Below, piece by piece: positions 1 through 64,000 of a DNA stretch of 64,000 nt. Under the pieces are notes generated by a model that made no database searches, was not told the origin of the DNA, and saw nothing but the letters and a program-made list of their open reading frames with translations. Source of the DNA: Acidobacteriaceae bacterium (GTDB taxonomy: Bacteria; Acidobacteriota; Terriglobia; Terriglobales; Acidobacteriaceae); NCBI GenBank assembly GCA_003134995.1, contig PLDC01000019.1, positions 211,920-275,919 of the forward strand, given 5' to 3'. Each line of letters starts with the position of its first letter. Positions within the stretch are counted from its first letter, which is position 1. The position numbers and the translations under genes were made by a program.

Positions 1-3000
1 AGGAAGATGCTCATGACGAGAGCCGCGATCAGGCCGCCCACGATCACGATGGCGAACGGCCGCTGAGAATCGGAGCCGATGGCGTGCGAAAGCGCGGCAG
101 GCAAGAGTCCTAGAGTCGCCACCAGCATCGTCATCATGATCGGCCGGAGCCTCAACACTGCGCCCTCGACTGCGGCGTCCTCAATGGTGAAGCGACGCGC
201 GCGAAGCTGGTTGATGTATTCCAGCATGATGACTCCGGTCTGCACTGACACGCCGAAGAGTGCTAGAAAGCCTACTCCCGAGGAGACGCTGAAGTTCGTG
301 CCGGTAAACCAAAGGGCAAGCAGGCCGCCGATGGGCGCGATGGCAATGTTTGCCATAATCAACGTCGCCCACTTGAAGGATTTGAACATCGTGTAAAGAA
401 TAATGAAGATGATAAGGATGGTGATAGGGAGCACGATCAGCAGGCGCGCGTTGGCTCGCTTCTGACTCTGGTATTCGCCTTCCCAATAAATGGTGTATCC
501 GGTCGGCAGTTTGACCTGTTCGTCCACCTTCTTGATTGCTTCTTCGACCGTGCTGCCGAGGTCGCGGCCGCGGACGCTGTATTTGATGGCAACGTAGCGC
601 CGATTGCCCTCGCGATAGACTTCCGATGCCTCATCGGTCACGCGAATCTTGCAAAGCTGTGCCAGCGAAACGCGCTCTCCGGAAGGAGCGAGCAATCGAA
701 TATTCTCAATCGCCTCCTTGGTATTCCGGAATTGCGGAAGATAGCGCAGCGTAAGATCGTAGCGCTCCTCCTGCTTCAGGACTTGAGTAAGCGCAGCGCC
801 TCCCACTGCGGTTTGAACGGCATCCTGCACGTCGGCGACGTTGATTTGGTAACGGGCAGCGGCATCACGGTCAACGGTGATGTTCAGATTGGGCTGGCCC
901 AGCACGCGAAATACTCCAAGATCTTCAACGCCCTTAATCCCGGACATGATCTTGACGACTTCGTCGCTTTTTTCTTCGAGAACCTTCAGGTCATCGCCGT
1001 AGATTTTTGTGGCCAGAGCGCCTTTCACTCCGCTCACCGCCTCTTCCATGTTGTCTTCGATGGGCTGGGAGAAGCCCCAGACCACGCCGGGAATCTTGTT
1101 TAACTCGCGACCCATGGCGGCGATCAATTCATCTTTGTTCTCGTGAAAGACAGGGCGCCAGTCTTCTTTCTGTTTAAGATCGACGAAGAATTCCACATTA
1201 AAAAAGCCCGTCGTATCGGTTCCGTCATCCGGGCGCCCGACTTGACTTGTGCATTGTGGTACCTCAGGGAAGGAACACAACACGACGCGCGCCTGATTTG
1301 CTACTCGAATGCCCTCGTCCGGACCAGTGCTGGCTGCAAGCGTGCCGCGCACCCAGAGGGCGCCTTCGTCAAGGTGGGGAAGGAATTCGGAACCGATCGT
1401 GCCGCTGAAAGCAAGATAATTCCCGAACGCCGCCAGAAGAACACACACTCCGACTGTGATGGCACGATGGCGAATGGCCCAGCGCACCGCGACCCGGTAG
1501 CGCTCAATCAGGAATTGCATGACGGGGTTGTGCCATTCCTTCGCTCCCTTGGCAAAGGCGAAACTCGCGAGGACCGGCGCGATCACAATCGAAAACAGCA
1601 AAGCCCCAAGCAGCGCAAAGGCAACGGTCCAGGCCATGGGATGAAACAGCCGGCCTTCTACGCGCTGCAATGTGAAGATTGGCAGGTACGCGGTAATGAT
1701 GATGGCGATCGCATAGAACACCGGACGCTGCACTTCGTGCGAAGCTTCGCTAATCTTTTCGTTTGGAGTTTTTAAGTCGCCGTTCTTGTGACCCAGGTGG
1801 CGCACAATGTTTTCGATCATCACCACTGCGCCATCGACGACCATGCCGAAATCCAGCGCACCTAGAGACAGAAGGTTGGCGGGAATGTGGCGCAAGTCCA
1901 GGCAAATTGACGCAAACAGAAGCGAAAACGGAATGGTGGCGGCCACGATGAGCGCGCCCCGAATATTTCCAAGGAACAAAAACAGAATGATCGATACGAG
2001 GATCATTCCCTCCGTCAGATTGTGCAGCACGGTGTGGCTGGTGAAGTGAACCAGATCGCTGCGATCGATGAAGGGAACAACCTTCACCCCCGGCGGCAGA
2101 ATGTGATCGTTCAGTTCCTCGACTTTTTGATGGATGCCTTGCAGCGCAGTATCCGCTGCCGCACCTTTGCGTAACAGCACGATGCCTGAAACGACATCGT
2201 CGTTATCGATGATCTTTCCGTCCTCGTGGACGATCGTGCCGTGCGGACCGTAGGGACAAGCAGTACACGCGCGCGCAAACTGCCCAAGCCGAATCTTCGG
2301 ACCTTGCGCAACGACCGCAATGTCCTTCACTCGAAGTGGCGTGCCACTCTTGGTCAGGATGACCGTTCGTTCAATGTCATGGACGCGGTCGACCAGCCCG
2401 ACGGCGCGCACGTTGATCTGCTGCAGGCCTTCCTGAATAAAGCTTCCGCCTGCGTTGGTATTGTTGTTGGTGAGTTGCTGCTCGACCTGCGCCAGGCTCA
2501 GGCCGTACGCGATGAGCTTGTTCGGATCCACGCGCACCTGGTATTCGCGCGTGGGGCCGCCGAAGCTGGAAACATCGACGATATCCGGGACCTGTTTGAA
2601 ACTCTTTTCGATGACCCAGTCTTCGATGGATTTCAACTCCATCGCGTCGTACTTCGGATTCGTGCTGTGCAGTGTGAAGAAATAAATCTGGCCAACCGGG
2701 CTCCAGTCCGTGCCCATTTGCGGCGTAACATTCGGCGGCAGCGTAACCTGGCTCAGGCGCTCGAGCACGCGCTCGCGGTTCCAGTCGTTATCCGAATCGT
2801 CATCGAAGATTAGCTTCAGGTCCGAGAGTCCGAAGAGCGAGAACGACCGCAGATGGACTACGTGCGGGATGCCGTTCATGGAGACTTCGAGCGGAATCGT
2901 GACCTGCTGTTCGATCTGTTCCGCCGAAATTCCCGGCCATTGCGTAATGATCTCGACGTAGTTATCGGCTACGTCGGGATAGGCCTCGATCGGCAGGCGC

Positions 3001-3095
3001 TTGAACGAAACGATGCCTCCAGCGAAAAGGATGAGCGCCAGACCCAGCACCAGCAGCCGGTTGGTCAGCGCGAAATCGACGACGCGGCGAATCAT
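1..3095 (-). CDS. czcA: Heavy-metal efflux RND pump, CzcA/CusA family (C-terminus cut by window edge)
   Basis: This is the inner-membrane proton-driven pump of a tripartite metal exporter. The reading frame is open from an ATG at 3093-3095 to the left edge, about 1,031 codons, so only the last few residues are missing for a family of about 1,040. The N-terminus reads MIRRVVDFALTNR and is followed by a first membrane segment and the porter-domain motif RLPIEAYPDV. The fourth membrane helix carries GALDFGMVVDGAVVMIEN, that is D415, D421 and E428. This acidic triad is typical of CzcA-type (Co/Zn/Cd) rather than CusA-type pumps, but substrate remains an inference. It is last in the operon after czcC and czcB. 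An unusual Cys/His-rich stretch (CTACPYGPHG) sits near residues 277-286. Confidence 0.93.
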   Translation of the reverse strand, partial: MIRRVVDFALTNRLLVLGLALILFAGGIVSFKRLPIEAYPDVADNYVEIITQWPGISAEQIEQQVTIPLEVSMNGIPHVVHLRSFSLFGLSDLKLIFDDDSDNDWNRERVLERLSQVTLPPNVTPQMGTDWSPVGQIYFFTLHSTNPKYDAMELKSIEDWVIEKSFKQVPDIVDVSSFGGPTREYQVRVDPNKLIAYGLSLAQVEQQLTNNNTNAGGSFIQEGLQQINVRAVGLVDRVHDIERTVILTKSGTPLRVKDIAVVAQGPKIRLGQFARACTACPYGPHGTIVHEDGKIIDNDDVVSGIVLLRKGAAADTALQGIHQKVEELNDHILPPGVKVVPFIDRSDLVHFTSHTVLHNLTEGMILVSIILFLFLGNIRGALIVAATIPFSLLFASICLDLRHIPANLLSLGALDFGMVVDGAVVMIENIVRHLGHKNGDLKTPNEKISEASHEVQRPVFYAIAIIITAYLPIFTLQRVEGRLFHPMAWTVAFALLGALLFSIVIAPVLASFAFAKGAKEWHNPVMQFLIERYRVAVRWAIRHRAITVGVCVLLAAFGNYLAFSGTIGSEFLPHLDEGALWVRGTLAASTGPDEGIRVANQARVVLCSFPEVPQCTSQVGRPDDGTDTTGFFNVEFFVDLKQKEDWRPVFHENKDELIAAMGRELNKIPGVVWGFSQPIEDNMEEAVSGVKGALATKIYGDDLKVLEEKSDEVVKIMSGIKGVEDLGVFRVLGQPNLNITVDRDAAARYQINVADVQDAVQTAVGGAALTQVLKQEERYDLTLRYLPQFRNTKEAIENIRLLAPSGERVSLAQLCKIRVTDEASEVYREGNRRYVAIKYSVRGRDLGSTVEEAIKKVDEQVKLPTGYTIYWEGEYQSQKRANARLLIVLPITILIIFIILYTMFKSFKWATLIMANIAIAPIGGLLALWFTGTNFSVSSGVGFLALFGVSVQTGVIMLEYINQLRARRFTIEDAAVEGAVLRLRPIMMTMLVATLGLLPAALSHAIGSDSQRPFAIVIVGGLIAALVMSIF

Positions 3096-3099
3096 TTAT

Positions 3100-3152
3100 A
3101 TCGCTCCACCTTCACTGCTCCACTCTTGCTGTTCGACTCTTACTGCTCCACC
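3100..3152 (-). repeat. Heptamer array at the czcB stop codon
   Basis: Read on the minus strand, this junction is a degenerate 7-nt tandem array (GGAGCAG, TAAGAGT, CGAACAG, CAAGAGT, GGAGCAG, TGAAGGT, GGAGCG), with the TAA stop codon of czcB opening the second unit. It fills the gap between czcB and czcA. Confidence 0.7.
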
Positions 3153-4282
3153 GTGTTCTGCAGCGCCAGCGCATTTGAAACCACTTGGTCGCCGGGTTTG
3201 ATGCCGGAAACCACCTCTTGCATGTTGTCTGGGAGCATGTTGCCTGTCTTAACCTCAAGACGCTTGAAATGCCCAGCGCTTATCGGCGAGTAAACCCACT
3301 CACGATCGTGCAAGTGCAGAATGGCCGCGGCCGGAACGACGGCCCGCGTCTCCGGCTGCTTCCCATAAAACGTTGCGGTCACGAACATGCCCACGCGCAT
3401 CAGTCCAGGATTCGCGACCTCGAGCCGAACCTTAGCGGTGTGAAGGGTGGGATCGAGAACCGAGAGGATGTTATCGACGCGCCCCCTGAAAGTCTGATTG
3501 GGATAGGCGTTCAGATGAATATCGGCAAACTCGCCGACGTGCACAGCGTCGAGATCGTTTTCGTAAACATCGCAGACGATCCAGACATAGGAAAGATCGG
3601 AGATGGTAAAGGGATTGGGCGAGCCCAGCCCCTGAATGCCCGATGAGTTCGTCACTTGCTGGTCGGTGATGACGCCCGATATTGGAGCGAGGATATCGAC
3701 GATGCCCGAAGGATGATCCTTGTCGACGCCGAGCGTGCGCAACTGTTCAGTGGCATGCTCCAGATCGACCTCGGCATCCTGTGCGGCAGATTCCGCTTGT
3801 TCGAGAGCGCTCTTGGCGACCGCACCTTTGTCGTAGAGAATCTGCGCCCGTTGCAGTTGCACACGAGCCAAGCGCTCATCGTTCTCGGCCTTCAAATACG
3901 TCTGGTACGCGCCGGAGACATCGTTGCTGCGCACTCTGAGCAACAGCTGTCCCTTGGTTACGGTATCGCCCAGCCGCGCTTTGATTTCTACAACTCGTCC
4001 GGCGGCGAGTGAGATCACTGGCACCGCGCGATTAATGTCGGGCTGCACCACGCCTGTGACGTTGAGTGCGGGCGCCGCTTTATGCTCGGTCGCCGTCACC
4101 AGCGGAAACTGATCGGGATGATCCACTTTGAAATTGTTGGCGTCGAGGTCAGGAACCACGGTAGCCGCGGGTGGCGCCTCGGCCTTGGGGTCGGGCTTTG
4201 CTTCATTGCAGCCGGTCAGAAAAGAAGCGAGAGCCAGACACACTGCAGCCCCGGCCAGGAATTTGAAGCATATGTGTTTCAT
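3140..4282 (-). CDS. czcB: Efflux RND periplasmic adaptor (membrane fusion protein), lipoprotein
   Basis: This 380-residue adaptor links the inner-membrane pump to the outer-membrane channel. The N-terminus is a lipoprotein signal with lipobox LTGC, so Cys25 should be lipidated. A biotinyl-lipoyl-like half (VVEIKARLGDTVTKGQLLLRV, about residues 90-110, then ILAPISGVITD) brackets an alpha-helical hairpin of about residues 120-190. Beta-barrel and membrane-proximal domains follow. Its ATG overlaps the czcC stop (ATGA at 4279-4282), which indicates translational coupling. It lacks an obvious His-rich metal-binding N-terminal extension. The family is clear; the metal is not. Confidence 0.92.
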   Translation of the reverse strand: MKHICFKFLAGAAVCLALASFLTGCNEAKPDPKAEAPPAATVVPDLDANNFKVDHPDQFPLVTATEHKAAPALNVTGVVQPDINRAVPVISLAAGRVVEIKARLGDTVTKGQLLLRVRSNDVSGAYQTYLKAENDERLARVQLQRAQILYDKGAVAKSALEQAESAAQDAEVDLEHATEQLRTLGVDKDHPSGIVDILAPISGVITDQQVTNSSGIQGLGSPNPFTISDLSYVWIVCDVYENDLDAVHVGEFADIHLNAYPNQTFRGRVDNILSVLDPTLHTAKVRLEVANPGLMRVGMFVTATFYGKQPETRAVVPAAAILHLHDREWVYSPISAGHFKRLEVKTGNMLPDNMQEVVSGIKPGDQVVSNALALQNTVEQ

Positions 4283-5595
4283 TGAATAACCTCGCGCCCC
4301 ACGGCCTGATTCAGTTGCGCCGCCGAGGTCAGGTACGAGCCGACCAGGTTCACATAGCTGAGTTCCACGGCGCGGTAGTCGTTCTCCGCATTGATGAAAT
4401 CGAGCAGGGAGGCTCCGCCGTGCTGATAAGAAAATAAAATCGTCTCGCGCACACGCACCGCTTGCGCCAGATATTTCTGCTTGTAAGGCCGCAGCAGAGT
4501 CAGGTTGCTGTTCAATGTGGCGTATGCCGAATCTACATCGTTGAAGACCTGCGCCTCCGCTGCATCTTTCAGTCTTTCTTGGCGTGTGATGTCGAGCTTG
4601 GTGCGCAGCTTCTCGCCCTGGTTGCGGTCGAAGATGCGCAGCGGAAAGCTCACGTCGAAGCCGAAGTAGAAATCAATCGGCGGATTCCGGCCCACGTCGA
4701 AGCTGAACGTCGGATCCGTCGATCCATTAGCAACCGCCAGCTTGTAATCGGTCTGCGCCTTGTCTACGGACTGAATCGCCGCCTTCAAGTCAGGTCGATT
4801 ATCCAGCGCAGTCAGCCGGTAAGATTCCAGCGACTCGATCTGATCGTTGAAGTCGAAGACTCCCACAAGATCAAACTGCTCGATCGGAGTGCGATCATTC
4901 AGCAGCATGAGCATTTGAATTTTTGCCGTGCGCAAATTTACTTCCGCCGTCTGCACATCGGACTCGTATTGCACGCGCTGCAACTCCAGTCGATCGAGAT
5001 CGATCTGCGCAATGTCGCCCGCCTCAAAGCGGTCGCGGCTGATCTTCAGCACGTGGTCGTAATATTCGAGATTGTCCAGTGAGACCTTTAGCACGGCCTT
5101 GGCCTGCAGCGTCTGCACGAACGCGCTGCGCAGGTTGAACAGAAGTCCGCGCTCCAAGTCTTTCTGCTGCGAGCGACCCACTGCCGTCCCCTTCTGCGCG
5201 CTTTCGGTTCGAAGCTCGCGCTTGTGCGCGCGCTCGTGCAAGTAGCTCACCGTGGCCGAGGGCAACAAATAAGCGAACACCCCGTGCGGCTCTCCACTGG
5301 TAAAAGGAGCGATCTGGTCGGTGAGCAACGCCAGATTTGGATTCGGCCGCAGATGCGCCGTAATTTCCTGCGCCTGCAATTCGCTGATATTCAATTCGCC
5401 GGCCAGAATCGTGGGATTATTCAGCTCCAGGCGATCCTTCACCTGCTCCCAAGTCCAGGTCTGCGGCGGGGTCGGAGCTGGCGCGAACTGAAGTGGCGGA
5501 GACTGGGCCGGCGGCTGCGCAGTCGGAATCTGCGCCGAAACCGCTCCCGTGCCCAGCGCCAGCAGCAGCAATGGCAACCACAATCTTCGTCGCAT
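4279..5595 (-). CDS. czcC: TolC/CzcC family outer-membrane efflux channel
   Basis: This is the outer-membrane factor of the metal efflux complex. The chosen start gives MRRRLWLPLLLLALGTGA as a signal peptide and follows a GGAG six bases upstream. An ATG at 5607 with AGGAG four bases upstream is almost as good, and the frame stays open to 5676. The mature protein has the two OEP repeats of about 180 residues, with long coiled-coil helices (for example DRFEAGDIAQIDLDRLEL and LFSYQHGGASLLDFINAEND). The latter is the conserved gate-region pattern of the family. It is followed by czcB with a 4-base overlap. The start is uncertain by 4 to 27 residues. Confidence 0.9.
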   Translation of the reverse strand: MRRRLWLPLLLLALGTGAVSAQIPTAQPPAQSPPLQFAPAPTPPQTWTWEQVKDRLELNNPTILAGELNISELQAQEITAHLRPNPNLALLTDQIAPFTSGEPHGVFAYLLPSATVSYLHERAHKRELRTESAQKGTAVGRSQQKDLERGLLFNLRSAFVQTLQAKAVLKVSLDNLEYYDHVLKISRDRFEAGDIAQIDLDRLELQRVQYESDVQTAEVNLRTAKIQMLMLLNDRTPIEQFDLVGVFDFNDQIESLESYRLTALDNRPDLKAAIQSVDKAQTDYKLAVANGSTDPTFSFDVGRNPPIDFYFGFDVSFPLRIFDRNQGEKLRTKLDITRQERLKDAAEAQVFNDVDSAYATLNSNLTLLRPYKQKYLAQAVRVRETILFSYQHGGASLLDFINAENDYRAVELSYVNLVGSYLTSAAQLNQAVGREVIQ

Positions 5596-5851
5596 CAAAT
5601 GCTCCATCCAACTCCTGGGGACTTCCGAACTTGCTCCAACTTCATTCCAAAGTTCTCTCGGGTCTTCTCTTTGCACTGTAGTAGACGCAGCCCGCTAAGT
5701 TGTGCGCCCACCATCGCCGCGCGAACAGCCGTTCCCTAGTATGGGGTTTCCCTCGTAAAGATTCTCTAAAGACGAGGGACAATCGCCGCGGATTTATTGC
5801 TGCAACCCATCAGCGATGCGCCAACAACGCGTACTAAGGATGTTCGGCGAA

Positions 5852-6271
5852 TTAGCCGATGAGGAGCAAAGGAGGTGCGCGGCCGGTGTGGAGAACACAA
5901 GGCCGGACCAGCGGCGTTACCCGTATAACGGAAACTTCCAGCAGCGCGACTTCCGGGGTGAACAACCGCGCCGCACCTACCACAACCGCCGGAGGCCATC
6001 GCAGGCGGTTGATCCAGGCTGAACTTTTTTCGCTTGCGGCCTGGCGCACAGTGCGCTTGCTGACGGAGGAGTCCTCCATCTCGGCGCGCATCGCATGCAG
6101 ATCGTCCGAAGCCGAGATTACTGGAAAGAGTAGAACCAGCGCGCACCCGAGGGCCAGCAGGCATTGCAAAGAACTCACCCTGCGTGCCATCCGCGTTCCC
6201 GCGTCCCGCTGCCACAGCCAATAAGCCGGCAGCGCCAGCAGCAGCCACGCAAGATTGAGCAGCAATTCCAT
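5852..6271 (-). CDS. Small membrane-anchored protein of the efflux operon, unknown function
   Basis: This 139-residue protein has no family I can name. It begins with MELLLNLAWLLLALPAYWLW, one membrane segment, and has a second hydrophobic segment around residues 36-54 (LQCLLALGCALVLLFPVISA). A Met- and acid-rich stretch follows (DDLHAMRAEMED) and then a Pro-rich tail. It lies upstream of czcC on the same strand, 256 bp away, so it probably belongs to the same transcription unit. The Met/Asp/Glu/His-rich loop could bind metal, which is only a guess. A weak TAGAG precedes the ATG. A longer overlapping frame (5766-6386) lacks these features. Confidence 0.65.
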   Translation of the reverse strand: MELLLNLAWLLLALPAYWLWQRDAGTRMARRVSSLQCLLALGCALVLLFPVISASDDLHAMRAEMEDSSVSKRTVRQAASEKSSAWINRLRWPPAVVVGAARLFTPEVALLEVSVIRVTPLVRPCVLHTGRAPPLLLIG

Positions 6272-6429
6272 CTCTAGTTTGTGGTTCCCAGTTTTCCGAC
6301 TTTACCGAAAACGTCCGCGAAAGGCGCAGAAGCGCCAGACACAAATGCGTAGAAATAGTCTTGCAGAAACCCAAGACGCAAGTCAACGTGACCAGCGTAC
6401 CTTGAGGAAATTTGAAGCGGCGCGTCTGG

Positions 6430-6463
6430 ACCCTAGCCCCTGATCCCTGACCCCTGCCCCTAA
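6430..6463 (-). repeat. Heptamer array (AGGGGTC-type) at the stop codon of the 236-residue protein
   Basis: On the minus strand the TAG stop of the neighbouring gene is part of a run of 7-nt units of the type AGGGGTC, AGGGATC, AGGGGCT. The same word family recurs at 9806-9850, 9961-10005 and 25843-25877. Confidence 0.7.
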
Positions 6464-7170
6464 GGCCCCACCACCACCTGCAGCGCCGCCGGAGTTTTCA
6501 ACTCCTCTTTGTAGATCGCGTTGTGCTTGGCGATTTCGCCATTCACATCCACGTAGACCATGTAATCGCCGTGCGGCAACGTCTCGCCGAAAGGCAGCAC
6601 CATTCCCGTCGTGCCCCTCTTCAACGGAAAGTGCTGATAGCCGATTTCCGTGGCCCGTCCGTTTTCGTTGACCGCCTTCACTTCGAACGTCAAATCAACA
6701 ACGTCCGTCGTGGCATTTTTCACCTCCACGCTGCCATCGATCCGGTTATCCGTCACGTGCGCCGGAACCTTCCATGTCACCGTGATGCCGTCCACTACTT
6801 TGATGCTGAATCCCTTGTGCACGGCCTGCCGGGGCTGGCCGCCATCCCGTACCACGATCACAAACTGAAACTCGCCGGCGCGCTCGGCCTCGCCGTGAAG
6901 CAGGCCGTCGTCTTCCAGTTTGATCCCCGGAGGCAGCGCGCCGCCCTCGATACGCCAGTGCAGCGTCGGTACATAATTGCCATGGGCCTGAAAATTCACC
7001 TGATAGGTTCCGTGTGGGTACGTCCCCGGCAGCTCTGTCGGCTCAATGACCAGTCCTGTGTCTTTATCTTGAGCAGCAGCCGCCCCCAAAGCGACCGTCA
7101 GCGCGAGCGCCATTACGGCGAAAGAAGCGATGAAATATACGGCCCGGCGGAATCTCAGTCCCCACTTCAT
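6460..7170 (-). CDS. Secreted protein with a putative Ig (He_PIG-like) domain
   Basis: This 236-residue exported protein has a signal peptide (about residues 1-33, ending GAAAAQD). Residues about 38-125 match the putative-Ig pattern: LHWRIEGGALPPGIKLEDDG, then LLHGEAERAGEFQFVIVVRDG. A second beta-rich half (about 130-230) looks like a second immunoglobulin-type fold (TDVVDLTFEVKAVNENGR). Such domains usually mediate adhesion or protein contacts at the cell surface; the role here is unknown. It is a single gene, divergent from the lipoprotein gene at 7503. Its stop codon lies in a heptamer array. Confidence 0.75.
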   Translation of the reverse strand: MKWGLRFRRAVYFIASFAVMALALTVALGAAAAQDKDTGLVIEPTELPGTYPHGTYQVNFQAHGNYVPTLHWRIEGGALPPGIKLEDDGLLHGEAERAGEFQFVIVVRDGGQPRQAVHKGFSIKVVDGITVTWKVPAHVTDNRIDGSVEVKNATTDVVDLTFEVKAVNENGRATEIGYQHFPLKRGTTGMVLPFGETLPHGDYMVYVDVNGEIAKHNAIYKEELKTPAALQVVVGP

Positions 7171-7502
7171 CTTGAATCCTTCAACTATGCTTCAAAACTT
7201 CACTGAAGAGTGTTCACAAATGCTCACAGAACCATGCTAACCGAATTCTGTTCGGCATCCCACAACTCCGGCGATCCGTTGGTCACCTGATTGTGCCAAG
7301 TTGGATACAGGCTCGGGAACAGGAGATCACACTCCTCCCAAGGACAGAATGTAAAGATATGTATAAGTTGCGCACCCCGAAAGTTTTCTTTTTGGGACGC
7401 GCTACTTATTCCCTTGGTTCGGGTTCTCTGCAAAAGAATTCACCTGTGCTAACCTCAAACTCAAAGGTGACCAGCTTCACGATTCGCTCCCCGGAGGCAG
7501 TT
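7171..7502. other. Divergent intergenic region
   Basis: These 332 bp separate two divergently transcribed secreted-protein genes and must hold both promoters. AT-rich stretches occur around 7350-7370, but no convincing -35/-10 pair was found. The only firm element is the GGAGG ribosome binding site at 7493-7497, just before the 7503 start. No gene is supported here; the small frames overlap with poor codon patterns. Confidence 0.4.
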
Positions 7503-9155
7503 ATGTCAGCACGCAACGCAATCGCTTTGTCCCTAGCACTCTCCACTCTTGCACTTCTAGCCGGCTGCGGAAGCGGCGGCGGTCCCGCTCAGGCCATCGC
7601 ACCACCCAGTGGTAGCTTCAGCAAGAGCAACCTCAATGGGAATTATGTATTTTCCGTCTTGGGCTCCGATGCCGACGGCGCCCCTTATGCGGTGGTCGGA
7701 GTGGTAAGTGCGAACGGCAACGGGGGGATTACGGGCGGCACGATTGACATCAACGACTCGTTGTTCACGCCAGGGTTCGGGTTGTCAGTGGGCGGCAACG
7801 GCACCTACAGCGTCGGAGTGGATGGACGGGGGAAGATGAATATCAACACGACCACCGCTAACCCGTTCGCTAACTTCGGGAACGGTGCCATGGAGTTCGA
7901 CTTTGTCCTTTCCACCAGCTTCCATGGGCTCATCACGGAATTCGATGGTAACGGCACCAGCAGCGGCACGCTGGATCAACAGACGGCCGGACTCACCCAA
8001 GCCTCACTCGCGGGGTCTTATGCGTTCAGCTTCTCTGGCATTTCCGAACTAACCGAGACCCAAATCATTCCCTTCGGGACGGTGGGCGGGTTCACCATCG
8101 ACAGCAACGGCATAATTACCGCCGGTGCGGAAGACTTTAATAACGACGGCGTGGCGCAGACCAACGCTGGGCTCTCCGGCCAGGTGACACTCGGACCCTC
8201 GAGCTCACCGGCTACGACGCTTGTGACGACGCCGTTTGGGACGCTCACCTTCGACGTATTTGCGATTGACTCCACGCACCTGAAGTTTATCGAGTTCGAC
8301 TCGGCCCCGATGTTGTCCGGGGACGCATTCTCTCAGACCAGCTCGAGCATATCCGGCAACTTGGCCTACACCCTTGTGGGCGATTTCTCCGGCAACATCG
8401 TTGCGGCTGGCGGCATCCTGGTGACTGACGGCGTTTCCGCCATCACTTCCGGCAGCGAAGACTATAACAGTGGCGGGGCGCCGTCCCTGCCCAGCGCGCC
8501 CTTGGAGTTTACGGGAAGCTACACATCCTCAGGCTCTCTCATCACTGGACGATACCAAATGACCCTAAACAGCCCATTCTTTGCTGGCTCCCTCTACGCC
8601 GCTTATCCTTCGAGCGGAGGATTACTCCTGCTGGAGGTTGACGGCCTCGGAGGACTTATGTCCGGCGCCGCCTACACGCAATCGACCACAACGTTCGGCG
8701 CGACGGCGCAGGGATATGGGCTAAACTTTAGCGGCGACAACCTTACGAACGAGGTTGAGGTGGACGACATCGCCGAGTTCACCGCCGGCACTGCATCCAG
8801 CGGCGCGGGAACGCTCACCAACGGCATAATCGACGAGAACTATAACGGTGCTGCCCCCCCAACCTACGGCGCAGCGCTTACCGACGGCACCTACAGTGCC
8901 CTGGACTCCACTGGCCGCTATGAACTGTCCGCCGATGCCGCTGCGACCCTAAACGGCGGATTCGGTATTACCTTCTATACTGTGGACGGAAACACGTTCC
9001 CGTTCATAGAGTCTGACACCAACGGCCAAGTTTCCACGGGAGTATTCGTACTGCAGAATGCTGCCGCGACTGCCCCGCTAGTGGCGACTCGCTCTCACAT
9101 GCTCGTTCCGCGACCTCTAGTTCGGGCACGCTCCCTTCACCGGAAGCAGAAGTAA
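7503..9155 (+). CDS. Repeat-containing surface lipoprotein, unknown function
   Basis: This 550-residue lipoprotein has the signal MSARNAIALSLALSTLALLAGC, so Cys22 should be lipidated. The start follows GGAGG with a 5-base spacer; an upstream in-frame ATG at 7293 would add 70 residues without signal character. The mature part is built of about four degenerate beta-rich units of 100-130 residues. Each opens with a pattern like LNGNYVFSVLG, LAGSYAFSFSG or ISGNLAYTLVG and continues with a Gly-rich GGITGG/DIND-type segment. I recognise this as a repeat style common in acidobacterial exported proteins, but no function is known. A strong terminator follows. Confidence 0.82.
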   Translation: MSARNAIALSLALSTLALLAGCGSGGGPAQAIAPPSGSFSKSNLNGNYVFSVLGSDADGAPYAVVGVVSANGNGGITGGTIDINDSLFTPGFGLSVGGNGTYSVGVDGRGKMNINTTTANPFANFGNGAMEFDFVLSTSFHGLITEFDGNGTSSGTLDQQTAGLTQASLAGSYAFSFSGISELTETQIIPFGTVGGFTIDSNGIITAGAEDFNNDGVAQTNAGLSGQVTLGPSSSPATTLVTTPFGTLTFDVFAIDSTHLKFIEFDSAPMLSGDAFSQTSSSISGNLAYTLVGDFSGNIVAAGGILVTDGVSAITSGSEDYNSGGAPSLPSAPLEFTGSYTSSGSLITGRYQMTLNSPFFAGSLYAAYPSSGGLLLLEVDGLGGLMSGAAYTQSTTTFGATAQGYGLNFSGDNLTNEVEVDDIAEFTAGTASSGAGTLTNGIIDENYNGAAPPTYGAALTDGTYSALDSTGRYELSADAAATLNGGFGITFYTVDGNTFPFIESDTNGQVSTGVFVLQNAAATAPLVATRSHMLVPRPLVRARSLHRKQK

Positions 9156-9177
9156 GAAAATCATCACAGCAAACAAT

Positions 9178-9212
9178 CGGGCGCGGCTACTCAGCCGCGC
9201 CCGTTCTTTTTC
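9178..9212 (+). terminator. Rho-independent terminator
   Basis: A perfect 11-bp stem (CGGGCGCGGCT / AGCCGCGCCCG) with loop ACTC is followed by TTCTTTTT. It lies 22 bp after the lipoprotein gene stop codon. Confidence 0.9.
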
Positions 9213-9320
9213 CTCGCTGTCTCGCTTCGTACCTAGCGGCGTGACCTTCGTTACCTTTAACGCATGCCCATCCTGCGAGCACAATGAATCTGAGCCTCAG
9301 GCTCCTGCGGAGACGAAAGA

Positions 9321-9803
9321 GTGCTTCACCGACATTTTCTGCGCGTTTCCATATTCTTGCTGACCTTGTTCGTGCTCGGCGGCTCCCTGGCGTCGGCGCG
9401 CGATCTTGCGCTGGTTTCCAACAAATCCAATCCGGTGGGTGCTATCACTCTTCCGGACCTGGTGAAGATTTGCAAAGCGCAAACCAACCGCTGGCCCGAT
9501 GGCAAGCCCGTCACCTTCGTGATGCGCTCTCCGTCGGTGCCCGCGATGAAGGTGGTGCTGGAAAAGGTTTATGGCATGTCTGAGAGCGAGGTCGACGATC
9601 TCATCGTCACCTCAAATCGCGGACGTCCCACGCATCCCGCCATCCTGGTCGCCACCTCCGACGACGAACTCGTCAACAAGGTCGCCACAGTTCCCGGAGC
9701 CATCGGCGTCGTAGATGTGTATTCGATCAACAGCAGCGTGGCCGTGGTCAAGGTCGCAGGCAAGCTCCCGCTGGAACCGGGCTATTTGCTGCATGGAAAC
9801 TAG
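9321..9803 (+). CDS. PstS-like periplasmic substrate-binding protein, short form
   Basis: This 160-residue exported protein starts at GTG with GGAG eight bases upstream and has a signal peptide ending near LASA (residue 25). The mature part (DLALVSNKSNPVGAITLPDL, then a region resembling the GATE-type helix of phosphate-binding proteins, and ending GAIGVVDVYSINSSVAVVKV) matches short PBP-like proteins related to phosphate-binding PstS. It is about half the length of a full PstS and lies without pstCAB neighbours. A role in phosphate uptake is therefore doubtful; it may be a sensor or solitary binding protein. Confidence 0.7.
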   Translation: MLHRHFLRVSIFLLTLFVLGGSLASARDLALVSNKSNPVGAITLPDLVKICKAQTNRWPDGKPVTFVMRSPSVPAMKVVLEKVYGMSESEVDDLIVTSNRGRPTHPAILVATSDDELVNKVATVPGAIGVVDVYSINSSVAVVKVAGKLPLEPGYLLHGN

Positions 9804-10007
9804 AGTCAGGGGTCAGGGGTTAGGGGCTAGGGGTTTGGGGTCAGGGGTCAATAAGAACAACTTTTGGGATCTTGAATTGAGGCGGAATCTCGGGCGTAGA
9901 TCAGGGATCACTGAAGGGTCGGAGATAACGCCAAGGATTAAGAGCGGCCGCACTGCTGCCTAATCCCTAACCCCTGGGTTTCCCTAGCCCCTAGCCCCTG
10001 GCTTTCA
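9804..10007. repeat. Inverted pair of heptamer arrays between two genes
   Basis: Immediately after the TAG stop of the PstS-like gene comes a 7-nt array (GGTCAGG, GGTTAGG, GGCTAGG, GGTTTGG, GGTCAGG). About 110 bp later the inverted counterpart (CCCTAAC, CCCTGGG, CCCCTAG, CCCCTGG) ends just before the start of the PilZ gene. The two arms could fold into a long imperfect hairpin. No gene is visible between them. Confidence 0.75.
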
Positions 10008-10010
10008 AAA

Positions 10011-10379
10011 ATGTCTGCAACCGGCAAAAAAACCGCACCCAAGAAGCCGGCTTCTTCCTATTCCCGCCGGTTCCCGCGCTTCGCGGTCGATGTCCGCATG
10101 CAGGTTCGCATGTTTCAGGACGGAGAATTCCGCAGTTGTTGGGGACGCTCCACCGAACTTGGCCAGGATGGCATCGGCGCCACTCTGACGGGAGACCTGG
10201 AACGGGGCGAAATCGTTTCCCTGGAAATCCCTCTGCCGCTCAGTTCCTATCCGCTAAAAGTGCGGGCCATTGTGCGATACCGCCAAGGGCTGCGCTACGG
10301 CTTTGAATTCCTCACGCTTGACGGCAGCCAGCGCGAAATGCTGCGCCGGGTTTGCGAAATGCTCGCCTCAGGATCCTGA
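10011..10379 (+). CDS. PilZ domain protein (predicted c-di-GMP receptor)
   Basis: This 122-residue protein is essentially a single PilZ domain. The N-terminal c-di-GMP-binding arginines are in YSRRFPRF (about residues 17-24). The second motif, normally (D/N)xSxxG, appears as TELGQDGIG (about residues 47-55), with the Ser replaced. A beta-barrel core ends with RYGFEFLTLDGSQREMLRR. There is no membrane segment, so it should act in the cytoplasm, tuning motility, exopolysaccharide or other c-di-GMP outputs. The target is not visible from context. The altered second motif may weaken ligand binding. Confidence 0.85.
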   Translation: MSATGKKTAPKKPASSYSRRFPRFAVDVRMQVRMFQDGEFRSCWGRSTELGQDGIGATLTGDLERGEIVSLEIPLPLSSYPLKVRAIVRYRQGLRYGFEFLTLDGSQREMLRRVCEMLASGS

Positions 10380-10470
10380 GCCGGGATTAAAACCCCTCGG
10401 TAAATACAGAATTCGACCCTCACGGAACGGCTTAGGGCCTCATCCGTTGCAGGTTAGAAAACCGCGGCCT

Positions 10471-10938
10471 CTAAGCCGCCGGAAAATGCTCAATGTCGGA
10501 GTGCGTGTGAACCGGCACGGGCAAGCTGCTGCTCCAGCAATCGGCAACGATCAGCCATACGCCGAGACGACGCCACGCCTTCAAGTACTTGCCGCGATCA
10601 ACAAGCACAGAGCCATCGAGCTGGCGAATGCTGACAGTGTAGCGGCCGATCTCCATGGCAAGGTCGCCGGAAGCTTCCACACGGATGGTTTCGAGGCGGA
10701 GATCTTCGAATCCCGCTTCGCCGATCTGGTGCAGCAGCCGCTCCACGGCCTTCGGTCCGTAGGCAGCATCGTACTGCGGCACCATGAAAACGCCATCCTG
10801 CGCGAAGAGCGCGGAAACCTGGTCGTAGTTGCCGGTGTTGAATGAGGTGACGAAATCCTGAGCCAGATTGCGGATCATGGACTGCACATCCATGATCGGA
10901 CGTGGGTCCGTCAAGGAACTCGAATAGGGCCGATACAT
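10471..10938 (-). CDS. SnoaL-like / DUF4440 family protein
   Basis: This 155-residue protein has the alpha+beta barrel pattern of the NTF2/SnoaL superfamily: LAQDFVTSFNTGNYDQVSAL, then FAQDGVFMVP, and GRYTVSIRQLDG in the second half, ending with WLIVADCWSSS. Members include small isomerases, hydrolases and many stress-associated proteins of unknown activity. The start at 10938 is well supported by AGGAGG with a 6-base spacer. It is monocistronic and convergent with the PilZ gene. No catalytic residues can be assigned confidently. Confidence 0.75.
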   Translation of the reverse strand: MYRPYSSSLTDPRPIMDVQSMIRNLAQDFVTSFNTGNYDQVSALFAQDGVFMVPQYDAAYGPKAVERLLHQIGEAGFEDLRLETIRVEASGDLAMEIGRYTVSIRQLDGSVLVDRGKYLKAWRRLGVWLIVADCWSSSLPVPVHTHSDIEHFPAA

Positions 10939-11147
10939 CTACTACCTCCTGGGGGAAGGCCAAGAGCGGCGTCCATGGCCAGACTGGACTACGCTCCTCA
11001 CTGCAAACGCATCATAACGCACAAGGGCCTGTGGAAGCATGAAGATTTATGAGGTGAGGAAGAAAAATTTTGGTTCTGGAAATCTCGTTGGGGAGAAGCC
11101 GGGTTTCCACTTGTGCGCCAATGTGCGTGAGGTTTATGTTCTCGCGG

Positions 11148-11342
11148 ATGAGCGCAAGCGGGCGGCAACCTTCGCAAGGGAGCGCGGGCGAAACGAAACT
11201 GGCTCCCGTGCACGGGATAGAGCGGTTTTTAGGGCATCCGGAGCGCTTCTGTCCGAACTGCTCAGCGGAATTGAAAGAGAATCGCTGCAAGTTGAGCTGT
11301 CCCAAGTGCGGGTTTTATTTGAGCTGCTCCGATTTCTACTGA
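11148..11342 (+). CDS. Small zinc-ribbon protein
   Basis: The C-terminal 31 residues, [14 protein letters not shown] and then [14 protein letters not shown], form a classic four-cysteine zinc ribbon (CxxC with a second CxxC) plus an extra pair of cysteines, ending at a TAA-type stop. The start is uncertain: ATG at 11148 (65 residues) is chosen, GTG at 11208 would leave 45 residues, and the frame is open back to 11070. No good ribosome binding site precedes any of them. Similar tiny zinc-ribbon proteins are common in Acidobacteriota; the role is unknown. It is upstream of osmC on the same strand. Confidence 0.55.
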
Positions 11343-11452
11343 AGTGTGAAAATTCTTGCACAGGCATACGCCTGACACGCCGGGGAATCTACATCTACAA
11401 TGTCTAAAGACTAACTTTCTGGTCATGATTCTTTCTGTGATAAGGAGACGGA

Positions 11453-11875
11453 ATGGAACGCAAGGCAAGCGCAGTGTGGAAGGGCGGTTTGAAGGACGGA
11501 AAGGGAACGATTTCGGCACCCGGCGGCGTCTTGAAAGAAACTCAGTATTCGTTTACCTCACGGTTTGAGAACGGGCCGGGAACGAATCCGGAGGAGTTGA
11601 TTGCGGCAGCGCACGCGGCCTGCTTCTCGATGGCGCTTTCGGCGCAACTGGGCGGCGCGAATCTGACTCCTGAGAGCATCAGCACGAACGTGACCCTCAC
11701 CATGGAGAAGCTCGATTCAGGCTGGACGATTACAGCGAGCCATATTGATGTAGTAGGGAAAGTTCCGGGAGCCGATGCGGCCGCATTTCAGAAATATGCG
11801 GAGGCGGCAGAAAAGGGCTGTCCGGTATCGAAAGTGCTGAATGCGAAGATCTCGATGACCGCGAAGCTGGGGTAG
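11453..11875 (+). CDS. osmC: OsmC family peroxiredoxin
   Basis: This 140-residue OsmC/Ohr family protein reduces organic hydroperoxides through a reactive cysteine pair. The N-terminus MERKASAVWKGGLKDGKGTI is typical of OsmC. The peroxidatic Cys lies in HAACFSMALS (about residue 56) and the resolving Cys in KGCPVSKVLN (about residue 124). The start follows AAGGAG with a 5-base spacer. It acts in the cytoplasm against peroxide or osmotic stress. Its TAG stop is followed at once by a heptamer array, then by the tRNA-Leu promoter. Confidence 0.92.
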   Translation: MERKASAVWKGGLKDGKGTISAPGGVLKETQYSFTSRFENGPGTNPEELIAAAHAACFSMALSAQLGGANLTPESISTNVTLTMEKLDSGWTITASHIDVVGKVPGADAAAFQKYAEAAEKGCPVSKVLNAKISMTAKLG

Positions 11876-11910
11876 GGCTTTCGGGCTTCGGCTTTCGGGC
11901 TTCGGCTTTC
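11876..11910 (+). repeat. Heptamer array after the osmC stop codon
   Basis: Five alternating 7-nt units (GGCTTTC, GGGCTTC, GGCTTTC, GGGCTTC, GGCTTTC) begin directly after the TAG stop of osmC. Confidence 0.8.
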
Positions 11911-11932
11911 GCGCTGCAACGGCGTTGTTGGT

Positions 11933-11960
11933 TTGACAGGCTGATAGCGGGCTGTAAAAA
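11933..11960 (+). promoter_or_regulatory. Candidate sigma-70 promoter for tRNA-Leu
   Basis: A consensus -35 box TTGACA (11933-11938) and a -10-like TAAAAA (11955-11960) are 16 bp apart. They are followed about 65 bp later by the tRNA, with a GGCGGCC/GGCCGCC hairpin in the leader around 11989-12006. Confidence 0.55.
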
Positions 11961-12024
11961 TAGACTGGTTAGTCTTCCTGACACGGCGGCCTTGCGGCCG
12001 CCGCTGCATTGCAAGTTCAAGATT

Positions 12025-12111
12025 GCCATCGTGGCGGAATTGGCAGACGCGCATGGTTCAGGTCCATGTACCGGCAACGGTGTGGGGGTTCGAGTCCCTT
12101 CGATGGCACCA
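12025..12111 (+). tRNA. tRNA-Leu (anticodon CAG)
   Basis: The acceptor strands GCCATCG and CGATGGC pair perfectly and are followed by an encoded ACCA end. The anticodon stem CATGG/CCATG encloses loop TTCAGGT, giving anticodon CAG, which reads the CTG leucine codon. A long variable arm (TACCGGCAACGGTG) identifies a class II tRNA, and the T loop is GGTTCGAGTCC. The gene stands alone, between osmC and a polysaccharide deacetylase gene. No integrase or duplicated tRNA 3' end is nearby. Confidence 0.97.
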
Positions 12112-12208
12112 CAAGACATTTCTTTCTAATCATTAGCTAGCCCGAGTATCGGCTTACGCGAGATCACATCAGCTTTCACCAGCGGCCGAAGTCTCGTACA
12201 CTCTCTGC

Positions 12209-13129
12209 ATGAAAATTCCTGTAAGTATGACTTGGCTGGTGGGCTACTTGCTCATGGCGTTGTGCGGAATCTGCTCGGCTCAGAAGCTTGCTATTACCTT
12301 TGATGATCTGCCGCTGAATGGCGAACTGCCGCCTGGAGTTACGCGCCCCGAGACCGCGAAGAATGTGCTGGCGATTCTGAAAAAGCGGCACGCTCCTCCC
12401 GTGTATGGATTTATCAATGCAAAAAAACTGGAAGGCAGCGCGGATGGGGCCGAGGCGCTGAAGTTGTGGGCAGCTGCCGAGCCGGTTGGCAATCATACTT
12501 ATTCGCATATGGATCTCGAACAGAACTCCGTCGAAGCCTACGAGCGCGATATCGCGGAGAACGAACCGGTGCTCGAGTTGCTTAAAGCAGACGGCAGAGA
12601 TGACTGGCACTGGCTGCGTTATCCGTACCTGCATGAGGGAGACACCGTTGAGAAGCGCCGCGCGGTGCGCGCTTATTTGAAAACGCATGGGTACAAGATT
12701 GCGCAGGTCACGCTCGACTGGGAAGACTACTTGTGGAATTTTGCATACGCGAGATGCGCGGCGAAAAACGATGCGAAGGCGATCCAGTGGCTACGGTCGA
12801 GCTATTTGAGCGCCGCTTCACAATTTCTTGACTTGGGTCGTGCGCAGGCGAAGCTGATTTACGGCCATGAGATTAACTACGTGCTGCTGATGCACCTGGG
12901 AGCGTTCAGCAGCACGATTCTGCCGGACGCGCTGGATCTCCTGAAGAAAAAAGGATTCCAGCTGGTAACGCTAGAGGAAGCCGAGAGCGACCCGGCATAT
13001 GACGGCGATCCGGATGTGGCTTTGCATGACGCCGGCACGTTTCTCGATCAGTGGATGCAGGTGAAACAGATCAAATATCCGGAGCACGCAGACAAGCCGT
13101 ACAAGGAACTCGACAGCATCTGCCAGTGA
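12209..13129 (+). CDS. Polysaccharide deacetylase family protein (NodB-like), exported
   Basis: This 306-residue enzyme has a signal peptide ending near GICSAQ (residue 25) and a NodB homology domain. Motif 1 is TFDDLP, with the catalytic base and a metal-ligand Asp. Motif 2 is NHTYSHMDL, with the two metal-binding His. Motif 3 is RYPYLHEG. It should act in the periplasm, removing N- or O-acetyl groups from glycans such as peptidoglycan or chitin-type chains; the exact substrate is not evident. It ends 51 bp before trpC and is probably a separate unit, because a -10 box lies in that gap. Confidence 0.88.
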   Translation: MKIPVSMTWLVGYLLMALCGICSAQKLAITFDDLPLNGELPPGVTRPETAKNVLAILKKRHAPPVYGFINAKKLEGSADGAEALKLWAAAEPVGNHTYSHMDLEQNSVEAYERDIAENEPVLELLKADGRDDWHWLRYPYLHEGDTVEKRRAVRAYLKTHGYKIAQVTLDWEDYLWNFAYARCAAKNDAKAIQWLRSSYLSAASQFLDLGRAQAKLIYGHEINYVLLMHLGAFSSTILPDALDLLKKKGFQLVTLEEAESDPAYDGDPDVALHDAGTFLDQWMQVKQIKYPEHADKPYKELDSICQ

Positions 13130-13161
13130 TCTCAGCTCAATTCTCGAATCGTTCCTTCCCG

Positions 13162-13174
13162 TATAATTCAGGCA
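13162..13174 (+). promoter_or_regulatory. Perfect -10 box just upstream of trpC
   Basis: TATAAT at 13162-13167 lies only 13 bp before the trpC ATG (13181), predicting transcription start near 13174 and a leader of about 7 nt with no ribosome binding site. No good -35 box is seen. If real, the trp/aro transcript would be nearly leaderless. Confidence 0.4.
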
Positions 13175-13180
13175 CCCGTT

Positions 13181-13993
13181 ATGCCTGTTTCCCTCGATGA
13201 GATTGTCAGCTCGACGCGGAAGAAAGTCGCCGAGTCCAAGCGCACGGCTGATTTGCGGGAGTTGGAAAGTCAAGCGGAAAGGCACGCGCCACGCGGCTTT
13301 CGGCGTGCTCTCGAGGAGAAAAGCAGGTCAGGCGTGGCCGTGATTGCGGAGTTGAAAAAGGCGTCGCCCTCGAAGGGATTGATCCGGGCAGAGTTTTGCG
13401 TGGAAGAGTTGGCGCGTGAATTGGAAGCGGCGGGAGCGGCAGCGCTTTCGGTGCTGACCGACGAGGAATTCTTTCAAGGCTCGCTGGAGAATTTGCGTTT
13501 GGCTTCGGCGGCGGCGAAGGTGCCGTGCCTGCGCAAGGATTTTATTGTGGATGAATTTCAGTTGCTGGAAGCGCGGGCAAATTCGGCCGACGCGGTACTG
13601 CTGATCGTGGCGGCTTTGACGAACGCGAAATTGCTGAAGTTGGCAAAGGGGGCGCGTTCGCGTGGGCTCGATGTGCTCTGCGAAGTGCATGATGAAGACG
13701 AACTGCAGCAGGCCTTAGATGCCGGTTGCGATTTGATTGGAGTGAACACGCGCGATCTGCGGACGTTCAAAGTGGATGCAGAGACGGCGTTCCGGCTGGC
13801 GGAGCGGCTTCCTAAGAATGTTATGAAGGTGGCAGAGAGTGGAATCCGATCGGGAGAAGACATCACGCGGCTGCGGGCCGCCGGATATCAGGCGTTCTTG
13901 ATCGGGGAATCGCTGATGCGGGCAGAGCGGCCGGGCGACGCGCTTCGGAGGTTAGTTGCGAATACCGAGTTGCGGGTACCGATTCGGCAATGA
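13181..13993 (+). CDS. trpC: Indole-3-glycerol phosphate synthase
   Basis: TrpC closes the indole ring of tryptophan from CdRP. This 270-residue TIM barrel shows the full set of family motifs: AELKKASPSKG (catalytic Lys in the first strand), LSVLTDEEFFQGS, LRKDFIVDEFQ (catalytic Lys), CEVHDEDE, IGVNTRDLRTF, VAESGIRSGEDI and FLIGESLMRA for phosphate binding. It opens the plus-strand aromatic block, with trpF 43 bp downstream. trpE, trpG and trpD are absent from the window and must lie elsewhere. Confidence 0.97.
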   Translation: MPVSLDEIVSSTRKKVAESKRTADLRELESQAERHAPRGFRRALEEKSRSGVAVIAELKKASPSKGLIRAEFCVEELARELEAAGAAALSVLTDEEFFQGSLENLRLASAAAKVPCLRKDFIVDEFQLLEARANSADAVLLIVAALTNAKLLKLAKGARSRGLDVLCEVHDEDELQQALDAGCDLIGVNTRDLRTFKVDAETAFRLAERLPKNVMKVAESGIRSGEDITRLRAAGYQAFLIGESLMRAERPGDALRRLVANTELRVPIRQ

Positions 13994-14036
13994 GCCTGTG
14001 CGTGAATTCTTTTACTTGCTGCGGACAACTTTGTTT

Positions 14037-14738
14037 ATGACTTGGGTGAAAATCTGTGGGATGACGAATTTGGAAGATGCGCTGACCGCGGTTGACGCCG
14101 GAGCGGATGCCGTGGGGTTTGTGTTCTATGAGAAGAGTCCGCGGAACATTAGCGTCGAGGCCGCGCGGGAGATTGTGAAGAAGTTGCCCGAGAGCGTGGA
14201 GAAAGTGGGAGTGTTTGTCGGGGAGACGTCGGAAGCAGTGTGCGAGATTTCGGAAAAGGCGGAGCTTACCGTCGCGCAGATCTACCCGGATTTTCGCAAC
14301 CCGTTCTCGATCCCGAATGATCGATTCTTAGAGAAGGCTTTGACTCGAGTAATCGTTGCGCTCCCGGCAAGTCAGTTGGAGTGCGAGGAATCCGACGATC
14401 CAGATGTCATCGTGGGCTTCAGGGTGTCCAATGCCTTCCGGGACCGTGTTGCGGCTGTGCTCTTCGATTCAGGCACCTCGGGGCGTCCGGGCGGCACCGG
14501 AAAGATGTTTGATTGGCGTAGCGCGGTTCCTATGACGGCTCTGATGGGTCGTGCCGGCGTGAGGTTCATTGTTGCAGGAGGGCTGACACCGGGCAGTGTG
14601 GTGGACGCGATGACGGAGCTTGCGCCTTGGGGAGTGGATGTGGCTTCTGGCGTGGAAGCAACTCCGGGAAAGAAAGATCCAGACAAAGTGCGGGCGTTCG
14701 TGAAGGCGGTGCGCGACGCGGATCGGAAGACGAGTTAG
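14037..14738 (+). CDS. trpF: Phosphoribosylanthranilate isomerase
   Basis: TrpF performs the Amadori rearrangement of PRA to CdRP. The start [14 protein letters not shown] is chosen because it is the canonical N-terminus with the catalytic Cys in KICGMTN; the frame is open further upstream. Other motifs are [28 protein letters not shown] (catalytic Asp and the phosphate loop) and [10 protein letters not shown]. At 233 residues it is longer than the usual 200-210. The normally conserved QLHG strand appears as AQIYPD with a divergent segment after it (residues about 80-105). It lies between trpC and trpB, whose ATG follows 2 bp after the stop. Confidence 0.92.
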
Positions 14739-14740
14739 AA

Positions 14741-16036
14741 ATGGCTACGGTACCTAGAGCAATCAAAGTCAAAGCCCCCGCCCCTTCGACAGGCTCAGGG
14801 CAGGCTCTCTCGCAAAGAACGCGAGAAGGACGGGGCACCCAGCGCATTACTGCCCCCGCGAGTGAGCCCGGGCGGTTTGGCGTTTACGGCGGCCGCTATG
14901 TGCCCGAGACTTTGATGGCTGCGCTGGAGGAACTGGAGCGTGAGTATGAGAGAGCAAAGCGCGATCCGAAGTTTCAAGAGAGACTCGACGACTTGCTGCG
15001 GAATTATGCGGGGCGTCCTACGCCGCTGTCGTTTGCGCGCCGGCTTACGCAAAAGTTAGGTGGCGCGAAGATTTATTTAAAGCGTGAAGATTTACTGCAC
15101 ACGGGAGCTCATAAGATCAATAACTGTTTGGGCCAAGCGCTGCTGGTGGAGCGAATGGGCAAGCGGCGCGTGATTGCAGAAACTGGGGCTGGGCAGCACG
15201 GCGTGGCTACGGCAACTGTATGCGCGCTGCTGGGTTTTGAGTGCGTCGTGTACATGGGGACGGAGGACATGCGGCGGCAAGAGTTGAATGTGTTCCGCAT
15301 GCGATTACTAGGTGCGGAGGTACGCGGAGTCGAGTCGGGTTCACGCACGTTGAAAGATGCGATCAACGAAGCCATGCGCGATTGGGTCACGAATGTGCGA
15401 ACTACTCATTATCTGTTAGGAAGCGTACTGGGAGCGCATCCGTATCCGACGATGGTGCGGGATTTTCATCGCGTGATCAGCCGCGAGGCGCGGGCGCAGA
15501 TCCTGAAGGCCGAAGGGAAACTGCCGACGGCAGTGATTGCCTGCGTGGGCGGGGGATCGAATGCGATCGGAGTTTTCTACGAGTTCATAAAAGATAAGAA
15601 AGTCCGCTTGATTGGAGTGGAGGCCGGAGGACGCGGCGAAGCGCTGGGCGAACATGCGGCGCGCTTTCGCGGAGGCTCGCCGGGAGTTTTGCAGGGGACT
15701 TACTCGTACGTGCTGCAGGATTCGGCGGGGCAGATTGCGAATACGCATTCGGTTTCGGCAGGACTGGATTATCCCTCGATCGGTCCGGAGCATGCGGCGT
15801 TGCGGGATGCGGGGCGGGCGGAGTATGTTCCGGCGTCGGATGCTGAAGCGCTAGAGGCCACAACTTTGCTGGCGCGGACGGAAGGAATTATTCCAGCGCT
15901 GGAATCGGCGCATGCCGTTGCGGAGGTCGTGAAGCGCGCGCCGAAGATGAAGAAGTCCGATGTAGTGATTGTGAATATTTCCGGCCGCGGCGATAAAGAT
16001 ATCGGAATCATGCGCGAGAATCTCAAGCTGGATTGA
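14741..16036 (+). CDS. trpB: Tryptophan synthase beta chain
   Basis: TrpB condenses indole with serine using PLP. It has 431 residues, with the PLP lysine in HTGAHKINN, the [10 protein letters not shown] loop, the phosphate-binding GGGSNAIG and a C-terminal [10 protein letters not shown]. The start follows 2 bp after the trpF stop. The N-terminus carries about 45 extra residues ([15 protein letters not shown], then [12 protein letters not shown]) before the canonical [15 protein letters not shown]. This extension encodes a well-known dispersed repeat that reads PEPVEG on the other strand, so it looks like an in-frame repeat insertion. The catalytic core appears intact. Confidence 0.96.
14776..14836. 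repeat. Dispersed CTTCGACAGGCTCAGGGCAG element inside trpB
   Basis: The 5' part of trpB contains the word CTTCGACAGGCTCAGGGCAG followed by a small palindrome (TCTCGC...GCGAGA with GTTCTTTGCG-like arms). On the minus strand it encodes ACPEPVEG, a peptide that marks this element in many bacterial genomes. A partial relative lies at 43772-43798. Confidence 0.65.
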
Positions 16037-16093
16037 ATCTTTGAGAAATTGATTATTGAGTCAATTCCAAATCATTTAATAACTCAATCATTT

Positions 16094-16882
16094 ATGCCTT
16101 TATCTTTCTACAAGAAACCCGCACTCGTGGTTTATGTGACCTGCGGCGATCCGGATCTCGCGACAACGCGTGCCGTGGTGCTGGCCGCGATTGAGGCCGG
16201 TGCTGATGTGATTGAGTTGGGAGTACCATTCAGCGATCCGGTGGCGGATGGGCCTGTGATTCAGCGGGCCAGCGAGCGGGCACTGAAACATGGGACCAGC
16301 CTGGCGCAGGTGTTGACGCTGGCGGCAGAAGTGCGGCAGCATGCGCAATCGACGGGCTTGATTGTGTTTTCGTATTTGAATCCGATCTTGCGCATGAGCA
16401 TGGAGAAGTTTTGCAGGGTGGCACGTCATGCAGGAGTGGATGGCGTGCTGGTCACGGATTTGCCGGTGGAAGAAGCGGGCGAATACTTGCGCGCGATGAA
16501 GGAGAATAATTTGGCGCCGGTTTTTCTGGCGGCGCCGACCAGTCCAGATGCGCGCTTGAAGCGGATTGCTGCAGCGTCTCGCGGATTTATATATGCAGTT
16601 TCGCGCACAGGAGTGACAGGAGCGCGGCAAAAGTTGGCAGAGGATGCGCAGAAATTAGTAAAGCGGTTGCGGCGCGTGACCAAGCTCCCGATCGCGCTCG
16701 GGTTTGGAATTTCGAATGCGGAGCAGTTTGCCGAAGTCGGCAAATTTGCGGACGCGGTGGTAGTGGGCAGTGCGATTGTGGAAACGATTGAGAAGAATCG
16801 AGGATGCGAAGCGGCAGCTGTCGGCGAATTTGTGAGGGAGCTATTAGCTGTCAGCTCTCAGCCGTCAGCTAAAACCTTATAA
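16094..16882 (+). CDS. trpA: Tryptophan synthase alpha chain
   Basis: TrpA cleaves indole-3-glycerol phosphate and channels indole to TrpB. It has 262 residues. Catalytic Glu is in VIELGVPFSDP and catalytic Asp in DPVADGPVIQ. VTDLPVEEA, YAVSRTGVTG and GFGISNAEQ form the rest of the barrel, and VVVGSAIVE the phosphate site. The start MPLSFYKKPALVVY matches the family; a 45-nt upstream extension is open but not family-like. Its last dozen codons (LLAVSSQPSAKTL) are made of a heptamer array, so the tail is probably repeat-derived. Confidence 0.96.
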   Translation: MPLSFYKKPALVVYVTCGDPDLATTRAVVLAAIEAGADVIELGVPFSDPVADGPVIQRASERALKHGTSLAQVLTLAAEVRQHAQSTGLIVFSYLNPILRMSMEKFCRVARHAGVDGVLVTDLPVEEAGEYLRAMKENNLAPVFLAAPTSPDARLKRIAAASRGFIYAVSRTGVTGARQKLAEDAQKLVKRLRRVTKLPIALGFGISNAEQFAEVGKFADAVVVGSAIVETIEKNRGCEAAAVGEFVRELLAVSSQPSAKTL

Positions 16883-16980
16883 TCGGCACGGCCGCCTTTT
16901 CTCTGCGTGGCGATTAACGAAACTTCACACCGAGCACTGTTCGACTTTGCTGATTGCTGACGGCTGAAAGCTGAGAGCGG
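16839..16980. repeat. Inverted heptamer arrays across the trpA-aroQ junction
   Basis: The left arm (AGCTATT, AGCTGTC, AGCTCTC, AGCCGTC, AGCTAAA; 16839-16873) overlaps the end of trpA. The right arm (TTTGCTG, ATTGCTG, ACGGCTG, AAAGCTG, AGAGCGG; 16946-16980) ends 5 bp before the aroQ ATG. The arms are inverted copies of one word type. A TATAAT (16878-16883) overlaps the trpA stop and might act as a -10 box for aroQ. Confidence 0.75.
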
Positions 16981-16985
16981 TTTCC

Positions 16986-17306
16986 ATGGACATCGCAGAT
17001 TGGCGAAAGAAGATTGACGAGCTTGATCAGCAACTGGTCAAACTGCTGAGCGAGCGGGCCCGGGCTGCGGTGGAGATTGGGCGGCTGAAGCGGGATACGT
17101 CCCTACCAATTTATGAGCCAGAGCGGGAACGCGTTGTGTTTGAGAATGTGCAACGGATGAATCATGGTCCGCTGCCGGGGCGAGATTTGGTACGGATTTT
17201 TGAACGGATCATGGACGTGATGCGAAATATTCAGAAGGAAGGAATTGGCTCGAAAGCGGACGCGGCAAAGGCGGAAACCGAACTGGATTCGGACTTGAAT
17301 GATTGA
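16986..17306 (+). CDS. aroQ: Chorismate mutase, AroQ type
   Basis: This 106-residue all-helical enzyme converts chorismate to prephenate. The N-terminal helix WRKKIDELDQQLVKLLSERA holds the active-site arginine region. AAVEIGRLK supplies the catalytic Lys and YEPERERVVFENV the following acidic/arginine residues. It is a stand-alone AroQ without a fused dehydratase or DAHP synthase domain. It sits between trpA and aroF and feeds tyrA two genes downstream. Its TGA stop is followed within a base or two by another heptamer array. Confidence 0.93.
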   Translation: MDIADWRKKIDELDQQLVKLLSERARAAVEIGRLKRDTSLPIYEPERERVVFENVQRMNHGPLPGRDLVRIFERIMDVMRNIQKEGIGSKADAAKAETELDSDLND

Positions 17307-17308
17307 AG

Positions 17309-17357
17309 GCAGCTATCAGCTATCAGCTATCAGCAAAAGACTGACAGCTGACAGCCA
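17309..17357. repeat. Heptamer array between aroQ and aroF
   Basis: Seven consecutive 7-nt units (GGCAGCT, ATCAGCT, ATCAGCT, ATCAGCA, AAAGACT, GACAGCT, GACAGCC) occupy the gap. The first and last units are inverted relative to each other. It begins 3 bp after the aroQ stop and ends 11 bp before the aroF start. Confidence 0.8.
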
Positions 17358-17368
17358 AGGTTTTTCCT

Positions 17369-18388
17369 ATGATTGTCGCCATGCAAGACGTAGCGGACGA
17401 GGGCCAGATTCAGCAGGTGATTGAGCACCTGGTGAAAATGGGATTCGAAGTGCACCGGTCAACCGGAGCGCGGCAAACTGTGCTGGGCGCGGTAGGAGCG
17501 GGGATCGACTTCGATATCCGCAACCTTGAGTTGCTGCCGGGAGTGCAGGAAGTCCATCGCATCAGCTCTCCATATAAATTAGCAGGCAAAAGCTTTCGTC
17601 CCGAGGGGACGATCGTAAAACTGGCGAATGGGATCAGCATCGGCGGGAATGAAGTCGTGGTAATGGCTGGACCTTGCTCGGTGGAATCGCGGGAACAGCT
17701 TTTCGCAACGGCGGAAGCGGTGGCGAAGTCTGGAGCGCGCGTGCTGCGCGGGGGAGCGTTCAAGCCGCGAAGTTCCCCGTATTCTTTTCAGGGGCACGGA
17801 GAAGACGCTCTGAAACTGTTGCGCGAGGCTGGAGAGAAATTCAAGTTGCTCGTGATCAGCGAGGTGATGGAGATTTCGCAGATTCCGATGATGTTGCCGT
17901 ACGTGGATATTTTGCAGCTGGGAGCGCGCAACATGCAGAACTTTAACCTGCTGCGCGAACTGGGGAAGGTGCGCAAGCCGGTGCTGGTGAAGCGCGGCAT
18001 CGCTGCGACATTTGAGGAATTGCTTCTCTCGGCGGAATACATCATGGCCGGCGGGAACTATGAAGTAATGTTGTGCGAACGCGGCATCCGCACGTTTGAA
18101 ACGTACACGCGAAACACGATGGACATTTCGGCGATTCCAATTATTCACAAGCTGTCGCATCTGCCGATGACGGCTGATCCGTCGCATGGAACGGGCCGAC
18201 GCGATAAGGTTGCGCCGATGGCGCGCGCGTCCGTGGCGGCAGGAGCGGATGCGCTGCTCATCGAAGTGCATTGCGACCCGAACAAAGCGTGGTCGGATGG
18301 CGCGCAGTCGCTCTTTCCGGAACAGTTCGCGAAACTGATGGATGAGTTGCGGATGATTGCGCCGGCCGTGGGACGAAAGATTGCGTGA
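17369..18388 (+). CDS. aroF: DAHP synthase (type I-beta, KDO8P-like), with N-terminal regulatory domain
   Basis: This 339-residue enzyme catalyses the first step of the shikimate pathway, joining PEP and erythrose-4-phosphate. Residues about 1-70 form the ferredoxin-like regulatory domain of this subfamily (IQQVIEHLVKMGFEVHRSTG). The TIM barrel follows, with VVMAGPCSVESREQ (PEP site), RGGAFKPRSSPYSFQG, LQLGARNMQNF, VLVKRGIAAT and the metal-binding region LPMTADPSHGTGRRD. Linkage to aroQ and tyrA makes sense for Phe/Tyr supply; the regulatory domain suggests feedback control by an aromatic amino acid. The TGA stop opens an octamer array. Confidence 0.95.
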   Translation: MIVAMQDVADEGQIQQVIEHLVKMGFEVHRSTGARQTVLGAVGAGIDFDIRNLELLPGVQEVHRISSPYKLAGKSFRPEGTIVKLANGISIGGNEVVVMAGPCSVESREQLFATAEAVAKSGARVLRGGAFKPRSSPYSFQGHGEDALKLLREAGEKFKLLVISEVMEISQIPMMLPYVDILQLGARNMQNFNLLRELGKVRKPVLVKRGIAATFEELLLSAEYIMAGGNYEVMLCERGIRTFETYTRNTMDISAIPIIHKLSHLPMTADPSHGTGRRDKVAPMARASVAAGADALLIEVHCDPNKAWSDGAQSLFPEQFAKLMDELRMIAPAVGRKIA

Positions 18389-18505
18389 TTGAGTGATCGG
18401 GTCATCGGGCGATTGTGCGATGAGTTTCTAGACCGCTTGGTTTCGAATTTGCGATGCTCTTCGAATCGCCCAATCACAAAATCGCGCGATCGCTTAATTC
18501 TTTTC
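18386..18505. repeat. Inverted octamer arrays between aroF and tyrA
   Basis: The left arm has 8-nt units TGATTGAG, TGATCGGG, TCATCGGG, CGATTGTG, CGATGAGT; the first three bases are the aroF stop codon. The right arm has CGAATCGC, CCAATCAC, AAAATCGC, GCGATCGC and ends about 15 bp before the tyrA start. The arms are inverted versions of one word. Confidence 0.75.
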
Positions 18506-18506
18506 T

Positions 18507-19370
18507 ATGCCAATCCGGCAAATCACGATTGTCGGCACCGGCCTGATCGGAGGGTCGTTTGCCCTGGCGATGCGAAAACGCGGGTTTGCCGGGCGCATTG
18601 TGGGGTGCGACCGGGAGTCTGCGCTGAAGAAGGCGAAGATGCGCGGCGTAATCGACAACGGATCGGTTGAGCCTGCGGAAGCTGTGCACGGTAGCCAGTT
18701 AGTGGTGCTGGCGACTCCGGTGCTTGCGATCGTCGATCTGATTGGACGGATCGGTCCGGGTCTGCCTGCGAGCACCTTGCTGACGGACGTGGGAAGCGCG
18801 AAGGCCTTAGTGGCGGAGCGCGCGCTGAGCGTCTTCGGAAAGAATGCAGGGAAGCGATTTCTCGGCGGACATCCCATGGCGGGCAAGGAACACAGCGGCG
18901 TGGATTATGCGGATGCCGATCTGTTCCAAAATGCGGTTTGGTTTCTGACGCCGCTGCCCGGACAGAATCTGCATGAAGGAATATTCGCGGAATTTGCGGG
19001 ATGGATCGATCAGGTTGGAGCGCGCATTGCGATGCTGCCTCCGGAGGATCATGATCACTTGTGCGCGTGGATCAGCCACTTGCCGCAAATGATTTCGACG
19101 GCGCTGGCCGCGGCCCTGGTGGAGGAGTTCGGCGAAGAAGCGCCACTGCTTCCGGCAGGCGGACGTGCGCTGCAGGAAATGACGCGGATTTCGTCGAGTC
19201 CCTATTCGATGTGGCGCGACATCGCGATCAGCAACAAGCAGAACATCGAGGATGCGCTGTTCAAAGTAGAGCAACGGCTGGCGCACATCCGGGAGAATCT
19301 TACAACGCGGCAGTTGGCAGAAGAATTTGAGCAGGCACATGGATTGAAGAAGAGTCGAGTAAAGAAATAA
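18507..19370 (+). CDS. tyrA: Prephenate dehydrogenase
   Basis: TyrA oxidatively decarboxylates prephenate to 4-hydroxyphenylpyruvate for tyrosine synthesis. The 287-residue protein has an N-terminal Rossmann fold (ITIVGTGLIGGSFALAMRKRG, cofactor preference not determined), GGHPMAGKEHSG (substrate and catalytic His region), and the helical dimerisation domain with HLPQMISTAL and RDIAISNKQNI. There is no C-terminal ACT domain, so direct tyrosine feedback is unlikely at this step. It is the last gene of the aromatic block; its TAA stop adjoins a large inverted repeat. Confidence 0.95.
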   Translation: MPIRQITIVGTGLIGGSFALAMRKRGFAGRIVGCDRESALKKAKMRGVIDNGSVEPAEAVHGSQLVVLATPVLAIVDLIGRIGPGLPASTLLTDVGSAKALVAERALSVFGKNAGKRFLGGHPMAGKEHSGVDYADADLFQNAVWFLTPLPGQNLHEGIFAEFAGWIDQVGARIAMLPPEDHDHLCAWISHLPQMISTALAAALVEEFGEEAPLLPAGGRALQEMTRISSSPYSMWRDIAISNKQNIEDALFKVEQRLAHIRENLTTRQLAEEFEQAHGLKKSRVKK

Positions 19371-19483
19371 ACCCACCACGGAGTCACGGAGCCACGGAGA
19401 AGTGTGATTGGTAATCGGTTGGATGTAAGACTTCCTGTTGTTTTCTCCGTGACTCCGTGACTCCGTGTCTCCGTGGTGGGTTT
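19371..19483. repeat. Large inverted repeat of octamer arrays (CACGGAGT-type)
   Basis: The left arm (19371-19402) is AAACCCACCA followed by CGGAGTCA/CGGAGCCA units. The right arm (19443-19483) is the inverse, with CTCCGTGA units and the end TGGTGGGTTT. The outer 14 bp match exactly and the right arm has one more unit. The loop is about 40 bp. It lies between the tyrA stop and the scoA start and could serve as a bidirectional RNA hairpin. Confidence 0.85.
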
Positions 19484-19503
19484 GGGTTAGAATTGCGAAC
19501 GCG

Positions 19504-20205
19504 ATGAATAAAGTGGTTGCTAATGCGGAGGAGGCGATTCGCGATGTCGGCGACGGCTCGGTCATTATGCTCGGTGGTTTCGGGCTATGCGGGATTCCAG
19601 AAAATCTGATTCGCGCGCTGGCACGCAAGGGATCGAAGAACCTGACGACCATCAGCAATAACGCGGGCATCGATGGATTCGGTGTGGGGTTGCTATTGTC
19701 CGCCGGGCAACTGCGGAAACACATTGGAACCTACGTGGGCGAGAACAAGTTGCTGGAATCGATGGTGCTCACCGGAAAAGTGGAACTGGATCTGGTGCCG
19801 CAGGGGACATTCTCTGAGCGGATTCGCGCTGCTGGCGCGGGAATTCCGGCATTTTTTACTCCTACGGGAGTCGGCACAATTGTGGCGGAAGGAAAAGAGA
19901 CGCGCGAGTTCGATGGCCGTCCTTACGTGATGGAGCGCTGGCTGAAGGCGGACTTCGCTTTCGTCAGAGCGTGGAAGGGCGACCGGATGGGAAACCTTGT
20001 ATACCGGAAGACGGCGCGAAACTTTAATCCCATCATGGCGACGGCGGCGAAAGTGACGATTGCCGAGGTCGAGCAGTTAGTCGACGTAGGCGAACTGGAT
20101 GCGGACTTGGTGCATACGCCTTCCGTTTACGTGAAGCGCATTTTTCAAGGGGAGTCGTACGAGCGGCGGATCGAGAAACGGACGGTGAGGAAATCGAGTA
20201 CCTAG
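19504..20205 (+). CDS. scoA: 3-oxoacid CoA-transferase subunit A
   Basis: This 233-residue alpha subunit of a class I CoA-transferase moves CoA from succinyl-CoA (or acetyl-CoA) to a 3-oxoacid such as acetoacetate. It shows the glycine-rich CoA-binding pattern GGFGLCGIPENLI, SNNAGIDGFGVGLLL and the FTPTGVGTIVAEGKETREFDGR stretch typical of ScoA. The start MNKVVANAEEAI is family-like; the upstream extension runs back into the inverted repeat. It is co-transcribed with scoB 28 bp downstream. Its TAG stop lies in a 7-nt array. Confidence 0.93.
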   Translation: MNKVVANAEEAIRDVGDGSVIMLGGFGLCGIPENLIRALARKGSKNLTTISNNAGIDGFGVGLLLSAGQLRKHIGTYVGENKLLESMVLTGKVELDLVPQGTFSERIRAAGAGIPAFFTPTGVGTIVAEGKETREFDGRPYVMERWLKADFAFVRAWKGDRMGNLVYRKTARNFNPIMATAAKVTIAEVEQLVDVGELDADLVHTPSVYVKRIFQGESYERRIEKRTVRKSST

Positions 20206-20223
20206 TACCTAGTACCTAGAACC
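20196..20223 (+). repeat. Heptamer array at the scoA stop codon
   Basis: Units GAGTACC, TAGTACC, TAGTACC, TAGAACC follow one another, and the first TAG is the scoA stop codon. Because 7 is not a multiple of 3, the repeated TAG falls in successive frames. Confidence 0.8.
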
Positions 20224-20233
20224 AGAATAGATT

Positions 20234-20908
20234 ATGGAAAATCCTGGTAAAGATATCGAGAAGCGTGAGCGCATTGTGAATCGGATTGCGCGTGAGTTGC
20301 GCGACGGTTTTTATGTGAACCTGGGCATCGGCATGCCTACACTCGTCGCCAATCATGTTCCCGCGGGAATGGAAGTCGTTCTTCAATCCGAGAACGGAAT
20401 GCTGGGCATCGGGCCTTATCCCGTGGAGGGTCAGGAAGACGCCGATCTGATCAACGCCGGCAAAGAGACCGTCACCGAGATGCCGGGGACGTCTTATTTT
20501 TCGAGCGCCGATTCATTTGCCATGATTCGCGGAGGGCATGTTGATTTGAGCGTGCTGGGCGCGATGGAAGTGGATGAGGCGGGCAACCTGGCGAACTGGA
20601 TGATCCCCGGAAAAATGGTGAAAGGGATGGGCGGCGCGATGGATCTTGTGGCCGGAGCGCGGCGTACTGTGATTGCGATGGAGCATACGACACGGGAAGG
20701 CGCTCCGAAGATTTTGAAGAAGTGCACGCTGCCGCTCACCGGCGTGAAAGTTGTGGATACGATTGTGACGGAGATGGCTTACATCCGCGTGACGGAGCGG
20801 GGGTTGGTGCTTGAGGAAGTGGCTCCGGGGTTGACGGCAGAGGATGTGCAGCGAGCCACCGAGGCGCGGTTGATCGTTAGCGACAATTTGAAGGTGATGG
20901 AGAGTTAG
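20234..20908 (+). CDS. scoB: 3-oxoacid CoA-transferase subunit B
   Basis: This 224-residue beta subunit carries the catalytic glutamate that forms the glutamyl-CoA thioester. It lies in [14 protein letters not shown] (Glu in SENG, about residue 56). Other family segments are [20 protein letters not shown] at the N-terminus, [20 protein letters not shown] and [19 protein letters not shown]. Together with scoA it probably serves ketone-body or branched-chain catabolism; succinyl-CoA:acetoacetate specificity is inferred from length and motif style. A palindromic element follows at 20930. Confidence 0.94.
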
Positions 20909-20929
20909 TGCGGGGGCTGATACCCTCTC

Positions 20930-20955
20930 TTACGCGGCGCTGAAGCGCCGCTCTT
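20930..20955. repeat. GCGGCGCT/AGCGCCGC palindromic element
   Basis: An 8-bp stem GCGGCGCT/AGCGCCGC with a 2-base loop is flanked by TTAC and TCTTT. Near-identical copies lie at 28131-28157 and 44719-44748. Confidence 0.75.
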
Positions 20956-21024
20956 TCACCGTATCCCAACCACGGTTTCCAACCACGAACTCCCAACAAT
21001 CCGAACTGCCCTCAGCCGATCCGA

Positions 21025-21225
21025 CTAGACCCGAAACGGCGCAGCCAGCAACCGAAACGGCAGCGTGATCGCGAGAAAAATAATCTCCAGCACGCCGTGC
21101 ACCGCGACGCCGACGATGCGAAACGGCAGCAACAATAGCCAAATAAATGGATACGCGACCAGCGCCAGCAGAGCCAGCGGCCAACACATTACGAAGAGTA
21201 TGCACCACAGGAGGAAAGCAAACAC
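21025..21225 (-). CDS. Small two-helix membrane protein, unknown function
   Basis: This 66-residue, almost wholly hydrophobic protein starts at GTG after a strong AAGGAGG with a 7-base spacer. Two membrane segments are visible: about residues 2-33 (FAFLLWCILFVMCWPLALL) and about 36-60 (VGVAVHGVLEIIFLAITLPF). An aromatic-Pro-Arg turn separates them. It resembles small membrane proteins found across Acidobacteriota. It is monocistronic, between scoB (convergent) and the LolC/E gene (same strand). The good ribosome binding site is the main argument that it is real. Confidence 0.65.
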   Translation of the reverse strand: MFAFLLWCILFVMCWPLALLALVAYPFIWLLLLPFRIVGVAVHGVLEIIFLAITLPFRLLAAPFRV

Positions 21226-21292
21226 GATGAGACCTCCTTATCTTTCCTACCTAATTGTACGTGCGCAGCTGAGAAAAAGTTCCCGGAGGAGT

Positions 21293-22666
21293 TTATTCGT
21301 AGCGCAAAGATTCAGCCGGAAGAATCCTGCCGGCAGACCATGACGGGTAGAGCGTCGCCACAAAAGAAATCCCGACCGCACCCAGCGCGACGAATAAGCC
21401 ATCCATCAGGCGTGGAGCGAACGGCACATAATCGATGGAATAGACCTCGGGCGAGAGCGAAATAATGTGGTAATGGCCTCCAACGTAAGAAATGGCATAG
21501 CCCAGCAGAAGCCCGATGGCGGTGCCGATCACGCCAATCAGCACTCCCTGTGCGATGAATATGTTTCGCACCTGCGCTTGCCGCGTGCCCATCGACATAA
21601 GCACAGCGATGTCTTTCGTTTTTTCCATGACCATCATGATCAGGGATATCAGAATGTTGAGGGCGGCCACGAAGACGATCAGTCCGGTGGTGATGTAGGT
21701 GACCAGGCGCTCCATGTTCAGAGCGTGAAACAGGGCTTTGTTCTGCTCCTTCCAATTTGTAGTCATGAAGCCCTTGCCAGCCGCGTCTTCCAGTTGTTGG
21801 CCAACGATGTCCGCTCTGTCGATGTCGTCGACCTTGAACTCGATCACTGAAATCAAATCGCCCAGGCCGAACAGGCGTTGCGCATCCGAGAGCCGCGTGA
21901 ACGCCCACGACGAATCGTAGTCGAAGAAGCCGGAGTTGAAGATTCCCACAACGCGAAAGCGGCTGTACTTTGGGATCAATCCAAATGGGGTCAATTCGCC
22001 TTGCGGACTCACCACCAGAACGACGGAGCCAACCGTTGCGCCCAGATTGTCGGCCATATCTTTCCCGAGAATGATCGGCGGCATGGCGGCAACACGCGCG
22101 TGCACGCCCTCGAGAGCATCGGGAGATTCTTCGGGGGAATTCTGGGTAGGCGTGTCGACTGCATTGCCAGTAGCAGGATTTTTCAGCGGCTTAGTTTCTG
22201 ATGAATCAGGGACGGACGGTGGAGAAGTTTCTTCCAGAGCCGCTGCCGAACCTTCCTTTATGGTGTTCAGCAGATCGCCAACCCGCCGCTCGTCCGCTGG
22301 AATCATGCCCTTCAGAACGGCACCGCGAGCGCGAGCTCCGCGAGAAATCAGTACCTGCTCAAAAATCGCGGGAGCGGCGGCGACCACATGCGGCTGTTTG
22401 GAGAGACGCTCGAGCAAAGGCGGCCAATCCTTGATGCCGTCATCAGCCACGCGGAGCAGGCTGACGTGCGAAGTGGACCCGATCAAGCGCTCTTGCAAAT
22501 CCTGACGAAATCCGTTGTTGATGGCGAGCGCGATGATGAGCGAAGCCACTCCCGCCGCGACTCCGACAATCGAAATGCCAGTGATGATGCCGATAAACGC
22601 CTGGCGTCGCTTGGCTCTTAGGTAGCGGGTCGCGATGAAAAACTCGAAGCGCATGCGTGCTTTCAA
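21293..22666 (-). CDS. lolC: Lipoprotein-releasing ABC transporter permease (LolC/LolE family)
   Basis: This 457-residue inner-membrane permease extracts lipoproteins for transfer to LolA. The first membrane segment follows FEFFIATRYLRAKRRQAFIG, the LolC/E/FtsX N-terminus. A large periplasmic MacB-like domain spans about residues 50-300. Three C-terminal membrane helices form the FtsX domain, including the coupling segment TKDIAVLMSMGTRQAQVRNIF. An odd low-complexity insert of about 45 residues (about 140-190, rich in Pro, Ser, Glu and Thr) sits in the periplasmic domain. Only one permease is present, as in LolF-type systems; the matching ATPase is 20 kb away at 41750. Confidence 0.9.
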   Translation of the reverse strand: MKARMRFEFFIATRYLRAKRRQAFIGIITGISIVGVAAGVASLIIALAINNGFRQDLQERLIGSTSHVSLLRVADDGIKDWPPLLERLSKQPHVVAAAPAIFEQVLISRGARARGAVLKGMIPADERRVGDLLNTIKEGSAAALEETSPPSVPDSSETKPLKNPATGNAVDTPTQNSPEESPDALEGVHARVAAMPPIILGKDMADNLGATVGSVVLVVSPQGELTPFGLIPKYSRFRVVGIFNSGFFDYDSSWAFTRLSDAQRLFGLGDLISVIEFKVDDIDRADIVGQQLEDAAGKGFMTTNWKEQNKALFHALNMERLVTYITTGLIVFVAALNILISLIMMVMEKTKDIAVLMSMGTRQAQVRNIFIAQGVLIGVIGTAIGLLLGYAISYVGGHYHIISLSPEVYSIDYVPFAPRLMDGLFVALGAVGISFVATLYPSWSAGRILPAESLRYE

Positions 22667-22791
22667 TCTCGCCTTTCAGCCAAATCGGATTATAACGATA
22701 ACGGCGGAAAGACCGCGCATGAGTCGCCGCGCGCTCGTGGTCCCTAAACAAAAAAATCAATCCAAAACCCAAGTCTGTCATCTACGAAACC

Positions 22792-23373
22792 ATGGCAACC
22801 ACAATGCAATTCAGCCTGCCCGAAGCCACAGCAGTTCTCGCTCGCACCCCGGCAACCTTGAATGCACTGCTGCGCGGCCTGCCGAACACTTGGGTGCGCG
22901 GCAACGAAGGAGTCAGCAAAGACGGACACAGTGACCAAGGAAAAGATACGTGGAGCCCGTTCGACATCGTAGGTCACCTGATCGGCGGCGAGCTCACCGA
23001 CTGGATGCCGCGCGCGCGCATCATCCTCGAACACGGCGAAGCCCGCGCATTCGATTCCTTCGACCGCTTTGCGCAGGAAAAAGAGAGTCAAGGCAAATAC
23101 ATCGATCAGCTTCTCGACGAATTCGCCCGCCTGCGCAAAGAAAATCTAGCCGCGCTGCAAGAGCTGAATTTACAGCCCGAAGACTTGGCGCGGCGAGGAA
23201 AGCATCCGGAACTAGGAGTGGTAACTCTATCGGAACTGCTGGCGACATGGGCGGTACACGACCTCACGCACCTGCACCAGCTATCCCGCGTCATGGCCAA
23301 CCAGTATCGCGGCGCAGTCGGCCCCTGGAAAGCGTATCTGGGCGTGCTGCACTGTAACGGCCACGGCGGGTGA
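22792..23373 (+). CDS. DinB-like four-helix metal-binding protein
   Basis: This 193-residue protein belongs to the DinB/YfiT superfamily of putative metal-dependent enzymes, some acting on thiols. The predicted metal-ligand histidines are in DIVGHLIGGE (about residue 63) and AVHDLTHLHQL (about residues 159-165), the usual one plus two arrangement of the fold. The start MATTMQFSLPEATAVLARTP is the family-typical first helix. Its substrate cannot be told from context. It is convergent with the NUDIX gene, with a 28-bp gap. Confidence 0.85.
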   Translation: MATTMQFSLPEATAVLARTPATLNALLRGLPNTWVRGNEGVSKDGHSDQGKDTWSPFDIVGHLIGGELTDWMPRARIILEHGEARAFDSFDRFAQEKESQGKYIDQLLDEFARLRKENLAALQELNLQPEDLARRGKHPELGVVTLSELLATWAVHDLTHLHQLSRVMANQYRGAVGPWKAYLGVLHCNGHGG

Positions 23374-23401
23374 GTAACCTCGCTGAATCAGTTCCTGAGT
23401 G

Positions 23402-23839
23402 TTATTGCTCGGCATTTACTTTCTCGAATCCTTTGCGGATCACATCCATCGTATCCTCCGCCAGCCCTAAGCCCGTCAATTCCTCTCTGCTGAACCACCG
23501 CACTTCCGCTGCATCGCTGGCAGCCGCAATATCCCCCGCAACCCTGCGGCATAGAAAATCAATCAAAACGTAGTGATACTGCACGCGCTGGTCGGCATCG
23601 CGCAAAACCCGGTCGTAGACACCCAGCAGTTCACCGGGTTCAACGGTGAGCCCAGTTTCCTCACGGGCCTCGCGGATGGCTGCCTCGCGCACCAGTTCGC
23701 CAACTTCAAGCACGCCCCCGGGGATGGACCACTCAGCCTGCAGCGGCGGGTGAGCGCGCTTCACCAGCACGACGCGGGAGTCTTCAATGATAATTGCGCC
23801 CACCCCCACCAGCGGCGCTTCAGGGAATTCGCGTTGCAT
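23402..23839 (-). CDS. NUDIX hydrolase
   Basis: This 145-residue pyrophosphohydrolase has a complete Nudix box, GGVLEVGELVREAAIREA followed by REETGL, matching GX5EX7REUXEEXGU. The start MQREFPEAPLVGVGAIII gives the first beta strand. The style (WSIPGGVLEVGE, CRRV...AEVRWFSREEL) is that of MutT-like or ADP-ribose pyrophosphatase-like enzymes acting on nucleotide diphosphate derivatives. The exact substrate is not predictable. It is monocistronic, divergent from the ligD-type module. Confidence 0.92.
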   Translation of the reverse strand: MQREFPEAPLVGVGAIIIEDSRVVLVKRAHPPLQAEWSIPGGVLEVGELVREAAIREAREETGLTVEPGELLGVYDRVLRDADQRVQYHYVLIDFLCRRVAGDIAAASDAAEVRWFSREELTGLGLAEDTMDVIRKGFEKVNAEQ

Positions 23840-23865
23840 AGTGCAAAGATTCTAAAGCATGCTCA

Positions 23866-23925
23866 GTCCAAAGGTTTACCCTGTGATACCCCGTGTTTTC
23901 CGTGTTAAAGATTTTGACTTAGTCC
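23866..23925 (+). repeat. GTTTACCCTGTG-type dispersed repeat, copy 1
   Basis: The sequence AAAGGTTTACCCTGTGATAC, then CCCGTGTTTTCCGTGTT and AAAGATTTT, recurs in diverged form at 29838-29890 and 30024-30076. Its core is a run of CCGTG-type words with 8- to 9-nt spacing. Confidence 0.6.
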
Positions 23926-23947
23926 GTATGGTTAAATAGTTCTCGCC

Positions 23948-24685
23948 ATGGCCCTCGAAGAATACAAGCGGAAACGAAAATTCGAGCAAACCCCCGAGCC
24001 TCCCCCAAAAGTCGAGGCCAAAGCAGGTCACCGCTTCGTAGTCCAGAAGCACGACGCCACACGCCTGCACTACGACTTTCGCCTGGAGATGGAAGGCGTA
24101 CTCAAATCGTGGGCAGTACCCAAGGGACCTTCGCTCGATCCTGCCGACAAACGCCTCGCCATGCAGGTCGAAGATCATCCGGTTTCCTACTTCGATTTCG
24201 AAGGCACCATCCCCGAAGGCAACTACGGAGCCGGCACAGTCATGGTTTGGGACGTTGGCACTTGGCAGCCACTGTCTCCAGTTCCGGTGCAGGGAAAATA
24301 TGTTCCGGGCACTGACGCTGAAGCCGTCGCCATGCTAGCCAAGGGCGATTTGAAATTCCGTCTAAAAGGCAAAAAGCTAAACGGAGACTTCGCACTCATA
24401 AAAATGAAAGGCCGCCGTCCGGGAAGCAAAGGCACGGAATGGCTGCTCATCAAAAAGCACGACGACTACGCTGTCGAAGGCTACGACATCGAAGCTTACG
24501 ACGAATCAGTGCTAAGCAAACGCAGCTTGGCCGAGATCGCCGGGGATTCAGGATCAAAAGAGTGGAAAAGTCGGCCCGCGGGAGGCGGCAAGCTGAAGGC
24601 AGCATGGCTGGCTGATGCTGTGGCGAAACTCGACAAGAAGAAAGCAGCGGAAAGCGGCCAAAAAAAAAAGATCAAAAGCAAGTGA
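23948..24685 (+). CDS. DNA ligase D 3'-phosphoesterase domain protein
   Basis: This 245-residue protein is a stand-alone LigD PE domain, which trims 3' phosphates and ribonucleotides at DNA ends before end joining. Key segments are HRFVVQKHDATRLHYDFRLE (active-site His, Asp and Arg), WAVPKGPSLDP, VEDHPVSYFDFEG, GNYGAGTVMVWDVG and GRRPGSKGTEWLLIKKHD. A basic Lys-rich tail ends the ORF. Its TGA overlaps the GTG start of the following ligase gene (GTGA, 24682-24685). No polymerase domain and no ku gene lie in the window. The pair probably derives from, or functions as, a PE-ligase module. Confidence 0.93.
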   Translation: MALEEYKRKRKFEQTPEPPPKVEAKAGHRFVVQKHDATRLHYDFRLEMEGVLKSWAVPKGPSLDPADKRLAMQVEDHPVSYFDFEGTIPEGNYGAGTVMVWDVGTWQPLSPVPVQGKYVPGTDAEAVAMLAKGDLKFRLKGKKLNGDFALIKMKGRRPGSKGTEWLLIKKHDDYAVEGYDIEAYDESVLSKRSLAEIAGDSGSKEWKSRPAGGGKLKAAWLADAVAKLDKKKAAESGQKKKIKSK

Positions 24686-25845
24686 AAACCGCAGAGGTCG
24701 CGGAGGACGCAGAGGAGAATAATAGAAAAACCTCGTCGGCGCATGTCGCGCCACCTGTATCCCCCCTCCCGACCGTCAAGAAAAAACCAAAATCCTCGGC
24801 GTCCTCAACGTCCTCCGCGGTTTTAATTTCCTCAGGTCCAGTAAAGCGCCCCATGCCCCCGGCGATCCACCCCATGCTAGCCACATCGGTCGACGAGCCC
24901 TTCGACGGCCCCGACTGGCTCTTCGAAATCAAATGGGACGGCTACCGCGCTGTAGCCTTCTTTGAAAACGGCAAACTACGCCTGGTCTCGCGCAATCAGA
25001 ATGAACTTACCCAGCGCTATCCAGAACTCAAAGATCTCCCAAAGTTCGTCCATGCGAAAACCGCGATCCTCGATGGAGAAGTAGTCGCACTCGATGAGCA
25101 AGGCCGAGCATCGTTCAGCCTGATGCAGCAGCGCACCGGATTCCGTCCCGGCGGCCGCCGCGGGGCCACCAATGCCGATGTCCCCGTTCTCTATTACGCA
25201 TTCGATTTGCTCTATCTCGATGGCTACGACTGGCGAAAAGTCCCGCTCGAAGAGCGCAAGAAAAAACTGGCCTCGCTGCTCGACACCGGCGATGCCGTCC
25301 GCTACTCCGATCATTATGAGGAGCAGGGCAAAGCACTCTTCGAAATGGCGCGCGCCAAGGGCCTCGAAGGCATCCTGGCCAAGAGGCGTGACAGCATTTA
25401 TCAGGAGCGCCGCAGCGCCGAATGGCTGAAGATCAAGATCAGGCACCAACTCGAAGCCGTGATCGGCGGCTACACCGAGCCCGAAGGCAGCCGCGCACAT
25501 TTCGGATCGATCGTGTTGGGACTCTATGACAAGCAGGGACGCCTGATCCACGTAGGCCAAGCGGGCAGCGGATTCAACCAGAAGTCGCTAGCAGAAATCT
25601 GGAAGATGCTGAAGAAAAGAGAGACAAAGCAAAATCCGTTCTACGGCGAAGTCGAAGCGCTAAGAAAAGTGTACTGGGTAAAGCCGGAACTAGTTGCCCA
25701 GATCGAATACGCGGAGTGGACCGACGGCGCCAGCAAAGGCAGCGGACCCAAGCTAAGAGCGCCAGTATTCCTAGGCCTGCGCGACGACAAAGATCCAAAG
25801 GACTGCACGCTGGATCAAGAACAAAAACCGAGAACCGAGAACTGA
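24682..25845 (+). CDS. ligD: ATP-dependent DNA ligase (LigD ligase domain)
   Basis: This 387-residue ligase for non-homologous end joining has the nucleotidyl-transferase motif FEIKWDGYRAV (AMP-binding Lys), LDGEVVALDEQGR, YYAFDLLYLDG, EGILAKRRDS and WLKIKIRHQ, then an OB-fold domain (YTEPEGSRAHFGSIVLGLYD). The start is GTG, overlapping the PE stop by four bases. The first about 50 residues are low-complexity (AEVAEDAEENNRKTSS, then SSASSTSSA) and are encoded by an inverted repeat of 9-nt arrays, so they are a repeat-derived linker. The TGA stop lies in a heptamer array. Confidence 0.93.
   Translation: MKTAEVAEDAEENNRKTSSAHVAPPVSPLPTVKKKPKSSASSTSSAVLISSGPVKRPMPPAIHPMLATSVDEPFDGPDWLFEIKWDGYRAVAFFENGKLRLVSRNQNELTQRYPELKDLPKFVHAKTAILDGEVVALDEQGRASFSLMQQRTGFRPGGRRGATNADVPVLYYAFDLLYLDGYDWRKVPLEERKKKLASLLDTGDAVRYSDHYEEQGKALFEMARAKGLEGILAKRRDSIYQERRSAEWLKIKIRHQLEAVIGGYTEPEGSRAHFGSIVLGLYDKQGRLIHVGQAGSGFNQKSLAEIWKMLKKRETKQNPFYGEVEALRKVYWVKPELVAQIEYAEWTDGASKGSGPKLRAPVFLGLRDDKDPKDCTLDQEQKPRTEN
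24683..24835. repeat. Inverted 9-nt arrays translated at the PE-ligase junction
   Basis: The left arm has CGCAGAGGT, CGCGGAGGA, CGCAGAGGA. About 90 bp later the inverse CCTCGGCGT, CCTCAACGT, CCTCCGCGG ends in GTTTTAA. The arms start at the PE stop codon. The 9-nt period keeps frame, and the whole element is read through as the N-terminus of the ligase ORF. Confidence 0.75.
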
Positions 25846-25878
25846 CCCCTGACCCCTGACCCCTGACCCCTGACCCCT
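25822..25878 (+). repeat. Heptamer array at the ligase stop codon
   Basis: Five exact TGACCCC units (25843-25877) begin with the TGA stop codon of the ligase gene. They are preceded by coding units ACCGAGA, ACCGAGA. The minus-strand gene ending at 25880 abuts the other side. Confidence 0.85.
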
Positions 25879-25879
25879 G

Positions 25880-26905
25880 CTACTTAATATCCTTCATCGC
25901 AAGCATCGTTCCGTAATCGCGTCCGCTGGGGTCAACGGCGCGCGCCACAATTCCAGCAAATGCGTCTTTCACTTCGGGGAACTTCGTCACCAGCGCCTTC
26001 ATCACGCTAACGTTGTTCTGATAAGTCTGGTTCGTGTTAGAAATATCGCTCGCCTGGTATCGCACAATTAAATCCAGATCGTTCCCCACAACTTCCGGGA
26101 AGAGAGCAGTCAGCTTGTAAGTTGCGCCTCCAGAAGAAAGATCTGCGGTCTTCCCATCCGCCGGAAAATCGGCGGGCTGTAGTTTCTGCGAGTCATCGTA
26201 AAGTTTGTCGGTGACCGCGGTGCTCATAAACGGCAAAGGCGAAACCAGCGTGCGCGCCACCAGATAATCGAGCCACGCATTATGGAGTTGCCCCTTAGCC
26301 TGAGCCTCGTGCGCGCGCGCAATAAACCAGTCGCTATCGTGCCCGGCAAATTGCGCGGCCTTAATGTAGAGTCCTCCAACTTTCCAGTCGGCGCCCACCT
26401 GTTGCAGGATCAGCGAGACCGTATAAGCACCCCTGGCCGAAGGCGCATCCAGAATGACCGCGCCATATTTGCCCGGCGGAAGATTATTTAAACTGAAAAT
26501 TGCGGTATCTTTCGTCTGCCCTTTGCTCCCGAAAACGCCGCACAGAAACTCCACGTGCGGAAGCGCCGCCGTGCCTTCCGCCTCCAGCAGAAACGCCGGA
26601 CGAAACGTTGCCTTGGACCCCGCAAGCGCTGCCTGATTATCTTTTACCGTGCTTTCGACACTGGAAAAGTCAGCCGCCAGGCTCGGAATCGCATTCTGCC
26701 GCAGCGAAGCCGCATCGCCTGCCGCAACAAAATTAAAATATCGCATTCCCGCCGAGTTAAGCGCGCTGCGCGTCGCCGCATCCATATCGCTGGAAGTCAG
26801 GCAGCTTTGCGCCAGACCACTCGCCGCGGCAAAAACCAGCAAAGTTGGCACGGCGCAATTCAGCAGCATCCGGCGCCATCCGGTGAACCTCATTCTGCTC
26901 GTCAT
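25880..26905 (-). CDS. Exported protein, unknown function
   Basis: This 341-residue protein has a signal peptide (MTSRMRFTGWRRMLLNCAVP, hydrophobic to about residue 32, ending GLAQ). I recognise no catalytic motif. The mature part is mixed alpha/beta: an N-terminal helical segment (DMDAATRSALNSAGMRYFNF), a central beta region (GKYGAVILDAPSARGAYTVS) and KVGGLYIKAAQFAGHDSDWF. The latter resembles lumazine-binding or SnoaL-type proteins that report on a secreted scaffold, but this is weak. Cys35 could make a disulfide with the Cys near residue 122. It is monocistronic. Confidence 0.7.
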   Translation of the reverse strand: MTSRMRFTGWRRMLLNCAVPTLLVFAAASGLAQSCLTSSDMDAATRSALNSAGMRYFNFVAAGDAASLRQNAIPSLAADFSSVESTVKDNQAALAGSKATFRPAFLLEAEGTAALPHVEFLCGVFGSKGQTKDTAIFSLNNLPPGKYGAVILDAPSARGAYTVSLILQQVGADWKVGGLYIKAAQFAGHDSDWFIARAHEAQAKGQLHNAWLDYLVARTLVSPLPFMSTAVTDKLYDDSQKLQPADFPADGKTADLSSGGATYKLTALFPEVVGNDLDLIVRYQASDISNTNQTYQNNVSVMKALVTKFPEVKDAFAGIVARAVDPSGRDYGTMLAMKDIK

Positions 26906-27225
26906 CTTGTCCTCAATCTTGCTTTAGGCAAAATCCGCTTGCGTCCCGCATATGGGAGTCTTTCCACTCCTCAGATGCAAATTGTACCCTCCAGGCAAAT
27001 TCCCGTAAGTGCATAAGGAAGTGCAACAGTTTGCACATCCACGTCTGCGCTCGGCATCGAACATCTACCTGCAAGAGTGTAAAGTCAATACGTTCTATGA
27101 GGTAGGGGATTCTCAGGTTGGCGGCCAGCAGCTACCGCGGGTCCAAAGCGGTGCTAAAATTGCTCTAATCCATTTACCGTCTCCCAGATATGGTAGTGAG
27201 CAAAGATCGCAGTGGAGGGGTTTTC
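26906..27225. other. Divergent intergenic region
   Basis: About 320 bp separate two divergent exported-protein genes. A TAAAAT near 27153 and a GGAGGGG ribosome binding site at 27213-27219 belong to the rightward gene. No RNA gene, repeat or supported ORF was found. Confidence 0.4.
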
Positions 27226-28005
27226 ATGAGCACGGGATTGAGATTCACGGGGTTACTGATCGCAGCCGCCCTATGCCTGCCAGTGGCAGGACGCGCTGAC
27301 ACGCAAACCACGCCGCATCGCGTGCACAAAGTAAAGAAGCAACAACCTTTACCGCCTCCACTGCCTTCAGGACCGCAAGGCCCTGTACCTCAGATTCCGC
27401 TGGATGTGATCGCGCCCGTGGCGCCCCAGGTCACCTATCAGGACGGCCAGTTGACGATCATCGCTCCCAACTCCACGCTCGGTGACATTCTGCGTGGAGT
27501 GCGCAAGCACACCTCTGCCGATATCGAAATCCCGCCGACGGCCAATGAGCGCGTGGTCACGCGTCTCGGCCCCGGCCCGGCCCGAGAAGTGATGGCCGAG
27601 CTGTTGAACGGATCGCGCTTCAACTACATCTTGCTCGGCTCTCCGGAGAATGCCAACCAACTCGTGCGCGTCGTGCTCGTAGCCAAGACATCCGACACGC
27701 CATCTACAGACGCTGCCGACAAAACCGGCACTCCAGCCGTAGCAAAAGCTGGCGGGGATGCTCCCGAAGATCCCGCCGATGACGCCGCCGACGACAACCC
27801 TGAGCCCGCCGCAGAGGCAGAACAACCGCCGGCTCCTGCAGAACAGCCCGGCCCAAAAACTCCGCAACAAATGCTGCAGGAAATGCAGCAGCGCCAATTA
27901 CAGATGCAGCAGAATCCCGGTCAGCCGGGCATCTATCCGCCGGGCCGTCCCGGTGCGCCAGTTCCGCCAGCACAACCGGCCCCGCAACCAGACTCGCAAC
28001 AGTAG
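27226..28005 (+). CDS. Exported STN/secretin-N-like domain protein with Pro/Gln-rich tail
   Basis: This protein of about 259 residues starts at ATG 27226 after GGAGG with a 7-base spacer, and a signal peptide ends near GRADTQ. Residues about 75-145 (VTYQDGQLTIIAPNSTLGDI, then LRGVRKHTSADIEIP and VMAELLNGSRFNYILLG) fit the STN fold found at the N-termini of secretins and TonB receptors. The C-terminal 100 residues are low-complexity, rich in Asp/Ala/Pro and then Gln/Met/Pro. There is no secretin channel domain, so it may be a periplasmic adaptor. Function is unknown. Confidence 0.7.
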   Translation: MSTGLRFTGLLIAAALCLPVAGRADTQTTPHRVHKVKKQQPLPPPLPSGPQGPVPQIPLDVIAPVAPQVTYQDGQLTIIAPNSTLGDILRGVRKHTSADIEIPPTANERVVTRLGPGPAREVMAELLNGSRFNYILLGSPENANQLVRVVLVAKTSDTPSTDAADKTGTPAVAKAGGDAPEDPADDAADDNPEPAAEAEQPPAPAEQPGPKTPQQMLQEMQQRQLQMQQNPGQPGIYPPGRPGAPVPPAQPAPQPDSQQ

Positions 28006-28009
28006 CCTT

Positions 28010-28197
28010 GTGACGTTGAAAGGCCGCGGCTTTCAGCCGCGCCCGCAAGCTTTCGGATGTGGAAGAGCGGCGCTTCAACCCGCGCTTAACGATGTGGAAG
28101 AGCGGCACTTCAACCGCGCCCAATAATGTGGAAGAGCGGCGCTTTAGCGCCGCGTAAGATTCAAAACAGATGTGGGCTTTAGCCCCCGCGCGAGCCC
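28010..28197. repeat. Cluster of GGAAGAGCGGCGCTT repeats
   Basis: ATGTGGAAGAGCGGCGCTTC-like copies start at 28057, 28092 and 28126 (spacing 35 and 34), the last completed by GCGGCGCT/AGCGCCGC. They are preceded by a GCGGCTTTCAGCCGC palindrome and followed by GGGCTTTAGCCC. No ORF is supported. Confidence 0.75.
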
Positions 28198-28200
28198 TGA

Positions 28201-29673
28201 TTAAGGCTGATTCCCGGCGCCGGAACGCACAGGCGAAGCCATCTGCACCGCTCTGCGGCCACTCCCCGCCACTTCGGCATAAGAGCCGTTCAAAGCTTTC
28301 TGGAGCAAATTCCAATCGCGCGTGATATCGCTCTCCGAAACCTTCGGTGGATTCCCCCGCCGCAACTCCGCGTGCAACCGCGCCTCAAGAAGCTGCGCAG
28401 TGAATTGCTCCGGAGCGTCGGTGGCAAAGATGTTGCTCCCCGCAACGCCCACATTCACCATTTCCTCACCGACCCGAATCCGCAGAACCGGACGCCCCTC
28501 AGCATCCAAATCCGGAGCGGAGTTGTGCAGCACACGCTTCCATTTTTCCACGCGTACAACCGTCTGCGCCGAACCATCACCCTGGCTCACATCAGCATGC
28601 TTCGGATCAGAGTGGTTCACCTCAGCACGCTCCGGCTCGGAGTGATTCAAATCGACATGATTCAAATCAAGATGATTCAGCTCGCTCAAATAAGCGCGCC
28701 GGTCCTCCGCCCCAATCGGCGGCTCCAGATCGCGCCCGGCGCTATAAACCAGCGCGTGCTGCGAAGGATTAAATCGTCCCGCGCCAGTCCCAACGTAAAT
28801 CGCCACCACGCATCCCGCCAGAATTGGATTCACCACCGCAGTCGGCACAATATATTTCTTCGATTTCAGGAATGATTCCACTACTCCATGCACCGGAGTG
28901 CTGCGCGCCGCGCTCCCCGGCACCTGCGGAATCACAAATCTCGAAAACGCCAACTCCTCATGCCGGCCGCTGAACCTGATCAGCATCTTCGCCATCTGCT
29001 TCGGCGTGGTCATTCCGGCGTCCGCAACAATGCTGCGATGCAACGCCTTCGGATAGTAGAAGTTCACCACGTCCTTGGCAAAGTCGGCGCAGTTGCGGTA
29101 CGTGATGTGAAAGTGAGAACGATTCGCCGCCAGATTGTAGCGCTCAATAAAAGCTGCATCCTGCTCCGGAGAAGTTTCGATTTCAAAGCCGTAAGCCGCC
29201 CGGTCATAGGCCGACCCAATCAGTTCATACCAGTTTCCGCCCGGAGCCCGTCCATCATCCCGATCCGGCGCAACCATCTCTAAATACTTCCGGCGGTATT
29301 GGTCCCGCAGAAAATACACCATCTTGGGATCGGAAAACAGCGGAATGTCCTCCGGACGATCCACCGCGTAAAGATAAGGAATCAGCGGGATCGCCACCCA
29401 GTCATACCCGCCAACTCCGTCGTAGCGGCTGATAACTATTCCCAATTCTCCAGGCGCACAAGGCCGCAACACCAGCGGCGTCTCGGCACAAACCCCAGAC
29501 AAATAAACCGCCGCATGCCCCGTAGCTGTAAAAAATCCCAGATGCCCGTAAGGCTCTTCCAGCAGAAGAGTAGCTGATGCTCCAGCCAAACCGGCGCACG
29601 CCAGCAACAGCACGAACAACGTGCCCACCGCGCGCCGTATTGTCCCCAGTCCAGGCATAGCTTTCCCTATCAA
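28201..29673 (-). CDS. DUF4105/Lnb-like exported protein with a pentapeptide minisatellite
   Basis: This 490-residue exported protein has a signal peptide ending near GASA (residue 34). The pattern GHAAVYLSGVC (His53) with later FHITYRNCADFAKDVVNFYY (Cys195) fits the papain-like NlpC/DUF4105 fold that may cleave or transfer peptides or lipids in the periplasm; activity is inferred. A membrane-like segment lies at about 278-298. Residues 331-365 are seven tandem pentapeptides of the type DLNHV encoded by 15-bp units, an insertion unlike its surroundings. The C-terminus (about 380-490) is charged, with no known motif. Confidence 0.7.
   Translation of the reverse strand: MIGKAMPGLGTIRRAVGTLFVLLLACAGLAGASATLLLEEPYGHLGFFTATGHAAVYLSGVCAETPLVLRPCAPGELGIVISRYDGVGGYDWVAIPLIPYLYAVDRPEDIPLFSDPKMVYFLRDQYRRKYLEMVAPDRDDGRAPGGNWYELIGSAYDRAAYGFEIETSPEQDAAFIERYNLAANRSHFHITYRNCADFAKDVVNFYYPKALHRSIVADAGMTTPKQMAKMLIRFSGRHEELAFSRFVIPQVPGSAARSTPVHGVVESFLKSKKYIVPTAVVNPILAGCVVAIYVGTGAGRFNPSQHALVYSAGRDLEPPIGAEDRRAYLSELNHLDLNHVDLNHSEPERAEVNHSDPKHADVSQGDGSAQTVVRVEKWKRVLHNSAPDLDAEGRPVLRIRVGEEMVNVGVAGSNIFATDAPEQFTAQLLEARLHAELRRGNPPKVSESDITRDWNLLQKALNGSYAEVAGSGRRAVQMASPVRSGAGNQP
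28579..28683 (-). repeat. 15-bp minisatellite within the DUF4105-like gene
   Basis: Seven 15-bp units encode ELNHL, DLNHV, DLNHS, EPERA, EVNHS, DPKHA and DVSQG. Units 1-3 are nearly identical at DNA level and later ones are diverged. Confidence 0.85.
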
Positions 29674-29837
29674 TACGAACCCCTTCTTAATAGATTAGTT
29701 GCCAAAAGCCAGAAACGCGAGTTACGGAAGTTAAATTCTCGTAAGCACTTCGGCCTACAGCGCGCACCCGATAGAAAAGTCAGCAGATACGGGAGTGTAA
29801 ACAGCGCATTAAATCCGCATCAACCAATGCCATTCCC

Positions 29838-29890
29838 ACAAAGGTTTACCCCGTGCTACTCCGTGTCCCCCGTGGTCGATGATCTTGATT
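29838..29890 (+). repeat. GTTTACCCTGTG-type dispersed repeat, copy 2
   Basis: AAAGGTTTACCCCGTGCTAC, then TCCGTGTCCCCCGTGG and GATCTTGATTT, parallels copy 1 at 23866 with substitutions. Confidence 0.55.
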
Positions 29891-30023
29891 TCCCGTCCGC
29901 GCCGCTGCCCTTCAAACGGGTTAGCCAGTGGATCGGAGGGCCGTCTCCGGATGGTAGACACTCGGCTTATCTCGAGGGAATTGTCGATGACAACTTTTGG
30001 CTCCTCGAAAAATCTAACTCCAC

Positions 30024-30076
30024 TAAGGTCTACCCTGTGATCCTCTGTGACCCCTGTGTTGAAGATTTTTCTTGAT
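30024..30076 (+). repeat. GTTTACCCTGTG-type dispersed repeat, copy 3
   Basis: CTAAGGTCTACCCTGTGATC, then CTCTGTGACCCCTGTGTT and GAAGATTTTTC, parallels copies at 23866 and 29838. Confidence 0.55.
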
Positions 30077-30208
30077 CGTCCACGAAGCCATCGTCCAACC
30101 AACCCGTTTCTCGAATTCCCTTGACTCCAATCCCCAACCCTGCGACCATATTCTCTACGCAGTAGCTCTTTGAAAATTGAATAGCAATCAGATAACCTTC
30201 GAGGAATC

Positions 30209-30372
30209 AATATTTTGCGGACGGCTCGCTGATCCCAGAGCACTTAGTCGACGCCGTACCCCCTAAGTCCTTTGAATGGAATATTTTACGGGCAAGTTCC
30301 TTGTTTTCAATATTTTACGCGGATTAAAACAGATCGGAACGCTGTATCTTGCTGATTCCAGATATTTTACGA
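30209..30372 (+). repeat. Four dispersed AATATTTTACG motifs
   Basis: AATATTTTGCGG (30209), AATATTTTACGG (30280), AATATTTTACGCGG (30309) and ATATTTTACG (30362) occur in the same orientation with irregular spacing (71, 29, 53 bp). They could be binding sites or remnants of a repeat. Confidence 0.6.
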
Positions 30373-30401
30373 GATCGGCCCCCAAAATTTTTTCACGGGA
30401 T

Positions 30402-31466
30402 CTAACCCATCTTCCGGATAGCCCAGGTAGCACTCTCGGCCACCACGGCATCCTCATCCGAAGCCAATTTTTCGAGCAGCGGAATGAATTTCCGGTCTCC
30501 GCTATTACCTATAGCTATTATGGCATTGCGCCGTATGCCTGATCGCTTAGCCCGCCGAACCGGCGACCCACGAAATGTTCGCCGGAAGTCTTCCTCGCTA
30601 ATTTCAGCCAGCCACTCCAGCGCAGGATTCACCAACTCGTCCCGCGGTTGCAGATCGGCAGCATTCGTCGCCGGAGCTTTCCGGTTCCACGGACAAACAT
30701 CCTGGCAGATGTCGCACCCAAAAACATGCCGCCCCATGCCAGAGCGCAACTCATCATTCTCAGGAAGCGCGCCACGCTTTTCAATCGTGAGGTAAGCGAT
30801 GCACTTGTTGGAATCAAGTTGATAAGGCGCGATGAATGCATCAGTAGGACAGGCATCGATGCACCGCGTGCAACTGCCGCAGCGATCAGGTGCGGGCAGA
30901 TCAGGCGCAAGCTCAAGCGAAGTGAGGATCACGCCCAGAAAGATCCACGACCCAACCTTCTGATTAATGATGCAAGTGTTCTTCCCGATCCATCCAATGC
31001 CGGCATACTTCGCGGCGACACGCTCGACGATCGGCCCAGTATCGACGTAGCAACGAGTGATGAGGTCCTCGCTTTCACACGCATTCCTCACCGCTGCTTC
31101 AACGCGCCGCAGGCGCGGCATCACCGAGTCGTGATAGTCCTGCTGGCTCCACGCGTAGCGCGAGATCCATCCCCGCTCTGCATCCGTAACCTGCGTGGAG
31201 TAAGGTTGCGCCGTGTTGTAGTTGAGAGCGCACACCACAACGCTGCGAGCCCACGGCGCAGCATGCGCGAGAGACGCGCGCTTCAATCGGCCTTGCTCAT
31301 CGCGCGCCTCCAGGTACTTCATCTCGCCAGCGTGCCCCTCGGCAATCCAGCGTGGAAAGTACTCCAACTCCGGAGCGTCATCCACCGGAGCGACACCGAC
31401 GAGTTCAAAACCGGCATCCTTAGCGGCCAACGTCACCGCAGCCTTGATTTCAGCGGCTGAAAGCAT
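30402..31466 (-). CDS. queG: Epoxyqueuosine reductase
   Basis: QueG reduces epoxyqueuosine to queuosine in tRNA using cobalamin and two 4Fe-4S clusters. The 354-residue protein shows the N-terminal cobalamin-binding domain (ALNYNTAQPYS, CYVDTGPIVERVAAKYAGIG), the iron-sulfur cysteines CGSCTRCIDACP and CDICQDVCPWN, and a C-terminal HEAT-like repeat (IPLLEKLASDEDAVVAESA) for tRNA contact. ATG at 31466 is chosen; a TTG five codons upstream also opens the frame. It is monocistronic. All cluster ligands are present. Confidence 0.95.
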   Translation of the reverse strand: MLSAAEIKAAVTLAAKDAGFELVGVAPVDDAPELEYFPRWIAEGHAGEMKYLEARDEQGRLKRASLAHAAPWARSVVVCALNYNTAQPYSTQVTDAERGWISRYAWSQQDYHDSVMPRLRRVEAAVRNACESEDLITRCYVDTGPIVERVAAKYAGIGWIGKNTCIINQKVGSWIFLGVILTSLELAPDLPAPDRCGSCTRCIDACPTDAFIAPYQLDSNKCIAYLTIEKRGALPENDELRSGMGRHVFGCDICQDVCPWNRKAPATNAADLQPRDELVNPALEWLAEISEEDFRRTFRGSPVRRAKRSGIRRNAIIAIGNSGDRKFIPLLEKLASDEDAVVAESATWAIRKMG

Positions 31467-31996
31467 GATGAATGAAAGCAAGAAGCAATGTTGCTCGATC
31501 CGTCAAAGCAAAGCTGAGGGTTCCAAATCGGAACCGCACCTCAACTTTTATGGCGGTTCAAACATTTCCTCAGCATGATCAGCGTATAGGCTTCTGCTTA
31601 CAGAGTCACGCCAGACCCTGCAGACGATTCAGAAGCGGCGGGAAGCAGCCTAAGAGTTTCTTCTGGGTGTCCTACACTCGCATGCCCCGCGCGGAACATT
31701 GCGCGGGGCTTTTTTGACCGCGCCGACAGGGATTCCAGGACCCGCCCAAACCTCGTTGAGGAAGATCCGCTGGAGTCCCTGGCTAAAAAGAGCCTCCAAA
31801 AAACGACTCCCGCTTTGTAACGATGGCCTTCCGGCTTTCACTATGAGAGTGGGTTTGCGCCGGGGAACATTGCGCGGGGACTTGTTCCTGGAAACACCTG
31901 GCCGATTGCCCGACTCGCAACGGCACCATGCCGGGTGTAGAATCCTTGTCTTCGATACTGGGCCCTGGCAACATGCTTTACGGTTGGGAGGGTTTC
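31467..31996. other. Intergenic region with an orphan terminator
   Basis: This 530-bp stretch between queG and the 31997 gene has no supported ORF. It contains GGTTCCAAATCGGAACC (31519-31535), a possible operator. It also has a strong terminator at 31684-31716 not preceded by any plus-strand gene, and a second copy of GGAACATTGCGCGGGG at 31864-31879. A small RNA ending at the terminator is possible. Confidence 0.45.
31684..31716 (+). terminator. Rho-independent terminator without an upstream gene
   Basis: The stem GCCCCGCGC/GCGCGGGGC with loop GGAACATT is followed by six T. It lies about 200 bp downstream of the divergent queG start, where no plus-strand ORF exists. Confidence 0.8.
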
Positions 31997-32992
31997 ATGC
32001 CTGTTCATCTCAAGGGAACTGCCGGTCGAGGATTTCTCTCCGCATCGCTGGCGCTGCTCTTGTCCCTCGGTGTTCCCGCCCAGGACCAGACTACTCGCCC
32101 GCCATCCGGGATGATCCCTGGCAGGAGTGGCGACAGTTCTACATCCGTCACCGCGTCACGGCAGCCTTCCATCAAGGGAGGACATCAGGCAGAAGTCAAC
32201 CCTGGACGCACCCCGCATGGTTCCGGTGATGGTCCGGCAATCGCGGCTGCAGTGGGCCTAGCCGCTGCTGCGGTGATCACCGGCGAGATCTTCGCGCACC
32301 ACCCAACACCGGAAAAGCTCGGCAACAAGGGGCCGCAAGTTCCCAAAGAGTTCGACATGAACGGATTTGTGATGAAGGGCCTTGTGCAAGGAAACTGGCC
32401 AATCGTGCTCGACTTCATGATCGACTCTCCAGGCTTTGCACAGGTGGACATCACCGCCGGAAAGCGGCACTTTCTGGTCAGGATGCACAACGACCCAAAC
32501 CAGCGCGGCTACGCCAAGATTCGCCTCCCGAAATACTTCGGCTCTAAGCCGCAGATCGCGACCTACAACGTTCGCTCGATGCCGGTCGCAGGCAGCAAGG
32601 ACCCGGCACCAAGGCTGCGCGTCTACGGTTTCGGAGCTGGAGAAAAAGCTGTGGGCTCGGTCGCCATCGATCAGTTGACGTTTCAGCCCGCGACCATTCA
32701 TCCCAAGGCGAATGAAGTCGCAGACTACGGTTTCCATGCTCATTCCGCTTTCGATAGTGTGAGGGCCGGGTTCATTTTCACAACCCTGAATAATGGGAGC
32801 GTGCTGGTCCAGAAGGATCAGGAGCAAGAACTCGCTCCGGTCCCTGAAGGTGAAAGAACCAAAGGGACATGGAAAGGACACCCGGGAAAGGCTGGGGAAC
32901 ACATGCTGCAGATCCGCGCGTGGCGCGGCCTACAGAGTGGTGGGGACTGGGTGGTAGCCTGGTCGCCCGACATCGTCGATGTCGTCAAATAG
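31997..32992 (+). CDS. Exported protein, unknown function
   Basis: This 331-residue protein starts at ATG 31997 after GGGAGGG; the frame opens earlier at 31928, but only this start gives a clean signal peptide (MPVHLKGTAGRGFLSASLAL, ending VPAQ). A Pro/Ser/Thr-rich segment follows and then a short hydrophobic stretch (GPAIAAAVGLAAAAVITG). The rest is beta-rich (QVDITAGKRHFLVRMHNDPN, KGTWKGHPGKAGEHMLQIRA). I recognise no family. The next gene starts 14 bp before its stop, so the two are likely co-translated and may form a pair. Confidence 0.7.
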   Translation: MPVHLKGTAGRGFLSASLALLLSLGVPAQDQTTRPPSGMIPGRSGDSSTSVTASRQPSIKGGHQAEVNPGRTPHGSGDGPAIAAAVGLAAAAVITGEIFAHHPTPEKLGNKGPQVPKEFDMNGFVMKGLVQGNWPIVLDFMIDSPGFAQVDITAGKRHFLVRMHNDPNQRGYAKIRLPKYFGSKPQIATYNVRSMPVAGSKDPAPRLRVYGFGAGEKAVGSVAIDQLTFQPATIHPKANEVADYGFHAHSAFDSVRAGFIFTTLNNGSVLVQKDQEQELAPVPEGERTKGTWKGHPGKAGEHMLQIRAWRGLQSGGDWVVAWSPDIVDVVK

Positions 32993-34127
32993 TTGGTTTG
33001 TGGGAGGGCGCTTGGCCAACCTGAAGCAATTATGGAATACATCTCTGCTGTTTCGGAGGGTCACTGCCGCGTCTATTTTCGTTCTCGCAGCTCTGCTCGT
33101 CTATCTTGGATCTCACATTCCACGCTCTGTCTCGCTGCCGCTCGACGACCTGAATGCCAGGAGCACAGCTCGCATCCGGGAAGAGCAGATTGTCATTCAA
33201 AAGCCGGACATCGCACCGGGCGGCCTGATGCTTTCCTACGTTGGAAGTACGAATCAAGTTGTTAACCTTTGGCTGGAAAATGCAGTGCTGGGCGACGGAA
33301 CTCAACACCTGCTGTTTCCGCATTCGGCAGCACTCGCGCCTGCAGAAATCGGCTACACGACCGGCGACGCGGCCGGCACAACCAATTCGGGCGATACCTG
33401 CCACACTACCATTGAAATTCGGCTGGCAAAAGACTCGGCTCCGCTCGATGCCTTGACGCTTTACCAGACTGATGAAATGGCCGGCGCACACCGCTACCGC
33501 CAGGTCGTCATGGAGGCAGGCGCAGCCACCATGGCGATCACGGTTCATACTGATTCTCCCGCCGAGAAAAACGGGGACGGGATGGGGCTGTTGAGTTGTG
33601 ATAAACGGCTTACGGTAGCCGATCGTCCGCAGGTCAAGCTGCCTCCCATCCCGCTAACGATGTTTGTGTCTCGCGGCAAGATTGATCTGCACTTCAATCC
33701 TGCGAATCCCCAGCTGTCGATCTTTACCGGGCCGAAGGAGACTTTTGAAGCAGTCTCGCTGGGCGAGAGTACTCTGCGCGGCAGAGGCTTGAAGGTGGTT
33801 GCCGCACAACAGTCAATTGCGCCGCGACTTGACGTGCGCAGCGCTTCCGCGGGCAACATTACCTTCAGCCGGTTGGGAATCGGCGAAGCCCTGCTTAGGC
33901 TCGACATAGGGGGCGATGCCGAAAGCGCCGTGGCTTATGCCAACGGCCGATCGATTTATAATTACGATCTCATTGACGCGATCCAGAAGAACCCCATCCT
34001 GAGCTTCGCCTTCGTGACCGTGCTCGTTCCAGCACTGTGGAGTTGGATCAGAAGGAACTGTTTTCCCAAAGCAAGCGGGCAAGCAACTGCCGCAACTGAA
34101 GAACCACCAGCTGAGAAGGTCGCTTAG
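32979..34127 (+). CDS. Two-pass membrane protein with large extracytoplasmic domain, unknown function
   Basis: This 382-residue protein overlaps the preceding gene by 14 bp. A TTG at about 33012, after GGGAGG, is an alternative start. An N-terminal membrane helix lies at about residues 28-48 (RRVTAASIFVLAALLVYLGS) and a C-terminal one at about 345-362 (FAFVTVLVPALWSWI). Between them is a beta-rich exported domain of about 290 residues with no motif I know. The short tail is Lys/Glu-rich and cytoplasmic. Together with the upstream exported protein it could form an envelope complex; this is inference from overlap only. Confidence 0.65.
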   Translation: MSSNSWFVGGRLANLKQLWNTSLLFRRVTAASIFVLAALLVYLGSHIPRSVSLPLDDLNARSTARIREEQIVIQKPDIAPGGLMLSYVGSTNQVVNLWLENAVLGDGTQHLLFPHSAALAPAEIGYTTGDAAGTTNSGDTCHTTIEIRLAKDSAPLDALTLYQTDEMAGAHRYRQVVMEAGAATMAITVHTDSPAEKNGDGMGLLSCDKRLTVADRPQVKLPPIPLTMFVSRGKIDLHFNPANPQLSIFTGPKETFEAVSLGESTLRGRGLKVVAAQQSIAPRLDVRSASAGNITFSRLGIGEALLRLDIGGDAESAVAYANGRSIYNYDLIDAIQKNPILSFAFVTVLVPALWSWIRRNCFPKASGQATAATEEPPAEKVA

Positions 34128-34179
34128 ATCGCGGGCTCTGTCGAATTCAATTTGAACTACCTACGACCTGGTGCGCGGT

Positions 34180-34455
34180 TTAAATCCCGAGTTTCTTCAC
34201 TTCTTCGTTGTAATACTTGCGGTAGAGGATATCCCACTCCTGCGAGCCTTCGAGGATGGTGCGCTTCTGGCTTTCGATCTTCTGGCGGGCTGCCTGATCG
34301 ATTCGCTCTTCGTGATTGAGAAGGTCTTCGAGAATCTTGCGGGTTTCCTGGCGGATGGTGTTGGGGTCTTCGATGAAGTCGACCTCATCCATCTGCTTGA
34401 GGGCATCGGCGACGGCTCGCGCCAGCACATTCACTTTGTCGCGGCTCAGTCTCAC
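34180..34455 (-). CDS. DUF507 family protein
   Basis: This 91-residue helical protein belongs to DUF507 (MRLSRDKVNVLARAVADALK, then IRQETRKILEDLLNHEERID). It starts at GTG overlapping the stop of the upstream DUF507 gene by four bases (GTGA). Highly charged helices with no catalytic motif suggest a protein-protein or nucleic-acid role, but function is unknown. The two tandem paralogues probably form a heterodimer. They are the end of a short minus-strand operon. Confidence 0.88.
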   Translation of the reverse strand: MRLSRDKVNVLARAVADALKQMDEVDFIEDPNTIRQETRKILEDLLNHEERIDQAARQKIESQKRTILEGSQEWDILYRKYYNEEVKKLGI

Positions 34456-34730
34456 AGCACCGCCTTGTACTTGCGCACCAGTTCACTCTTTACTTTGCGG
34501 AACATCTCCTGGTAGTTGGCGCCGGTCTTATTCATCTCTTCGGCGTAGGCTTCTAGGATCACGCGCACTTCATCGTTGATGCGATCTTCAAGGGTGAGTT
34601 CTTCGAGCAGCGCGGCATGGACGCGCTCGGCGACCTTGGGCACGACCGAGGTCTCGATGGCCTTGGCGGCGATCAGTTTCTTGGTAACTTCGCGGGCCAA
34701 GTAGCCCACATATTCCTTGGAAAGAAGCAT
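34452..34730 (-). CDS. DUF507 family protein (upstream paralogue)
   Basis: This 92-residue paralogue of the next gene begins MLLSKEYVGYLAREVTKKLI and continues ETSVVPKVAERVHAALLEEL. The frame is open further upstream to 34916, but that extension overlaps the tautomerase gene on the other strand and has no family character, so 34730 is chosen. The overlap with the second DUF507 gene and shared pattern indicate an ancient tandem duplication. Function is unknown. Confidence 0.88.
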   Translation of the reverse strand: MLLSKEYVGYLAREVTKKLIAAKAIETSVVPKVAERVHAALLEELTLEDRINDEVRVILEAYAEEMNKTGANYQEMFRKVKSELVRKYKAVL

Positions 34731-34881
34731 GTGCGGGTCGGACGTCCTGTGTCTGAGGGAAATCGTCTGCGAATCAAAAAGTGTAACACAATGGAACCGA
34801 TGCGGGAGCGCTGGAACCGTAATCAATGGCAAGCGCATCGATATGGAGACCGCGGATTTCATCCCAGTTAAAGGAGTGGAC

Positions 34882-35274
34882 ATGCCTCTCGCCCGAATCG
34901 ATCTTCTCGAAGGCAAAACCCCTGAGTACCGCTCTCAGGTTGGCTTGATCGTGTACCAGGCAATGCTCGATTGCTTGAATGTTCCGAAGGACGATCTCTT
35001 TCAGATCATCACGGAGCACCCTAAAGCTGAACTGCAGTTCGATCGCAATTATCTCGGGGTTCATCGGTCAGAGGACTGTATTTTCTTGCAGATCACGCTG
35101 AACGGCGGACGCACGGTTGAAATGAAGCAGCGCTTCTATAAGGCAATTGCGGACGGATTGCACGAAACGCTGAAGGTGCGCCGCGAAGATGTGTTCATCA
35201 ACCTGGTTGAGGTGTCGAAGGAAAACTGGTCGTTCGGCAACGGCGAAGCGCAGTATGCAACTCCGGCAAGTTAA
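34882..35274 (+). CDS. Tautomerase family protein
   Basis: This 130-residue protein of the 4-oxalocrotonate tautomerase/MIF superfamily starts MPLARIDLLEG; Pro1 (after Met removal) is the catalytic base. AAGGAG with a 5-base spacer fixes the start and excludes the longer upstream frame. The two beta-alpha-beta units are visible (MPLARIDLLEGKTPEYRSQ and CIFLQITLNGGRTVEMKQRF), and the second ends with EDVFINLVEVSKENWSFGNG, typical of fused-type tautomerases. The substrate is unknown. It is divergent from the DUF507 pair. Confidence 0.9.
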   Translation: MPLARIDLLEGKTPEYRSQVGLIVYQAMLDCLNVPKDDLFQIITEHPKAELQFDRNYLGVHRSEDCIFLQITLNGGRTVEMKQRFYKAIADGLHETLKVRREDVFINLVEVSKENWSFGNGEAQYATPAS

Positions 35275-35300
35275 GGCAGCCGACACACTCACGACGATAT

Positions 35301-35402
35301 TTGTCATTCCGAGCGAAGCGAGGAATCTTGGTTCTTGCCTGCGCCACCGGTACTGCGACCGCAAGCGAACACCAAGATCCCTCGCTTGGCTCGGGACGAC
35401 AA
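35301..35402. repeat. Inverted repeat with GAGCGAAGCGAGG-type arms
   Basis: GTCATTCCGAGCGAAGCGAG then GAATCT (35301-35326) is mirrored by AGATCCCTCGCTTGGCTCGG then GACGAC (35376-35401). These arms are a common dispersed element of bacterial intergenic regions. The spacer of about 50 bp shows no gene. Confidence 0.7.
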
Positions 35403-35524
35403 TCATCGCTCACGACGACAATTAATTGTTCGGACAAGGCGGGAAGGCAGTTTTCTGCTGTATCGTCTTACGATATGCTAAGGGTTTGCCGCTGGATCGC
35501 GGCACGATACAATCGCGCGGAATA

Positions 35525-35938
35525 ATGAAGAAACTTACTTTGTCGGACTATCAGGCGCTGGCGGAGTTCCGCTACCAGATCCGCCGCTTTCTTCATTTCA
35601 GCGAGCAAGTCGTGAAGCAGGCCGGGCTGAAGAGAGGCCAGTACCAGCTCATGCTGGCGATCAAGGGCATACCTGCCGGTGTCCGTCCAACCATTGGCGA
35701 GTTGGCTAGCCGCATGCAGATCCGCCATCACAGCGCTGTAGAGCTGGTGAATCGCCTGGAAGCTGGCGGATTTGCGCATCGCACACGTGGCCAGAAAGAT
35801 CGCCGCGAAGTTTTGCTTGCGCTTACGGCCAACGGCGAGAAGGTTCTCGGCGAACTCGCACTTCATCATCACGACGAGTTGCGGTCTGCCGGACCTGAGC
35901 TAGTCGTAGCTCTCCGCCGCATCATGCACGAAGGATAA
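35525..35938 (+). CDS. MarR family transcriptional regulator
   Basis: This 137-residue winged-helix regulator has the MarR layout: N-terminal dimerisation helix (LAEFRYQIRRFLHFSEQVVK), recognition region PTIGELASRMQIRHHSAVEL, then VNRLEAGGFAHRTRGQKDRR with the wing Arg-Asp-Arg pattern, and C-terminal helices. The start at 35525 is chosen because the upstream frame is not family-like. Targets are not evident; the neighbouring genes are a tautomerase (same strand) and an HtrA-like protease (convergent). A role in stress or aromatic-compound response is typical of the family. Confidence 0.92.
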   Translation: MKKLTLSDYQALAEFRYQIRRFLHFSEQVVKQAGLKRGQYQLMLAIKGIPAGVRPTIGELASRMQIRHHSAVELVNRLEAGGFAHRTRGQKDRREVLLALTANGEKVLGELALHHHDELRSAGPELVVALRRIMHEG

Positions 35939-35951
35939 GGCCAGGGGGTTT

Positions 35952-36914
35952 CTATCGCTTCTTCTGAGCGGCTTCGATCAGCGGGCGCAATGAATCCACT
36001 GAAACGCCGAGTGTGCCGCCGGAGAATCCGTCGATGTAGGCGGAGTTCACTCCGATCACTTCTGCATTGGAGTTGAATACTGGGCCGCCGCTGCCGCCGT
36101 GCGCCGTCGGCGCGTCATAGATCAACTTGTCTCCCACAATGTCGCCGAGATGGCCGCAGGTGGTCGACGGACGAATCAGAGACAACGCTGCCAGCTCGCT
36201 AGCAGCCGTGATGTCGTTGTGGCGATAAGCCATCCGTTGATAAATGCCGCTCGGCGATTTGGCCACCATTCCGGCGATGCCCATGGGATAGCCGATCACG
36301 GTCACGAGTTCTCCGGGCGTGGCTGTTTTCTTTGACAGGGGCAGCGCGGCGATTCCGCGCACCGCATCCTTGTCTTCGATGCGTAGGACGGCGAGATCGC
36401 CGGTGGAGGAAACGGTGCCTGGGGTCAAGCTCACAGGTGTGGGCGAACCGGGAAAGAAGACTACCAAACTTTCCAGCATGGCAGTAGCGCCATGATCGAT
36501 GAGGCCTTCGGCTTCGGCGTCGCCATACCAGGGCTCGGCCACGTGGCGATTTGTCGCCAGCAGGCCGTCGCCTACTAGAAATCCGGTGCCGGAGACGCGA
36601 GCGCGAATCGACGGCGACTGGTGTGGAAACCCGACCTGGTATATGCCGTAGATGTAACCGATGGAATTTCGATAGCGATTCAGCACCAGCGCGGGCATCG
36701 CCTGCTGTTTCTCGAGCTCTGCTACTTGCCTGGTGAGCTGGGTTACCTGGCGATGCAGTTCGTCCGGTTGCGCGCTCTGCGCAGTGGCGGGGGCGTAGTA
36801 GTGGAACATGGCGACGACTCCGGCCAGCATGACCACTGCCAACGCGGCCTGCACCATCTGCTGCCAGCTTTCGCTGACCTCGTGTTGTTGCTGTGGAGGC
36901 TCCGGTGCGGACAT
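35952..36914 (-). CDS. Membrane-anchored trypsin-like serine protease (HtrA-like, no PDZ)
   Basis: This 320-residue S1C-type protease has one N-terminal membrane helix (about residues 21-40, VQAALAVVMLAGVVAMFHYY), a short coiled coil (about 50-72) and a protease domain. The triad is His in LLATNRHVAEP, Asp in STGDLAVLRIED and Ser in AHGGSGGPVFNS. No PDZ domain follows, so the protein ends at the catalytic fold. Orientation predicts a periplasmic protease. It probably acts in envelope quality control or regulated proteolysis. Confidence 0.9.
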   Translation of the reverse strand: MSAPEPPQQQHEVSESWQQMVQAALAVVMLAGVVAMFHYYAPATAQSAQPDELHRQVTQLTRQVAELEKQQAMPALVLNRYRNSIGYIYGIYQVGFPHQSPSIRARVSGTGFLVGDGLLATNRHVAEPWYGDAEAEGLIDHGATAMLESLVVFFPGSPTPVSLTPGTVSSTGDLAVLRIEDKDAVRGIAALPLSKKTATPGELVTVIGYPMGIAGMVAKSPSGIYQRMAYRHNDITAASELAALSLIRPSTTCGHLGDIVGDKLIYDAPTAHGGSGGPVFNSNAEVIGVNSAYIDGFSGGTLGVSVDSLRPLIEAAQKKR

Positions 36915-37000
36915 GCGAGGTCATCTTCCCTTGTCCGGCGGGGCTTTTCCACGGTACGGAAGACGATGTACAGGGGGTGTCGCGAGCGTCTTGAGGATGG

Positions 37001-37032
37001 CAACGCGGCGCGGCTGGAAGCCGCGCCCTTTC
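37001..37032. repeat. GGCGCGGCT/AGCCGCGCC palindrome
   Basis: A 9-bp perfect stem (37007-37015 and 37019-37027) with loop GGA, followed by CTTTC, lies between the glutaredoxin and protease genes. It belongs to the same style of GC-rich palindromes as 20930 and 44719. Confidence 0.6.
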
Positions 37033-37058
37033 AAAGCCGGACCCGATAGAGCCACCAG

Positions 37059-37316
37059 TTAGGGTTTTGCGATTCCCAGGCGCTTGGCCATCTCGTCGTA
37101 GCGGAAGCCTTTTCCCGCAACGTAGGGCTGCACCCACTCGCCGTCGATGACGAATTGTGGGATGGCTCGCTTGCCGGTGTGCTTGACTACTTCATCGACC
37201 GCGCCGGGAGTGGTCTCGATGTCAACGTCTTTGTACGGAATGTTGTGCTTATCCAGGAAGCGCTTTGCTTCGCGGCAATCGGGACACCACGTGGCGGAGT
37301 AAACAACGAGATCCAT
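37059..37316 (-). CDS. Glutaredoxin-like protein
   Basis: This 85-residue thioredoxin-fold protein starts MDLVVYSATWCPDCREAKRF, with the redox motif CPDC. It ends with the usual GKRAIPQFVIDGEWVQPYV segment, including the cis-Pro of IPQ. Its ATG overlaps the stop of the upstream cupin gene by one base, so the two are co-translated. The longer upstream frame is discarded. It could be a mycoredoxin/NrdH-type disulfide reductase; partners are unknown. Confidence 0.93.
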   Translation of the reverse strand: MDLVVYSATWCPDCREAKRFLDKHNIPYKDVDIETTPGAVDEVVKHTGKRAIPQFVIDGEWVQPYVAGKGFRYDEMAKRLGIAKP

Positions 37317-37705
37317 TAAACCCGCTCCAGTTGAGCGACGGTGCGCTCGTTCACGATGTTGCCGGTGTTCAGCGTGGACGCCGGCTCGAAGAGTACGACC
37401 CAACATTCTTGCTCGGCGACGGGCCGATGCTCGACGCCGCGCGGCACCACGATGAACTCGCCTTCTTCGATCCACTCATGGCGGTTGCCGAACTCGTCCT
37501 CACGCAACTCGTTGTCACGGAACTCCATGCGAAAGCGGCCCTTTACGACGAGGAACATTTCGTCTTCGTGGTCGTGGTGATGGAATACGAACTCGCCCTC
37601 GAACTTTACCAGCTTGACGTACTGACCGTTGAGTTCGGCAGCGATGTGCGGCTTATAGTGTTCCGAAAATCTGGCGAACTTTTCGGCGATGTTGATTTTA
37701 TTCAT
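37316..37705 (-). CDS. Cupin domain protein
   Basis: This 129-residue small cupin has the metal-binding first motif HHHDHEDEMFLVVKGRFRME, in which three His and one Glu can coordinate metal, and the second motif EGEFIVVPRGVEHRPVAEQE. Members include sugar isomerases, dioxygenases and storage-like proteins; nothing fixes the substrate. It is co-translated with the glutaredoxin gene (overlap at 37316). Preceding it is a bidirectional hairpin terminator at 37764-37808. Confidence 0.9.
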   Translation of the reverse strand: MNKINIAEKFARFSEHYKPHIAAELNGQYVKLVKFEGEFVFHHHDHEDEMFLVVKGRFRMEFRDNELREDEFGNRHEWIEEGEFIVVPRGVEHRPVAEQECWVVLFEPASTLNTGNIVNERTVAQLERV

Positions 37706-37763
37706 GATTGAAATCCTCGGGTAAATACGTGCATATCCAGATTAGTACAGAACGGAATTGGTC

Positions 37764-37808
37764 GCAAAAACGAAAGCCGCCAGCTTTCACTGGCGGCCTT
37801 TTGTTTTC
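37764..37808 (-). terminator. Hairpin terminator downstream of the 37843 gene
   Basis: The stem GCCGCCAG/CTGGCGGC (37776-37783, 37790-37797) has loop CTTTCA. T-rich tracts lie on both sides (CTTTTGTTTTC on plus; TTTCGTTTTTG on minus), so it can act in both directions. Confidence 0.75.
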
Positions 37809-37842
37809 TTGTCGACGACTCAGCTCAAGAAGCATCCAAGAT

Positions 37843-38820
37843 TCAAAAACCGGATGTCTCCTGGCTCGAGCGTCCGGCATGCAACGTTACTCGCACACCG
37901 CGCTGGTTGTTGACTCGGGTCGTGGCGTTCCAATCCACCTCGTCGGTGCTAACGACACCGCCGCCCCCATGCTCCAGAGTGTAGGTGATGCGGCCGTCTT
38001 GGTATTGATAGCTGCCAACTGCGAGCACCGTACCCGAATTCAGGATGAACACCGGTCGGCCCGAGGGCGCCGCCGGAGTTCCGGAGACAGCGCTGGTGGA
38101 AACGAAGCTGGCGTAGGAAGCGTGGGGGACTTCCACCGCCGCCGAAACCTTTGTGCTGCTCGTGACCACGCTGCTGCGGATGGAAAGCACAGGCCTGCTG
38201 TCATCCGATTCGCGGTACGAATCGCTTTGCGGCCTGAGACTCAACGAGCGCCGCGCGGGCAGGGAAGCCGAAGCGACCTGTGGAAGTTCTACATCATCCA
38301 TCAAGCGCAGGCTGAGTACGGTCTCGCCTTTTAGTTGAGGACGTGGACCGCGCGCCGGCAGCATGATTACCTTCCAGGGCCATAGCGGGGGCAGCATCCA
38401 TTCGACGACGTCGCGTTTGGCGTGGCCTTTGCCGTCGATCTTGCCTTCCTTGTCGACTTTGTATCCGTGCGTCGCGATGACCTTCGCTTGCAGGGGCATG
38501 TCGCCGGAGGGCAATCCGATGCGATCGAATTGCAGCTTCAGATAACCTTTGCCGACGAAATGTCCGGGATCTTTCGCGGCTTCGAGATGGCCTACGAGAT
38601 AGCTGCCGCGGGGAAACGCCTGCTGTCCGAACGAAGTTATTCCACGCAAGTGGCAGAGGACTGGGTCGCCGACCTCGACCGTCTTCGAGGAGAGGTTAGG
38701 TTCATTCAGGGTGCATTGTAACAGGGTGCCTGCGGGCAGAACGACTTCGCGTGCGCCGGCCGCGGCAGAGAAAGTTAGTAGGGATACGACGAGAGTTGCG
38801 CAAACAACACGGCACTTCAT
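37843..38820 (-). CDS. Exported protein, unknown function
   Basis: This 325-residue protein starts after AGGAGG (4-base spacer) with signal peptide MKCRVVCATLVVSLLTFSAA. The first domain (about residues 24-160: REVVLPAGTLLQCTLNEPNL, then GDPVLCHLRGITSFGQQAFP and RGSYLVGHLEAAKDPG) resembles the beta-barrel C-terminal part of TrbI/VirB10-like proteins, seen here without any secretion genes. A Ser/Thr-rich linker joins a small C-terminal domain (VFILNSGTVLAVGSYQYQDG). Function is unknown; cell-envelope location is likely. Confidence 0.65.
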   Translation of the reverse strand: MKCRVVCATLVVSLLTFSAAAGAREVVLPAGTLLQCTLNEPNLSSKTVEVGDPVLCHLRGITSFGQQAFPRGSYLVGHLEAAKDPGHFVGKGYLKLQFDRIGLPSGDMPLQAKVIATHGYKVDKEGKIDGKGHAKRDVVEWMLPPLWPWKVIMLPARGPRPQLKGETVLSLRLMDDVELPQVASASLPARRSLSLRPQSDSYRESDDSRPVLSIRSSVVTSSTKVSAAVEVPHASYASFVSTSAVSGTPAAPSGRPVFILNSGTVLAVGSYQYQDGRITYTLEHGGGGVVSTDEVDWNATTRVNNQRGVRVTLHAGRSSQETSGF

Positions 38821-38979
38821 ACATCCTCCTGGTTTTTGCACGCCCCGGTGGTGGCAGGTTCTGGCGCGAGACCTGCCTAGTGTTGGGCATCTAATCACAG
38901 TTTTCTGCTCGGGTCAATTCATTTCCGGCGGAAGTGCCTTCGGGATGCCGCATTCGGGAAATCTGCGAGAGGCTTTTGG

Positions 38980-39015
38980 GGATAAAAGAAAAGCCGCCAG
39001 CTTGCGCTGACGGCT
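38980..39015 (-). terminator. clpC terminator
   Basis: On the minus strand, stem AGCCGTCAGC/GCTGGCGGCT (one mismatch) with loop GCAA is followed by TTTCTTTT, 20 bp after the clpC stop codon. Confidence 0.8.
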
Positions 39016-39035
39016 GAAAGCTGAAGACCGTTTTT

Positions 39036-41486
39036 CTAGCTGTTCTCGTACAACAGCACACCCTCGGTGCTCTTCTCCGCGTCCACCGGACGGTAGAATA
39101 GCTTGTTGTCTTCGAGGAAGACCTCGATGAAGGCCGGGCGCGTGGTGATCGTGCCCTGAATCAGCGCCTCGGACAGCGGGTCTTCAATGTATTTCTGCAA
39201 CGCACGGCGCAGCGGGCGCGCCCCGTAGGAGCGGTCAGTCAACGTTTGGTTGAGGATCCACTTCTTAGCCTCATCCGCAACCGTGACTGTGATCGCTTTC
39301 TGCGCCAAGTTCTGGTTGAGCTGGTTGACCATGAGTTCCAGAATCTGGATCAGGTCGGCTTCGCTCAACGCCATGAACAGAATGATCTCGTCGAGCCGGT
39401 TCAGGAATTCAGGGTTGAAGGTGCGTTTCACTTCACCCTTCACCAGCTCTTCGACCTTGTTCGAAACCATTTCGTCCTTGGTTGACTGGAAGCCGAAGCC
39501 CTCACGTTTCTGCAGGTGACGCGCCCCGATGTTCGACGTCATGATGAGGATCGTGTTCTTGAAGTCGACCGTGTTGCCGAGACCGTCGGTTAGCTGGCCG
39601 TCTTCAAAAACCTGCAGCAGGATGTTGAACACATCCGGATGCGCCTTCTCGATTTCGTCGAGCAGGACGACAGAATATGGCGCACGCTTGACACGTTCTG
39701 TCAGTTGTCCGCCTTCTTCGTAGCCCACGTATCCCGGAGGCGAGCCGATGAGCTTAGAGACCGAATGCTTCTCCATGAACTCAGACATGTCGAAGCGGAC
39801 CAAAGCTTTTTCGGTTCCGAACATGAATTGCGCGAGCGTGCGCGCGACTTCTGTCTTGCCCACGCCGGTCGGTCCCAGAAACAGGAACGAGCCGATGGGA
39901 CGGTTCGGACTCTTCAATCCCGCGCGCGAACGCCGAATCGCCCGGGCTAGCGCGCTGATCGATTTATCCTGCGAGATGATTCGCTTGTGCAGCTCTTCCT
40001 CAATGCGCAGCAGCTTCTGCGTCTCTTCTTCCTTGATCGAGGTGATGGGAACGCCGGTCCAGCGCGAGACCACATCTTCGATGTCTTCGCGGCCGACTAC
40101 ACCGGTTGAAGATTCATCGAGATGATATTTCTCGCGCAGCGCGCGCAGGTTCTCGCGTTCCTTGCGTTCTTCATCGGAGTAGAAGCGCGCCTTCTCGAAT
40201 TCGTGATTCGCGATCGCATTCTCCATGCGATGCACGATGAACTTGATGCGCTTCTGGACTTCGGTGATCTCTTCAGGCTGCGAAGTCTGGCGCAACTTTA
40301 CGCGGGCGCCGGCTTCGTCGACCAGGTCAATTGCCTTATCTGGCAGGAAGCGGTCGGGAATATAGCGGTTCGAATGCGAGACGGCGAAGTTGATGGCGTC
40401 GTCTGTATAAGTGACGGCGTGGAATTTTTCGTAGCGATCTTTGATGCCGAACAAGATCTTGATTGCATCGGTCTCGTTCGGCGGAGGAACCTTGACGGCC
40501 TGGAAACGCCGCTCGAGCGAACGATCTTTCTCAATCGACTTGCGATATTCGCCCGGCGTGGTTGCGCCGATGCACTGAATCTCGCCGCGCGACAGAGCTG
40601 GCTTCAGGATGTTCGCGGCGTCGAGCGAGCCTTCTGCCGATCCCGCGCCTACAAGCGTATGCAGTTCATCGATGAAGATGATGGAGTTCTGCGACTCCAT
40701 CAGCTCTTTCATGATGGTCTTCAGCCGCTCTTCGAATTGTCCACGATATTTCGTTCCGGCGACGATCAAGGAGAGATCGAGAGCCAGAATTCTCTTGTCG
40801 GCCAGGAATGATGGAACTTCGCCGTCGGCAATGCGCTGCGCCAGTCCCTCGACGATGGCGGTCTTGCCAACGCCGGGCTCTCCGATCAGCACAGGATTGT
40901 TCTTGGTGCGGCGGCACAGAATTTGGACCACGCGTTCAAGTTCGCCGTCGCGGCCGACCAACGGATCGAGTTGGCTATCCATCGCAGCTTGAGTGAGGTC
41001 GCGCGAAAATTCGCTCAGCAGCGATGACTCACGCTGCCGTTGCGGCTGCGCTTTTTCCTGGCTCGTGCGGGCTAACTCTTCGCGAATGGTTGCGAGGCGT
41101 AGTCCGCGCTCGTGCAGAATCTCAGCTGCAAAACATTTTTCTTCTCTTAGCAGACCCAAGAGCAAATGTTCAGTGCCAATATGCCGGTGCGAAAGTCGTT
41201 CCGCTTCTTCGGCGGCGTAGGCCAGCACGCGCTTGCACTCGTTGCTCAGCGGAAGATCGACCGAGGTCGACACCTTTTCGCGAATCGTGGTGTGGCCTTC
41301 GATCTGCTTGCGGATCGACTCAACCGAGGCATGCGAGCGCAGGAATCGATTGGTGAGGGCTTTATCTTCGCGCAGGAGCCCCAGCAGCAGGTGCTCGGTC
41401 TCAATGTAAGGAGACCCGAACTGGCTTGCTTCGTAACGCGCAAAGAAGATGACGCGCCTGGCTTTCTCCGTATAACGTTCAAACAT
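39036..41486 (-). CDS. clpC: ATP-dependent Clp protease ATP-binding subunit ClpC
   Basis: This 816-residue AAA+ unfoldase works with ClpP. The N domain has two Clp-N repeats ([30 protein letters not shown] twice). The first AAA module has Walker [10 protein letters not shown] and Walker [11 protein letters not shown], then the UVR/middle region ([20 protein letters not shown]) that marks ClpC. The second AAA module has GPTGVGKTE and [14 protein letters not shown], and the C-terminal D2 small domain ends [20 protein letters not shown]. It is monocistronic with its own promoter and terminator; no mcsAB-ctsR genes are adjacent. It handles regulated proteolysis. Confidence 0.97.
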
Positions 41487-41622
41487 AATGCCCTTCCCCC
41501 TTGAACTTGCACGATCGAGAAGAACTTGAATCCGCTCGACCTGCCCCCCAAATTCTTAATGACGTTAGGCCGTATCCTCATTATGCAATCAAACGGCCAC
41601 CGAACCCAAGTACTCAAACGTT

Positions 41623-41652
41623 TTTATAATGTTACTGAAGGAACCTGTTCAA
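41623..41652 (-). promoter_or_regulatory. Candidate sigma-70 promoter of clpC
   Basis: On the minus strand TTGAAC (41647-41652) and TATAAA (41623-41628) are 18 bp apart, predicting a transcript start near 41615 and a clpC leader of about 130 nt. Confidence 0.5.
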
Positions 41653-41749
41653 AAACCGTTTACTGCCGATTAAACCAATTTCCTGCACATTGTCTTACTA
41701 ATCTTGCTCTGACCCATCTTAACTTTTAACCAATCTTGTCATCTTCACT

Positions 41750-42508
41750 TTACGCCGGCAATGATTCCGGCTTAATCTCTTCGACGCGCCCCCGCTCCAG
41801 CCGCAAAACCCGATGGCAGCGTCGCGCGAACGACAAGTTATGCGTTGCGATAAGAGAGGTGAGCTGGTGCTCGCGATGTAATCGCGCAATCAATTCGAAA
41901 ACCGCTTCCGCGGTGTGCCCATCGAGATCCCCGGTAGGCTCATCGGCCAGCAACAACTTTGGACCGGTGATAAGCGCCCGCGCCAAAGCGACCCGCTGCT
42001 GCTCCCCGCCCGAAAGCTCGCCTGAGCGGTGATGCCCGCGTTGCTCGAGCCCGACCTCACGCAGCCAGCGTGAAGCTTCCGGCGCCGCCTCTGCCCAGGA
42101 TCGTCCCCGGACCAGCAAAGGCATGGCCACGTTTTCTGCCGCCGTGAATTCCGGTAGCAGATAGTGGAACTGCCAGACGAAGCCCGCCTCGCGATTGCGA
42201 AACTCCGCTGCTGCGTCCGCCGACAAGGCATTCAGTTGCAATTGGGCGCAGTATACGTTACCCGCGGAAGCCTGATCAAGAGCGCTGAGGATGTGCAACA
42301 AGGTACTCTTGCCGGCTCCTGACTCGCCGACAATTGCAAGCATCTCGCCGCGCTTCACCTCGAACGACAGATTTTCAAAGAGCACCAGGTCCGATTCGCC
42401 GGACCGGAAAACCTTCTTTAATCCTTGAACCCGGAGCAGCGCGTCTTGTTCCGTCATCTGTTCCGCTACCTGTTCGATTAGATGCACGCCGGCGCCGCTT
42501 CGGTACAT
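41750..42508 (-). CDS. lolD: Lipoprotein-releasing ABC transporter ATP-binding protein LolD
   Basis: This 252-residue ATPase has Walker A GESGAGKSTLLHIL, the LolD/MacB-type Q-loop (FVWQFHYLLPEFTAAENVAM), signature SGGEQQRVALARAL and Walker B LLLADEPTGDLD, then the H-loop IATHNLSFA. The sequence is that of LolD rather than FtsE or MacB. ATG 42508 is preceded by AAGGAAGG and gives a 17-residue extension; ATG 42457 is an alternative closer to the family length. The LolC/E permease is 20 kb away, so the complex is encoded at two sites. Confidence 0.92.
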   Translation of the reverse strand: MYRSGAGVHLIEQVAEQMTEQDALLRVQGLKKVFRSGESDLVLFENLSFEVKRGEMLAIVGESGAGKSTLLHILSALDQASAGNVYCAQLQLNALSADAAAEFRNREAGFVWQFHYLLPEFTAAENVAMPLLVRGRSWAEAAPEASRWLREVGLEQRGHHRSGELSGGEQQRVALARALITGPKLLLADEPTGDLDGHTAEAVFELIARLHREHQLTSLIATHNLSFARRCHRVLRLERGRVEEIKPESLPA

Positions 42509-42703
42509 CCCGCGCCTTCCTTAATTGGATGAGGCGGGAACAGTAGAACCCGCCATCTTCTCACAGCAAGGCCCATGGTCGGCTATGGCCCGTTCGAACC
42601 ATATTGGAGCCTGAATCGAAAATATCTGTTGAAAACGATACTCCGGGGCAGTGCCTTGCGATGTGACCGCCACACGAGTCAGAGTTGGGAGCAGGGCAAT
42701 TTC

Positions 42704-43759
42704 TTAGACCTCGACCCCGGCTTCTGCGCCCGCCAGAGCGTGCAGGGACTCGCCATAAGGCGCGCGGGCGATGCCGCGCTCGGTGATGATCGCGGTTACA
42801 TACTTCGCCGGAGTTACATCGAAGGCGGGATTTTCGATGGACACGCCGTCGGGCGTCATCTGTTTTCCGGCGATGTGCGTGACTTCTCTGGCATTACGCT
42901 GTTCGATGGGGATCTTGCTGCCGTCGGGGCAAGCGAAGTCGATGGTCGAGATCGGTGCCGCTACGTAGAACGGAATACCGTTTTCTTTCGCGAGAACTGC
43001 GACGGTGTAGGTTCCGATTTTGTTGGCGACGTCGCCGTTGGCCGCAACTCGGTCGGCTCCGACCACGATCGCTCCAATTTTTCCCTGCTTCATCATCGCG
43101 CCGGCCATGTTGTCGGAAATAACTGTCGTCGGGATACCATCTTTCATCAGTTCCCAGGCGGTCAGGCGGGAGCCTTGCAGGAAGGGACGGGTTTCATCGG
43201 CATAGACGTGAATTTTTTTCCCCTGCTCGACCGCCGCGCGAATCACGCCCAACGCAGTGCCGTATCCGGCCGTGGCCAGAGCGCCGGCATTGCAGTGCGT
43301 AAGAACTCCGCCTGCGCTCGGCATCAGCGTGGCGCCGTGGCGCCCCATGGCCTGGTTGGCGGCGATGTCTTCGGCGTGCATGCGTTGGGATTCTTCGATG
43401 AGGTCCTGCTTGATCTGCGCAATGGGACGAATGCGCAGTCGCTCGAATTTTTCCTGCATGCGGCGGATGGCCCAGAAAAGATTGACGGCGGTTGGACGAG
43501 TCTTGCCAATCAGGTCGCACGCCTGATCGAGGTCGCGTTTTAAGTCGCCTGTGGATTCGGCTTTGGAATTCTTGGCGGCTAATGCAATCCCCATGGCAGC
43601 AGCTACGCCGATGGCAGGGGCTCCGCGCACCACCATGGTGCGAATGACATCCGCGACCTGCTCGTGCGTCTGGCAGACTACGTAGGTTTCTTCTGTGGGC
43701 AGCTTCGTCTGGTCGATGAAGCGTACGCCTTGGTCAGTCCATTCTAGAGTTTGAATCAT
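42704..43759 (-). CDS. mtnA: S-methyl-5-thioribose-1-phosphate isomerase
   Basis: MtnA isomerises methylthioribose-1-phosphate in the methionine salvage pathway. The 351-residue protein shows [49 protein letters not shown] (catalytic Cys), [30 protein letters not shown] (catalytic Asp) and APISTIDFA. No other mtn genes are in the window. A dispersed CTTCG...CAGGGCAGG element lies just upstream (43772-43798), near the expected promoter. It is separated from pyrE by about 70 bp on the same strand and may be cotranscribed. Confidence 0.96.
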
Positions 43760-43771
43760 GAGTTCGTCGTT

Positions 43772-43798
43772 GGTCCCTTCGCTTCGCTCAGGGCAGGC
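43772..43798. repeat. Partial CTTCG...CTCAGGGCAGG dispersed element
   Basis: CCCTTCGCTTCGCTCAGGGC followed by AGG resembles the element inserted in trpB (14776) and lies between pyrE and mtnA. Confidence 0.5.
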
Positions 43799-43827
43799 TA
43801 AAAACAGTCGTTGGTCGTCGGCCAGGT

Positions 43828-44496
43828 CTACACTTTATGTGCAGCACACCGGTTTCTTGGAGCATTCGTCACTGCCGGCCTTCCGCAAACTTCGCAGCTG
43901 GCTGCGACTGCAAAAATAACAGGCGAAGTATCATCCATTTGCATAACGTGCTCGGTGCGGACATCGCGGGTCGTGAAGATGGAAATGAAAGGAGCCGGGG
44001 CGGCAGCCTTTTCTACGCTTGGCCTTCCCTTTGCCTCCTCGCGCTCGACGAGGCAAATGGCACCTACAATCTCAAATCCGAATTCACGCGCAGCTTCGAT
44101 CGCCTGCACTGTGGAGGAGCCGGTCGTGCAGACATCATCGACGATCACTACACGGGCACCCTTCTCGCGAAAGCCCTCGATACGCTGGCCGGTCCCATGC
44201 TGTTTTTCGGCTTTGCGCACGAGAAACCCGTTCAGCTCGCCGCTTACAACCGAGACGGCCGTCACGATTGGGTCGGCGCCCATGGTGAGCCCGCCGATCG
44301 CTTGCGGCTTCCATCCCTGCTTTCGTATCTCGCCGAAAAATACCTCGCCGGTCAGGCGCGAGCCCTTGGCGTCAAGAGTCGTGGTGCGGCAGTCGATGTA
44401 ATAGTCGCTGGTGCCGCCCGAAGAAAGCTTGAACTCGCCCAGCCGGAAAGACTTGGAAGCGAGCAGGCGCAGCAGATCCTGGCGGGGAGAATGCAT
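43828..44496 (-). CDS. pyrE: Orotate phosphoribosyltransferase
   Basis: PyrE makes OMP from orotate and PRPP in pyrimidine synthesis. The 222-residue protein has the N-terminal [34 protein letters not shown] and the PRPP-binding motif [14 protein letters not shown], with the flexible-loop Lys in [15 protein letters not shown]. It carries a C-terminal tail [20 protein letters not shown] with three Cys and one His, which looks like a small zinc-binding extension not needed for catalysis. Its upstream region holds palindromic repeats. It is first in a possible pyrE-mtnA unit. Confidence 0.95.
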
Positions 44497-44826
44497 GAAA
44501 TCTTACGATACCACTCTACGATAACATGGAGAATCGGGTTTCTGCCGCCTCAAACTCGTGTTCTGATCTACAGCCAGCGCGGCCGTGGAAGAGCGGCCCT
44601 TCCAGGGCCGCGTCAAATCCCACAGAAGCTCGCGGGCTTCAAGCCCCTGAGGTCGTTTTCTGGTAGTTCTATTAAGAAGGCCGCAACGCGGGCTAAAGCC
44701 CGATTAATTTCTGGGGGCTTACGCGGCGCTGAAGCGCCGCTCTTCCACGGTGCCGCACGAGTTCGTCTCCCAGGCGGTCTGCCCGCCTCACACCCGGCGG
44801 ACATGGTAACCTGAATATTCTTCACC
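44497..44826. repeat. 330-bp intergenic region made of palindromic elements
   Basis: An element of about 165 bp (44585-44748) is bounded by inverted GTGGAAGAGCGGC/GCCGCTCTTCCAC. Inside are GCGGCCCTTCCAGGGCCGC, CGGGCTTCAAGCCC, GCGGGCTAAAGCCCG and GCGGCGCTGAAGCGCCGC. Such palindrome chains resemble REP-like arrays; they separate the divergent pyrE and beta-propeller genes. No gene is supported. Confidence 0.75.
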
Positions 44827-47166
44827 ATGACGTCTCGAGGTACGAAATTGCAGAGTGCGCGAAAGCTTTTCTTCTTCCTGCTTGCTGGTTTTCTTCTGAC
44901 AAACTTGAGCGGTTCCGGGCTGGTTTCGACGGCGTTCGCCGAGGGCACGCGCACCTGGGAACAATCCAAATTTGACGACCTGACTAAAGGCACGGCCACG
45001 GGCGTAGCGATTCGCAGCGCGGGCGGCCTCGATCTTGCGCCCACGTTCAAGAGTCTGTATGCCACGCCTTCCACCTACATCTGGGCGATTGCCGCAGACG
45101 ACGCTGGCAACGTCTATGTGGCCACGGGAGCGCCCGCGCGCGTGTATCGCATCACGCCCGACGGCAAGGCAACAATCATTTTCGAACCCAAAGAACTTCA
45201 GGTGCAGGCGCTGCGAACCGGTCCCGGAGGCGCGATCTACGCGGCCACCGCTCCCGACGGCAAGGTCTACAAGCTCGAACACAAGCCGGGCGGCAAGGGA
45301 CAGCCGGCGAAAAATGATCCTCCGCAGGATGCGGCTTCTGAGAAGGACAAAGAGAAAGATACAGCCAAGCCCACAGCCGATCCTTCGTGGAGTTCGTCAG
45401 TTTATTTTGAGCCGGGTACGAAATATATCTGGGATCTGGCCTTGGACAAGCCCGGCAATCTCTATGTCGCGACCGGCGACCACGGAGAAATTTATCGCGT
45501 TACACCAAAGGGCGAGCACTCCGTTTTTTTCAAGAGCGATGAAACTCACATTCGCGTTTTGACCTTCGATGCACAGGAAAATCTGATTGCTGGCTCGGAC
45601 GGCAGTGGACTTATTTATCGCATTTCTCCCGCGGGCGAAGGGTTCGTGCTTTACAGCGCACCCAAGAAAGAAATCACGGCGTTGGCGCTTGATCCTTCGG
45701 GAAACATCTACGCTGCGGCAGTCGGTGAAAAGCGCAGTGGTGCGACGAGTTCATCCAGCCTGGCCGCGGCTCTTCTTCTGGGTGCAAGCACGCCGGCAAC
45801 GACTACGACAACCACGGCTCCGGGTATCTCGATCACGCCCGCGCCTACCGCACCTCAGGCGGCTGGGGCGTTTCCGTTCCCTGGCGGCGGATCCAGCGGC
45901 GGTTCGGATGTGTACCGCATCGCGCCCGATGGTTCGCCGGTAAAAGTGTGGGGCTCGCGCGAAGATATTGTGTATGCCCTGGCCTTCGATTCTCAGGGAC
46001 GCTTGTTGGCCGGCACGGGCAATCGCGGACACATTTTCGCGATCACCGGGCTCGATGAGTTTTCCGACCTGCTAAAAGCGCCGGCTTCGCAAGTCACTGC
46101 GTTTGCGAGAGCTCCCGGTGGCGGCTTATATGCCGCGACCAGCAATCTGGGAAAAGTCTTTGTGCTGGGACCGCAGCCCCAGGCCGAAGGCAACTACCAG
46201 AGCGATGTATTTGACGCCAAGATTTTTTCCCGCTGGGGACGCGCCGAGTTTCGCGGTGCCGGCAACGTGGAGATTTATGCGCGCAGCGGCAACGTGGATA
46301 ATCCCGACCGCAACTGGAGCCCGTGGAAGAAGATCGATTTGACGAAGGACTCAGAAACCGGAATTCCGTCGGCGCGCTACGCCCAGTGGAAAGCAGTGCT
46401 GCACGCGGGAACGGCCGCGCCCAGCGTGGACAGCGTTGCGCTGAATTACCTACCCAAAAACGCTGCTCCTGAGATCGACGACGTGACCGTTCAGGCCGGC
46501 GTTAAGTATCAGCCGATGCCGAGAGTGTCGGGCCTGGGTAGTTCGGATTCCAGCGGGTCTTCGGCGACGCGTTTCGAAGCGGTAACTCCCAGTTCGCACG
46601 ATCGCGATTCGATTGGGGTGAAATGGACTGCGCACGATGAGAACGACGATCAACTCGTCTACTCGGTTTACTACCGCGGCGACGGTGAGACGCGGTGGCT
46701 GCTGCTCAAAGACAATCTTTCGGACAAGGCATACTCGTTCGATGCCAGCCTGCTGCCGGATGGCGGGTACACGGTGAAAGTAATTGCCTCGGATGCGCCA
46801 TCGCATTCGCCCGGCGAAGCGCTGACGGCGTCTAAGGAGAGCCGCAGGTTTGAAGTGGATACGACGCCGCCGCGCATTGAGAACCTGGCAGCGTCGATAG
46901 AGGGTGGGCAGTTGCATGTGACATTTCGTGCGGTCGATGGATTTTCTTCCATCAAGCGCGCGGAATTCTCGGTGGACGCAGGCGAATGGAAGTACGCGGA
47001 GCCGGTCGGACAACTCTCAGACTCAAAGACCGAGAGCTACGATTTCAAGGTCATTCCTGAAGCCGCGAAAGATGGCGGAGCTTCTTCGGAGCATGTTGTG
47101 GTTGTTCGAGTCTATGACCGGTACGAGAACATGGGCGCAGCCAAGACTTTAATTCGCGGCAAGTGA
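44827..47166 (+). CDS. Large exported beta-propeller-like protein
   Basis: This 779-residue protein has a signal/anchor segment at about residues 14-36 (KLFFFLLAGFLLTNLSGSGL). Repeats of the type WAIAADDAGNVYVATGAPAR, WDLALDKPGNLYVATGDHGE and ITALALDPSGNIYAAAVG are blades of an SMP-30/NHL-like six- to seven-bladed propeller (about 65-450). A Thr/Pro/Gly-rich low-complexity loop (about 310-360) interrupts it. The C-terminal 300 residues contain fibronectin/Ig-like domains (VKWTAHDENDDQLVYSVYYR, VDTTPPRIENLAAS). This is an outer-surface or secreted protein of unknown ligand. It ends 2 bp from the convergent MFS gene. Confidence 0.8.
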   Translation: MTSRGTKLQSARKLFFFLLAGFLLTNLSGSGLVSTAFAEGTRTWEQSKFDDLTKGTATGVAIRSAGGLDLAPTFKSLYATPSTYIWAIAADDAGNVYVATGAPARVYRITPDGKATIIFEPKELQVQALRTGPGGAIYAATAPDGKVYKLEHKPGGKGQPAKNDPPQDAASEKDKEKDTAKPTADPSWSSSVYFEPGTKYIWDLALDKPGNLYVATGDHGEIYRVTPKGEHSVFFKSDETHIRVLTFDAQENLIAGSDGSGLIYRISPAGEGFVLYSAPKKEITALALDPSGNIYAAAVGEKRSGATSSSSLAAALLLGASTPATTTTTTAPGISITPAPTAPQAAGAFPFPGGGSSGGSDVYRIAPDGSPVKVWGSREDIVYALAFDSQGRLLAGTGNRGHIFAITGLDEFSDLLKAPASQVTAFARAPGGGLYAATSNLGKVFVLGPQPQAEGNYQSDVFDAKIFSRWGRAEFRGAGNVEIYARSGNVDNPDRNWSPWKKIDLTKDSETGIPSARYAQWKAVLHAGTAAPSVDSVALNYLPKNAAPEIDDVTVQAGVKYQPMPRVSGLGSSDSSGSSATRFEAVTPSSHDRDSIGVKWTAHDENDDQLVYSVYYRGDGETRWLLLKDNLSDKAYSFDASLLPDGGYTVKVIASDAPSHSPGEALTASKESRRFEVDTTPPRIENLAASIEGGQLHVTFRAVDGFSSIKRAEFSVDAGEWKYAEPVGQLSDSKTESYDFKVIPEAAKDGGASSEHVVVVRVYDRYENMGAAKTLIRGK

Positions 47167-47168
47167 GT

Positions 47169-48482
47169 TTAAAGGGTGGAAGCACTTCCGGCGTCTGCGT
47201 GATCTTCCGCAATTTGATCTTCTGAAAAACGATCTTCGGCAACGCTCCTCATCGCGCTGAGCTCCCCGGCGCGCCGCAGTTCTGGAAACTTCCATGCCCA
47301 GAGCGCAATCACAACCAGCGTTCCGACTCCCCCTAGCAACACGGCAGGGACCGTGCCAAACCAATTCGCCGTCAGTCCTGATTCGAACTGTCCCAGTTCA
47401 TTGGATGCTCCGATAAAAACCATATCCACGGCCATGACGCGGCCTCGCATTTCATCGGGGGTGCGCAACTGTACCAGCGTCGCCCGAATGATTACGCTGA
47501 CCATGTCGGCCGCACCAAGGCAAATGAGCGATAGCATCGAGAGCACCAGGCTGGTCGAGACACCAAAAAGAATGGTGAAGATTCCGAAGCCTGCCACCGA
47601 CCAAAGCAGAGTCGGCCCCGCGCGCCCGCGCAGCGGGCGATGCGCCAGCGCCATGGCCATCACGGCAGCGCCTACGCCGGGTGAAGTGCGAAGCAATCCC
47701 AGTCCCCACGGCCCAGTGTGCAGAATCTCGCGCGCATAAACCGGAAGCAGCGCCACCGCTCCGCCTAACAGCACGGCAAAAAGATCGAGCGAGATCGCAC
47801 CTAGAATCAGCTTCTCGCGCCAGATGAAATGCAATCCGGCGAGGATTGTCTTCAGCGTTGTGGGTTCGCGCCGCCGCGCCTGCGGACGGGTCTTAATACG
47901 GAAAGTCGAAACCAGAGCACCCACAGCGGTCAGCATGGCCGCAGCGTAAACCGCAGACGGCCCATGGAACGCCGCGTAAAGAATTCCGCCAAGCGATGGT
48001 CCAAGAATTGTTGCGGCTTGGAATGTGGTCGCGTTCCACGCCACAGCGTTGGCGAAGTGTTCATCGGGGACAAGTTGCGGAAGGATTGAGCGGCTTGCTG
48101 TTCCGTTGAACGAACGCACTACGCCCAGCAGGATGAGCACGGCATAAATCGGCTGAACCGAATGCGTGGCACGCTGCGCGAGCATCATCAAGAGTCCCGA
48201 GCAGAGCGCGTAGCCGGCGTAGCACGCCCCTAGCACCTTGCGCCGGTCGAATCGGTCGGAGGCGTGTCCGGAAACCAGAAACAGCAAGATCCCGGGAAGA
48301 AACTGCGCCAACCCGACCAACCCCAGATCGAGAGCGCGCTTGGTGATGTCGTAAACCTGCCATCCCACGGCAACCGCCTGCATTTCGACGGCAGCCACAA
48401 TGAGGAAGCGCGCAACCTGAAACAGCACGAAGCCCGGATGCGTGAAGGCGATGCGTCCAGCTCTGGAGTCGGAGATGGGCAT
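47169..48482 (-). CDS. MFS transporter, EntS-like exporter family
   Basis: This twelve-helix major facilitator, about 437 residues from ATG 48482, is of the EntS/MFS_3 type that exports siderophores or drugs. The frame is open to 48527. The helix 2-3 loop motif reads GHASDRFDRRKVLGACYAGY, and later segments include GLLRTSPGVGAAVMAMALAH and TLVQLRTPDEMRGRVMAVDM. No siderophore biosynthesis genes are nearby, so the substrate is unknown. The tail is acidic (DRFSEDQIAEDHADAG), probably cytoplasmic. Ribosome binding sites are weak for both starts. Confidence 0.88.
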   Translation of the reverse strand: MPISDSRAGRIAFTHPGFVLFQVARFLIVAAVEMQAVAVGWQVYDITKRALDLGLVGLAQFLPGILLFLVSGHASDRFDRRKVLGACYAGYALCSGLLMMLAQRATHSVQPIYAVLILLGVVRSFNGTASRSILPQLVPDEHFANAVAWNATTFQAATILGPSLGGILYAAFHGPSAVYAAAMLTAVGALVSTFRIKTRPQARRREPTTLKTILAGLHFIWREKLILGAISLDLFAVLLGGAVALLPVYAREILHTGPWGLGLLRTSPGVGAAVMAMALAHRPLRGRAGPTLLWSVAGFGIFTILFGVSTSLVLSMLSLICLGAADMVSVIIRATLVQLRTPDEMRGRVMAVDMVFIGASNELGQFESGLTANWFGTVPAVLLGGVGTLVVIALWAWKFPELRRAGELSAMRSVAEDRFSEDQIAEDHADAGSASTL

Positions 48483-48625
48483 TGATGTTCTAATGTGCCA
48501 CAGAAACGAGTCTCCGCACAGGACCATTCCGCATGTGGGGACAGCCTCCAGGGTTGTCCAGGCGAGCGAAGCCCGAGAGCCTGTTCTGCCGTTGCAGTTG
48601 GGGACAAGTCGGGTAAACTTGGAAT

Positions 48626-48802
48626 ATGGCTGAGCTAGAAGTGACTAAAGGCGTTGTCCAGAAACTCCAAACTATAAGAATTGCCGCGCAATACGAATTT
48701 CCGACGGCTGCTATCGATGGCATGCTCGCAGAAATCGAGGCTGGATACGGAACCACTGAACCCGGCCCCGAATCCCCGAAGATCGATCCGTGCAAGGACT
48801 AA
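48626..48802 (+). CDS. Small hypothetical protein upstream of the ICMT-like gene
   Basis: A 58-residue frame reads MAELEVTKGVVQKLQTIRIA and ends PESPKIDPCKD. It lies in the promoter-proximal position of the methyltransferase-like gene and overlaps its GTG start (48790) by 13 bp, suggesting translational coupling. Residue composition is natural, but no family is recognised and no ribosome binding site is clear (GGAATATG only). Confidence 0.45.
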   Translation: MAELEVTKGVVQKLQTIRIAAQYEFPTAAIDGMLAEIEAGYGTTEPGPESPKIDPCKD

Positions 48803-49371
48803 GAACTGTTGGATGGGCCGCATGCGTGGTCTATTCAACCATCCCAGCGTTTTGGCTCCTGATCCATCCGCTGGCACCGTTTTGGCGTTCGCTCCGGCGA
48901 TCCCCGTACCGAATTCTCCTTCCCGTCTGGATGGGAATGTGGGCTCTCGTGGCCGCCATCACGGCGCCCTGGCGCGGGGTCACGCTCTATGAAAATAGAT
49001 GGATGTGGATTCCCGCCGGAATTCTGTTCTGCGGCGGCCTTGTGCTTTATAAACTTTCTCGCGCCGACTTCAGCCTGAGCCAGCTTGGCGGATTGCCCGA
49101 AGTCCTGCCTAACCACGGCCATCAACGCCTCGTGATCACGGGCATTCGTGCCCGCGTCCGCCACCCCGTCTACTTGGGACATCTCTTCGAGATGCTGGCT
49201 TGGAGCCTGGGCACCGGCCTGGCTGTCTGCTGGGCGCTGACAGCTTTTGCGGTAGCTACGGGGTTTGTGATGATTCGCCTGGAGGAGGCGGAACTCGAAA
49301 AGAGATTTGGCGAGGAGTATGTTGCGTATCGAAACCGGGTTCCTGCTGTTCTGCCGAACTTCTTTCCATAA
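48790..49371 (+). CDS. Isoprenylcysteine carboxyl methyltransferase-like membrane protein
   Basis: This 193-residue membrane protein of the ICMT/PEMT family starts at GTG. About five membrane helices are present. The conserved C-terminal SAM-binding pattern is visible: GIRARVRHPVYLGHLFEMLA and MIRLEEAELEKRFGEEYVAY, then NRVPAVLPNFFP. Bacterial members methylate small thiols or lipids, not prenylated proteins. It overlaps the small ORF at 48626. The substrate is unknown. Confidence 0.88.
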   Translation: MQGLRTVGWAACVVYSTIPAFWLLIHPLAPFWRSLRRSPYRILLPVWMGMWALVAAITAPWRGVTLYENRWMWIPAGILFCGGLVLYKLSRADFSLSQLGGLPEVLPNHGHQRLVITGIRARVRHPVYLGHLFEMLAWSLGTGLAVCWALTAFAVATGFVMIRLEEAELEKRFGEEYVAYRNRVPAVLPNFFP

Positions 49372-49406
49372 TTCAGGCTGTCGTGAAAAAGATGCGAGCG
49401 CTGTTC

Positions 49407-49575
49407 CTAGCTGTCACCGTCCCCATCTTCTGACCACTCTGCATCGTAATCGTGGCAACGCCACGCTGGGCGCTGCACAGGAATGGGCACGCGGAGGAAT
49501 GCGCTCATGTAGGCGATGGGACGGTCCAACTCCTGGAAGTTCACATCGAGCGACTGGCAGTTGGGACAGCGCGGC
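49407..49575 (-). pseudogene. Truncated DUF2007 paralogue remnant
   Basis: On the minus strand the DNA is nearly identical to the 3' end of the 50701 gene: RCPNCQSLDVNFQELDRPIA, then YMSAFLRVPIPVQRPAWRCH and a stop. The homology stops abruptly at about 49575, so the N-terminal 80% of the protein is missing. The second zinc-ribbon pair is damaged (CHAC has become CHDY). It is a decayed partial duplicate. Confidence 0.75.
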
Positions 49576-49704
49576 CGCCGCCATGACTACCATTTTGGTA
49601 TCTTTCCGTTTCCCGGATTAAACGCACCTTGGATTTTTCCGCACGGCCTTTTTTGAACACCCTCATGCTTCCCATGACTCTAAACTTCGGGTGGGTGATA
49701 AATC

Positions 49705-50664
49705 ATGTTGCTGCCAGAACAACCCTATCCCGTGTTAAAGGAACCGCATCCCGTAGTCATGGAAAATGCCGCCGACGGTGGTCCATCGCCTCAAGCCATA
49801 CGAACCACCGAGATGGCTAATCTTATGAAGCGACCGAAGGTTCTCCTGGTCGATAACGATGAGAACGACCGTTTACTGACGCGAAGGTCTCTGGAAACAC
49901 AAAACTGCGAGGTGGTTTTAGCGACTTCCGTTACCGATGCCCTTAGGCAGATCGCCGCGCAGCGCTTCGACGTTCTTATCACCGATCTTCACATGCCAGA
50001 TCCCGGTGACGGTTTTGCCGTGGTAACCGCGATGCGGCACAGCCAACCCAACGCGTTGACCCTGGTGGTTAGTGATTTTCCCGACGTGCAAAAGGCGATG
50101 AACGCCATTCTTCTGCAGGCCGACGAAGTTCTGGTGAAGCCCTTCGATGCCACGCGGCTTCCCCGGCTCATGGACAAAGGGAAGCTAACGTCGCTGCCTT
50201 CTCCGCGTCCAGCCAAGGAAGGCGCCGCCGCCATTCTGGATCGCGACGCCGCCATCTTGATCGAACGTTGGCTGGAACGGGTGAAAGGAGTGGAAGCATT
50301 GGCCGCCCTCCCGATTTCAGCGGAAGAACGCAGCGCATATCTTCCAGCAATGATCAAAAGCATCACGGCGCGGCTGCGCGGCACCCGCGATATAGAAGCG
50401 ATTGACAGTGCCAGCCCCGCGGCTGTAGCGCACGGACAAAGCCGCTATCGCCAAGGCTACACCGCGCCCCTGATCGTGCAGGAATCGCGACTGCTGCAGG
50501 TTAGCATCTTCGAGACCATCCAACGTAACCTTTCCACCGTGGATTTCACCTCGGTACTGCCCGACATCATGATCATTGCGGACGAGGTGGACTCTGAGTT
50601 GAAACAAGCCATCGGCAGCTTTTTGGCGGCGCAGCCGGAGGGAGCATCCGAAGCCTCTGCCTGA
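49705..50664 (+). CDS. Response regulator with C-terminal RsbRD-N-like domain
   Basis: This 319-residue protein has a receiver domain (about residues 43-155: VLLVDNDENDRLL, phospho-acceptor Asp in DVLITDLHMPDP, and the KPFD lysine). The C-terminal segment (about 180-300: RDAAILIERWLERVKGVEAL, YRQGYTAPLIVQESRLLQVS) matches the RsbRD N-terminal sensor family. The start at 49705 gives a 42-residue leader; ATG 49759 or 49813 are alternatives. Phosphorylation by an unknown kinase probably feeds a stress-signalling partner. It sits beside DUF2007 signal-protein genes, but the connection is unproven. Confidence 0.85.
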   Translation: MLLPEQPYPVLKEPHPVVMENAADGGPSPQAIRTTEMANLMKRPKVLLVDNDENDRLLTRRSLETQNCEVVLATSVTDALRQIAAQRFDVLITDLHMPDPGDGFAVVTAMRHSQPNALTLVVSDFPDVQKAMNAILLQADEVLVKPFDATRLPRLMDKGKLTSLPSPRPAKEGAAAILDRDAAILIERWLERVKGVEALAALPISAEERSAYLPAMIKSITARLRGTRDIEAIDSASPAAVAHGQSRYRQGYTAPLIVQESRLLQVSIFETIQRNLSTVDFTSVLPDIMIIADEVDSELKQAIGSFLAAQPEGASEASA

Positions 50665-50700
50665 GATTGCGGTGGAGTCGCTTTGCTGCCGATCGCTTTC

Positions 50701-51381
50701 TTAGGTATGGGATTCGGTCCCGCCGTCGTCGGCCCACTCCGCATCACACGCATGACAACGCCAAGCCGGCCGTTGCACGGGCATAGGCAAGCGGAGGAAT
50801 GCGCTCATGTAGGCGATGGGACGGTCTAACTCCTGGAAGTTCACATCGAGCGACTGGCAGTTGGGACACCGCGGCTGTTCGTAGAGTCCGATGCCCTGCA
50901 CATAGAGGCCTTCGAGAATCGGCTCGTCCAGAAGCTTCTGTGCGTTCGCTGCATCGGCGGCGTGGACGTTGAGTTTGATGCCGCCGATGAAGTTTGAAAT
51001 GAACCAATCGAGCCGGACGAGGTTGTCGTCGGCTAGAAAACATTCGATGCCGGATGACTCCAGACTGCCTTTCGCGAGCAGCGCTTCCGGCAAATCGCGA
51101 AACTGCCGGATCGTCACTAGCTCTCGCATTTCGATTTCCTGCCGCGGCTGCTTCGCAAGATCGTCGGCATATTCGAGATGCCGGTGGTCCATTTCATCTT
51201 CGAGCGCGTCCCAGGCTAGCTCGGTCAGAGACTCTGCGCTCTGGGCGAGCATTTGCAACTCTCCGTCGGTCATGCCGGCGTAGTTCGCCGCGAGGCGGCG
51301 TCGCTCGCGCTGTTCGTCCAGGTAGGATTCGTCCAGATAGGGCACTGGGCAAGGATACTGCGATTGACCGCAGTCGGCCAA
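50701..51381 (-). CDS. DUF2007 domain protein with zinc ribbon, paralogue 1
   Basis: This 226-residue protein has an N-terminal helical part (about 1-85), the DUF2007 putative signal-transducing domain (LVTIRQFRDLPEALLAKGSL, ESSGIECFLADDNLVRLDWF, IGGIKLNVHAADA) and a C-terminal zinc ribbon with CPNC (RCPNCQSLDVNFQELDRPIA) and CHAC (WRCHACDAEW). Function is unknown. It has a full-length paralogue at 51391 and a truncated copy at 49407, so the family has expanded here by tandem duplication. It ends beside the response regulator gene (convergent). Confidence 0.82.
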   Translation of the reverse strand: MADCGQSQYPCPVPYLDESYLDEQRERRRLAANYAGMTDGELQMLAQSAESLTELAWDALEDEMDHRHLEYADDLAKQPRQEIEMRELVTIRQFRDLPEALLAKGSLESSGIECFLADDNLVRLDWFISNFIGGIKLNVHAADAANAQKLLDEPILEGLYVQGIGLYEQPRCPNCQSLDVNFQELDRPIAYMSAFLRLPMPVQRPAWRCHACDAEWADDGGTESHT

Positions 51382-51390
51382 CTGAACATT

Positions 51391-52098
51391 TTAGGGATGG
51401 GGTTCGCTGCCACCGTCGGCTTCACCATCTTCCCACTCGGCGCGGCATGAATGGCATCGCCACGCGCGGCGATGGAAGGGAACTGGCACGAGTATGAGGC
51501 TGGCGTAAGCCGCGGGATCCAATTCCTGAAAATTTACGTCGAGAGACTGACAGTTCGGGCAGCGCGGCTGCTCGTACTCCCCAACTCCTGGTACATCGAA
51601 ATTGTCCGGAATTGGCTGATCGAGGATGCTATTCGCGGCCTCAACATTTTCCGGATCGACGTTCAATTTAATTCCGCCCATCAAGTTCGACCAGAACCAG
51701 TCCAGACGCACGATGTTTTCATCCGTCAGAACGGCGTCAATCCCTGCCGACTCGAGGCTTCCTTTGGCCAATAATGCTTCGGGCAAGTCTCTGAACTGGC
51801 GAATCGTCACCAGATTCCGCAGTTCGAATTCGCCATCGAGCGACGAAGGCTCGGACATCGGCTTTGGTGGAGGCGGGTCGCCGGGCATGACCGGCGACTC
51901 TTTCCGGGCGATGATAGGAGCGTCCTCCGTGAGGTCGACGCCGAGACCTCTGCGCGCAATCTCCGCTTTCAAGGCCTCTCGCGCCAGATCGGTGAGTTCA
52001 TAGGCTTGCGTGGCGACCTTCTCCAACTCACCGTCCATCTGGCCGGAATAGAAATCGATGAGTCGCTGTCTCTCCCGTTCGGGATCAATTCTCGCCAT
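51391..52098 (-). CDS. DUF2007 domain protein with zinc ribbon, paralogue 2
   Basis: This 235-residue homologue of the next gene has the same order: helical N-terminus (ERQRLIDFYSGQMDGELEKV), a Pro-rich linker (MPGDPPPPKPMSEPS), DUF2007 (LVTIRQFRDLPEALLAKGSL, then ESAGIDAVLTDENIVRLDWF), and a zinc ribbon of CPNC with CHSC. The shared LVTIRQFRDLPEALLAKGSLES segment is nearly identical between the two at protein level, but the linker and N-terminus differ. It starts an operon with the next copy, 9 bp apart. Confidence 0.82.
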   Translation of the reverse strand: MARIDPERERQRLIDFYSGQMDGELEKVATQAYELTDLAREALKAEIARRGLGVDLTEDAPIIARKESPVMPGDPPPPKPMSEPSSLDGEFELRNLVTIRQFRDLPEALLAKGSLESAGIDAVLTDENIVRLDWFWSNLMGGIKLNVDPENVEAANSILDQPIPDNFDVPGVGEYEQPRCPNCQSLDVNFQELDPAAYASLILVPVPFHRRAWRCHSCRAEWEDGEADGGSEPHP

Positions 52099-52149
52099 GG
52101 CGCGACATCATACGTCAGAGGGGTGGTTTACAGGTAAAAGAAATTCGTC

Positions 52150-52566
52150 TTACGAAACGCTCTCAGCGCATTCTGAATCCGAACGTGAGTGCGTGCGAAC
52201 GATGAGCAGGCCAACCATAGCCGCGCTGACCAGCATGACTACTCTTATGTAGAGGCCGGTGTGAAAAACCTGGTCGCCGGCCGCGGTCCGTAGAAGGCCT
52301 GAGCCCGCGCTGATGGTGCAGAATGCGAAATAGATCTTCTCCATCCATCCGCGGGAAATTATCAGGAGCCACAAAAGAATGGACGAGACTATGGCAAAGA
52401 TTCCGCAAAGAATCCATGTGCCAGGGCGCACCGCGGACCTTATCCAGACGCCGGCAGCGGGAGTGGTTGCGACCATCTGCCGCACCGCAATAAGGAGGAA
52501 CACGAGGGAGTGAGCGAGCGCGACTATCGCGCGCTTGCGGTTCGTAAGAATGGAGAATCCATCCAT
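52150..52566 (-). CDS. Four-helix membrane protein, unknown function
   Basis: This integral membrane protein of about 138 residues starts MDGFSILTNRKRAIVALAHS (the frame opens at 52617, so 17 more residues are possible). Four hydrophobic segments are visible: AHSLVFLLIAVRQMVA, TWILCGIFAIVSSILLWLLI, IYFAFCTISAGSGLLRT and VVMLVSAAMVGLLIVRT. No family is recognised. The gap to the glucan synthase holds a 16-nt tandem repeat. Start and function are uncertain. Confidence 0.6.
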   Translation of the reverse strand: MDGFSILTNRKRAIVALAHSLVFLLIAVRQMVATTPAAGVWIRSAVRPGTWILCGIFAIVSSILLWLLIISRGWMEKIYFAFCTISAGSGLLRTAAGDQVFHTGLYIRVVMLVSAAMVGLLIVRTHSRSDSECAESVS

Positions 52567-52685
52567 GCTGAGGATACTGTAGCGAATTAACGGGCTTGAG
52601 GCTGTGACGTACATCACGCGAGGGCGTCAGACCTCGGGGGCAACGCCCGCTTCACAAGGCAGGAGCGTAACGCAGCGCCGAAGGG

Positions 52686-52736
52686 CTGCTCCACCCTCGC
52701 TCCGCTCCACCCTCGCTCCGCTCCACCCTCAGTTCG
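52686..52736. repeat. 16-nt tandem repeat downstream of the glucan synthase
   Basis: CTCCACCCTCGCTCCG is repeated nearly three times, then continues into CTCCACCCTCAGTTCGG and reaches the stop codon of the truncated glucan synthase gene. Confidence 0.75.
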
Positions 52737-55700
52737 GGCTGTGGGATACGGGCTTCTCCTGCAACAGCAGTGCCGTGGCCTGCACCCGCCGGTCAGAGTG
52801 GAACCAGCGTTGCACTACATTGCCGCACAGGAAGTTGGCCAGTGACAGCAGGCTCATTCCCTGATGGTGAACCATCCAGGATTGGACTAGCTCGTAGCTG
52901 GCACCGAAGAACCGGCGGTGAGAATAGTCGGCGGCCTCATAGAATCCGTAAGGACCGAACCATCCCTGGGTTTGCATGCGATGCAGATTGCTCAGTGCGC
53001 CCTTGGGATCTACGCTCAGAGCTAGAACAGTAGAATACGGAGAAACGATCAGGGGCTCCGATCCGTTCTTTCGAAGCGCGAGGCTGGGCACGCCGAACGC
53101 CTCGTAGTGGTAATCTCCTGCTTCGTTGCGCTTCGCACACGCCGATTCGGAGATGCCCCAGAGAATATGTTTCTGAGTGGCGTAGGCCTGTTGCGAGCGC
53201 ACAGCCGCCACGCTTGCGCGGTCGAGCAATGTGTTGGGATAGGTACGCATCCAAATCGAAGGCATTAAGTATTCGAACATGGTGCCGGTCCAGGAGAGCA
53301 GGACCGGGCGTCCGTGATCGCTCGTGTAAGGACGGTCGAGGCGGAACCAGCAATCTTGCGGGATGTCTTCTTTGGCGATTGCAATGAAGACCGCGGTGCG
53401 CGGTTCGGTGGCCAGCAAGTTGTAGCAATAGGGTTGGAGTTCTTCGGAGCCCGCGTCGAAACCGACAGACAAAAGCAGGCGCTGTTTATCGAGCAGGAAA
53501 CCGAAATCCATGGCGTTCGCAAGATCGCGGGCTTGTTCGCTGATTTGCCGCAGATCGTCGATGAGCCGGAGCGCATTTTGCCGCGCTTGCGCTAGCAGAG
53601 GCTTGAGACCTTCGCCGCTGGATGCGTCACCATTTCGAGCTGATTGCAGCGTGTTATCGAGACGTGCTTCAAGTTCTGAAATAAAATCTGGCAGTTGCTG
53701 CAGGGGGACTTTGTCTGCGGGGTTCGCAGCGTCTGCCAATTGCTTTTGCAGTAGCTCGAACTCCGGAAGCATCCAGGGCAAATAGCCCCGCACTACTTCG
53801 CGGATTTTCTGGACTCTTAGGTGCGTTTGCTCGCGGAACCACGCAATATCCGAATCGTCGGCAGGCTTCGCGCCAGGCTTCTTGTCGTCCAGAACTTCTT
53901 CGGAAAAATTCAACACCGACGTCAGCCATTCTTTACCTTCGAACTCTTCTTCGCAGCGCGAGAGTACGCTCTTCGGCAGCGCGTGCAACTTGGCGAGAAC
54001 CTGAAGATGGTCGAGCAAGCCCCCGGCTAGCGCCCTCGAAACCAGCGGTCGGCGCAGGTGATCGAGACATCCCTGCTGCAACGTCCAGAGAGAAGCGACT
54101 AGATTGCCGCTGTCGACTGAAGAAACAAAAAACGGAGGCTTGGCTTCGAGAGTGCGCGTCTCGTACCAATTCAACAGGTGGCCGCGATACTTGCGAAGGA
54201 GGGTTATCGTATCAAGACTCTTTTGCGTGAGTTCTGCTACCTCTGGAACCGTGAGATAGCCGAACTCGTTTGCAACCTGCCTTGCATTCAGAAGAAGGCC
54301 GACGTTTGTCGGAGAAACGCTGGCCGCGACTTTTCGCGGACACTCCTCGATATTGTCGGGCACGAGCCAGTTGTGCTCCTGATTGGAAAACTCCGCGAAA
54401 TAGCGCCAGGTATGCAAAGCAGTCTTGCGCAGAAGCGTGACATCGCTACGCTGGAGTTCCGGCGCCGCTTCCAGCGGAGAAGCGTCTAGCCAGTCCACCA
54501 TGAACTTGCTGCACGCCCACAGCCCAAGAATGGGAGCGGCAGCCAGCAACGATTCGGGGCGTACCCACCAAATCAACAAACCCAGCCCAATGGCGAGAAA
54601 AGGCATCCAGTCGATAAAGCGATCGACGGGAGTGCGGCCTTCTCCCAGCTCCGCTTGCGCGGCGGTTTCCCACTCGAGCATGCGCTCGTGCGTGATCCGC
54701 CGCACCAGCGTGCGCACAACGGCGTCAAGCGACAACAACGTCTGGTGAGCCAGCAGGGTCAGCGTAAGCAGGACCGTGAAGTTGGCGGAAAACAGATTGC
54801 TTAGAGCGTCGCCAGCCATTCGTAGCTGGCGTGCTGCGACGGCGCGAACTATTCCAAAACCAAATTCTACCCATGCTGGAACAAACAGAATGCAGATTGC
54901 GGCGAGCGTCCACAGCACGGGATGGCCCATCACGAGCCATCCAAATAAAAGCAATACAAAGGTTGCTGGTTCGACGAGGCTGCGGCGCAGGTTGTCGAGG
55001 ATCTTCCAGCGCGAAACCAGCGAGATAGGATTCGGAACTTTCGCACCCGATTCATCGGGCACGAGATCGGTCAACCATTCCACAATCTGCCAATCGCCGC
55101 GCAGCCAACGGTGTTTCCGACGGTTATAGGCGCTGAAGTGCGACGGATAGTCCTCGATCACCACAACATCTGTCGCAAGTCCGACGCGCGCATAAGCGCC
55201 TTCGATCAGATCGTGGCTCAGCAGGGCGTTGCGCGGGAAGCGGCGGTTCAGAACCCGGAACATGGTGTCAACTTCGTAGATGCCCTTGCCGGTAAAGCTG
55301 CCTTCTCCATACAGATCCTGATACACATCGGAAATCGCGCGTGTGTAGGGGTCGAGCCCGGTTTCGCCGGCGAAGATGGCTGCCAGGCGTGAGCGCGTGG
55401 TCGACCGCACACTGACCCCGACGCGGGGCTGCAAAATTCCGTATCCCGCGACCACGATATTCTTTAGCGGGTCGATGATCGCCTGATTTAGAGGATGCGC
55501 AAGCGCTCCCACGAGCCGATGCGCAGACCCGCGAGGCAGTTCAGTATCGGAGTCGAGCGTTATGACGAAGCGGACATCGGGGAGGATCGAGAGATCGCCG
55601 ACCTTCACCGGGAAACTATCGTATTGCTGACGCAGCAGTTGATTGAGATCGAGGAGTTTGCCGCGCTTGCGCTCCCATCCCATCCATCCTCGCTCGCGCG

Positions 55701-57171
55701 GGTTGTAGACGCGGTGACGATGGAGCAGGAAGAACGAACCCATATTCTTGCCGGAATATCTTTCATTGAGTTCGCCGATTAATTTTTCGCACAATGCAAT
55801 CAGCGAATTTTCTTCGGGAGCGGGATGAGGCGTATCCGGCAAATCCGAAACCAGCGCGAAGTGCATATTGCGATCGTGATTGCCGAGGAAGCGGACCTCC
55901 AGGTTTTCAACCAGCGTGTGCACTTGTTTTTCACTGAGCAGAAGCGTCGGAATCGCCACCAGGGTCACGCAATCGTTCGGGATACCTTTGGAGAAATCGA
56001 GCTTGGGCAGGGCTTCGACTTGCATCAGGTTGGTGGTCAGATAGTTCATCAACTGAACCGCCGCCTGGGAACTTGGCAATAACAAAATCAACATCGAAAG
56101 CAGCACGAGTACCAAAGAAGTCGTGGCTGCAGTCAGTATCCATAGAGTCCCAGAGATGATTGCGAGAGTCAGGACTGAGACCCCGAAGAGAAGGAATTCA
56201 TCGGGATGCCTTCGCAGCCATGCCCGGAAACGTTCCCCGAAGGTTGGATGAAAACCCACTCGTTGGCAGAGAAGTTCGTATCCTTCGTTCAGCAAATAGA
56301 AGCCAATGTGGCTCTCTCGTAATCCGATGCGGGGGTCGCGGTATTTCCTTTCGTGAGCTTGCCGAGCCAGCGCGAGCGCTTCTTCTGCAACCTCTAACTC
56401 TGTTCGGTCGGAACGGAGAGCCACTCTCGCGACCCTTTCGCGATATACGTTTCTGGTTTCGACGTCGAGTGCGGCATAGACTCCAGCGGGGTCTTGACGC
56501 AGAATCGCATCGAACGGTACCAACTGTTCGAGAACGTCCGCCCAGGAAGCTTGCATCACACTTTCAAGGCTTCGAATGCAGGTGGTGACGCGTTTGTGCG
56601 GCTTATTCGGGGGATCTTTTATGAGAGCGCTGCCTCGAGTGGCAATCTCTTCCAGCAAGACCAGCTTCAGTGACGGTACGAGCGCGCCAATCTCATGAAA
56701 TTGGAGAGGCGTAGTTTCCTCGAACGCGATGCAAAACTCGGCGAACTTGGTTTCGCTGAACGTAAAGTCAGTCTCATCGAAAAAACCCTGAGAAATCGCC
56801 AGAACTCTTGGGATGATCTCGCCGTTGCTGGTGACGTGGGGAAGGTCTGTCAGCGGACCGAGTTCGCTGGCCGCGCTGCGTGTTCCCGAACGAAGCAGTT
56901 GCGCATTGTCACGGAGCCAAAGCAAATCTTCGGAATCGGGAGCCTTGGCAAAGGCCGCATCCACGTTCTTGAATATTGCGTCGAAAGTTTGTGCCAGCTT
57001 TCGACAGCGATGCGAGAACGTGTCCGACGAGGTTCCGGGCATCCAACCCAGACTGGAGGCGAGTTTTGTCGCGGCACTGTTTATCGGCCGAACCTCTGCC
57101 CCAGCGTCGGCAGAAGAAAGCGCTTGCTCTTCTTCTCCCATGACGCCGAGGGTCTGAGTTTTGGGAACCAT
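52729..57171 (-). CDS. Beta-1,2-glucan synthase-like protein (GT84-GH189) without GH94 domain
   Basis: This 1,480-residue membrane enzyme resembles the first half of cyclic beta-1,2-glucan synthase (NdvB/ChvB, usually about 2,800 residues). The N-terminal helical domain is about 50-310, the first two membrane helices lie at about 326-372, and the GT84 glycosyltransferase domain follows at about 395-700 (DxD-type D540/D542 in VITLDSDTE, HDLIEG, and the HRWLRGDWQ motif). Further helices lie near 731-775, 796-820 and 852-893. The GH189-like domain fills about 905-1475, with acidic candidates E1342 (SESAC) and E1412 (FYEAADY). The protein stops at LLLQEKPVSHSPN, where NdvB continues into GH94. 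A linear or uncontrolled-length product is an inference. Confidence 0.88.
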   Translation of the reverse strand: MVPKTQTLGVMGEEEQALSSADAGAEVRPINSAATKLASSLGWMPGTSSDTFSHRCRKLAQTFDAIFKNVDAAFAKAPDSEDLLWLRDNAQLLRSGTRSAASELGPLTDLPHVTSNGEIIPRVLAISQGFFDETDFTFSETKFAEFCIAFEETTPLQFHEIGALVPSLKLVLLEEIATRGSALIKDPPNKPHKRVTTCIRSLESVMQASWADVLEQLVPFDAILRQDPAGVYAALDVETRNVYRERVARVALRSDRTELEVAEEALALARQAHERKYRDPRIGLRESHIGFYLLNEGYELLCQRVGFHPTFGERFRAWLRRHPDEFLLFGVSVLTLAIISGTLWILTAATTSLVLVLLSMLILLLPSSQAAVQLMNYLTTNLMQVEALPKLDFSKGIPNDCVTLVAIPTLLLSEKQVHTLVENLEVRFLGNHDRNMHFALVSDLPDTPHPAPEENSLIALCEKLIGELNERYSGKNMGSFFLLHRHRVYNPRERGWMGWERKRGKLLDLNQLLRQQYDSFPVKVGDLSILPDVRFVITLDSDTELPRGSAHRLVGALAHPLNQAIIDPLKNIVVAGYGILQPRVGVSVRSTTRSRLAAIFAGETGLDPYTRAISDVYQDLYGEGSFTGKGIYEVDTMFRVLNRRFPRNALLSHDLIEGAYARVGLATDVVVIEDYPSHFSAYNRRKHRWLRGDWQIVEWLTDLVPDESGAKVPNPISLVSRWKILDNLRRSLVEPATFVLLLFGWLVMGHPVLWTLAAICILFVPAWVEFGFGIVRAVAARQLRMAGDALSNLFSANFTVLLTLTLLAHQTLLSLDAVVRTLVRRITHERMLEWETAAQAELGEGRTPVDRFIDWMPFLAIGLGLLIWWVRPESLLAAAPILGLWACSKFMVDWLDASPLEAAPELQRSDVTLLRKTALHTWRYFAEFSNQEHNWLVPDNIEECPRKVAASVSPTNVGLLLNARQVANEFGYLTVPEVAELTQKSLDTITLLRKYRGHLLNWYETRTLEAKPPFFVSSVDSGNLVASLWTLQQGCLDHLRRPLVSRALAGGLLDHLQVLAKLHALPKSVLSRCEEEFEGKEWLTSVLNFSEEVLDDKKPGAKPADDSDIAWFREQTHLRVQKIREVVRGYLPWMLPEFELLQKQLADAANPADKVPLQQLPDFISELEARLDNTLQSARNGDASSGEGLKPLLAQARQNALRLIDDLRQISEQARDLANAMDFGFLLDKQRLLLSVGFDAGSEELQPYCYNLLATEPRTAVFIAIAKEDIPQDCWFRLDRPYTSDHGRPVLLSWTGTMFEYLMPSIWMRTYPNTLLDRASVAAVRSQQAYATQKHILWGISESACAKRNEAGDYHYEAFGVPSLALRKNGSEPLIVSPYSTVLALSVDPKGALSNLHRMQTQGWFGPYGFYEAADYSHRRFFGASYELVQSWMVHHQGMSLLSLANFLCGNVVQRWFHSDRRVQATALLLQEKPVSHSPN

Positions 57172-57221
57172 GTTTTACTTTCGTCCTACCGTGAAAAACT
57201 TGTCTTTCGATGCTTACTTCA

Positions 57222-59042
57222 TCATCTGTAGCTTGCCGCCTGCAGTTCGAACATTTCCGCATAGCGGCCGCCGAGATTCGTCAGTGCATCGTGGTTTCCT
57301 TCTTCTGCGATGCGTCCATTTTCGAGCACGACGATTCTATCCGCCATCCGTACCGTGGAGAACCGGTGGGAAATGAACAAGGCCATTTTCCCCGTAGTTA
57401 ATTCGGCAAAGCGCTGAAAGACTTCATACTCGCTGCGCGCGTCGAGCGCCGACGTGGGCTCATCGAGGATCAGAACCTGCGCGTCTCGCAAGTAAGCGCG
57501 AGCCAGCGCAATCTTCTGCCATTCGCCGCCCGAGAGGTCGACTCCGCCATCGAAGCGCCGGCCCAGCATCTGCTCGTATCCGGAGGGAAGTTTTGCCACC
57601 ACGTCTTCCGCCATGCTTTTCTGCGCGGACTGCTCGACCAGCGGCAGGTTATCAATCTGCTCAATTTTGCCAACAGCAATGTTTTCCCGGGCGGTCATTT
57701 CGTAACGCATGAAGTCCTGGAAGATGACGCCAATTTCGCGATACAGGTCTTCAAGGTTGTATTCGCGCAGGTCCACGCCGTCGAGCAACACTTGGCCTTC
57801 GACCGGATCGTAGAGGCGAGTCAGGAGCTTGACGATCGTGGTCTTGCCTTCGCCGTTTTCGCCGATCAGGGCTATTCGCTCGCCGGGGTGCAGATGAAAA
57901 TTCAATCCGTTCAGGATGAGGCGCGAACTTCCCGGATAGCGGAAGGAAACATTGCGAAATTCGAATCCGCGCCGGATGGGACGCGGCGCCAGCAAAGCAT
58001 TGGGCTTCGACTGGATCGTTGGGCGCATCTCGAAAAATGCGATGAGGTCGGTCAGGAACAATGCCTGATCGGCAATGGTCGAGAGCGTCGAAAAAGTCTG
58101 CTGCAGATTCGAGCTGGCTTCTCGAATGGCGTTCGCCAAAAGAGTGAGCGTGCCGAAACTGAAAACGCCCGTGACCGTCCTCCACACCGCGAATACGTAG
58201 GCGGTGTAGTATCCGGCGGTGCCGATTGCGGTGAGGAATCCGCCGGCAACCACTTTGCGGCGCGCCAGCGCGATGTCTTCTTCGTAAACCTGAGTCGAAA
58301 GGCCTTTGAACCTGCCAGTGAGAAAATCTTTCAGGCCAAACAGCTTTAATTCCTTCGCTGCCTCTTTGCTGCCGCCGAGAATGCGAAGGTAGTCAAGCTG
58401 TCGACGGATGGGTGTCTGGCGAAAATTCTTGGCGTATCCCAGAAATGCAAAATGAGTCTCACCCACGAACGCCGGAATCACTCCCACCACTAAGAGGAGT
58501 AAAAGCCAGGGTGAAAACACCATGATTGAGATCGACAGCGTGATCGTCGTGATCACCTGCTGGATGAGGCGTCCGATGGCCTGGATCATGTATAGCCGGT
58601 CCGTGGCTTGTACGCGAGCTCGCTCCAGCCGGTCATAGAAGGCGGGATCTTCGTAGGCCATCAGATCCAGGCTGGCGGCGTGCTCCATCACGCGGACGCT
58701 GACGTGGTGCGTGTATTTGCCCGCGAGCAGGGCATCGAGATAGTCGATCACGCGGCCGAGCGCTCCGGCGGCGACAGCGAGGCCAAACTCCACGGCAACG
58801 AGCCACCACAACCTCGGTTGGATGGGCTGATGAGTGGTGAGAATGTGGAAGATGGTGTCGATGATGAGCTTCGAAACCCAGAACAACGCGGGCGGCAGGA
58901 GAGCAGCGATGACCCGGGATACAAGCCCGAGCACCACGACGGTGGGTCCGGACTCCCACACAAAACGCAGAACTGCGGGGACATTGCGAAGAGCTGAGAA
59001 TCGCTCCCGCCATCCGCCCCGGAACTCAGGTTCTCCACTCAT
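57222..59042 (-). CDS. ABC exporter with fused membrane and ATPase domains
   Basis: This half-transporter, about 606 residues from ATG 59042 (the frame opens to 59147), has six membrane helices followed by an ATPase domain: Walker A GENGEGKTTIVKL, signature DLSGGEWQKIALARAYL, Walker B VLILDEPTSALDARS and H-loop FISHRFSTVRMADR. Its position directly upstream of the glucan synthase (50 bp), in the same direction, makes it the likely glucan exporter, comparable in role to NdvA/ChvA. The alternative is a general lipid or drug exporter. Homodimer function is expected. Start uncertain; weak ribosome binding site. Confidence 0.88.
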   Translation of the reverse strand: MSGEPEFRGGWRERFSALRNVPAVLRFVWESGPTVVVLGLVSRVIAALLPPALFWVSKLIIDTIFHILTTHQPIQPRLWWLVAVEFGLAVAAGALGRVIDYLDALLAGKYTHHVSVRVMEHAASLDLMAYEDPAFYDRLERARVQATDRLYMIQAIGRLIQQVITTITLSISIMVFSPWLLLLLVVGVIPAFVGETHFAFLGYAKNFRQTPIRRQLDYLRILGGSKEAAKELKLFGLKDFLTGRFKGLSTQVYEEDIALARRKVVAGGFLTAIGTAGYYTAYVFAVWRTVTGVFSFGTLTLLANAIREASSNLQQTFSTLSTIADQALFLTDLIAFFEMRPTIQSKPNALLAPRPIRRGFEFRNVSFRYPGSSRLILNGLNFHLHPGERIALIGENGEGKTTIVKLLTRLYDPVEGQVLLDGVDLREYNLEDLYREIGVIFQDFMRYEMTARENIAVGKIEQIDNLPLVEQSAQKSMAEDVVAKLPSGYEQMLGRRFDGGVDLSGGEWQKIALARAYLRDAQVLILDEPTSALDARSEYEVFQRFAELTTGKMALFISHRFSTVRMADRIVVLENGRIAEEGNHDALTNLGGRYAEMFELQAASYR

Positions 59043-59289
59043 GACTGAATCAGCATGGACCCCGTTTGCCAGAGGGAGTTTCCTCCGGCATTCGAACGGC
59101 CCATGTGGCAGTCGAAGCGGCGGAGACTCCGAGTGTCTGCGAATCAATTCCTAGGCAAACCCAAATTCAGACAAACCAAGGTCAACTCATAGAGTAAACC
59201 TTCGATGAGAAAACTGCCCATCCGGTTGGCTCGGATGGGAAAACTCTTCGAGGAGAATACATTCGAAGAAGGCTGTTTACGTCCGGAAT

Positions 59290-60630
59290 TTAGTACTTAT
59301 GAAAGCCGGCTCGTTCCATCCCATGCTGGGCTTCTGGGGTCTTCATGAAAGTGTCCCAGACGAAGCCGGTTCGTAGATTTTCAGCCATCAACAAAGTGAT
59401 TCCCGTGTCAATTCCGATCACATCGGTGGCGTACCAGTTCTTGAGAGGGTTGAATGCGTCCACAAATCCATACCTGCTCCAAGCCGATGGATAGCGGTTA
59501 CGGATGTTTTTCAAGACACGCAGTGTGGCAGCGGGCAGGAACGGCAATGACCCGGCGGCGGCGCTTGGAACGACGCTGCCATCAATGGGCCCCATGGCGG
59601 GCGGGCCACCCCAGGCCACGTAGCCGTGCTCGGAGTCGGAAGCCGAAATTCCCCAGAGATCATCGCTGTAGTCCGGAAACTGCGGGGCTAGCTCCACGCA
59701 GAAACGCTTGTGGACTTCAGTGGCAGTCACGGAGTTCTGAAAATAGTCCGCATATTTGTCGCGCTTGCCGCGAAAATCGAACCAGGCCTGCGAAAACTGA
59801 TGCACAAAGAGCGGGGCGAACGATCCGATATACCGCATGCCATCGTATTCAAATGTCAGGCGCTTCCATGCGTTCCAAACTTCCTGCTTCAGGGGGTAGG
59901 CCGACGATCCCATGCCCAGCAGATACATCATCATCAGCTCGCTGTAGTAATCCCAGCGCGAGGGCAGAAACCCGACTTCCGGCGTCCAGCCATGAGTCAG
60001 CAGAGAGGTATCCTCCGAGAGCCAGGTCCAATCGACGCGATTGAAGATCAGATTCGCGAGTTGAGTGACCCCGGGATTACGGAAATGTTCCCGGGCGGTG
60101 AGGATTCCGCACAGGAGAATCGCCGTATCCACCGAAGACACTTCGGAGTCGAACATGCGCTCGCCGGTTTCAGGGTTGGCGAAGTGGTAGAAGAAACCGC
60201 GGTGGTTGGGCAGCTTCTTCCACAGAAAGCGCAGCGTGGCGAAAACACGCTCAAGTGCGTCGGCGGTGGCGATGAAGCCGCGCTGCTCCCCGATGCAGAG
60301 CGCGGTAAGGCCGAAGCCGGTCGCGGCGATGCTGGCGGCGACTCCTTGCTTGTCAGTATGAACGTTGCATCGGTCCTTGACCATCCCGGTTTTCGAGTTG
60401 CCCTGCTCCCAGAAAAAAAGAAAACATGCCTTCTCCACTTCGTTCAGAAAGTCATCGTCTTCGGGCGATAGTGACTGTGCCACGGGTGCAGCAGGGTGCG
60501 GCGGAGTAGAGGTCTGCGCCTGCACGGGCGAAGTTCCCAGGAAGTCTGCAAACGGCAGGCAAAGACTCGTTCCTAGAACCTGACGCAGGAGTTGACGGCG
60601 CGAAATTAGATTATGTATGGGATCAGTCAT
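59290..60630 (-). CDS. GH144-like endo-beta-1,2-glucanase, Tat-exported
   Basis: This 446-residue protein of the glycoamylase/GH144 fold has a Tat signal (ISRRQLLRQVLGTSLCLPFA) and a Pro/Thr-rich linker to about residue 55. Segments match the family: FFWEQGNSKTGMVKDRCNVH, AATGFGLTALCIGEQRGF, RGFFYHFANPETGERMFDSE, LLTHGWTPEVGFLPSRWDYY, DLWGISASDSEHGYVAWGGP and WYATDVIGIDTGITLLMAEN. It should hydrolyse beta-1,2-glucan outside the cytoplasm. It is first in the minus-strand cluster, before the exporter and the synthase, suggesting turnover or release of the same glucan. Confidence 0.87.
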   Translation of the reverse strand: MTDPIHNLISRRQLLRQVLGTSLCLPFADFLGTSPVQAQTSTPPHPAAPVAQSLSPEDDDFLNEVEKACFLFFWEQGNSKTGMVKDRCNVHTDKQGVAASIAATGFGLTALCIGEQRGFIATADALERVFATLRFLWKKLPNHRGFFYHFANPETGERMFDSEVSSVDTAILLCGILTAREHFRNPGVTQLANLIFNRVDWTWLSEDTSLLTHGWTPEVGFLPSRWDYYSELMMMYLLGMGSSAYPLKQEVWNAWKRLTFEYDGMRYIGSFAPLFVHQFSQAWFDFRGKRDKYADYFQNSVTATEVHKRFCVELAPQFPDYSDDLWGISASDSEHGYVAWGGPPAMGPIDGSVVPSAAAGSLPFLPAATLRVLKNIRNRYPSAWSRYGFVDAFNPLKNWYATDVIGIDTGITLLMAENLRTGFVWDTFMKTPEAQHGMERAGFHKY

Positions 60631-60857
60631 TCGTTCGTGTTCATTGATCGTAACAAACTTGGAGGCGCAGTAACGATCATGGCAACGTTAAAAAAACTGA
60701 CTCAACATCCCACCGATGTCAACAGCGAACGGACTGATAATTCTTATTTTTCTGTCTTTATGACAGGATCTAGGGATGCAGGTAAACTGTTGGCCGTTGC
60801 CGCCGGTCTGAAACGTTCGAGCCTACGACGGCATCTTAACCAGTTGCCGCTAATGTA

Positions 60858-61835
60858 ATGACTCGCATTCACAAAATCGAGGGTTGGATCGCTCTGTTTG
60901 TCGTTCTGGTGCTCACCGCCATCGCCGTGGCGCTGATTGGCTGGCAGAGGCCGGTTACGCTGCGCGGGGCTGTTCTCGTCCAGGATTCTGACCCTCGAAA
61001 ACAGTTGCCGATCGGCGGGGTTGCGATTTTCGCCGGCGATCTTGCGCCCTCCGGCACCACGACCGACTCCTCGGGGCTTTTCGAGCTTAAGCTGCGCAAA
61101 CCCATTCGCCGAGGGCACCCTATTGTTCTGGACTTTCGCCACCCGCAATACCGTCCGCTCGAACTGGACGAATATGTCACCAACCAGCTTTATGTGGTCC
61201 ATCTCGTCCCGATCTCCGTCGATCCGGCGCCGAAGAATCAACCGGAAGTGAAGGTGGCCAACATTCGCGTGAGATATACGGTAAAAGGCAAAACCGATCA
61301 GAATGTAGGAAGCGCGGTGAAGACTTTCGAGATTGAAAACAAGGGCAATGTTCTCTGCAAGGGCCAATCACCCTGCTCACCCGACGGAAAATGGAAGGCG
61401 GCTGTCGGCTCGGCTACGTTGGATGCTGGTGCAGGCAATCAGTTTCGCAATGCAAGAGCGTCGTGCATTGCCGGGCCTTGTCCCTTCACTAGAATTGAGG
61501 CTGACCATTTTTCGGAGGGCGGCCAGGTCATCACAGTCTCGGCACGCGACTGGTCCGACACCGCGACGTTTGTGTTGGAAGCCGAGGTCTTTCGCCCTAT
61601 GGCGAGCCAAATGGAACGCTGGTCCTATCCAGTCATCCTCGGAGAGGGACTCTCATTCACGTTGCCTTCTGCTGCAGGAAGTGTGACGATTGAGGCGGAC
61701 GTGGACGGGCAGACCATTATTTTCCCGATGGGGCCCTCGCTGTTCTTGAGTTGGGCCAGTTGCGATAGCGCCGTTAATCCCGATAGAGGGCGAGTTTACC
61801 GTTGCACGGCTAAGCCGGGGTATCGGTTTCAATAG
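60858..61835 (+). CDS. Membrane-anchored protein with carboxypeptidase-regulatory-like domain
   Basis: This 325-residue protein has one N-terminal membrane helix (about residues 11-29, WIALFVVLVLTAIAVALIG) and then an Ig-like CarboxypepD_reg-type domain (LRGAVLVQDSDPRKQLPIGG, GTTTDSSGLFELKLRKPIRR, to about residue 115). The remainder (about 125-325) is beta-rich with two Cys pairs (CKGQSPC and CIAGPC) that could form disulfides. Function is unknown. The start ATG overlaps a TAA, with no clear ribosome binding site. It is divergent from the glucanase gene. Confidence 0.7.
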   Translation: MTRIHKIEGWIALFVVLVLTAIAVALIGWQRPVTLRGAVLVQDSDPRKQLPIGGVAIFAGDLAPSGTTTDSSGLFELKLRKPIRRGHPIVLDFRHPQYRPLELDEYVTNQLYVVHLVPISVDPAPKNQPEVKVANIRVRYTVKGKTDQNVGSAVKTFEIENKGNVLCKGQSPCSPDGKWKAAVGSATLDAGAGNQFRNARASCIAGPCPFTRIEADHFSEGGQVITVSARDWSDTATFVLEAEVFRPMASQMERWSYPVILGEGLSFTLPSAAGSVTIEADVDGQTIIFPMGPSLFLSWASCDSAVNPDRGRVYRCTAKPGYRFQ

Positions 61836-62041
61836 TCGTGTTCGTAGGCTCCCTTTAACGCGGGATCACCACCCTCATCTGTCGCGCCAATCCACATACA
61901 CGCGGACGCGTATGAGGTCGCCTCCTGGTTCGCACACGATTCCTGCTTCCCAACACTTGAATCAAACGTCTACTACCGGGTAAAGTGTTCATTCTCGTTT
62001 TCCGGATTCCGCAAGTCCCTTGACAAACAGGAGCCTGCTTG
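61836..62041. other. Intergenic region before the LolA-like pair
   Basis: About 205 bp with no supported gene; a small palindrome ACGCGGACGCGT lies near 61902. The next gene is preceded by ACAGGAGCCTGCTTG. Confidence 0.35.
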
Positions 62042-62809
62042 ATGCGTCATGCGTTGACCGTGCTGGTTGCAGTGTTCTGCCTTAGTATCTTTTCCTCCTC
62101 CCAAACCGCCGACGAACTGATTGCCAAGAACATCCAGGCCCGGGGCGGGATGGAAAAGATGAAGGCCATCAAGACCCTCCGGATAACGGCCAAGTTTGAG
62201 GGCGGCGGCGGCTTCACCGCGTCCGTGGGTCAAGAAAATCAGCGGCCGAACCTGATCCGCGAGACTTTCATGCTACAGGGCATGACTGCGGTGCAGGCCT
62301 ATGACGGAGCGGCCGGCTGGCAGATCCAGCCCTTTGGCGGAAAGAAAGACCCGGAGTTGATGGGCGAGGACGACGTGCGCGACCTGCTGCTGGACGCCGA
62401 CTTCGACGGTCCTCTTGTGGATTATAAAGAGAAGGGCAGCACTGTCGAGTATATGGGCCACGATGTTGTGGATGGCGACGATGCGCTGCGGCTGAAGGTG
62501 ACGCTGAAAAATGGCGACATCATTTACGTTTACCTCGATCCCGACACGTTTATCGAAATCCGCCGCGAAATCCAGCAGTTTATCCGCGGCTCGGTGCGCG
62601 ACCGCGTGATGGTCTTCGGCTCTTACAAACCTGTGGCGGGAGTAATGTATCCCTTCTCGATCTCGCAGGGACCGAAGAACCATCCTGACGAGCAAACAAC
62701 CACCATTCAGAAGATCGAGCCGAACGTCACTATTGATCCCGCGGACTTTAACCTGCCGGCGTCGCTGAAAACAGAGGAAAAGAAGTCCGGCATGGTCGGC
62801 GTTCACTAA
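62042..62809 (+). CDS. LolA-like outer-membrane-lipoprotein-sorting family protein, copy 1
   Basis: This 255-residue exported protein has a signal peptide ending near SSSQTA (residue 21). The mature protein starts TADELIAKNIQARGGMEKMK and has an incomplete beta-barrel pattern (LRITAKFEGGGGFTASVGQE, TAVQAYDGAAGWQIQPFGGK, LKVTLKNGDIIYVYLDPDTF, VMYPFSISQGPK). This resembles LolA/LolB folds and the sensor-like DUF of acidobacterial secreted proteins. A TTG one codon upstream also opens the frame. Its partner at 62819 is a tandem duplicate, 9 bp downstream, with nearly identical 3' ends. Confidence 0.8.
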   Translation: MRHALTVLVAVFCLSIFSSSQTADELIAKNIQARGGMEKMKAIKTLRITAKFEGGGGFTASVGQENQRPNLIRETFMLQGMTAVQAYDGAAGWQIQPFGGKKDPELMGEDDVRDLLLDADFDGPLVDYKEKGSTVEYMGHDVVDGDDALRLKVTLKNGDIIYVYLDPDTFIEIRREIQQFIRGSVRDRVMVFGSYKPVAGVMYPFSISQGPKNHPDEQTTTIQKIEPNVTIDPADFNLPASLKTEEKKSGMVGVH

Positions 62810-62818
62810 GTTTCTAGA

Positions 62819-63619
62819 ATGAAGACCACACTCAAAATCAAAAGTTCGCGCATGCGTCGCGCGGTGTTTGTTCTGGCGGCGGTGTCGTGGCTCAGCGCCT
62901 TTACCTGCGCACAAACAGCAGAGGAACTGGTCAGCAAGAACATCGAGGCCAAAGGCGGGATGGAGAAAATCAAGTCCGCCAAGACCCGGCGTATGAGCGG
63001 TCGAGTGAAGAATGCCAGAGGTCGTACAGTCGTTTTCACTCAAACAAATGCCCGTCCTGATTTTGTTCGTCAAACCGTCACCATACAAGGAATGACGGCG
63101 ATCCAGGCGTACGACGGCGCGACAGGATGGCAGACCCAGCCGTTCCGTGGGCGCAAAGATCCCGAGTTGATGGGCGAGGATTCGGCGAAGGATTTGCTTC
63201 TCGCCTCCGATTTCGATGGTCCGCTCGTCGACTACGCGGAAAAAGGCAACAAGATCGAATACCTGGGCCATGACCTTGTGGATGGCGACGACGCCCTCCG
63301 GCTGAGGGTCACGCTGAAAAATGGCGACATTATTTATTACTATCTCGACCCCGATACTTACCTCGAAATCCGCAGGGAGATTCGGCAGTTCGTCCGCGGT
63401 TCTGTGCGAGAGCGCGTGGTGGACATCGGCTCTTACAAGCCGGTGAACGGAGTCATGTATCCCTTCTCGATTTCCGAGGGATCGAGAAATAATCCTGGCG
63501 CACAGACGACTACGATTGAAAAGATTGAAGTGAACATACCTATCTCAGATTCGGACTTCGCTCTGCCGGCGTCGCTCAGGACCGAGGAAAAGAAGTCCGG
63601 CATGGTCGGGGTTCACTGA
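62819..63619 (+). CDS. LolA-like outer-membrane-lipoprotein-sorting family protein, copy 2
   Basis: This 266-residue tandem paralogue of the previous gene has signal MRRAVFVLAAVSWLSAFTCA (ATG 62852 is an alternative start, with 11 residues fewer). Mature segments track copy 1: TAEELVSKNIEAKGGMEKIK, TAIQAYDGATGWQTQPFRGR, LRVTLKNGDIIYYYLDPDTY, VMYPFSISEGSR. The last 15 codons differ from copy 1 by only a few bases, which suggests a recent duplication or gene conversion. The main divergence is in the N-terminal third (KNARGRTVVFTQTNARPDFV). Function is unknown. Confidence 0.8.
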   Translation: MKTTLKIKSSRMRRAVFVLAAVSWLSAFTCAQTAEELVSKNIEAKGGMEKIKSAKTRRMSGRVKNARGRTVVFTQTNARPDFVRQTVTIQGMTAIQAYDGATGWQTQPFRGRKDPELMGEDSAKDLLLASDFDGPLVDYAEKGNKIEYLGHDLVDGDDALRLRVTLKNGDIIYYYLDPDTYLEIRREIRQFVRGSVRERVVDIGSYKPVNGVMYPFSISEGSRNNPGAQTTTIEKIEVNIPISDSDFALPASLRTEEKKSGMVGVH

Positions 63620-63689
63620 TTTGTTCACTGATATCGCAGAGATGAAGAAACCGACGAAAAATCGCTGACGTGGAAAAGGACTCGTAACT

Positions 63690-64000
63690 ATGAAAGCATC
63701 TGCTCGCAATTCCTGGGGAGTGATGTTGTTAATCGCCGGAGCCGCGCTGTGCTCGCCCGGGCAGGCCGCGAACCAGGCTGCCTATCGCTTCGACTCGGCG
63801 ACCGTTTCCGGCCTGCCTGCCCGCAACATCGGCTCGGCCACCATGAGCGGACGCATCGCCGCGCTGGACGCGGTGGAAGAAGATGGCCGCATCACTGTGT
63901 TCGTGGGCGCAGCCAGCGGCGGGGTTTGGAAATCGGTGAACGGTGGCACCACTTACAAGCCAGTGTTCGACCGTGAAGATGTGCAGTCGATTGGCGCGGT
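63690..64000 (+). CDS. BNR/sortilin-like exported protein (cut by window edge)
   Basis: The frame starts at ATG 63690 (AAGGA nine bases upstream) with a signal peptide MKASARNSWGVMLLIAGAAL ending about PGQAA. It continues to the window edge: FDSATVSGLPARNIGSATMS, GRIAALDAVEEDG and VGAASGGVWKSVNGGTTYKP. The latter matches Asp-box (SxDxGxTW-like) repeats of sortilin/VPS10-type or photosystem-stability-factor-like propellers. The remaining several hundred residues lie outside. It follows the LolA-like pair by 70 bp and may be cotranscribed. Confidence 0.8.
   Translation, partial: MKASARNSWGVMLLIAGAALCSPGQAANQAAYRFDSATVSGLPARNIGSATMSGRIAALDAVEEDGRITVFVGAASGGVWKSVNGGTTYKPVFDREDVQSIGA

What the first reader, a model, noticed from the sequence alone, without database searches (positions are those of the whole stretch)
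3100..25878. Tandem 7-, 8- or 9-nt arrays nucleated at stop codons of at least eleven genes
Short tandem arrays, each made of a different word, start at or within a few bases of the stop codons of czcB, the 236-residue Ig-like gene, the PstS-like gene, osmC, trpA, aroQ, aroF, tyrA, scoA, the LigD PE gene and the LigD ligase gene. In several the stop codon is itself part of a unit (TAGTACC, TGACCCC, TGATTGAG). Because 7 and 8 are not multiples of 3, repeating the stop-bearing unit puts stops in every frame. The one 9-nt array (frame-preserving) is the one that is translated. I know heptanucleotide STRR arrays from cyanobacteria, but not this strict stop-codon anchoring.
Basis: partly seen in the sequence, partly recalled or inferred. 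Interest (0 to 1): 0.8.

Follow-up and report, generated by a model that had tools for sequence, protein, structure and literature searches.

The report
Stop-anchored paired arrays of interchangeable words
Right behind the stop codons of many genes in this bacterium sit short runs of a repeated 7-, 8- or 9-letter DNA word, often answered by the same word reversed just before the next gene; related species fill the same gap with a different word, and one word recurs in many unrelated bacteria, which points to a little-described class of repeat elements.

Summary
The arrays are real and not chance. On the window's contig (834 kb) 101 intergenic arrays of period 7, 8 or 14 were tested; 50 start within 10 nt of a stop codon against 20.6 +/- 3.6 for random placement in the same gaps. 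Array-armed palindromes hug the stop in 37 of 43 cases, other palindromes in 10 of 43; with at least 40 nt to spare, 10 of 15 against 6 of 39. At one orthologous junction (aroF-tyrA) 28 of 30 congeners carry such an element, with different words whose labels change at least 9 times on the gene tree. The word CACNGAG recurs, usually multi-copy, in about a dozen phyla. The 'stops in every frame' idea fails. Convergent stop-proximal heptamer arrays are known from Xanthomonas (one word); a many-word, word-swapping version was not found in print here. Best reading: short interspersed palindromic elements kept at gene ends, spread by an unidentified mechanism.

The parts
3103..3151 (-). imperfect 14-nt (2x7) array across the czcB stop; unpaired, weak
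   Evidence: TRF; G033 has no gap and G035 a 27-nt gap at this junction
6437..6461 (-). CCCTGAC-type heptamer array at the stop of the 236-aa gene (6460-7170 -); no second arm seen
   Evidence: TRF, reading
9805..9850 (+). left arm GTCAGGG(G), 1 nt after the stop of the PstS-like gene (9321-9803)
9961..10003 (-). right (inverted) arm of the same word, about 8 nt before ATG 10011
   Evidence: TRF 9982-9999; paired (C23:221714)
11876..11915 (+). GGCTTTCGGGCTTC array directly after the osmC stop (11873-11875); no clear second arm
   Evidence: RNA fold z -0.36
16040..16093 (+). weak inverted ATTGA-word pair filling the trpB-trpA gap
   Evidence: reading; RNA fold z -0.18
16825..16876 (+). left arm TCAGCYN heptamers, inside the 3' end of trpA and translated (stop at 16880-16882)
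   Evidence: TRF 16846-16870; translation
16947..16978 (-). right arm (RGCTGAN) 7 nt before aroQ ATG 16986
17310..17334 (+). left arm CAGCTAT x3.6, 3 nt after the aroQ stop
17341..17355 (-). right arm CTGACAG x2.1, 13 nt before aroF ATG 17369
18379..18421 (+). left arm GATTGNGT octamers running across the aroF stop (18386-18388)
18465..18499 (-). right arm (CNCAATCG octamers) before tyrA ATG 18507
   Evidence: reading; word count (L048: 5 left, 3 right)
19376..19399 (+). left arm CACGGAGN octamers, about 6 nt after the tyrA stop
19445..19475 (-). right arm CTCCGTGN octamers
   Evidence: RNA fold of the gap -64 kcal/mol, z -6.4
20197..20223 (+). TAGTACC array that contains the scoA stop (20203-20205) and fills the scoA-scoB gap; unpaired
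24690..24716 (+). left arm CGCAGAGGA 9-mers, 4 nt after the LigD PE stop
24793..24820 (-). right arm (TCCTCNGCG 9-mers)
   Evidence: reading; paired; RNA fold z -5.5
25826..25879 (+). AACCGAG array inside the end of the LigD ligase gene running into a CTGACCC array that holds its stop (25843-25845) and fills the gap to a convergent stop at 25880

Best explanation
They are short interspersed palindromic elements whose two arms are tandem arrays of one 7-9-nt word in convergent orientation; single arrays are half or decayed forms. Shown: the architecture, the position (left edge about 3 nt after a stop, right edge about 12 nt before the next start), many words per genome, word sharing between loci, genera and phyla, different words in the same orthologous gap, one inversion of the loop between arms. 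Inferred: copies spread as non-autonomous units through some function that recognises the word (apparently not a Y1/RAYT transposase), land or are kept at the 3' end of genes, change length by slippage, flip their loops by recombination or template switching between arms, and are replaced by other elements, partly through recombination between congeners. In the mRNA they can form an intercistronic hairpin, whose use, if any, is secondary.
For: Letters just outside the array are also conserved in 95 first-unit matches (C 76% at -1, A 76% at -2, T 58-62% at -4 and -5). Patchy in the phylum: TCAGCYN in 17 of 149 genomes, in none of the 9 genomes of genus g20 of the same family; a 400-kb sample of one of these, G134, has no intergenic array of period 7, 8 or 9. 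Variable letters of the word are not complementary between arms: 62 elements, match 0.858 in the best register, 0.828 shifted by whole units, 0.844 between units of one arm, so the word rather than full base pairing is kept. The loop of L054 matches the reverse complement of those of L049 and L075 at the same junction (scores 70 and 59, shuffles at most 27 and 22). aroF-tyrA labels: 9 changes on the tree, three starred sister pairs differ.
Against: No mover identified and no target-site duplication shown. Loops are mostly unrelated, unlike classical MITEs; even at one junction only 4 of 21, 0 of 10 and 4 of 55 species pairs had detectably similar loops. 58 consensus words among 105 arrays of one contig (4 of them coding) look too many for a handful of mobile families, although variants of one degenerate word are counted apart there. 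Loop similarity within a word type means that swaps may be recombination between old alleles, not fresh insertion. 40 of the 102 cross-phylum matches lie inside an open frame of 80 aa or more by a crude call. Two of the 32 genomes (G220, G240) have only 2 matches, in G220 one single element. In the Abditibacteriaceae genome flanks outside the arms are complementary within a locus (0.47 against 0.34 between loci, 3 of 5000 permutations; L286 contributes much), which points to local templating.
Confidence: 0.45

Rival explanations
1. In-place origin: a 7-9-nt segment beginning at or just behind the stop codon is duplicated by slippage and expands until coding sequence on one side and the ribosome site on the other stop it; fold-back template switching makes the inverted arm. 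The coding limit explains the anchoring.
For: Array in register with the stop for 14 of 30 TAG stops; the stop triplet matches the array phase 0.37 and 0.45 against 0.22 and 0.24 in other phases (arrays overlapping the stop contribute by construction); many private words; locus-specific palindromic flanks; in 10 of 18 species with the ATTG octamer the aroF stop is part of the array (read by eye).
Against: The same degenerate word with similar flanks in many phyla; arms are not mirror copies in the window's genus; a genus of the same family with the same G+C has none in 400 kb; sequence upstream of the array does not continue it (0.22, 0.24).
Confidence: 0.25
2. Functional intercistronic RNA hairpin: selection keeps a stem between stop and ribosome site (3'-end protection, attenuation or translational coupling), whatever its letters.
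For: 28 of 30 congeners keep a word-array element at aroF-tyrA, 26 of these 28 with both arms by a strict word count; the element spans from stop to ribosome site; RNA folds of the tyrA-scoA and LigD gaps have z -6.4 and -5.5; T-rich stretches follow the right arm at aroQ-aroF (17359-17363) and before tyrA (about 18500-18506).
Against: No clear excess of G.U over A.C mismatches: 134 vs 119, 64 vs 47, 24 vs 28, 18 vs 24, 20 vs 19 in sense-oriented sets; variable positions do not covary between arms; four of six window gaps fold only weakly or moderately (z -2.1, -1.9, -0.4, -0.2); convergent gene pairs carry them too (18 of 101 arrays); none in the G134 sample.
Confidence: 0.2
3. REPIN/RAYT system: the arms are REPs moved by Y1 (REP-associated tyrosine) transposases.
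For: Inverted doublets, intergenic, hairpin-forming; 8 PF01797 matches in G000.
Against: In the 8 loci arrays of the kind were seen only at L214, 394 nt upstream and 260 nt downstream of the Y1 frame, beside neighbouring genes; six g46 genomes with TCAGCYN arrays (G118, G128, G154, G178, G186, G194) are not among the 100 of 149 listed with PF01797.
Confidence: 0.05
4. No anchoring: arrays sit near stops only because gaps are short.
For: Median array-bearing gap is 133 nt.
Against: 50 observed against 20.6 +/- 3.6 in the same gaps; 10 of 15 versus 6 of 39 where >=40 nt are free; 9 other interspersed palindromes of the same contig: 0 near stops.
Confidence: 0.03

Closest known systems
GGGAATC / GGGGA(T/C)T heptamer repeats of Xanthomonas and Nostoc (Rehm et al. 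2015, PMC4692102; passages seen)
   Same: Heptamer arrays between aligned genes, rare between divergent genes, close to the stop on the sense strand or before the start on the antisense strand; 70 and 75 convergent pairs in two Xanthomonas genomes.
   Different: One G-rich word there, read as a G-quadruplex; here dozens of words of 7, 8 and 9 nt, most not G-rich, left edge about 3 nt from the stop, and word swapping at orthologous gaps.
TAACTGA direct repeats of Beggiatoaceae, cyanobacteria, Bacteroidetes (MacGregor 2015, PMC4679880; abstract, outline and passages seen)
   Same: Intergenic heptamer arrays with patchy distribution over distant phyla, some overlapping stops.
   Different: Single word, mostly direct repeats upstream of start codons, related words rarely repeated.
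REPINs / REPs with RAYTs (PMC3116915 passages; PMC3733652 and PMC2817692 search listings only)
   Same: Short intergenic inverted doublets, non-autonomous.
   Different: Arms are tandem words here; no RAYT association found.
Cyanobacterial STRR heptanucleotides (recalled; only listings)
   Same: Intergenic heptanucleotide arrays.
   Different: No stop anchoring or paired arms known to me.
Inverted DNA uptake sequence pairs at gene ends (listings; details recalled)
   Same: A genome-wide short word in inverted pairs behind genes.
   Different: One copy per arm, one word per species, linked to transcription terminators.

Membership tests
Xanthomonas-type convergent heptamer repeats | convergent pairs of tandem heptamers in intergenic DNA | tested here: met
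   62 elements with both arms as arrays (38 on the contig, 24 from congeneric junctions); octamers and 9-mers as well
Xanthomonas-type convergent heptamer repeats | sense-strand position near the stop, rare between divergent genes | tested here: met
   50 of 101 within 10 nt; arrays in 5 of 103 divergent gaps versus 46 of 226 and 19 of 139 co-directional. In G159 15 of 102 arrays are in divergent gaps, which are 36 of 186 gaps: hardly depleted there
Xanthomonas-type convergent heptamer repeats | G-rich, quadruplex-capable unit | tested here: not met
   by reading the word lists, most words lack a GGG run on either strand; folding as a quadruplex was not tested
REPIN/RAYT | association with a Y1 (PF01797) transposase gene | tested here: not met
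MITE | conserved element with terminal inverted repeats and target-site duplication, mobilised by a known transposase | tested here: inconclusive
   20 Abditibacteriaceae loci read: arms exact mirrors in 15 of 17 paired ones; target duplications not tested
Rho-independent terminator | GC stem followed by a T tract in the direction of transcription | tested here: inconclusive
   three hits at arrays (17356-17339, 19389-19376, 24703-24689) are on the minus strand, against transcription, one (11911-11925, +) touches the osmC array; the scan allows loops of 3-8 only and so cannot judge the long-loop stems; T-rich stretches follow some right arms
Known structured RNA families (Rfam 15) | covariance-model match at gathering score | tested here: not met
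   only one tRNA in the window
Cyanobacterial STRR | the named STRR heptamers | not tested
   no STRR sequences were compared

The most novel reading that the evidence does not exclude
A pan-bacterial class of stop-codon-targeted elements defined by form and position rather than by sequence: convergent arrays of interchangeable 7-9-nt words, installed at gene ends by an undescribed machinery that reads the word, and exchanged at the same gene junction between close relatives.
Probability: 0.32. Interest if true: 0.86.

Novelty: new variant of a known kind. Interest (0 to 1): 0.67.

Why it matters
Intergenic DNA of bacteria is treated as either regulatory or noise. Here a fixed architecture occupies gene ends while its letters are exchanged, and one of its words is shared by about a dozen phyla. 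If an installing machinery exists, it would be a new kind of DNA mobility aimed at gene ends; if the arrays form in place, they are a clean natural record of slippage and template switching; if the hairpin is used, there is a widespread post-stop RNA signal. The data make these alternatives testable at single orthologous junctions.

Tried and rejected
Chance: rejected (no array of period 7, 8 or 14 in five Markov replicates). Short gaps alone: rejected. Fail-safe stops in every frame: rejected. RAYT/Y1 transposase: not supported. mRNA hairpin by wobble bias: no clear signal (aroF-tyrA leans to G.U, 64 vs 47, two other junctions the other way; convergent set without fixed sense 23 vs 13). Palindrome of mirror copies: no in the window's genus, yes for arms in the Abditibacteriaceae genome (15 of 17). 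Near-start anchoring: none by the same test (19 observed, 19.6 expected within 15 nt). Third replication genome G186: 4 of 12 near stops, 3.6 expected, no conclusion. In one search one of the 17 genomes (G163) also has many matches to the reversed control, and three genomes without forward matches (G155, G171, G192) have 6, 26 and 34 control matches, so that pattern alone is not proof in a single genome. A periodicity filter was useless because the alignment spanned the loop; redone. One search stopped with a script error after its first half; the second half was redone. misread loci lying on the minus strand; redone. In one search the species L056 and L076 were labelled CACNGAG although by reading they carry the related 9-mer (one search counts L076 as 9-mer, L056 still as CACNGAG), and two of the nine label changes concern the two species without an array. 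Gene models are my own simple caller (640 genes, 79.5% coding), so some genes are missed and starts are uncertain. Rows dropped before the placement test: of 107 intergenic rows, six of period 9 or 10, besides arrays of other periods and those inside called genes. L071 was misread for TrpA and not counted as an array tail. Odds changed on re-checking: the terminator test had been called 'not met' and is now inconclusive, so the hairpin rival went from 0.18 to 0.20 and the best explanation from 0.47 to 0.45. Literature: a search for six array strings found four unrelated papers; searches found the works cited and, in their listings, no description of stop-anchored multi-word convergent arrays; the library is open-access only.
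Full report
Where it lies. The window is G000:C23:211920-275919 of a 5.62-Mb genome in 29 contigs. It carries a trp-aro operon (trpB, trpA, aroQ, aroF, tyrA, scoA, scoB) and neighbours.

Observation. TRF lists period 7, 8, 9 and 14 arrays at the ends of the named genes, which I read letter by letter. At czcB, the 236-aa gene, osmC, scoA and the LigD ligase I saw one array only.

Genome-scale test. I joined the whole contig (833,854 nt, 13 N) from stretches, called 640 genes with a home-made model, and searched imperfect arrays of period 4-15. Intergenic counts: period 7: 68, period 8: 18, period 14: 15; inside genes 3, 1 and 0. Five order-3 Markov replicates of the intergenic DNA gave none at these periods. 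Of 101 arrays, 50 lie within 10 nt of a stop; placing each at random in its own gap gives 20.6 (sd 3.6, maximum 35 in 2000 trials). Nearness to starts (within 15 nt) is not above random (19 against 19.6). Gaps between divergent genes carry arrays in 5 of 103 cases, co-directional ones in 46 of 226 and 19 of 139, convergent ones in 14 of 93.

Is this only lack of space? I compared array-armed palindromes with other palindromes in co-directional gaps of the same contig. Left edge within 10 nt of the stop: 37 of 43 against 10 of 43 (Fisher 5e-9). With at least 40 nt free around the element: 10 of 15 against 6 of 39 (5e-4). Nine other interspersed palindromes of the same contig, seven of them of the TGTCATCCCGAGCGAAGCGAGGGATC type, give 0 of 9. 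Median distances for array elements are 3 nt after the stop and 12 nt before the start. In G159, a second genus of the same family, 41 of 102 arrays are within 10 nt of a stop against 20.9 (sd 3.6); the palindrome comparison there is 22 of 32 against 5 of 15 (p 0.03) and, with space to spare, 5 of 13 against 1 of 10 (not significant). G186 (another family) shows no excess, 4 of 12 against 3.6. G134, of a third genus of the same family with similar G+C, has no intergenic array of period 7, 8 or 9 in 400 kb, two of period 14.

Anatomy. 62 elements have both arms as arrays. Arms agree with each other (as reverse complements) hardly better in their best register (0.858) than after a shift by whole units (0.828) or than units within one arm (0.844). 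So particular letters of the word are kept and others are free, without complementary change in the other arm. Mismatches that would be tolerated as G.U in the mRNA are not clearly more frequent than those that would not (134 against 119 in 50 contig elements; four smaller sets go both ways). Both results speak against simple selection for an mRNA stem and against arms being mirror copies. The arms still fold: of six window gaps tested two have RNA z-scores of -6.4 and -5.5, the others -2.1, -1.9, -0.4 and -0.2. A terminator role is not excluded: the scan admits only short loops, and T-rich stretches follow some right arms. Orientation within a word family is constant at aroF-tyrA: words in reversed polarity were counted once each in 2 of 29 species and not in the rest.

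Register with the stop. For period-7 near-stop arrays with a YAG triplet, the YAG is in register with the stop in 16 of 50; for TAG stops 14 of 30, TAA 2 of 12, TGA 0 of 8. The stop triplet agrees with the array phase more than with other phases (0.37 against 0.22; 0.45 against 0.24), while the letters upstream of the array do not (0.22, 0.24); arrays overlapping the stop contribute to this by construction. TAG stops are slightly enriched near arrays (44 of 87, genome share 331 of 878, p 0.015). In trpA the arm has taken the place of the stop: congeners without the array end ...EFVRKLVG* (L049) or ...AFVRKLCGR* (L067), those with it run on, for example ...KLSAVSSQPSVPVS* (L051); 11 of 28 TrpA ends read show such a tail.

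Orthologous junctions. aroF was found in 60 of 61 genomes; the 30 loci given, all of the own genus, were compared at four junctions where covered. At aroF-tyrA, 28 of 30 carry an array element: an ATTG octamer in 18, CACNGAG octamers or the related 9-mer in 10; one has an unrelated GC hairpin (L067), one about 1 kb of other sequence (L068). On the aroF tree the four labels need 9 changes (3 is the least possible; shuffled mean 10.7, as low in 23 of 200), of which well-supported branches force 5 for the ATTG label; three well-supported sister pairs differ (L056/L060, L059/L063, L069/L071). A stricter count finds both arms in 26 of the 28. Loops of L049, L054 and L075 are similar, that of L054 in inverted orientation. 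Loop similarity within a word type was found in 4 of 21, 0 of 10 and 4 of 55 species pairs compared; where it exists, recombination between old alleles can explain a swap. Empty junctions exist: aroQ-aroF is 24 nt in L049 and 9 nt in L067, tyrA-scoA 39 nt in L052.

Spread. TCAGCYN arrays occur in 17 of 149 sampled Acidobacteriota genomes, 11 of 100 genera, patchily; the GTAATTNN octamer in 3 of 149. CACNGAG arrays were found in at least 118 stretches; the 80 loci shown bear titles from Planctomycetota, Acidobacteriota, Pseudomonadota, Nitrospirota, Nitrospinota, Gemmatimonadota, Chloroflexota, Bacteroidota, Verrucomicrobiota, Spirochaetota, Chlamydiota, Abditibacteriota and Geobacter-type records (phyla assigned by me from the titles). 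Most are metagenome bins; two records that look like isolates (Undibacterium, Propionivibrio) have 24 and 17 matches. The 32 genomes searched, of the 80 loci, hold 2 to 1610 matches; in G220 the two matches are one element, and in G228 (50 matches, control 19) the excess over the reversed control is small. Seven of the 32 also hold TCAGCYN. The 32 were chosen because they had a match, so the copy numbers, not the presence, are the result. In 20 loci of one Abditibacteriaceae genome, CACNGAG arms often enclose a second inverted array of another heptamer (GAGGATA type), and flanks outside the arms are complementary within a locus more than between loci.

Mechanism. The shared words, shared flanks, patchy presence and constant polarity are best explained by dispersal of word-defined elements; the many private words, the register with TAG and the palindromic flanks suggest that slippage and template switching also act in place. 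I commit to dispersal plus local reshaping (0.45), with pure in-place origin (0.25) and a selected RNA hairpin (0.20) as rivals. Y1 transposases are an unlikely mover. Nothing here shows a function.

Known or new. Rehm et al. 2015 (PMC4692102, passages seen) describe the closest thing: a single G-rich heptamer in Xanthomonas, near stops on the sense strand, with 70 and 75 convergent pairs. MacGregor 2015 (PMC4679880) describes TAACTGA arrays lying mostly upstream of start codons. The kind is therefore known; the multi-word form, the tight stop edge, the word exchange at orthologous junctions and the octamer shared by many phyla are what I did not find in print (searches; listings, abstracts and passages only).

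Noticed in passing
G000 contig C23, junctions g169, g209 and g317: Another interspersed palindrome (TGTCATCCCGAGCGAAGCGAGGGATCTTGG...) occupies other gaps; none of the 7 co-directional copies lies within 10 nt of a stop.
   Followed up: partly
L111, L124, L138, L150, L170, L173, L175 (one uncultured Gemmatimonadetes genome, G219): 1610 matches of the CACNGAG triple array in a 5.8-Mb genome, an extreme expansion (reversed control 108).
   Followed up: no
L278-L297 (Abditibacteriaceae genome G231): Nested elements: outer CACNGAG arms often enclose a second inverted array of a GAGGATA-type heptamer; at L286 twenty nt outside the arms are perfectly mirrored.
   Followed up: partly
window 16825-16882 and L050-L076: TrpA C-terminal tails (SAVSSQPSA and variants) are encoded by the heptamer array in 11 of 28 congeneric ends read: repeat-made protein tails.
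   Followed up: partly
L068, aroF-tyrA junction: About 1 kb of extra sequence sits in this gap in one congener instead of the array element.
   Followed up: no
window 28057-28144: 2.5 copies of a 34-nt repeat with a GC palindrome (GTGGAAGAGCGGCGCTTCA...) between convergent genes; G035 has one short form.
   Followed up: no
window 52688-52730: Perfect 16-nt tandem repeat GCTCCACCCTCGCTCC x2.7.
   Followed up: no
G000:C29:330593-335768: Three PF01797 (Y1 transposase) matches within 5.2 kb; no word array in their loci L218-L220.
   Followed up: partly
near-stop arms, G000 and G159: Left arms are rich in G and T on the sense strand (390 of 626 letters of 87 consensus words), largely whatever the word; CACNGAG is an exception. 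Unexplained.
   Followed up: partly
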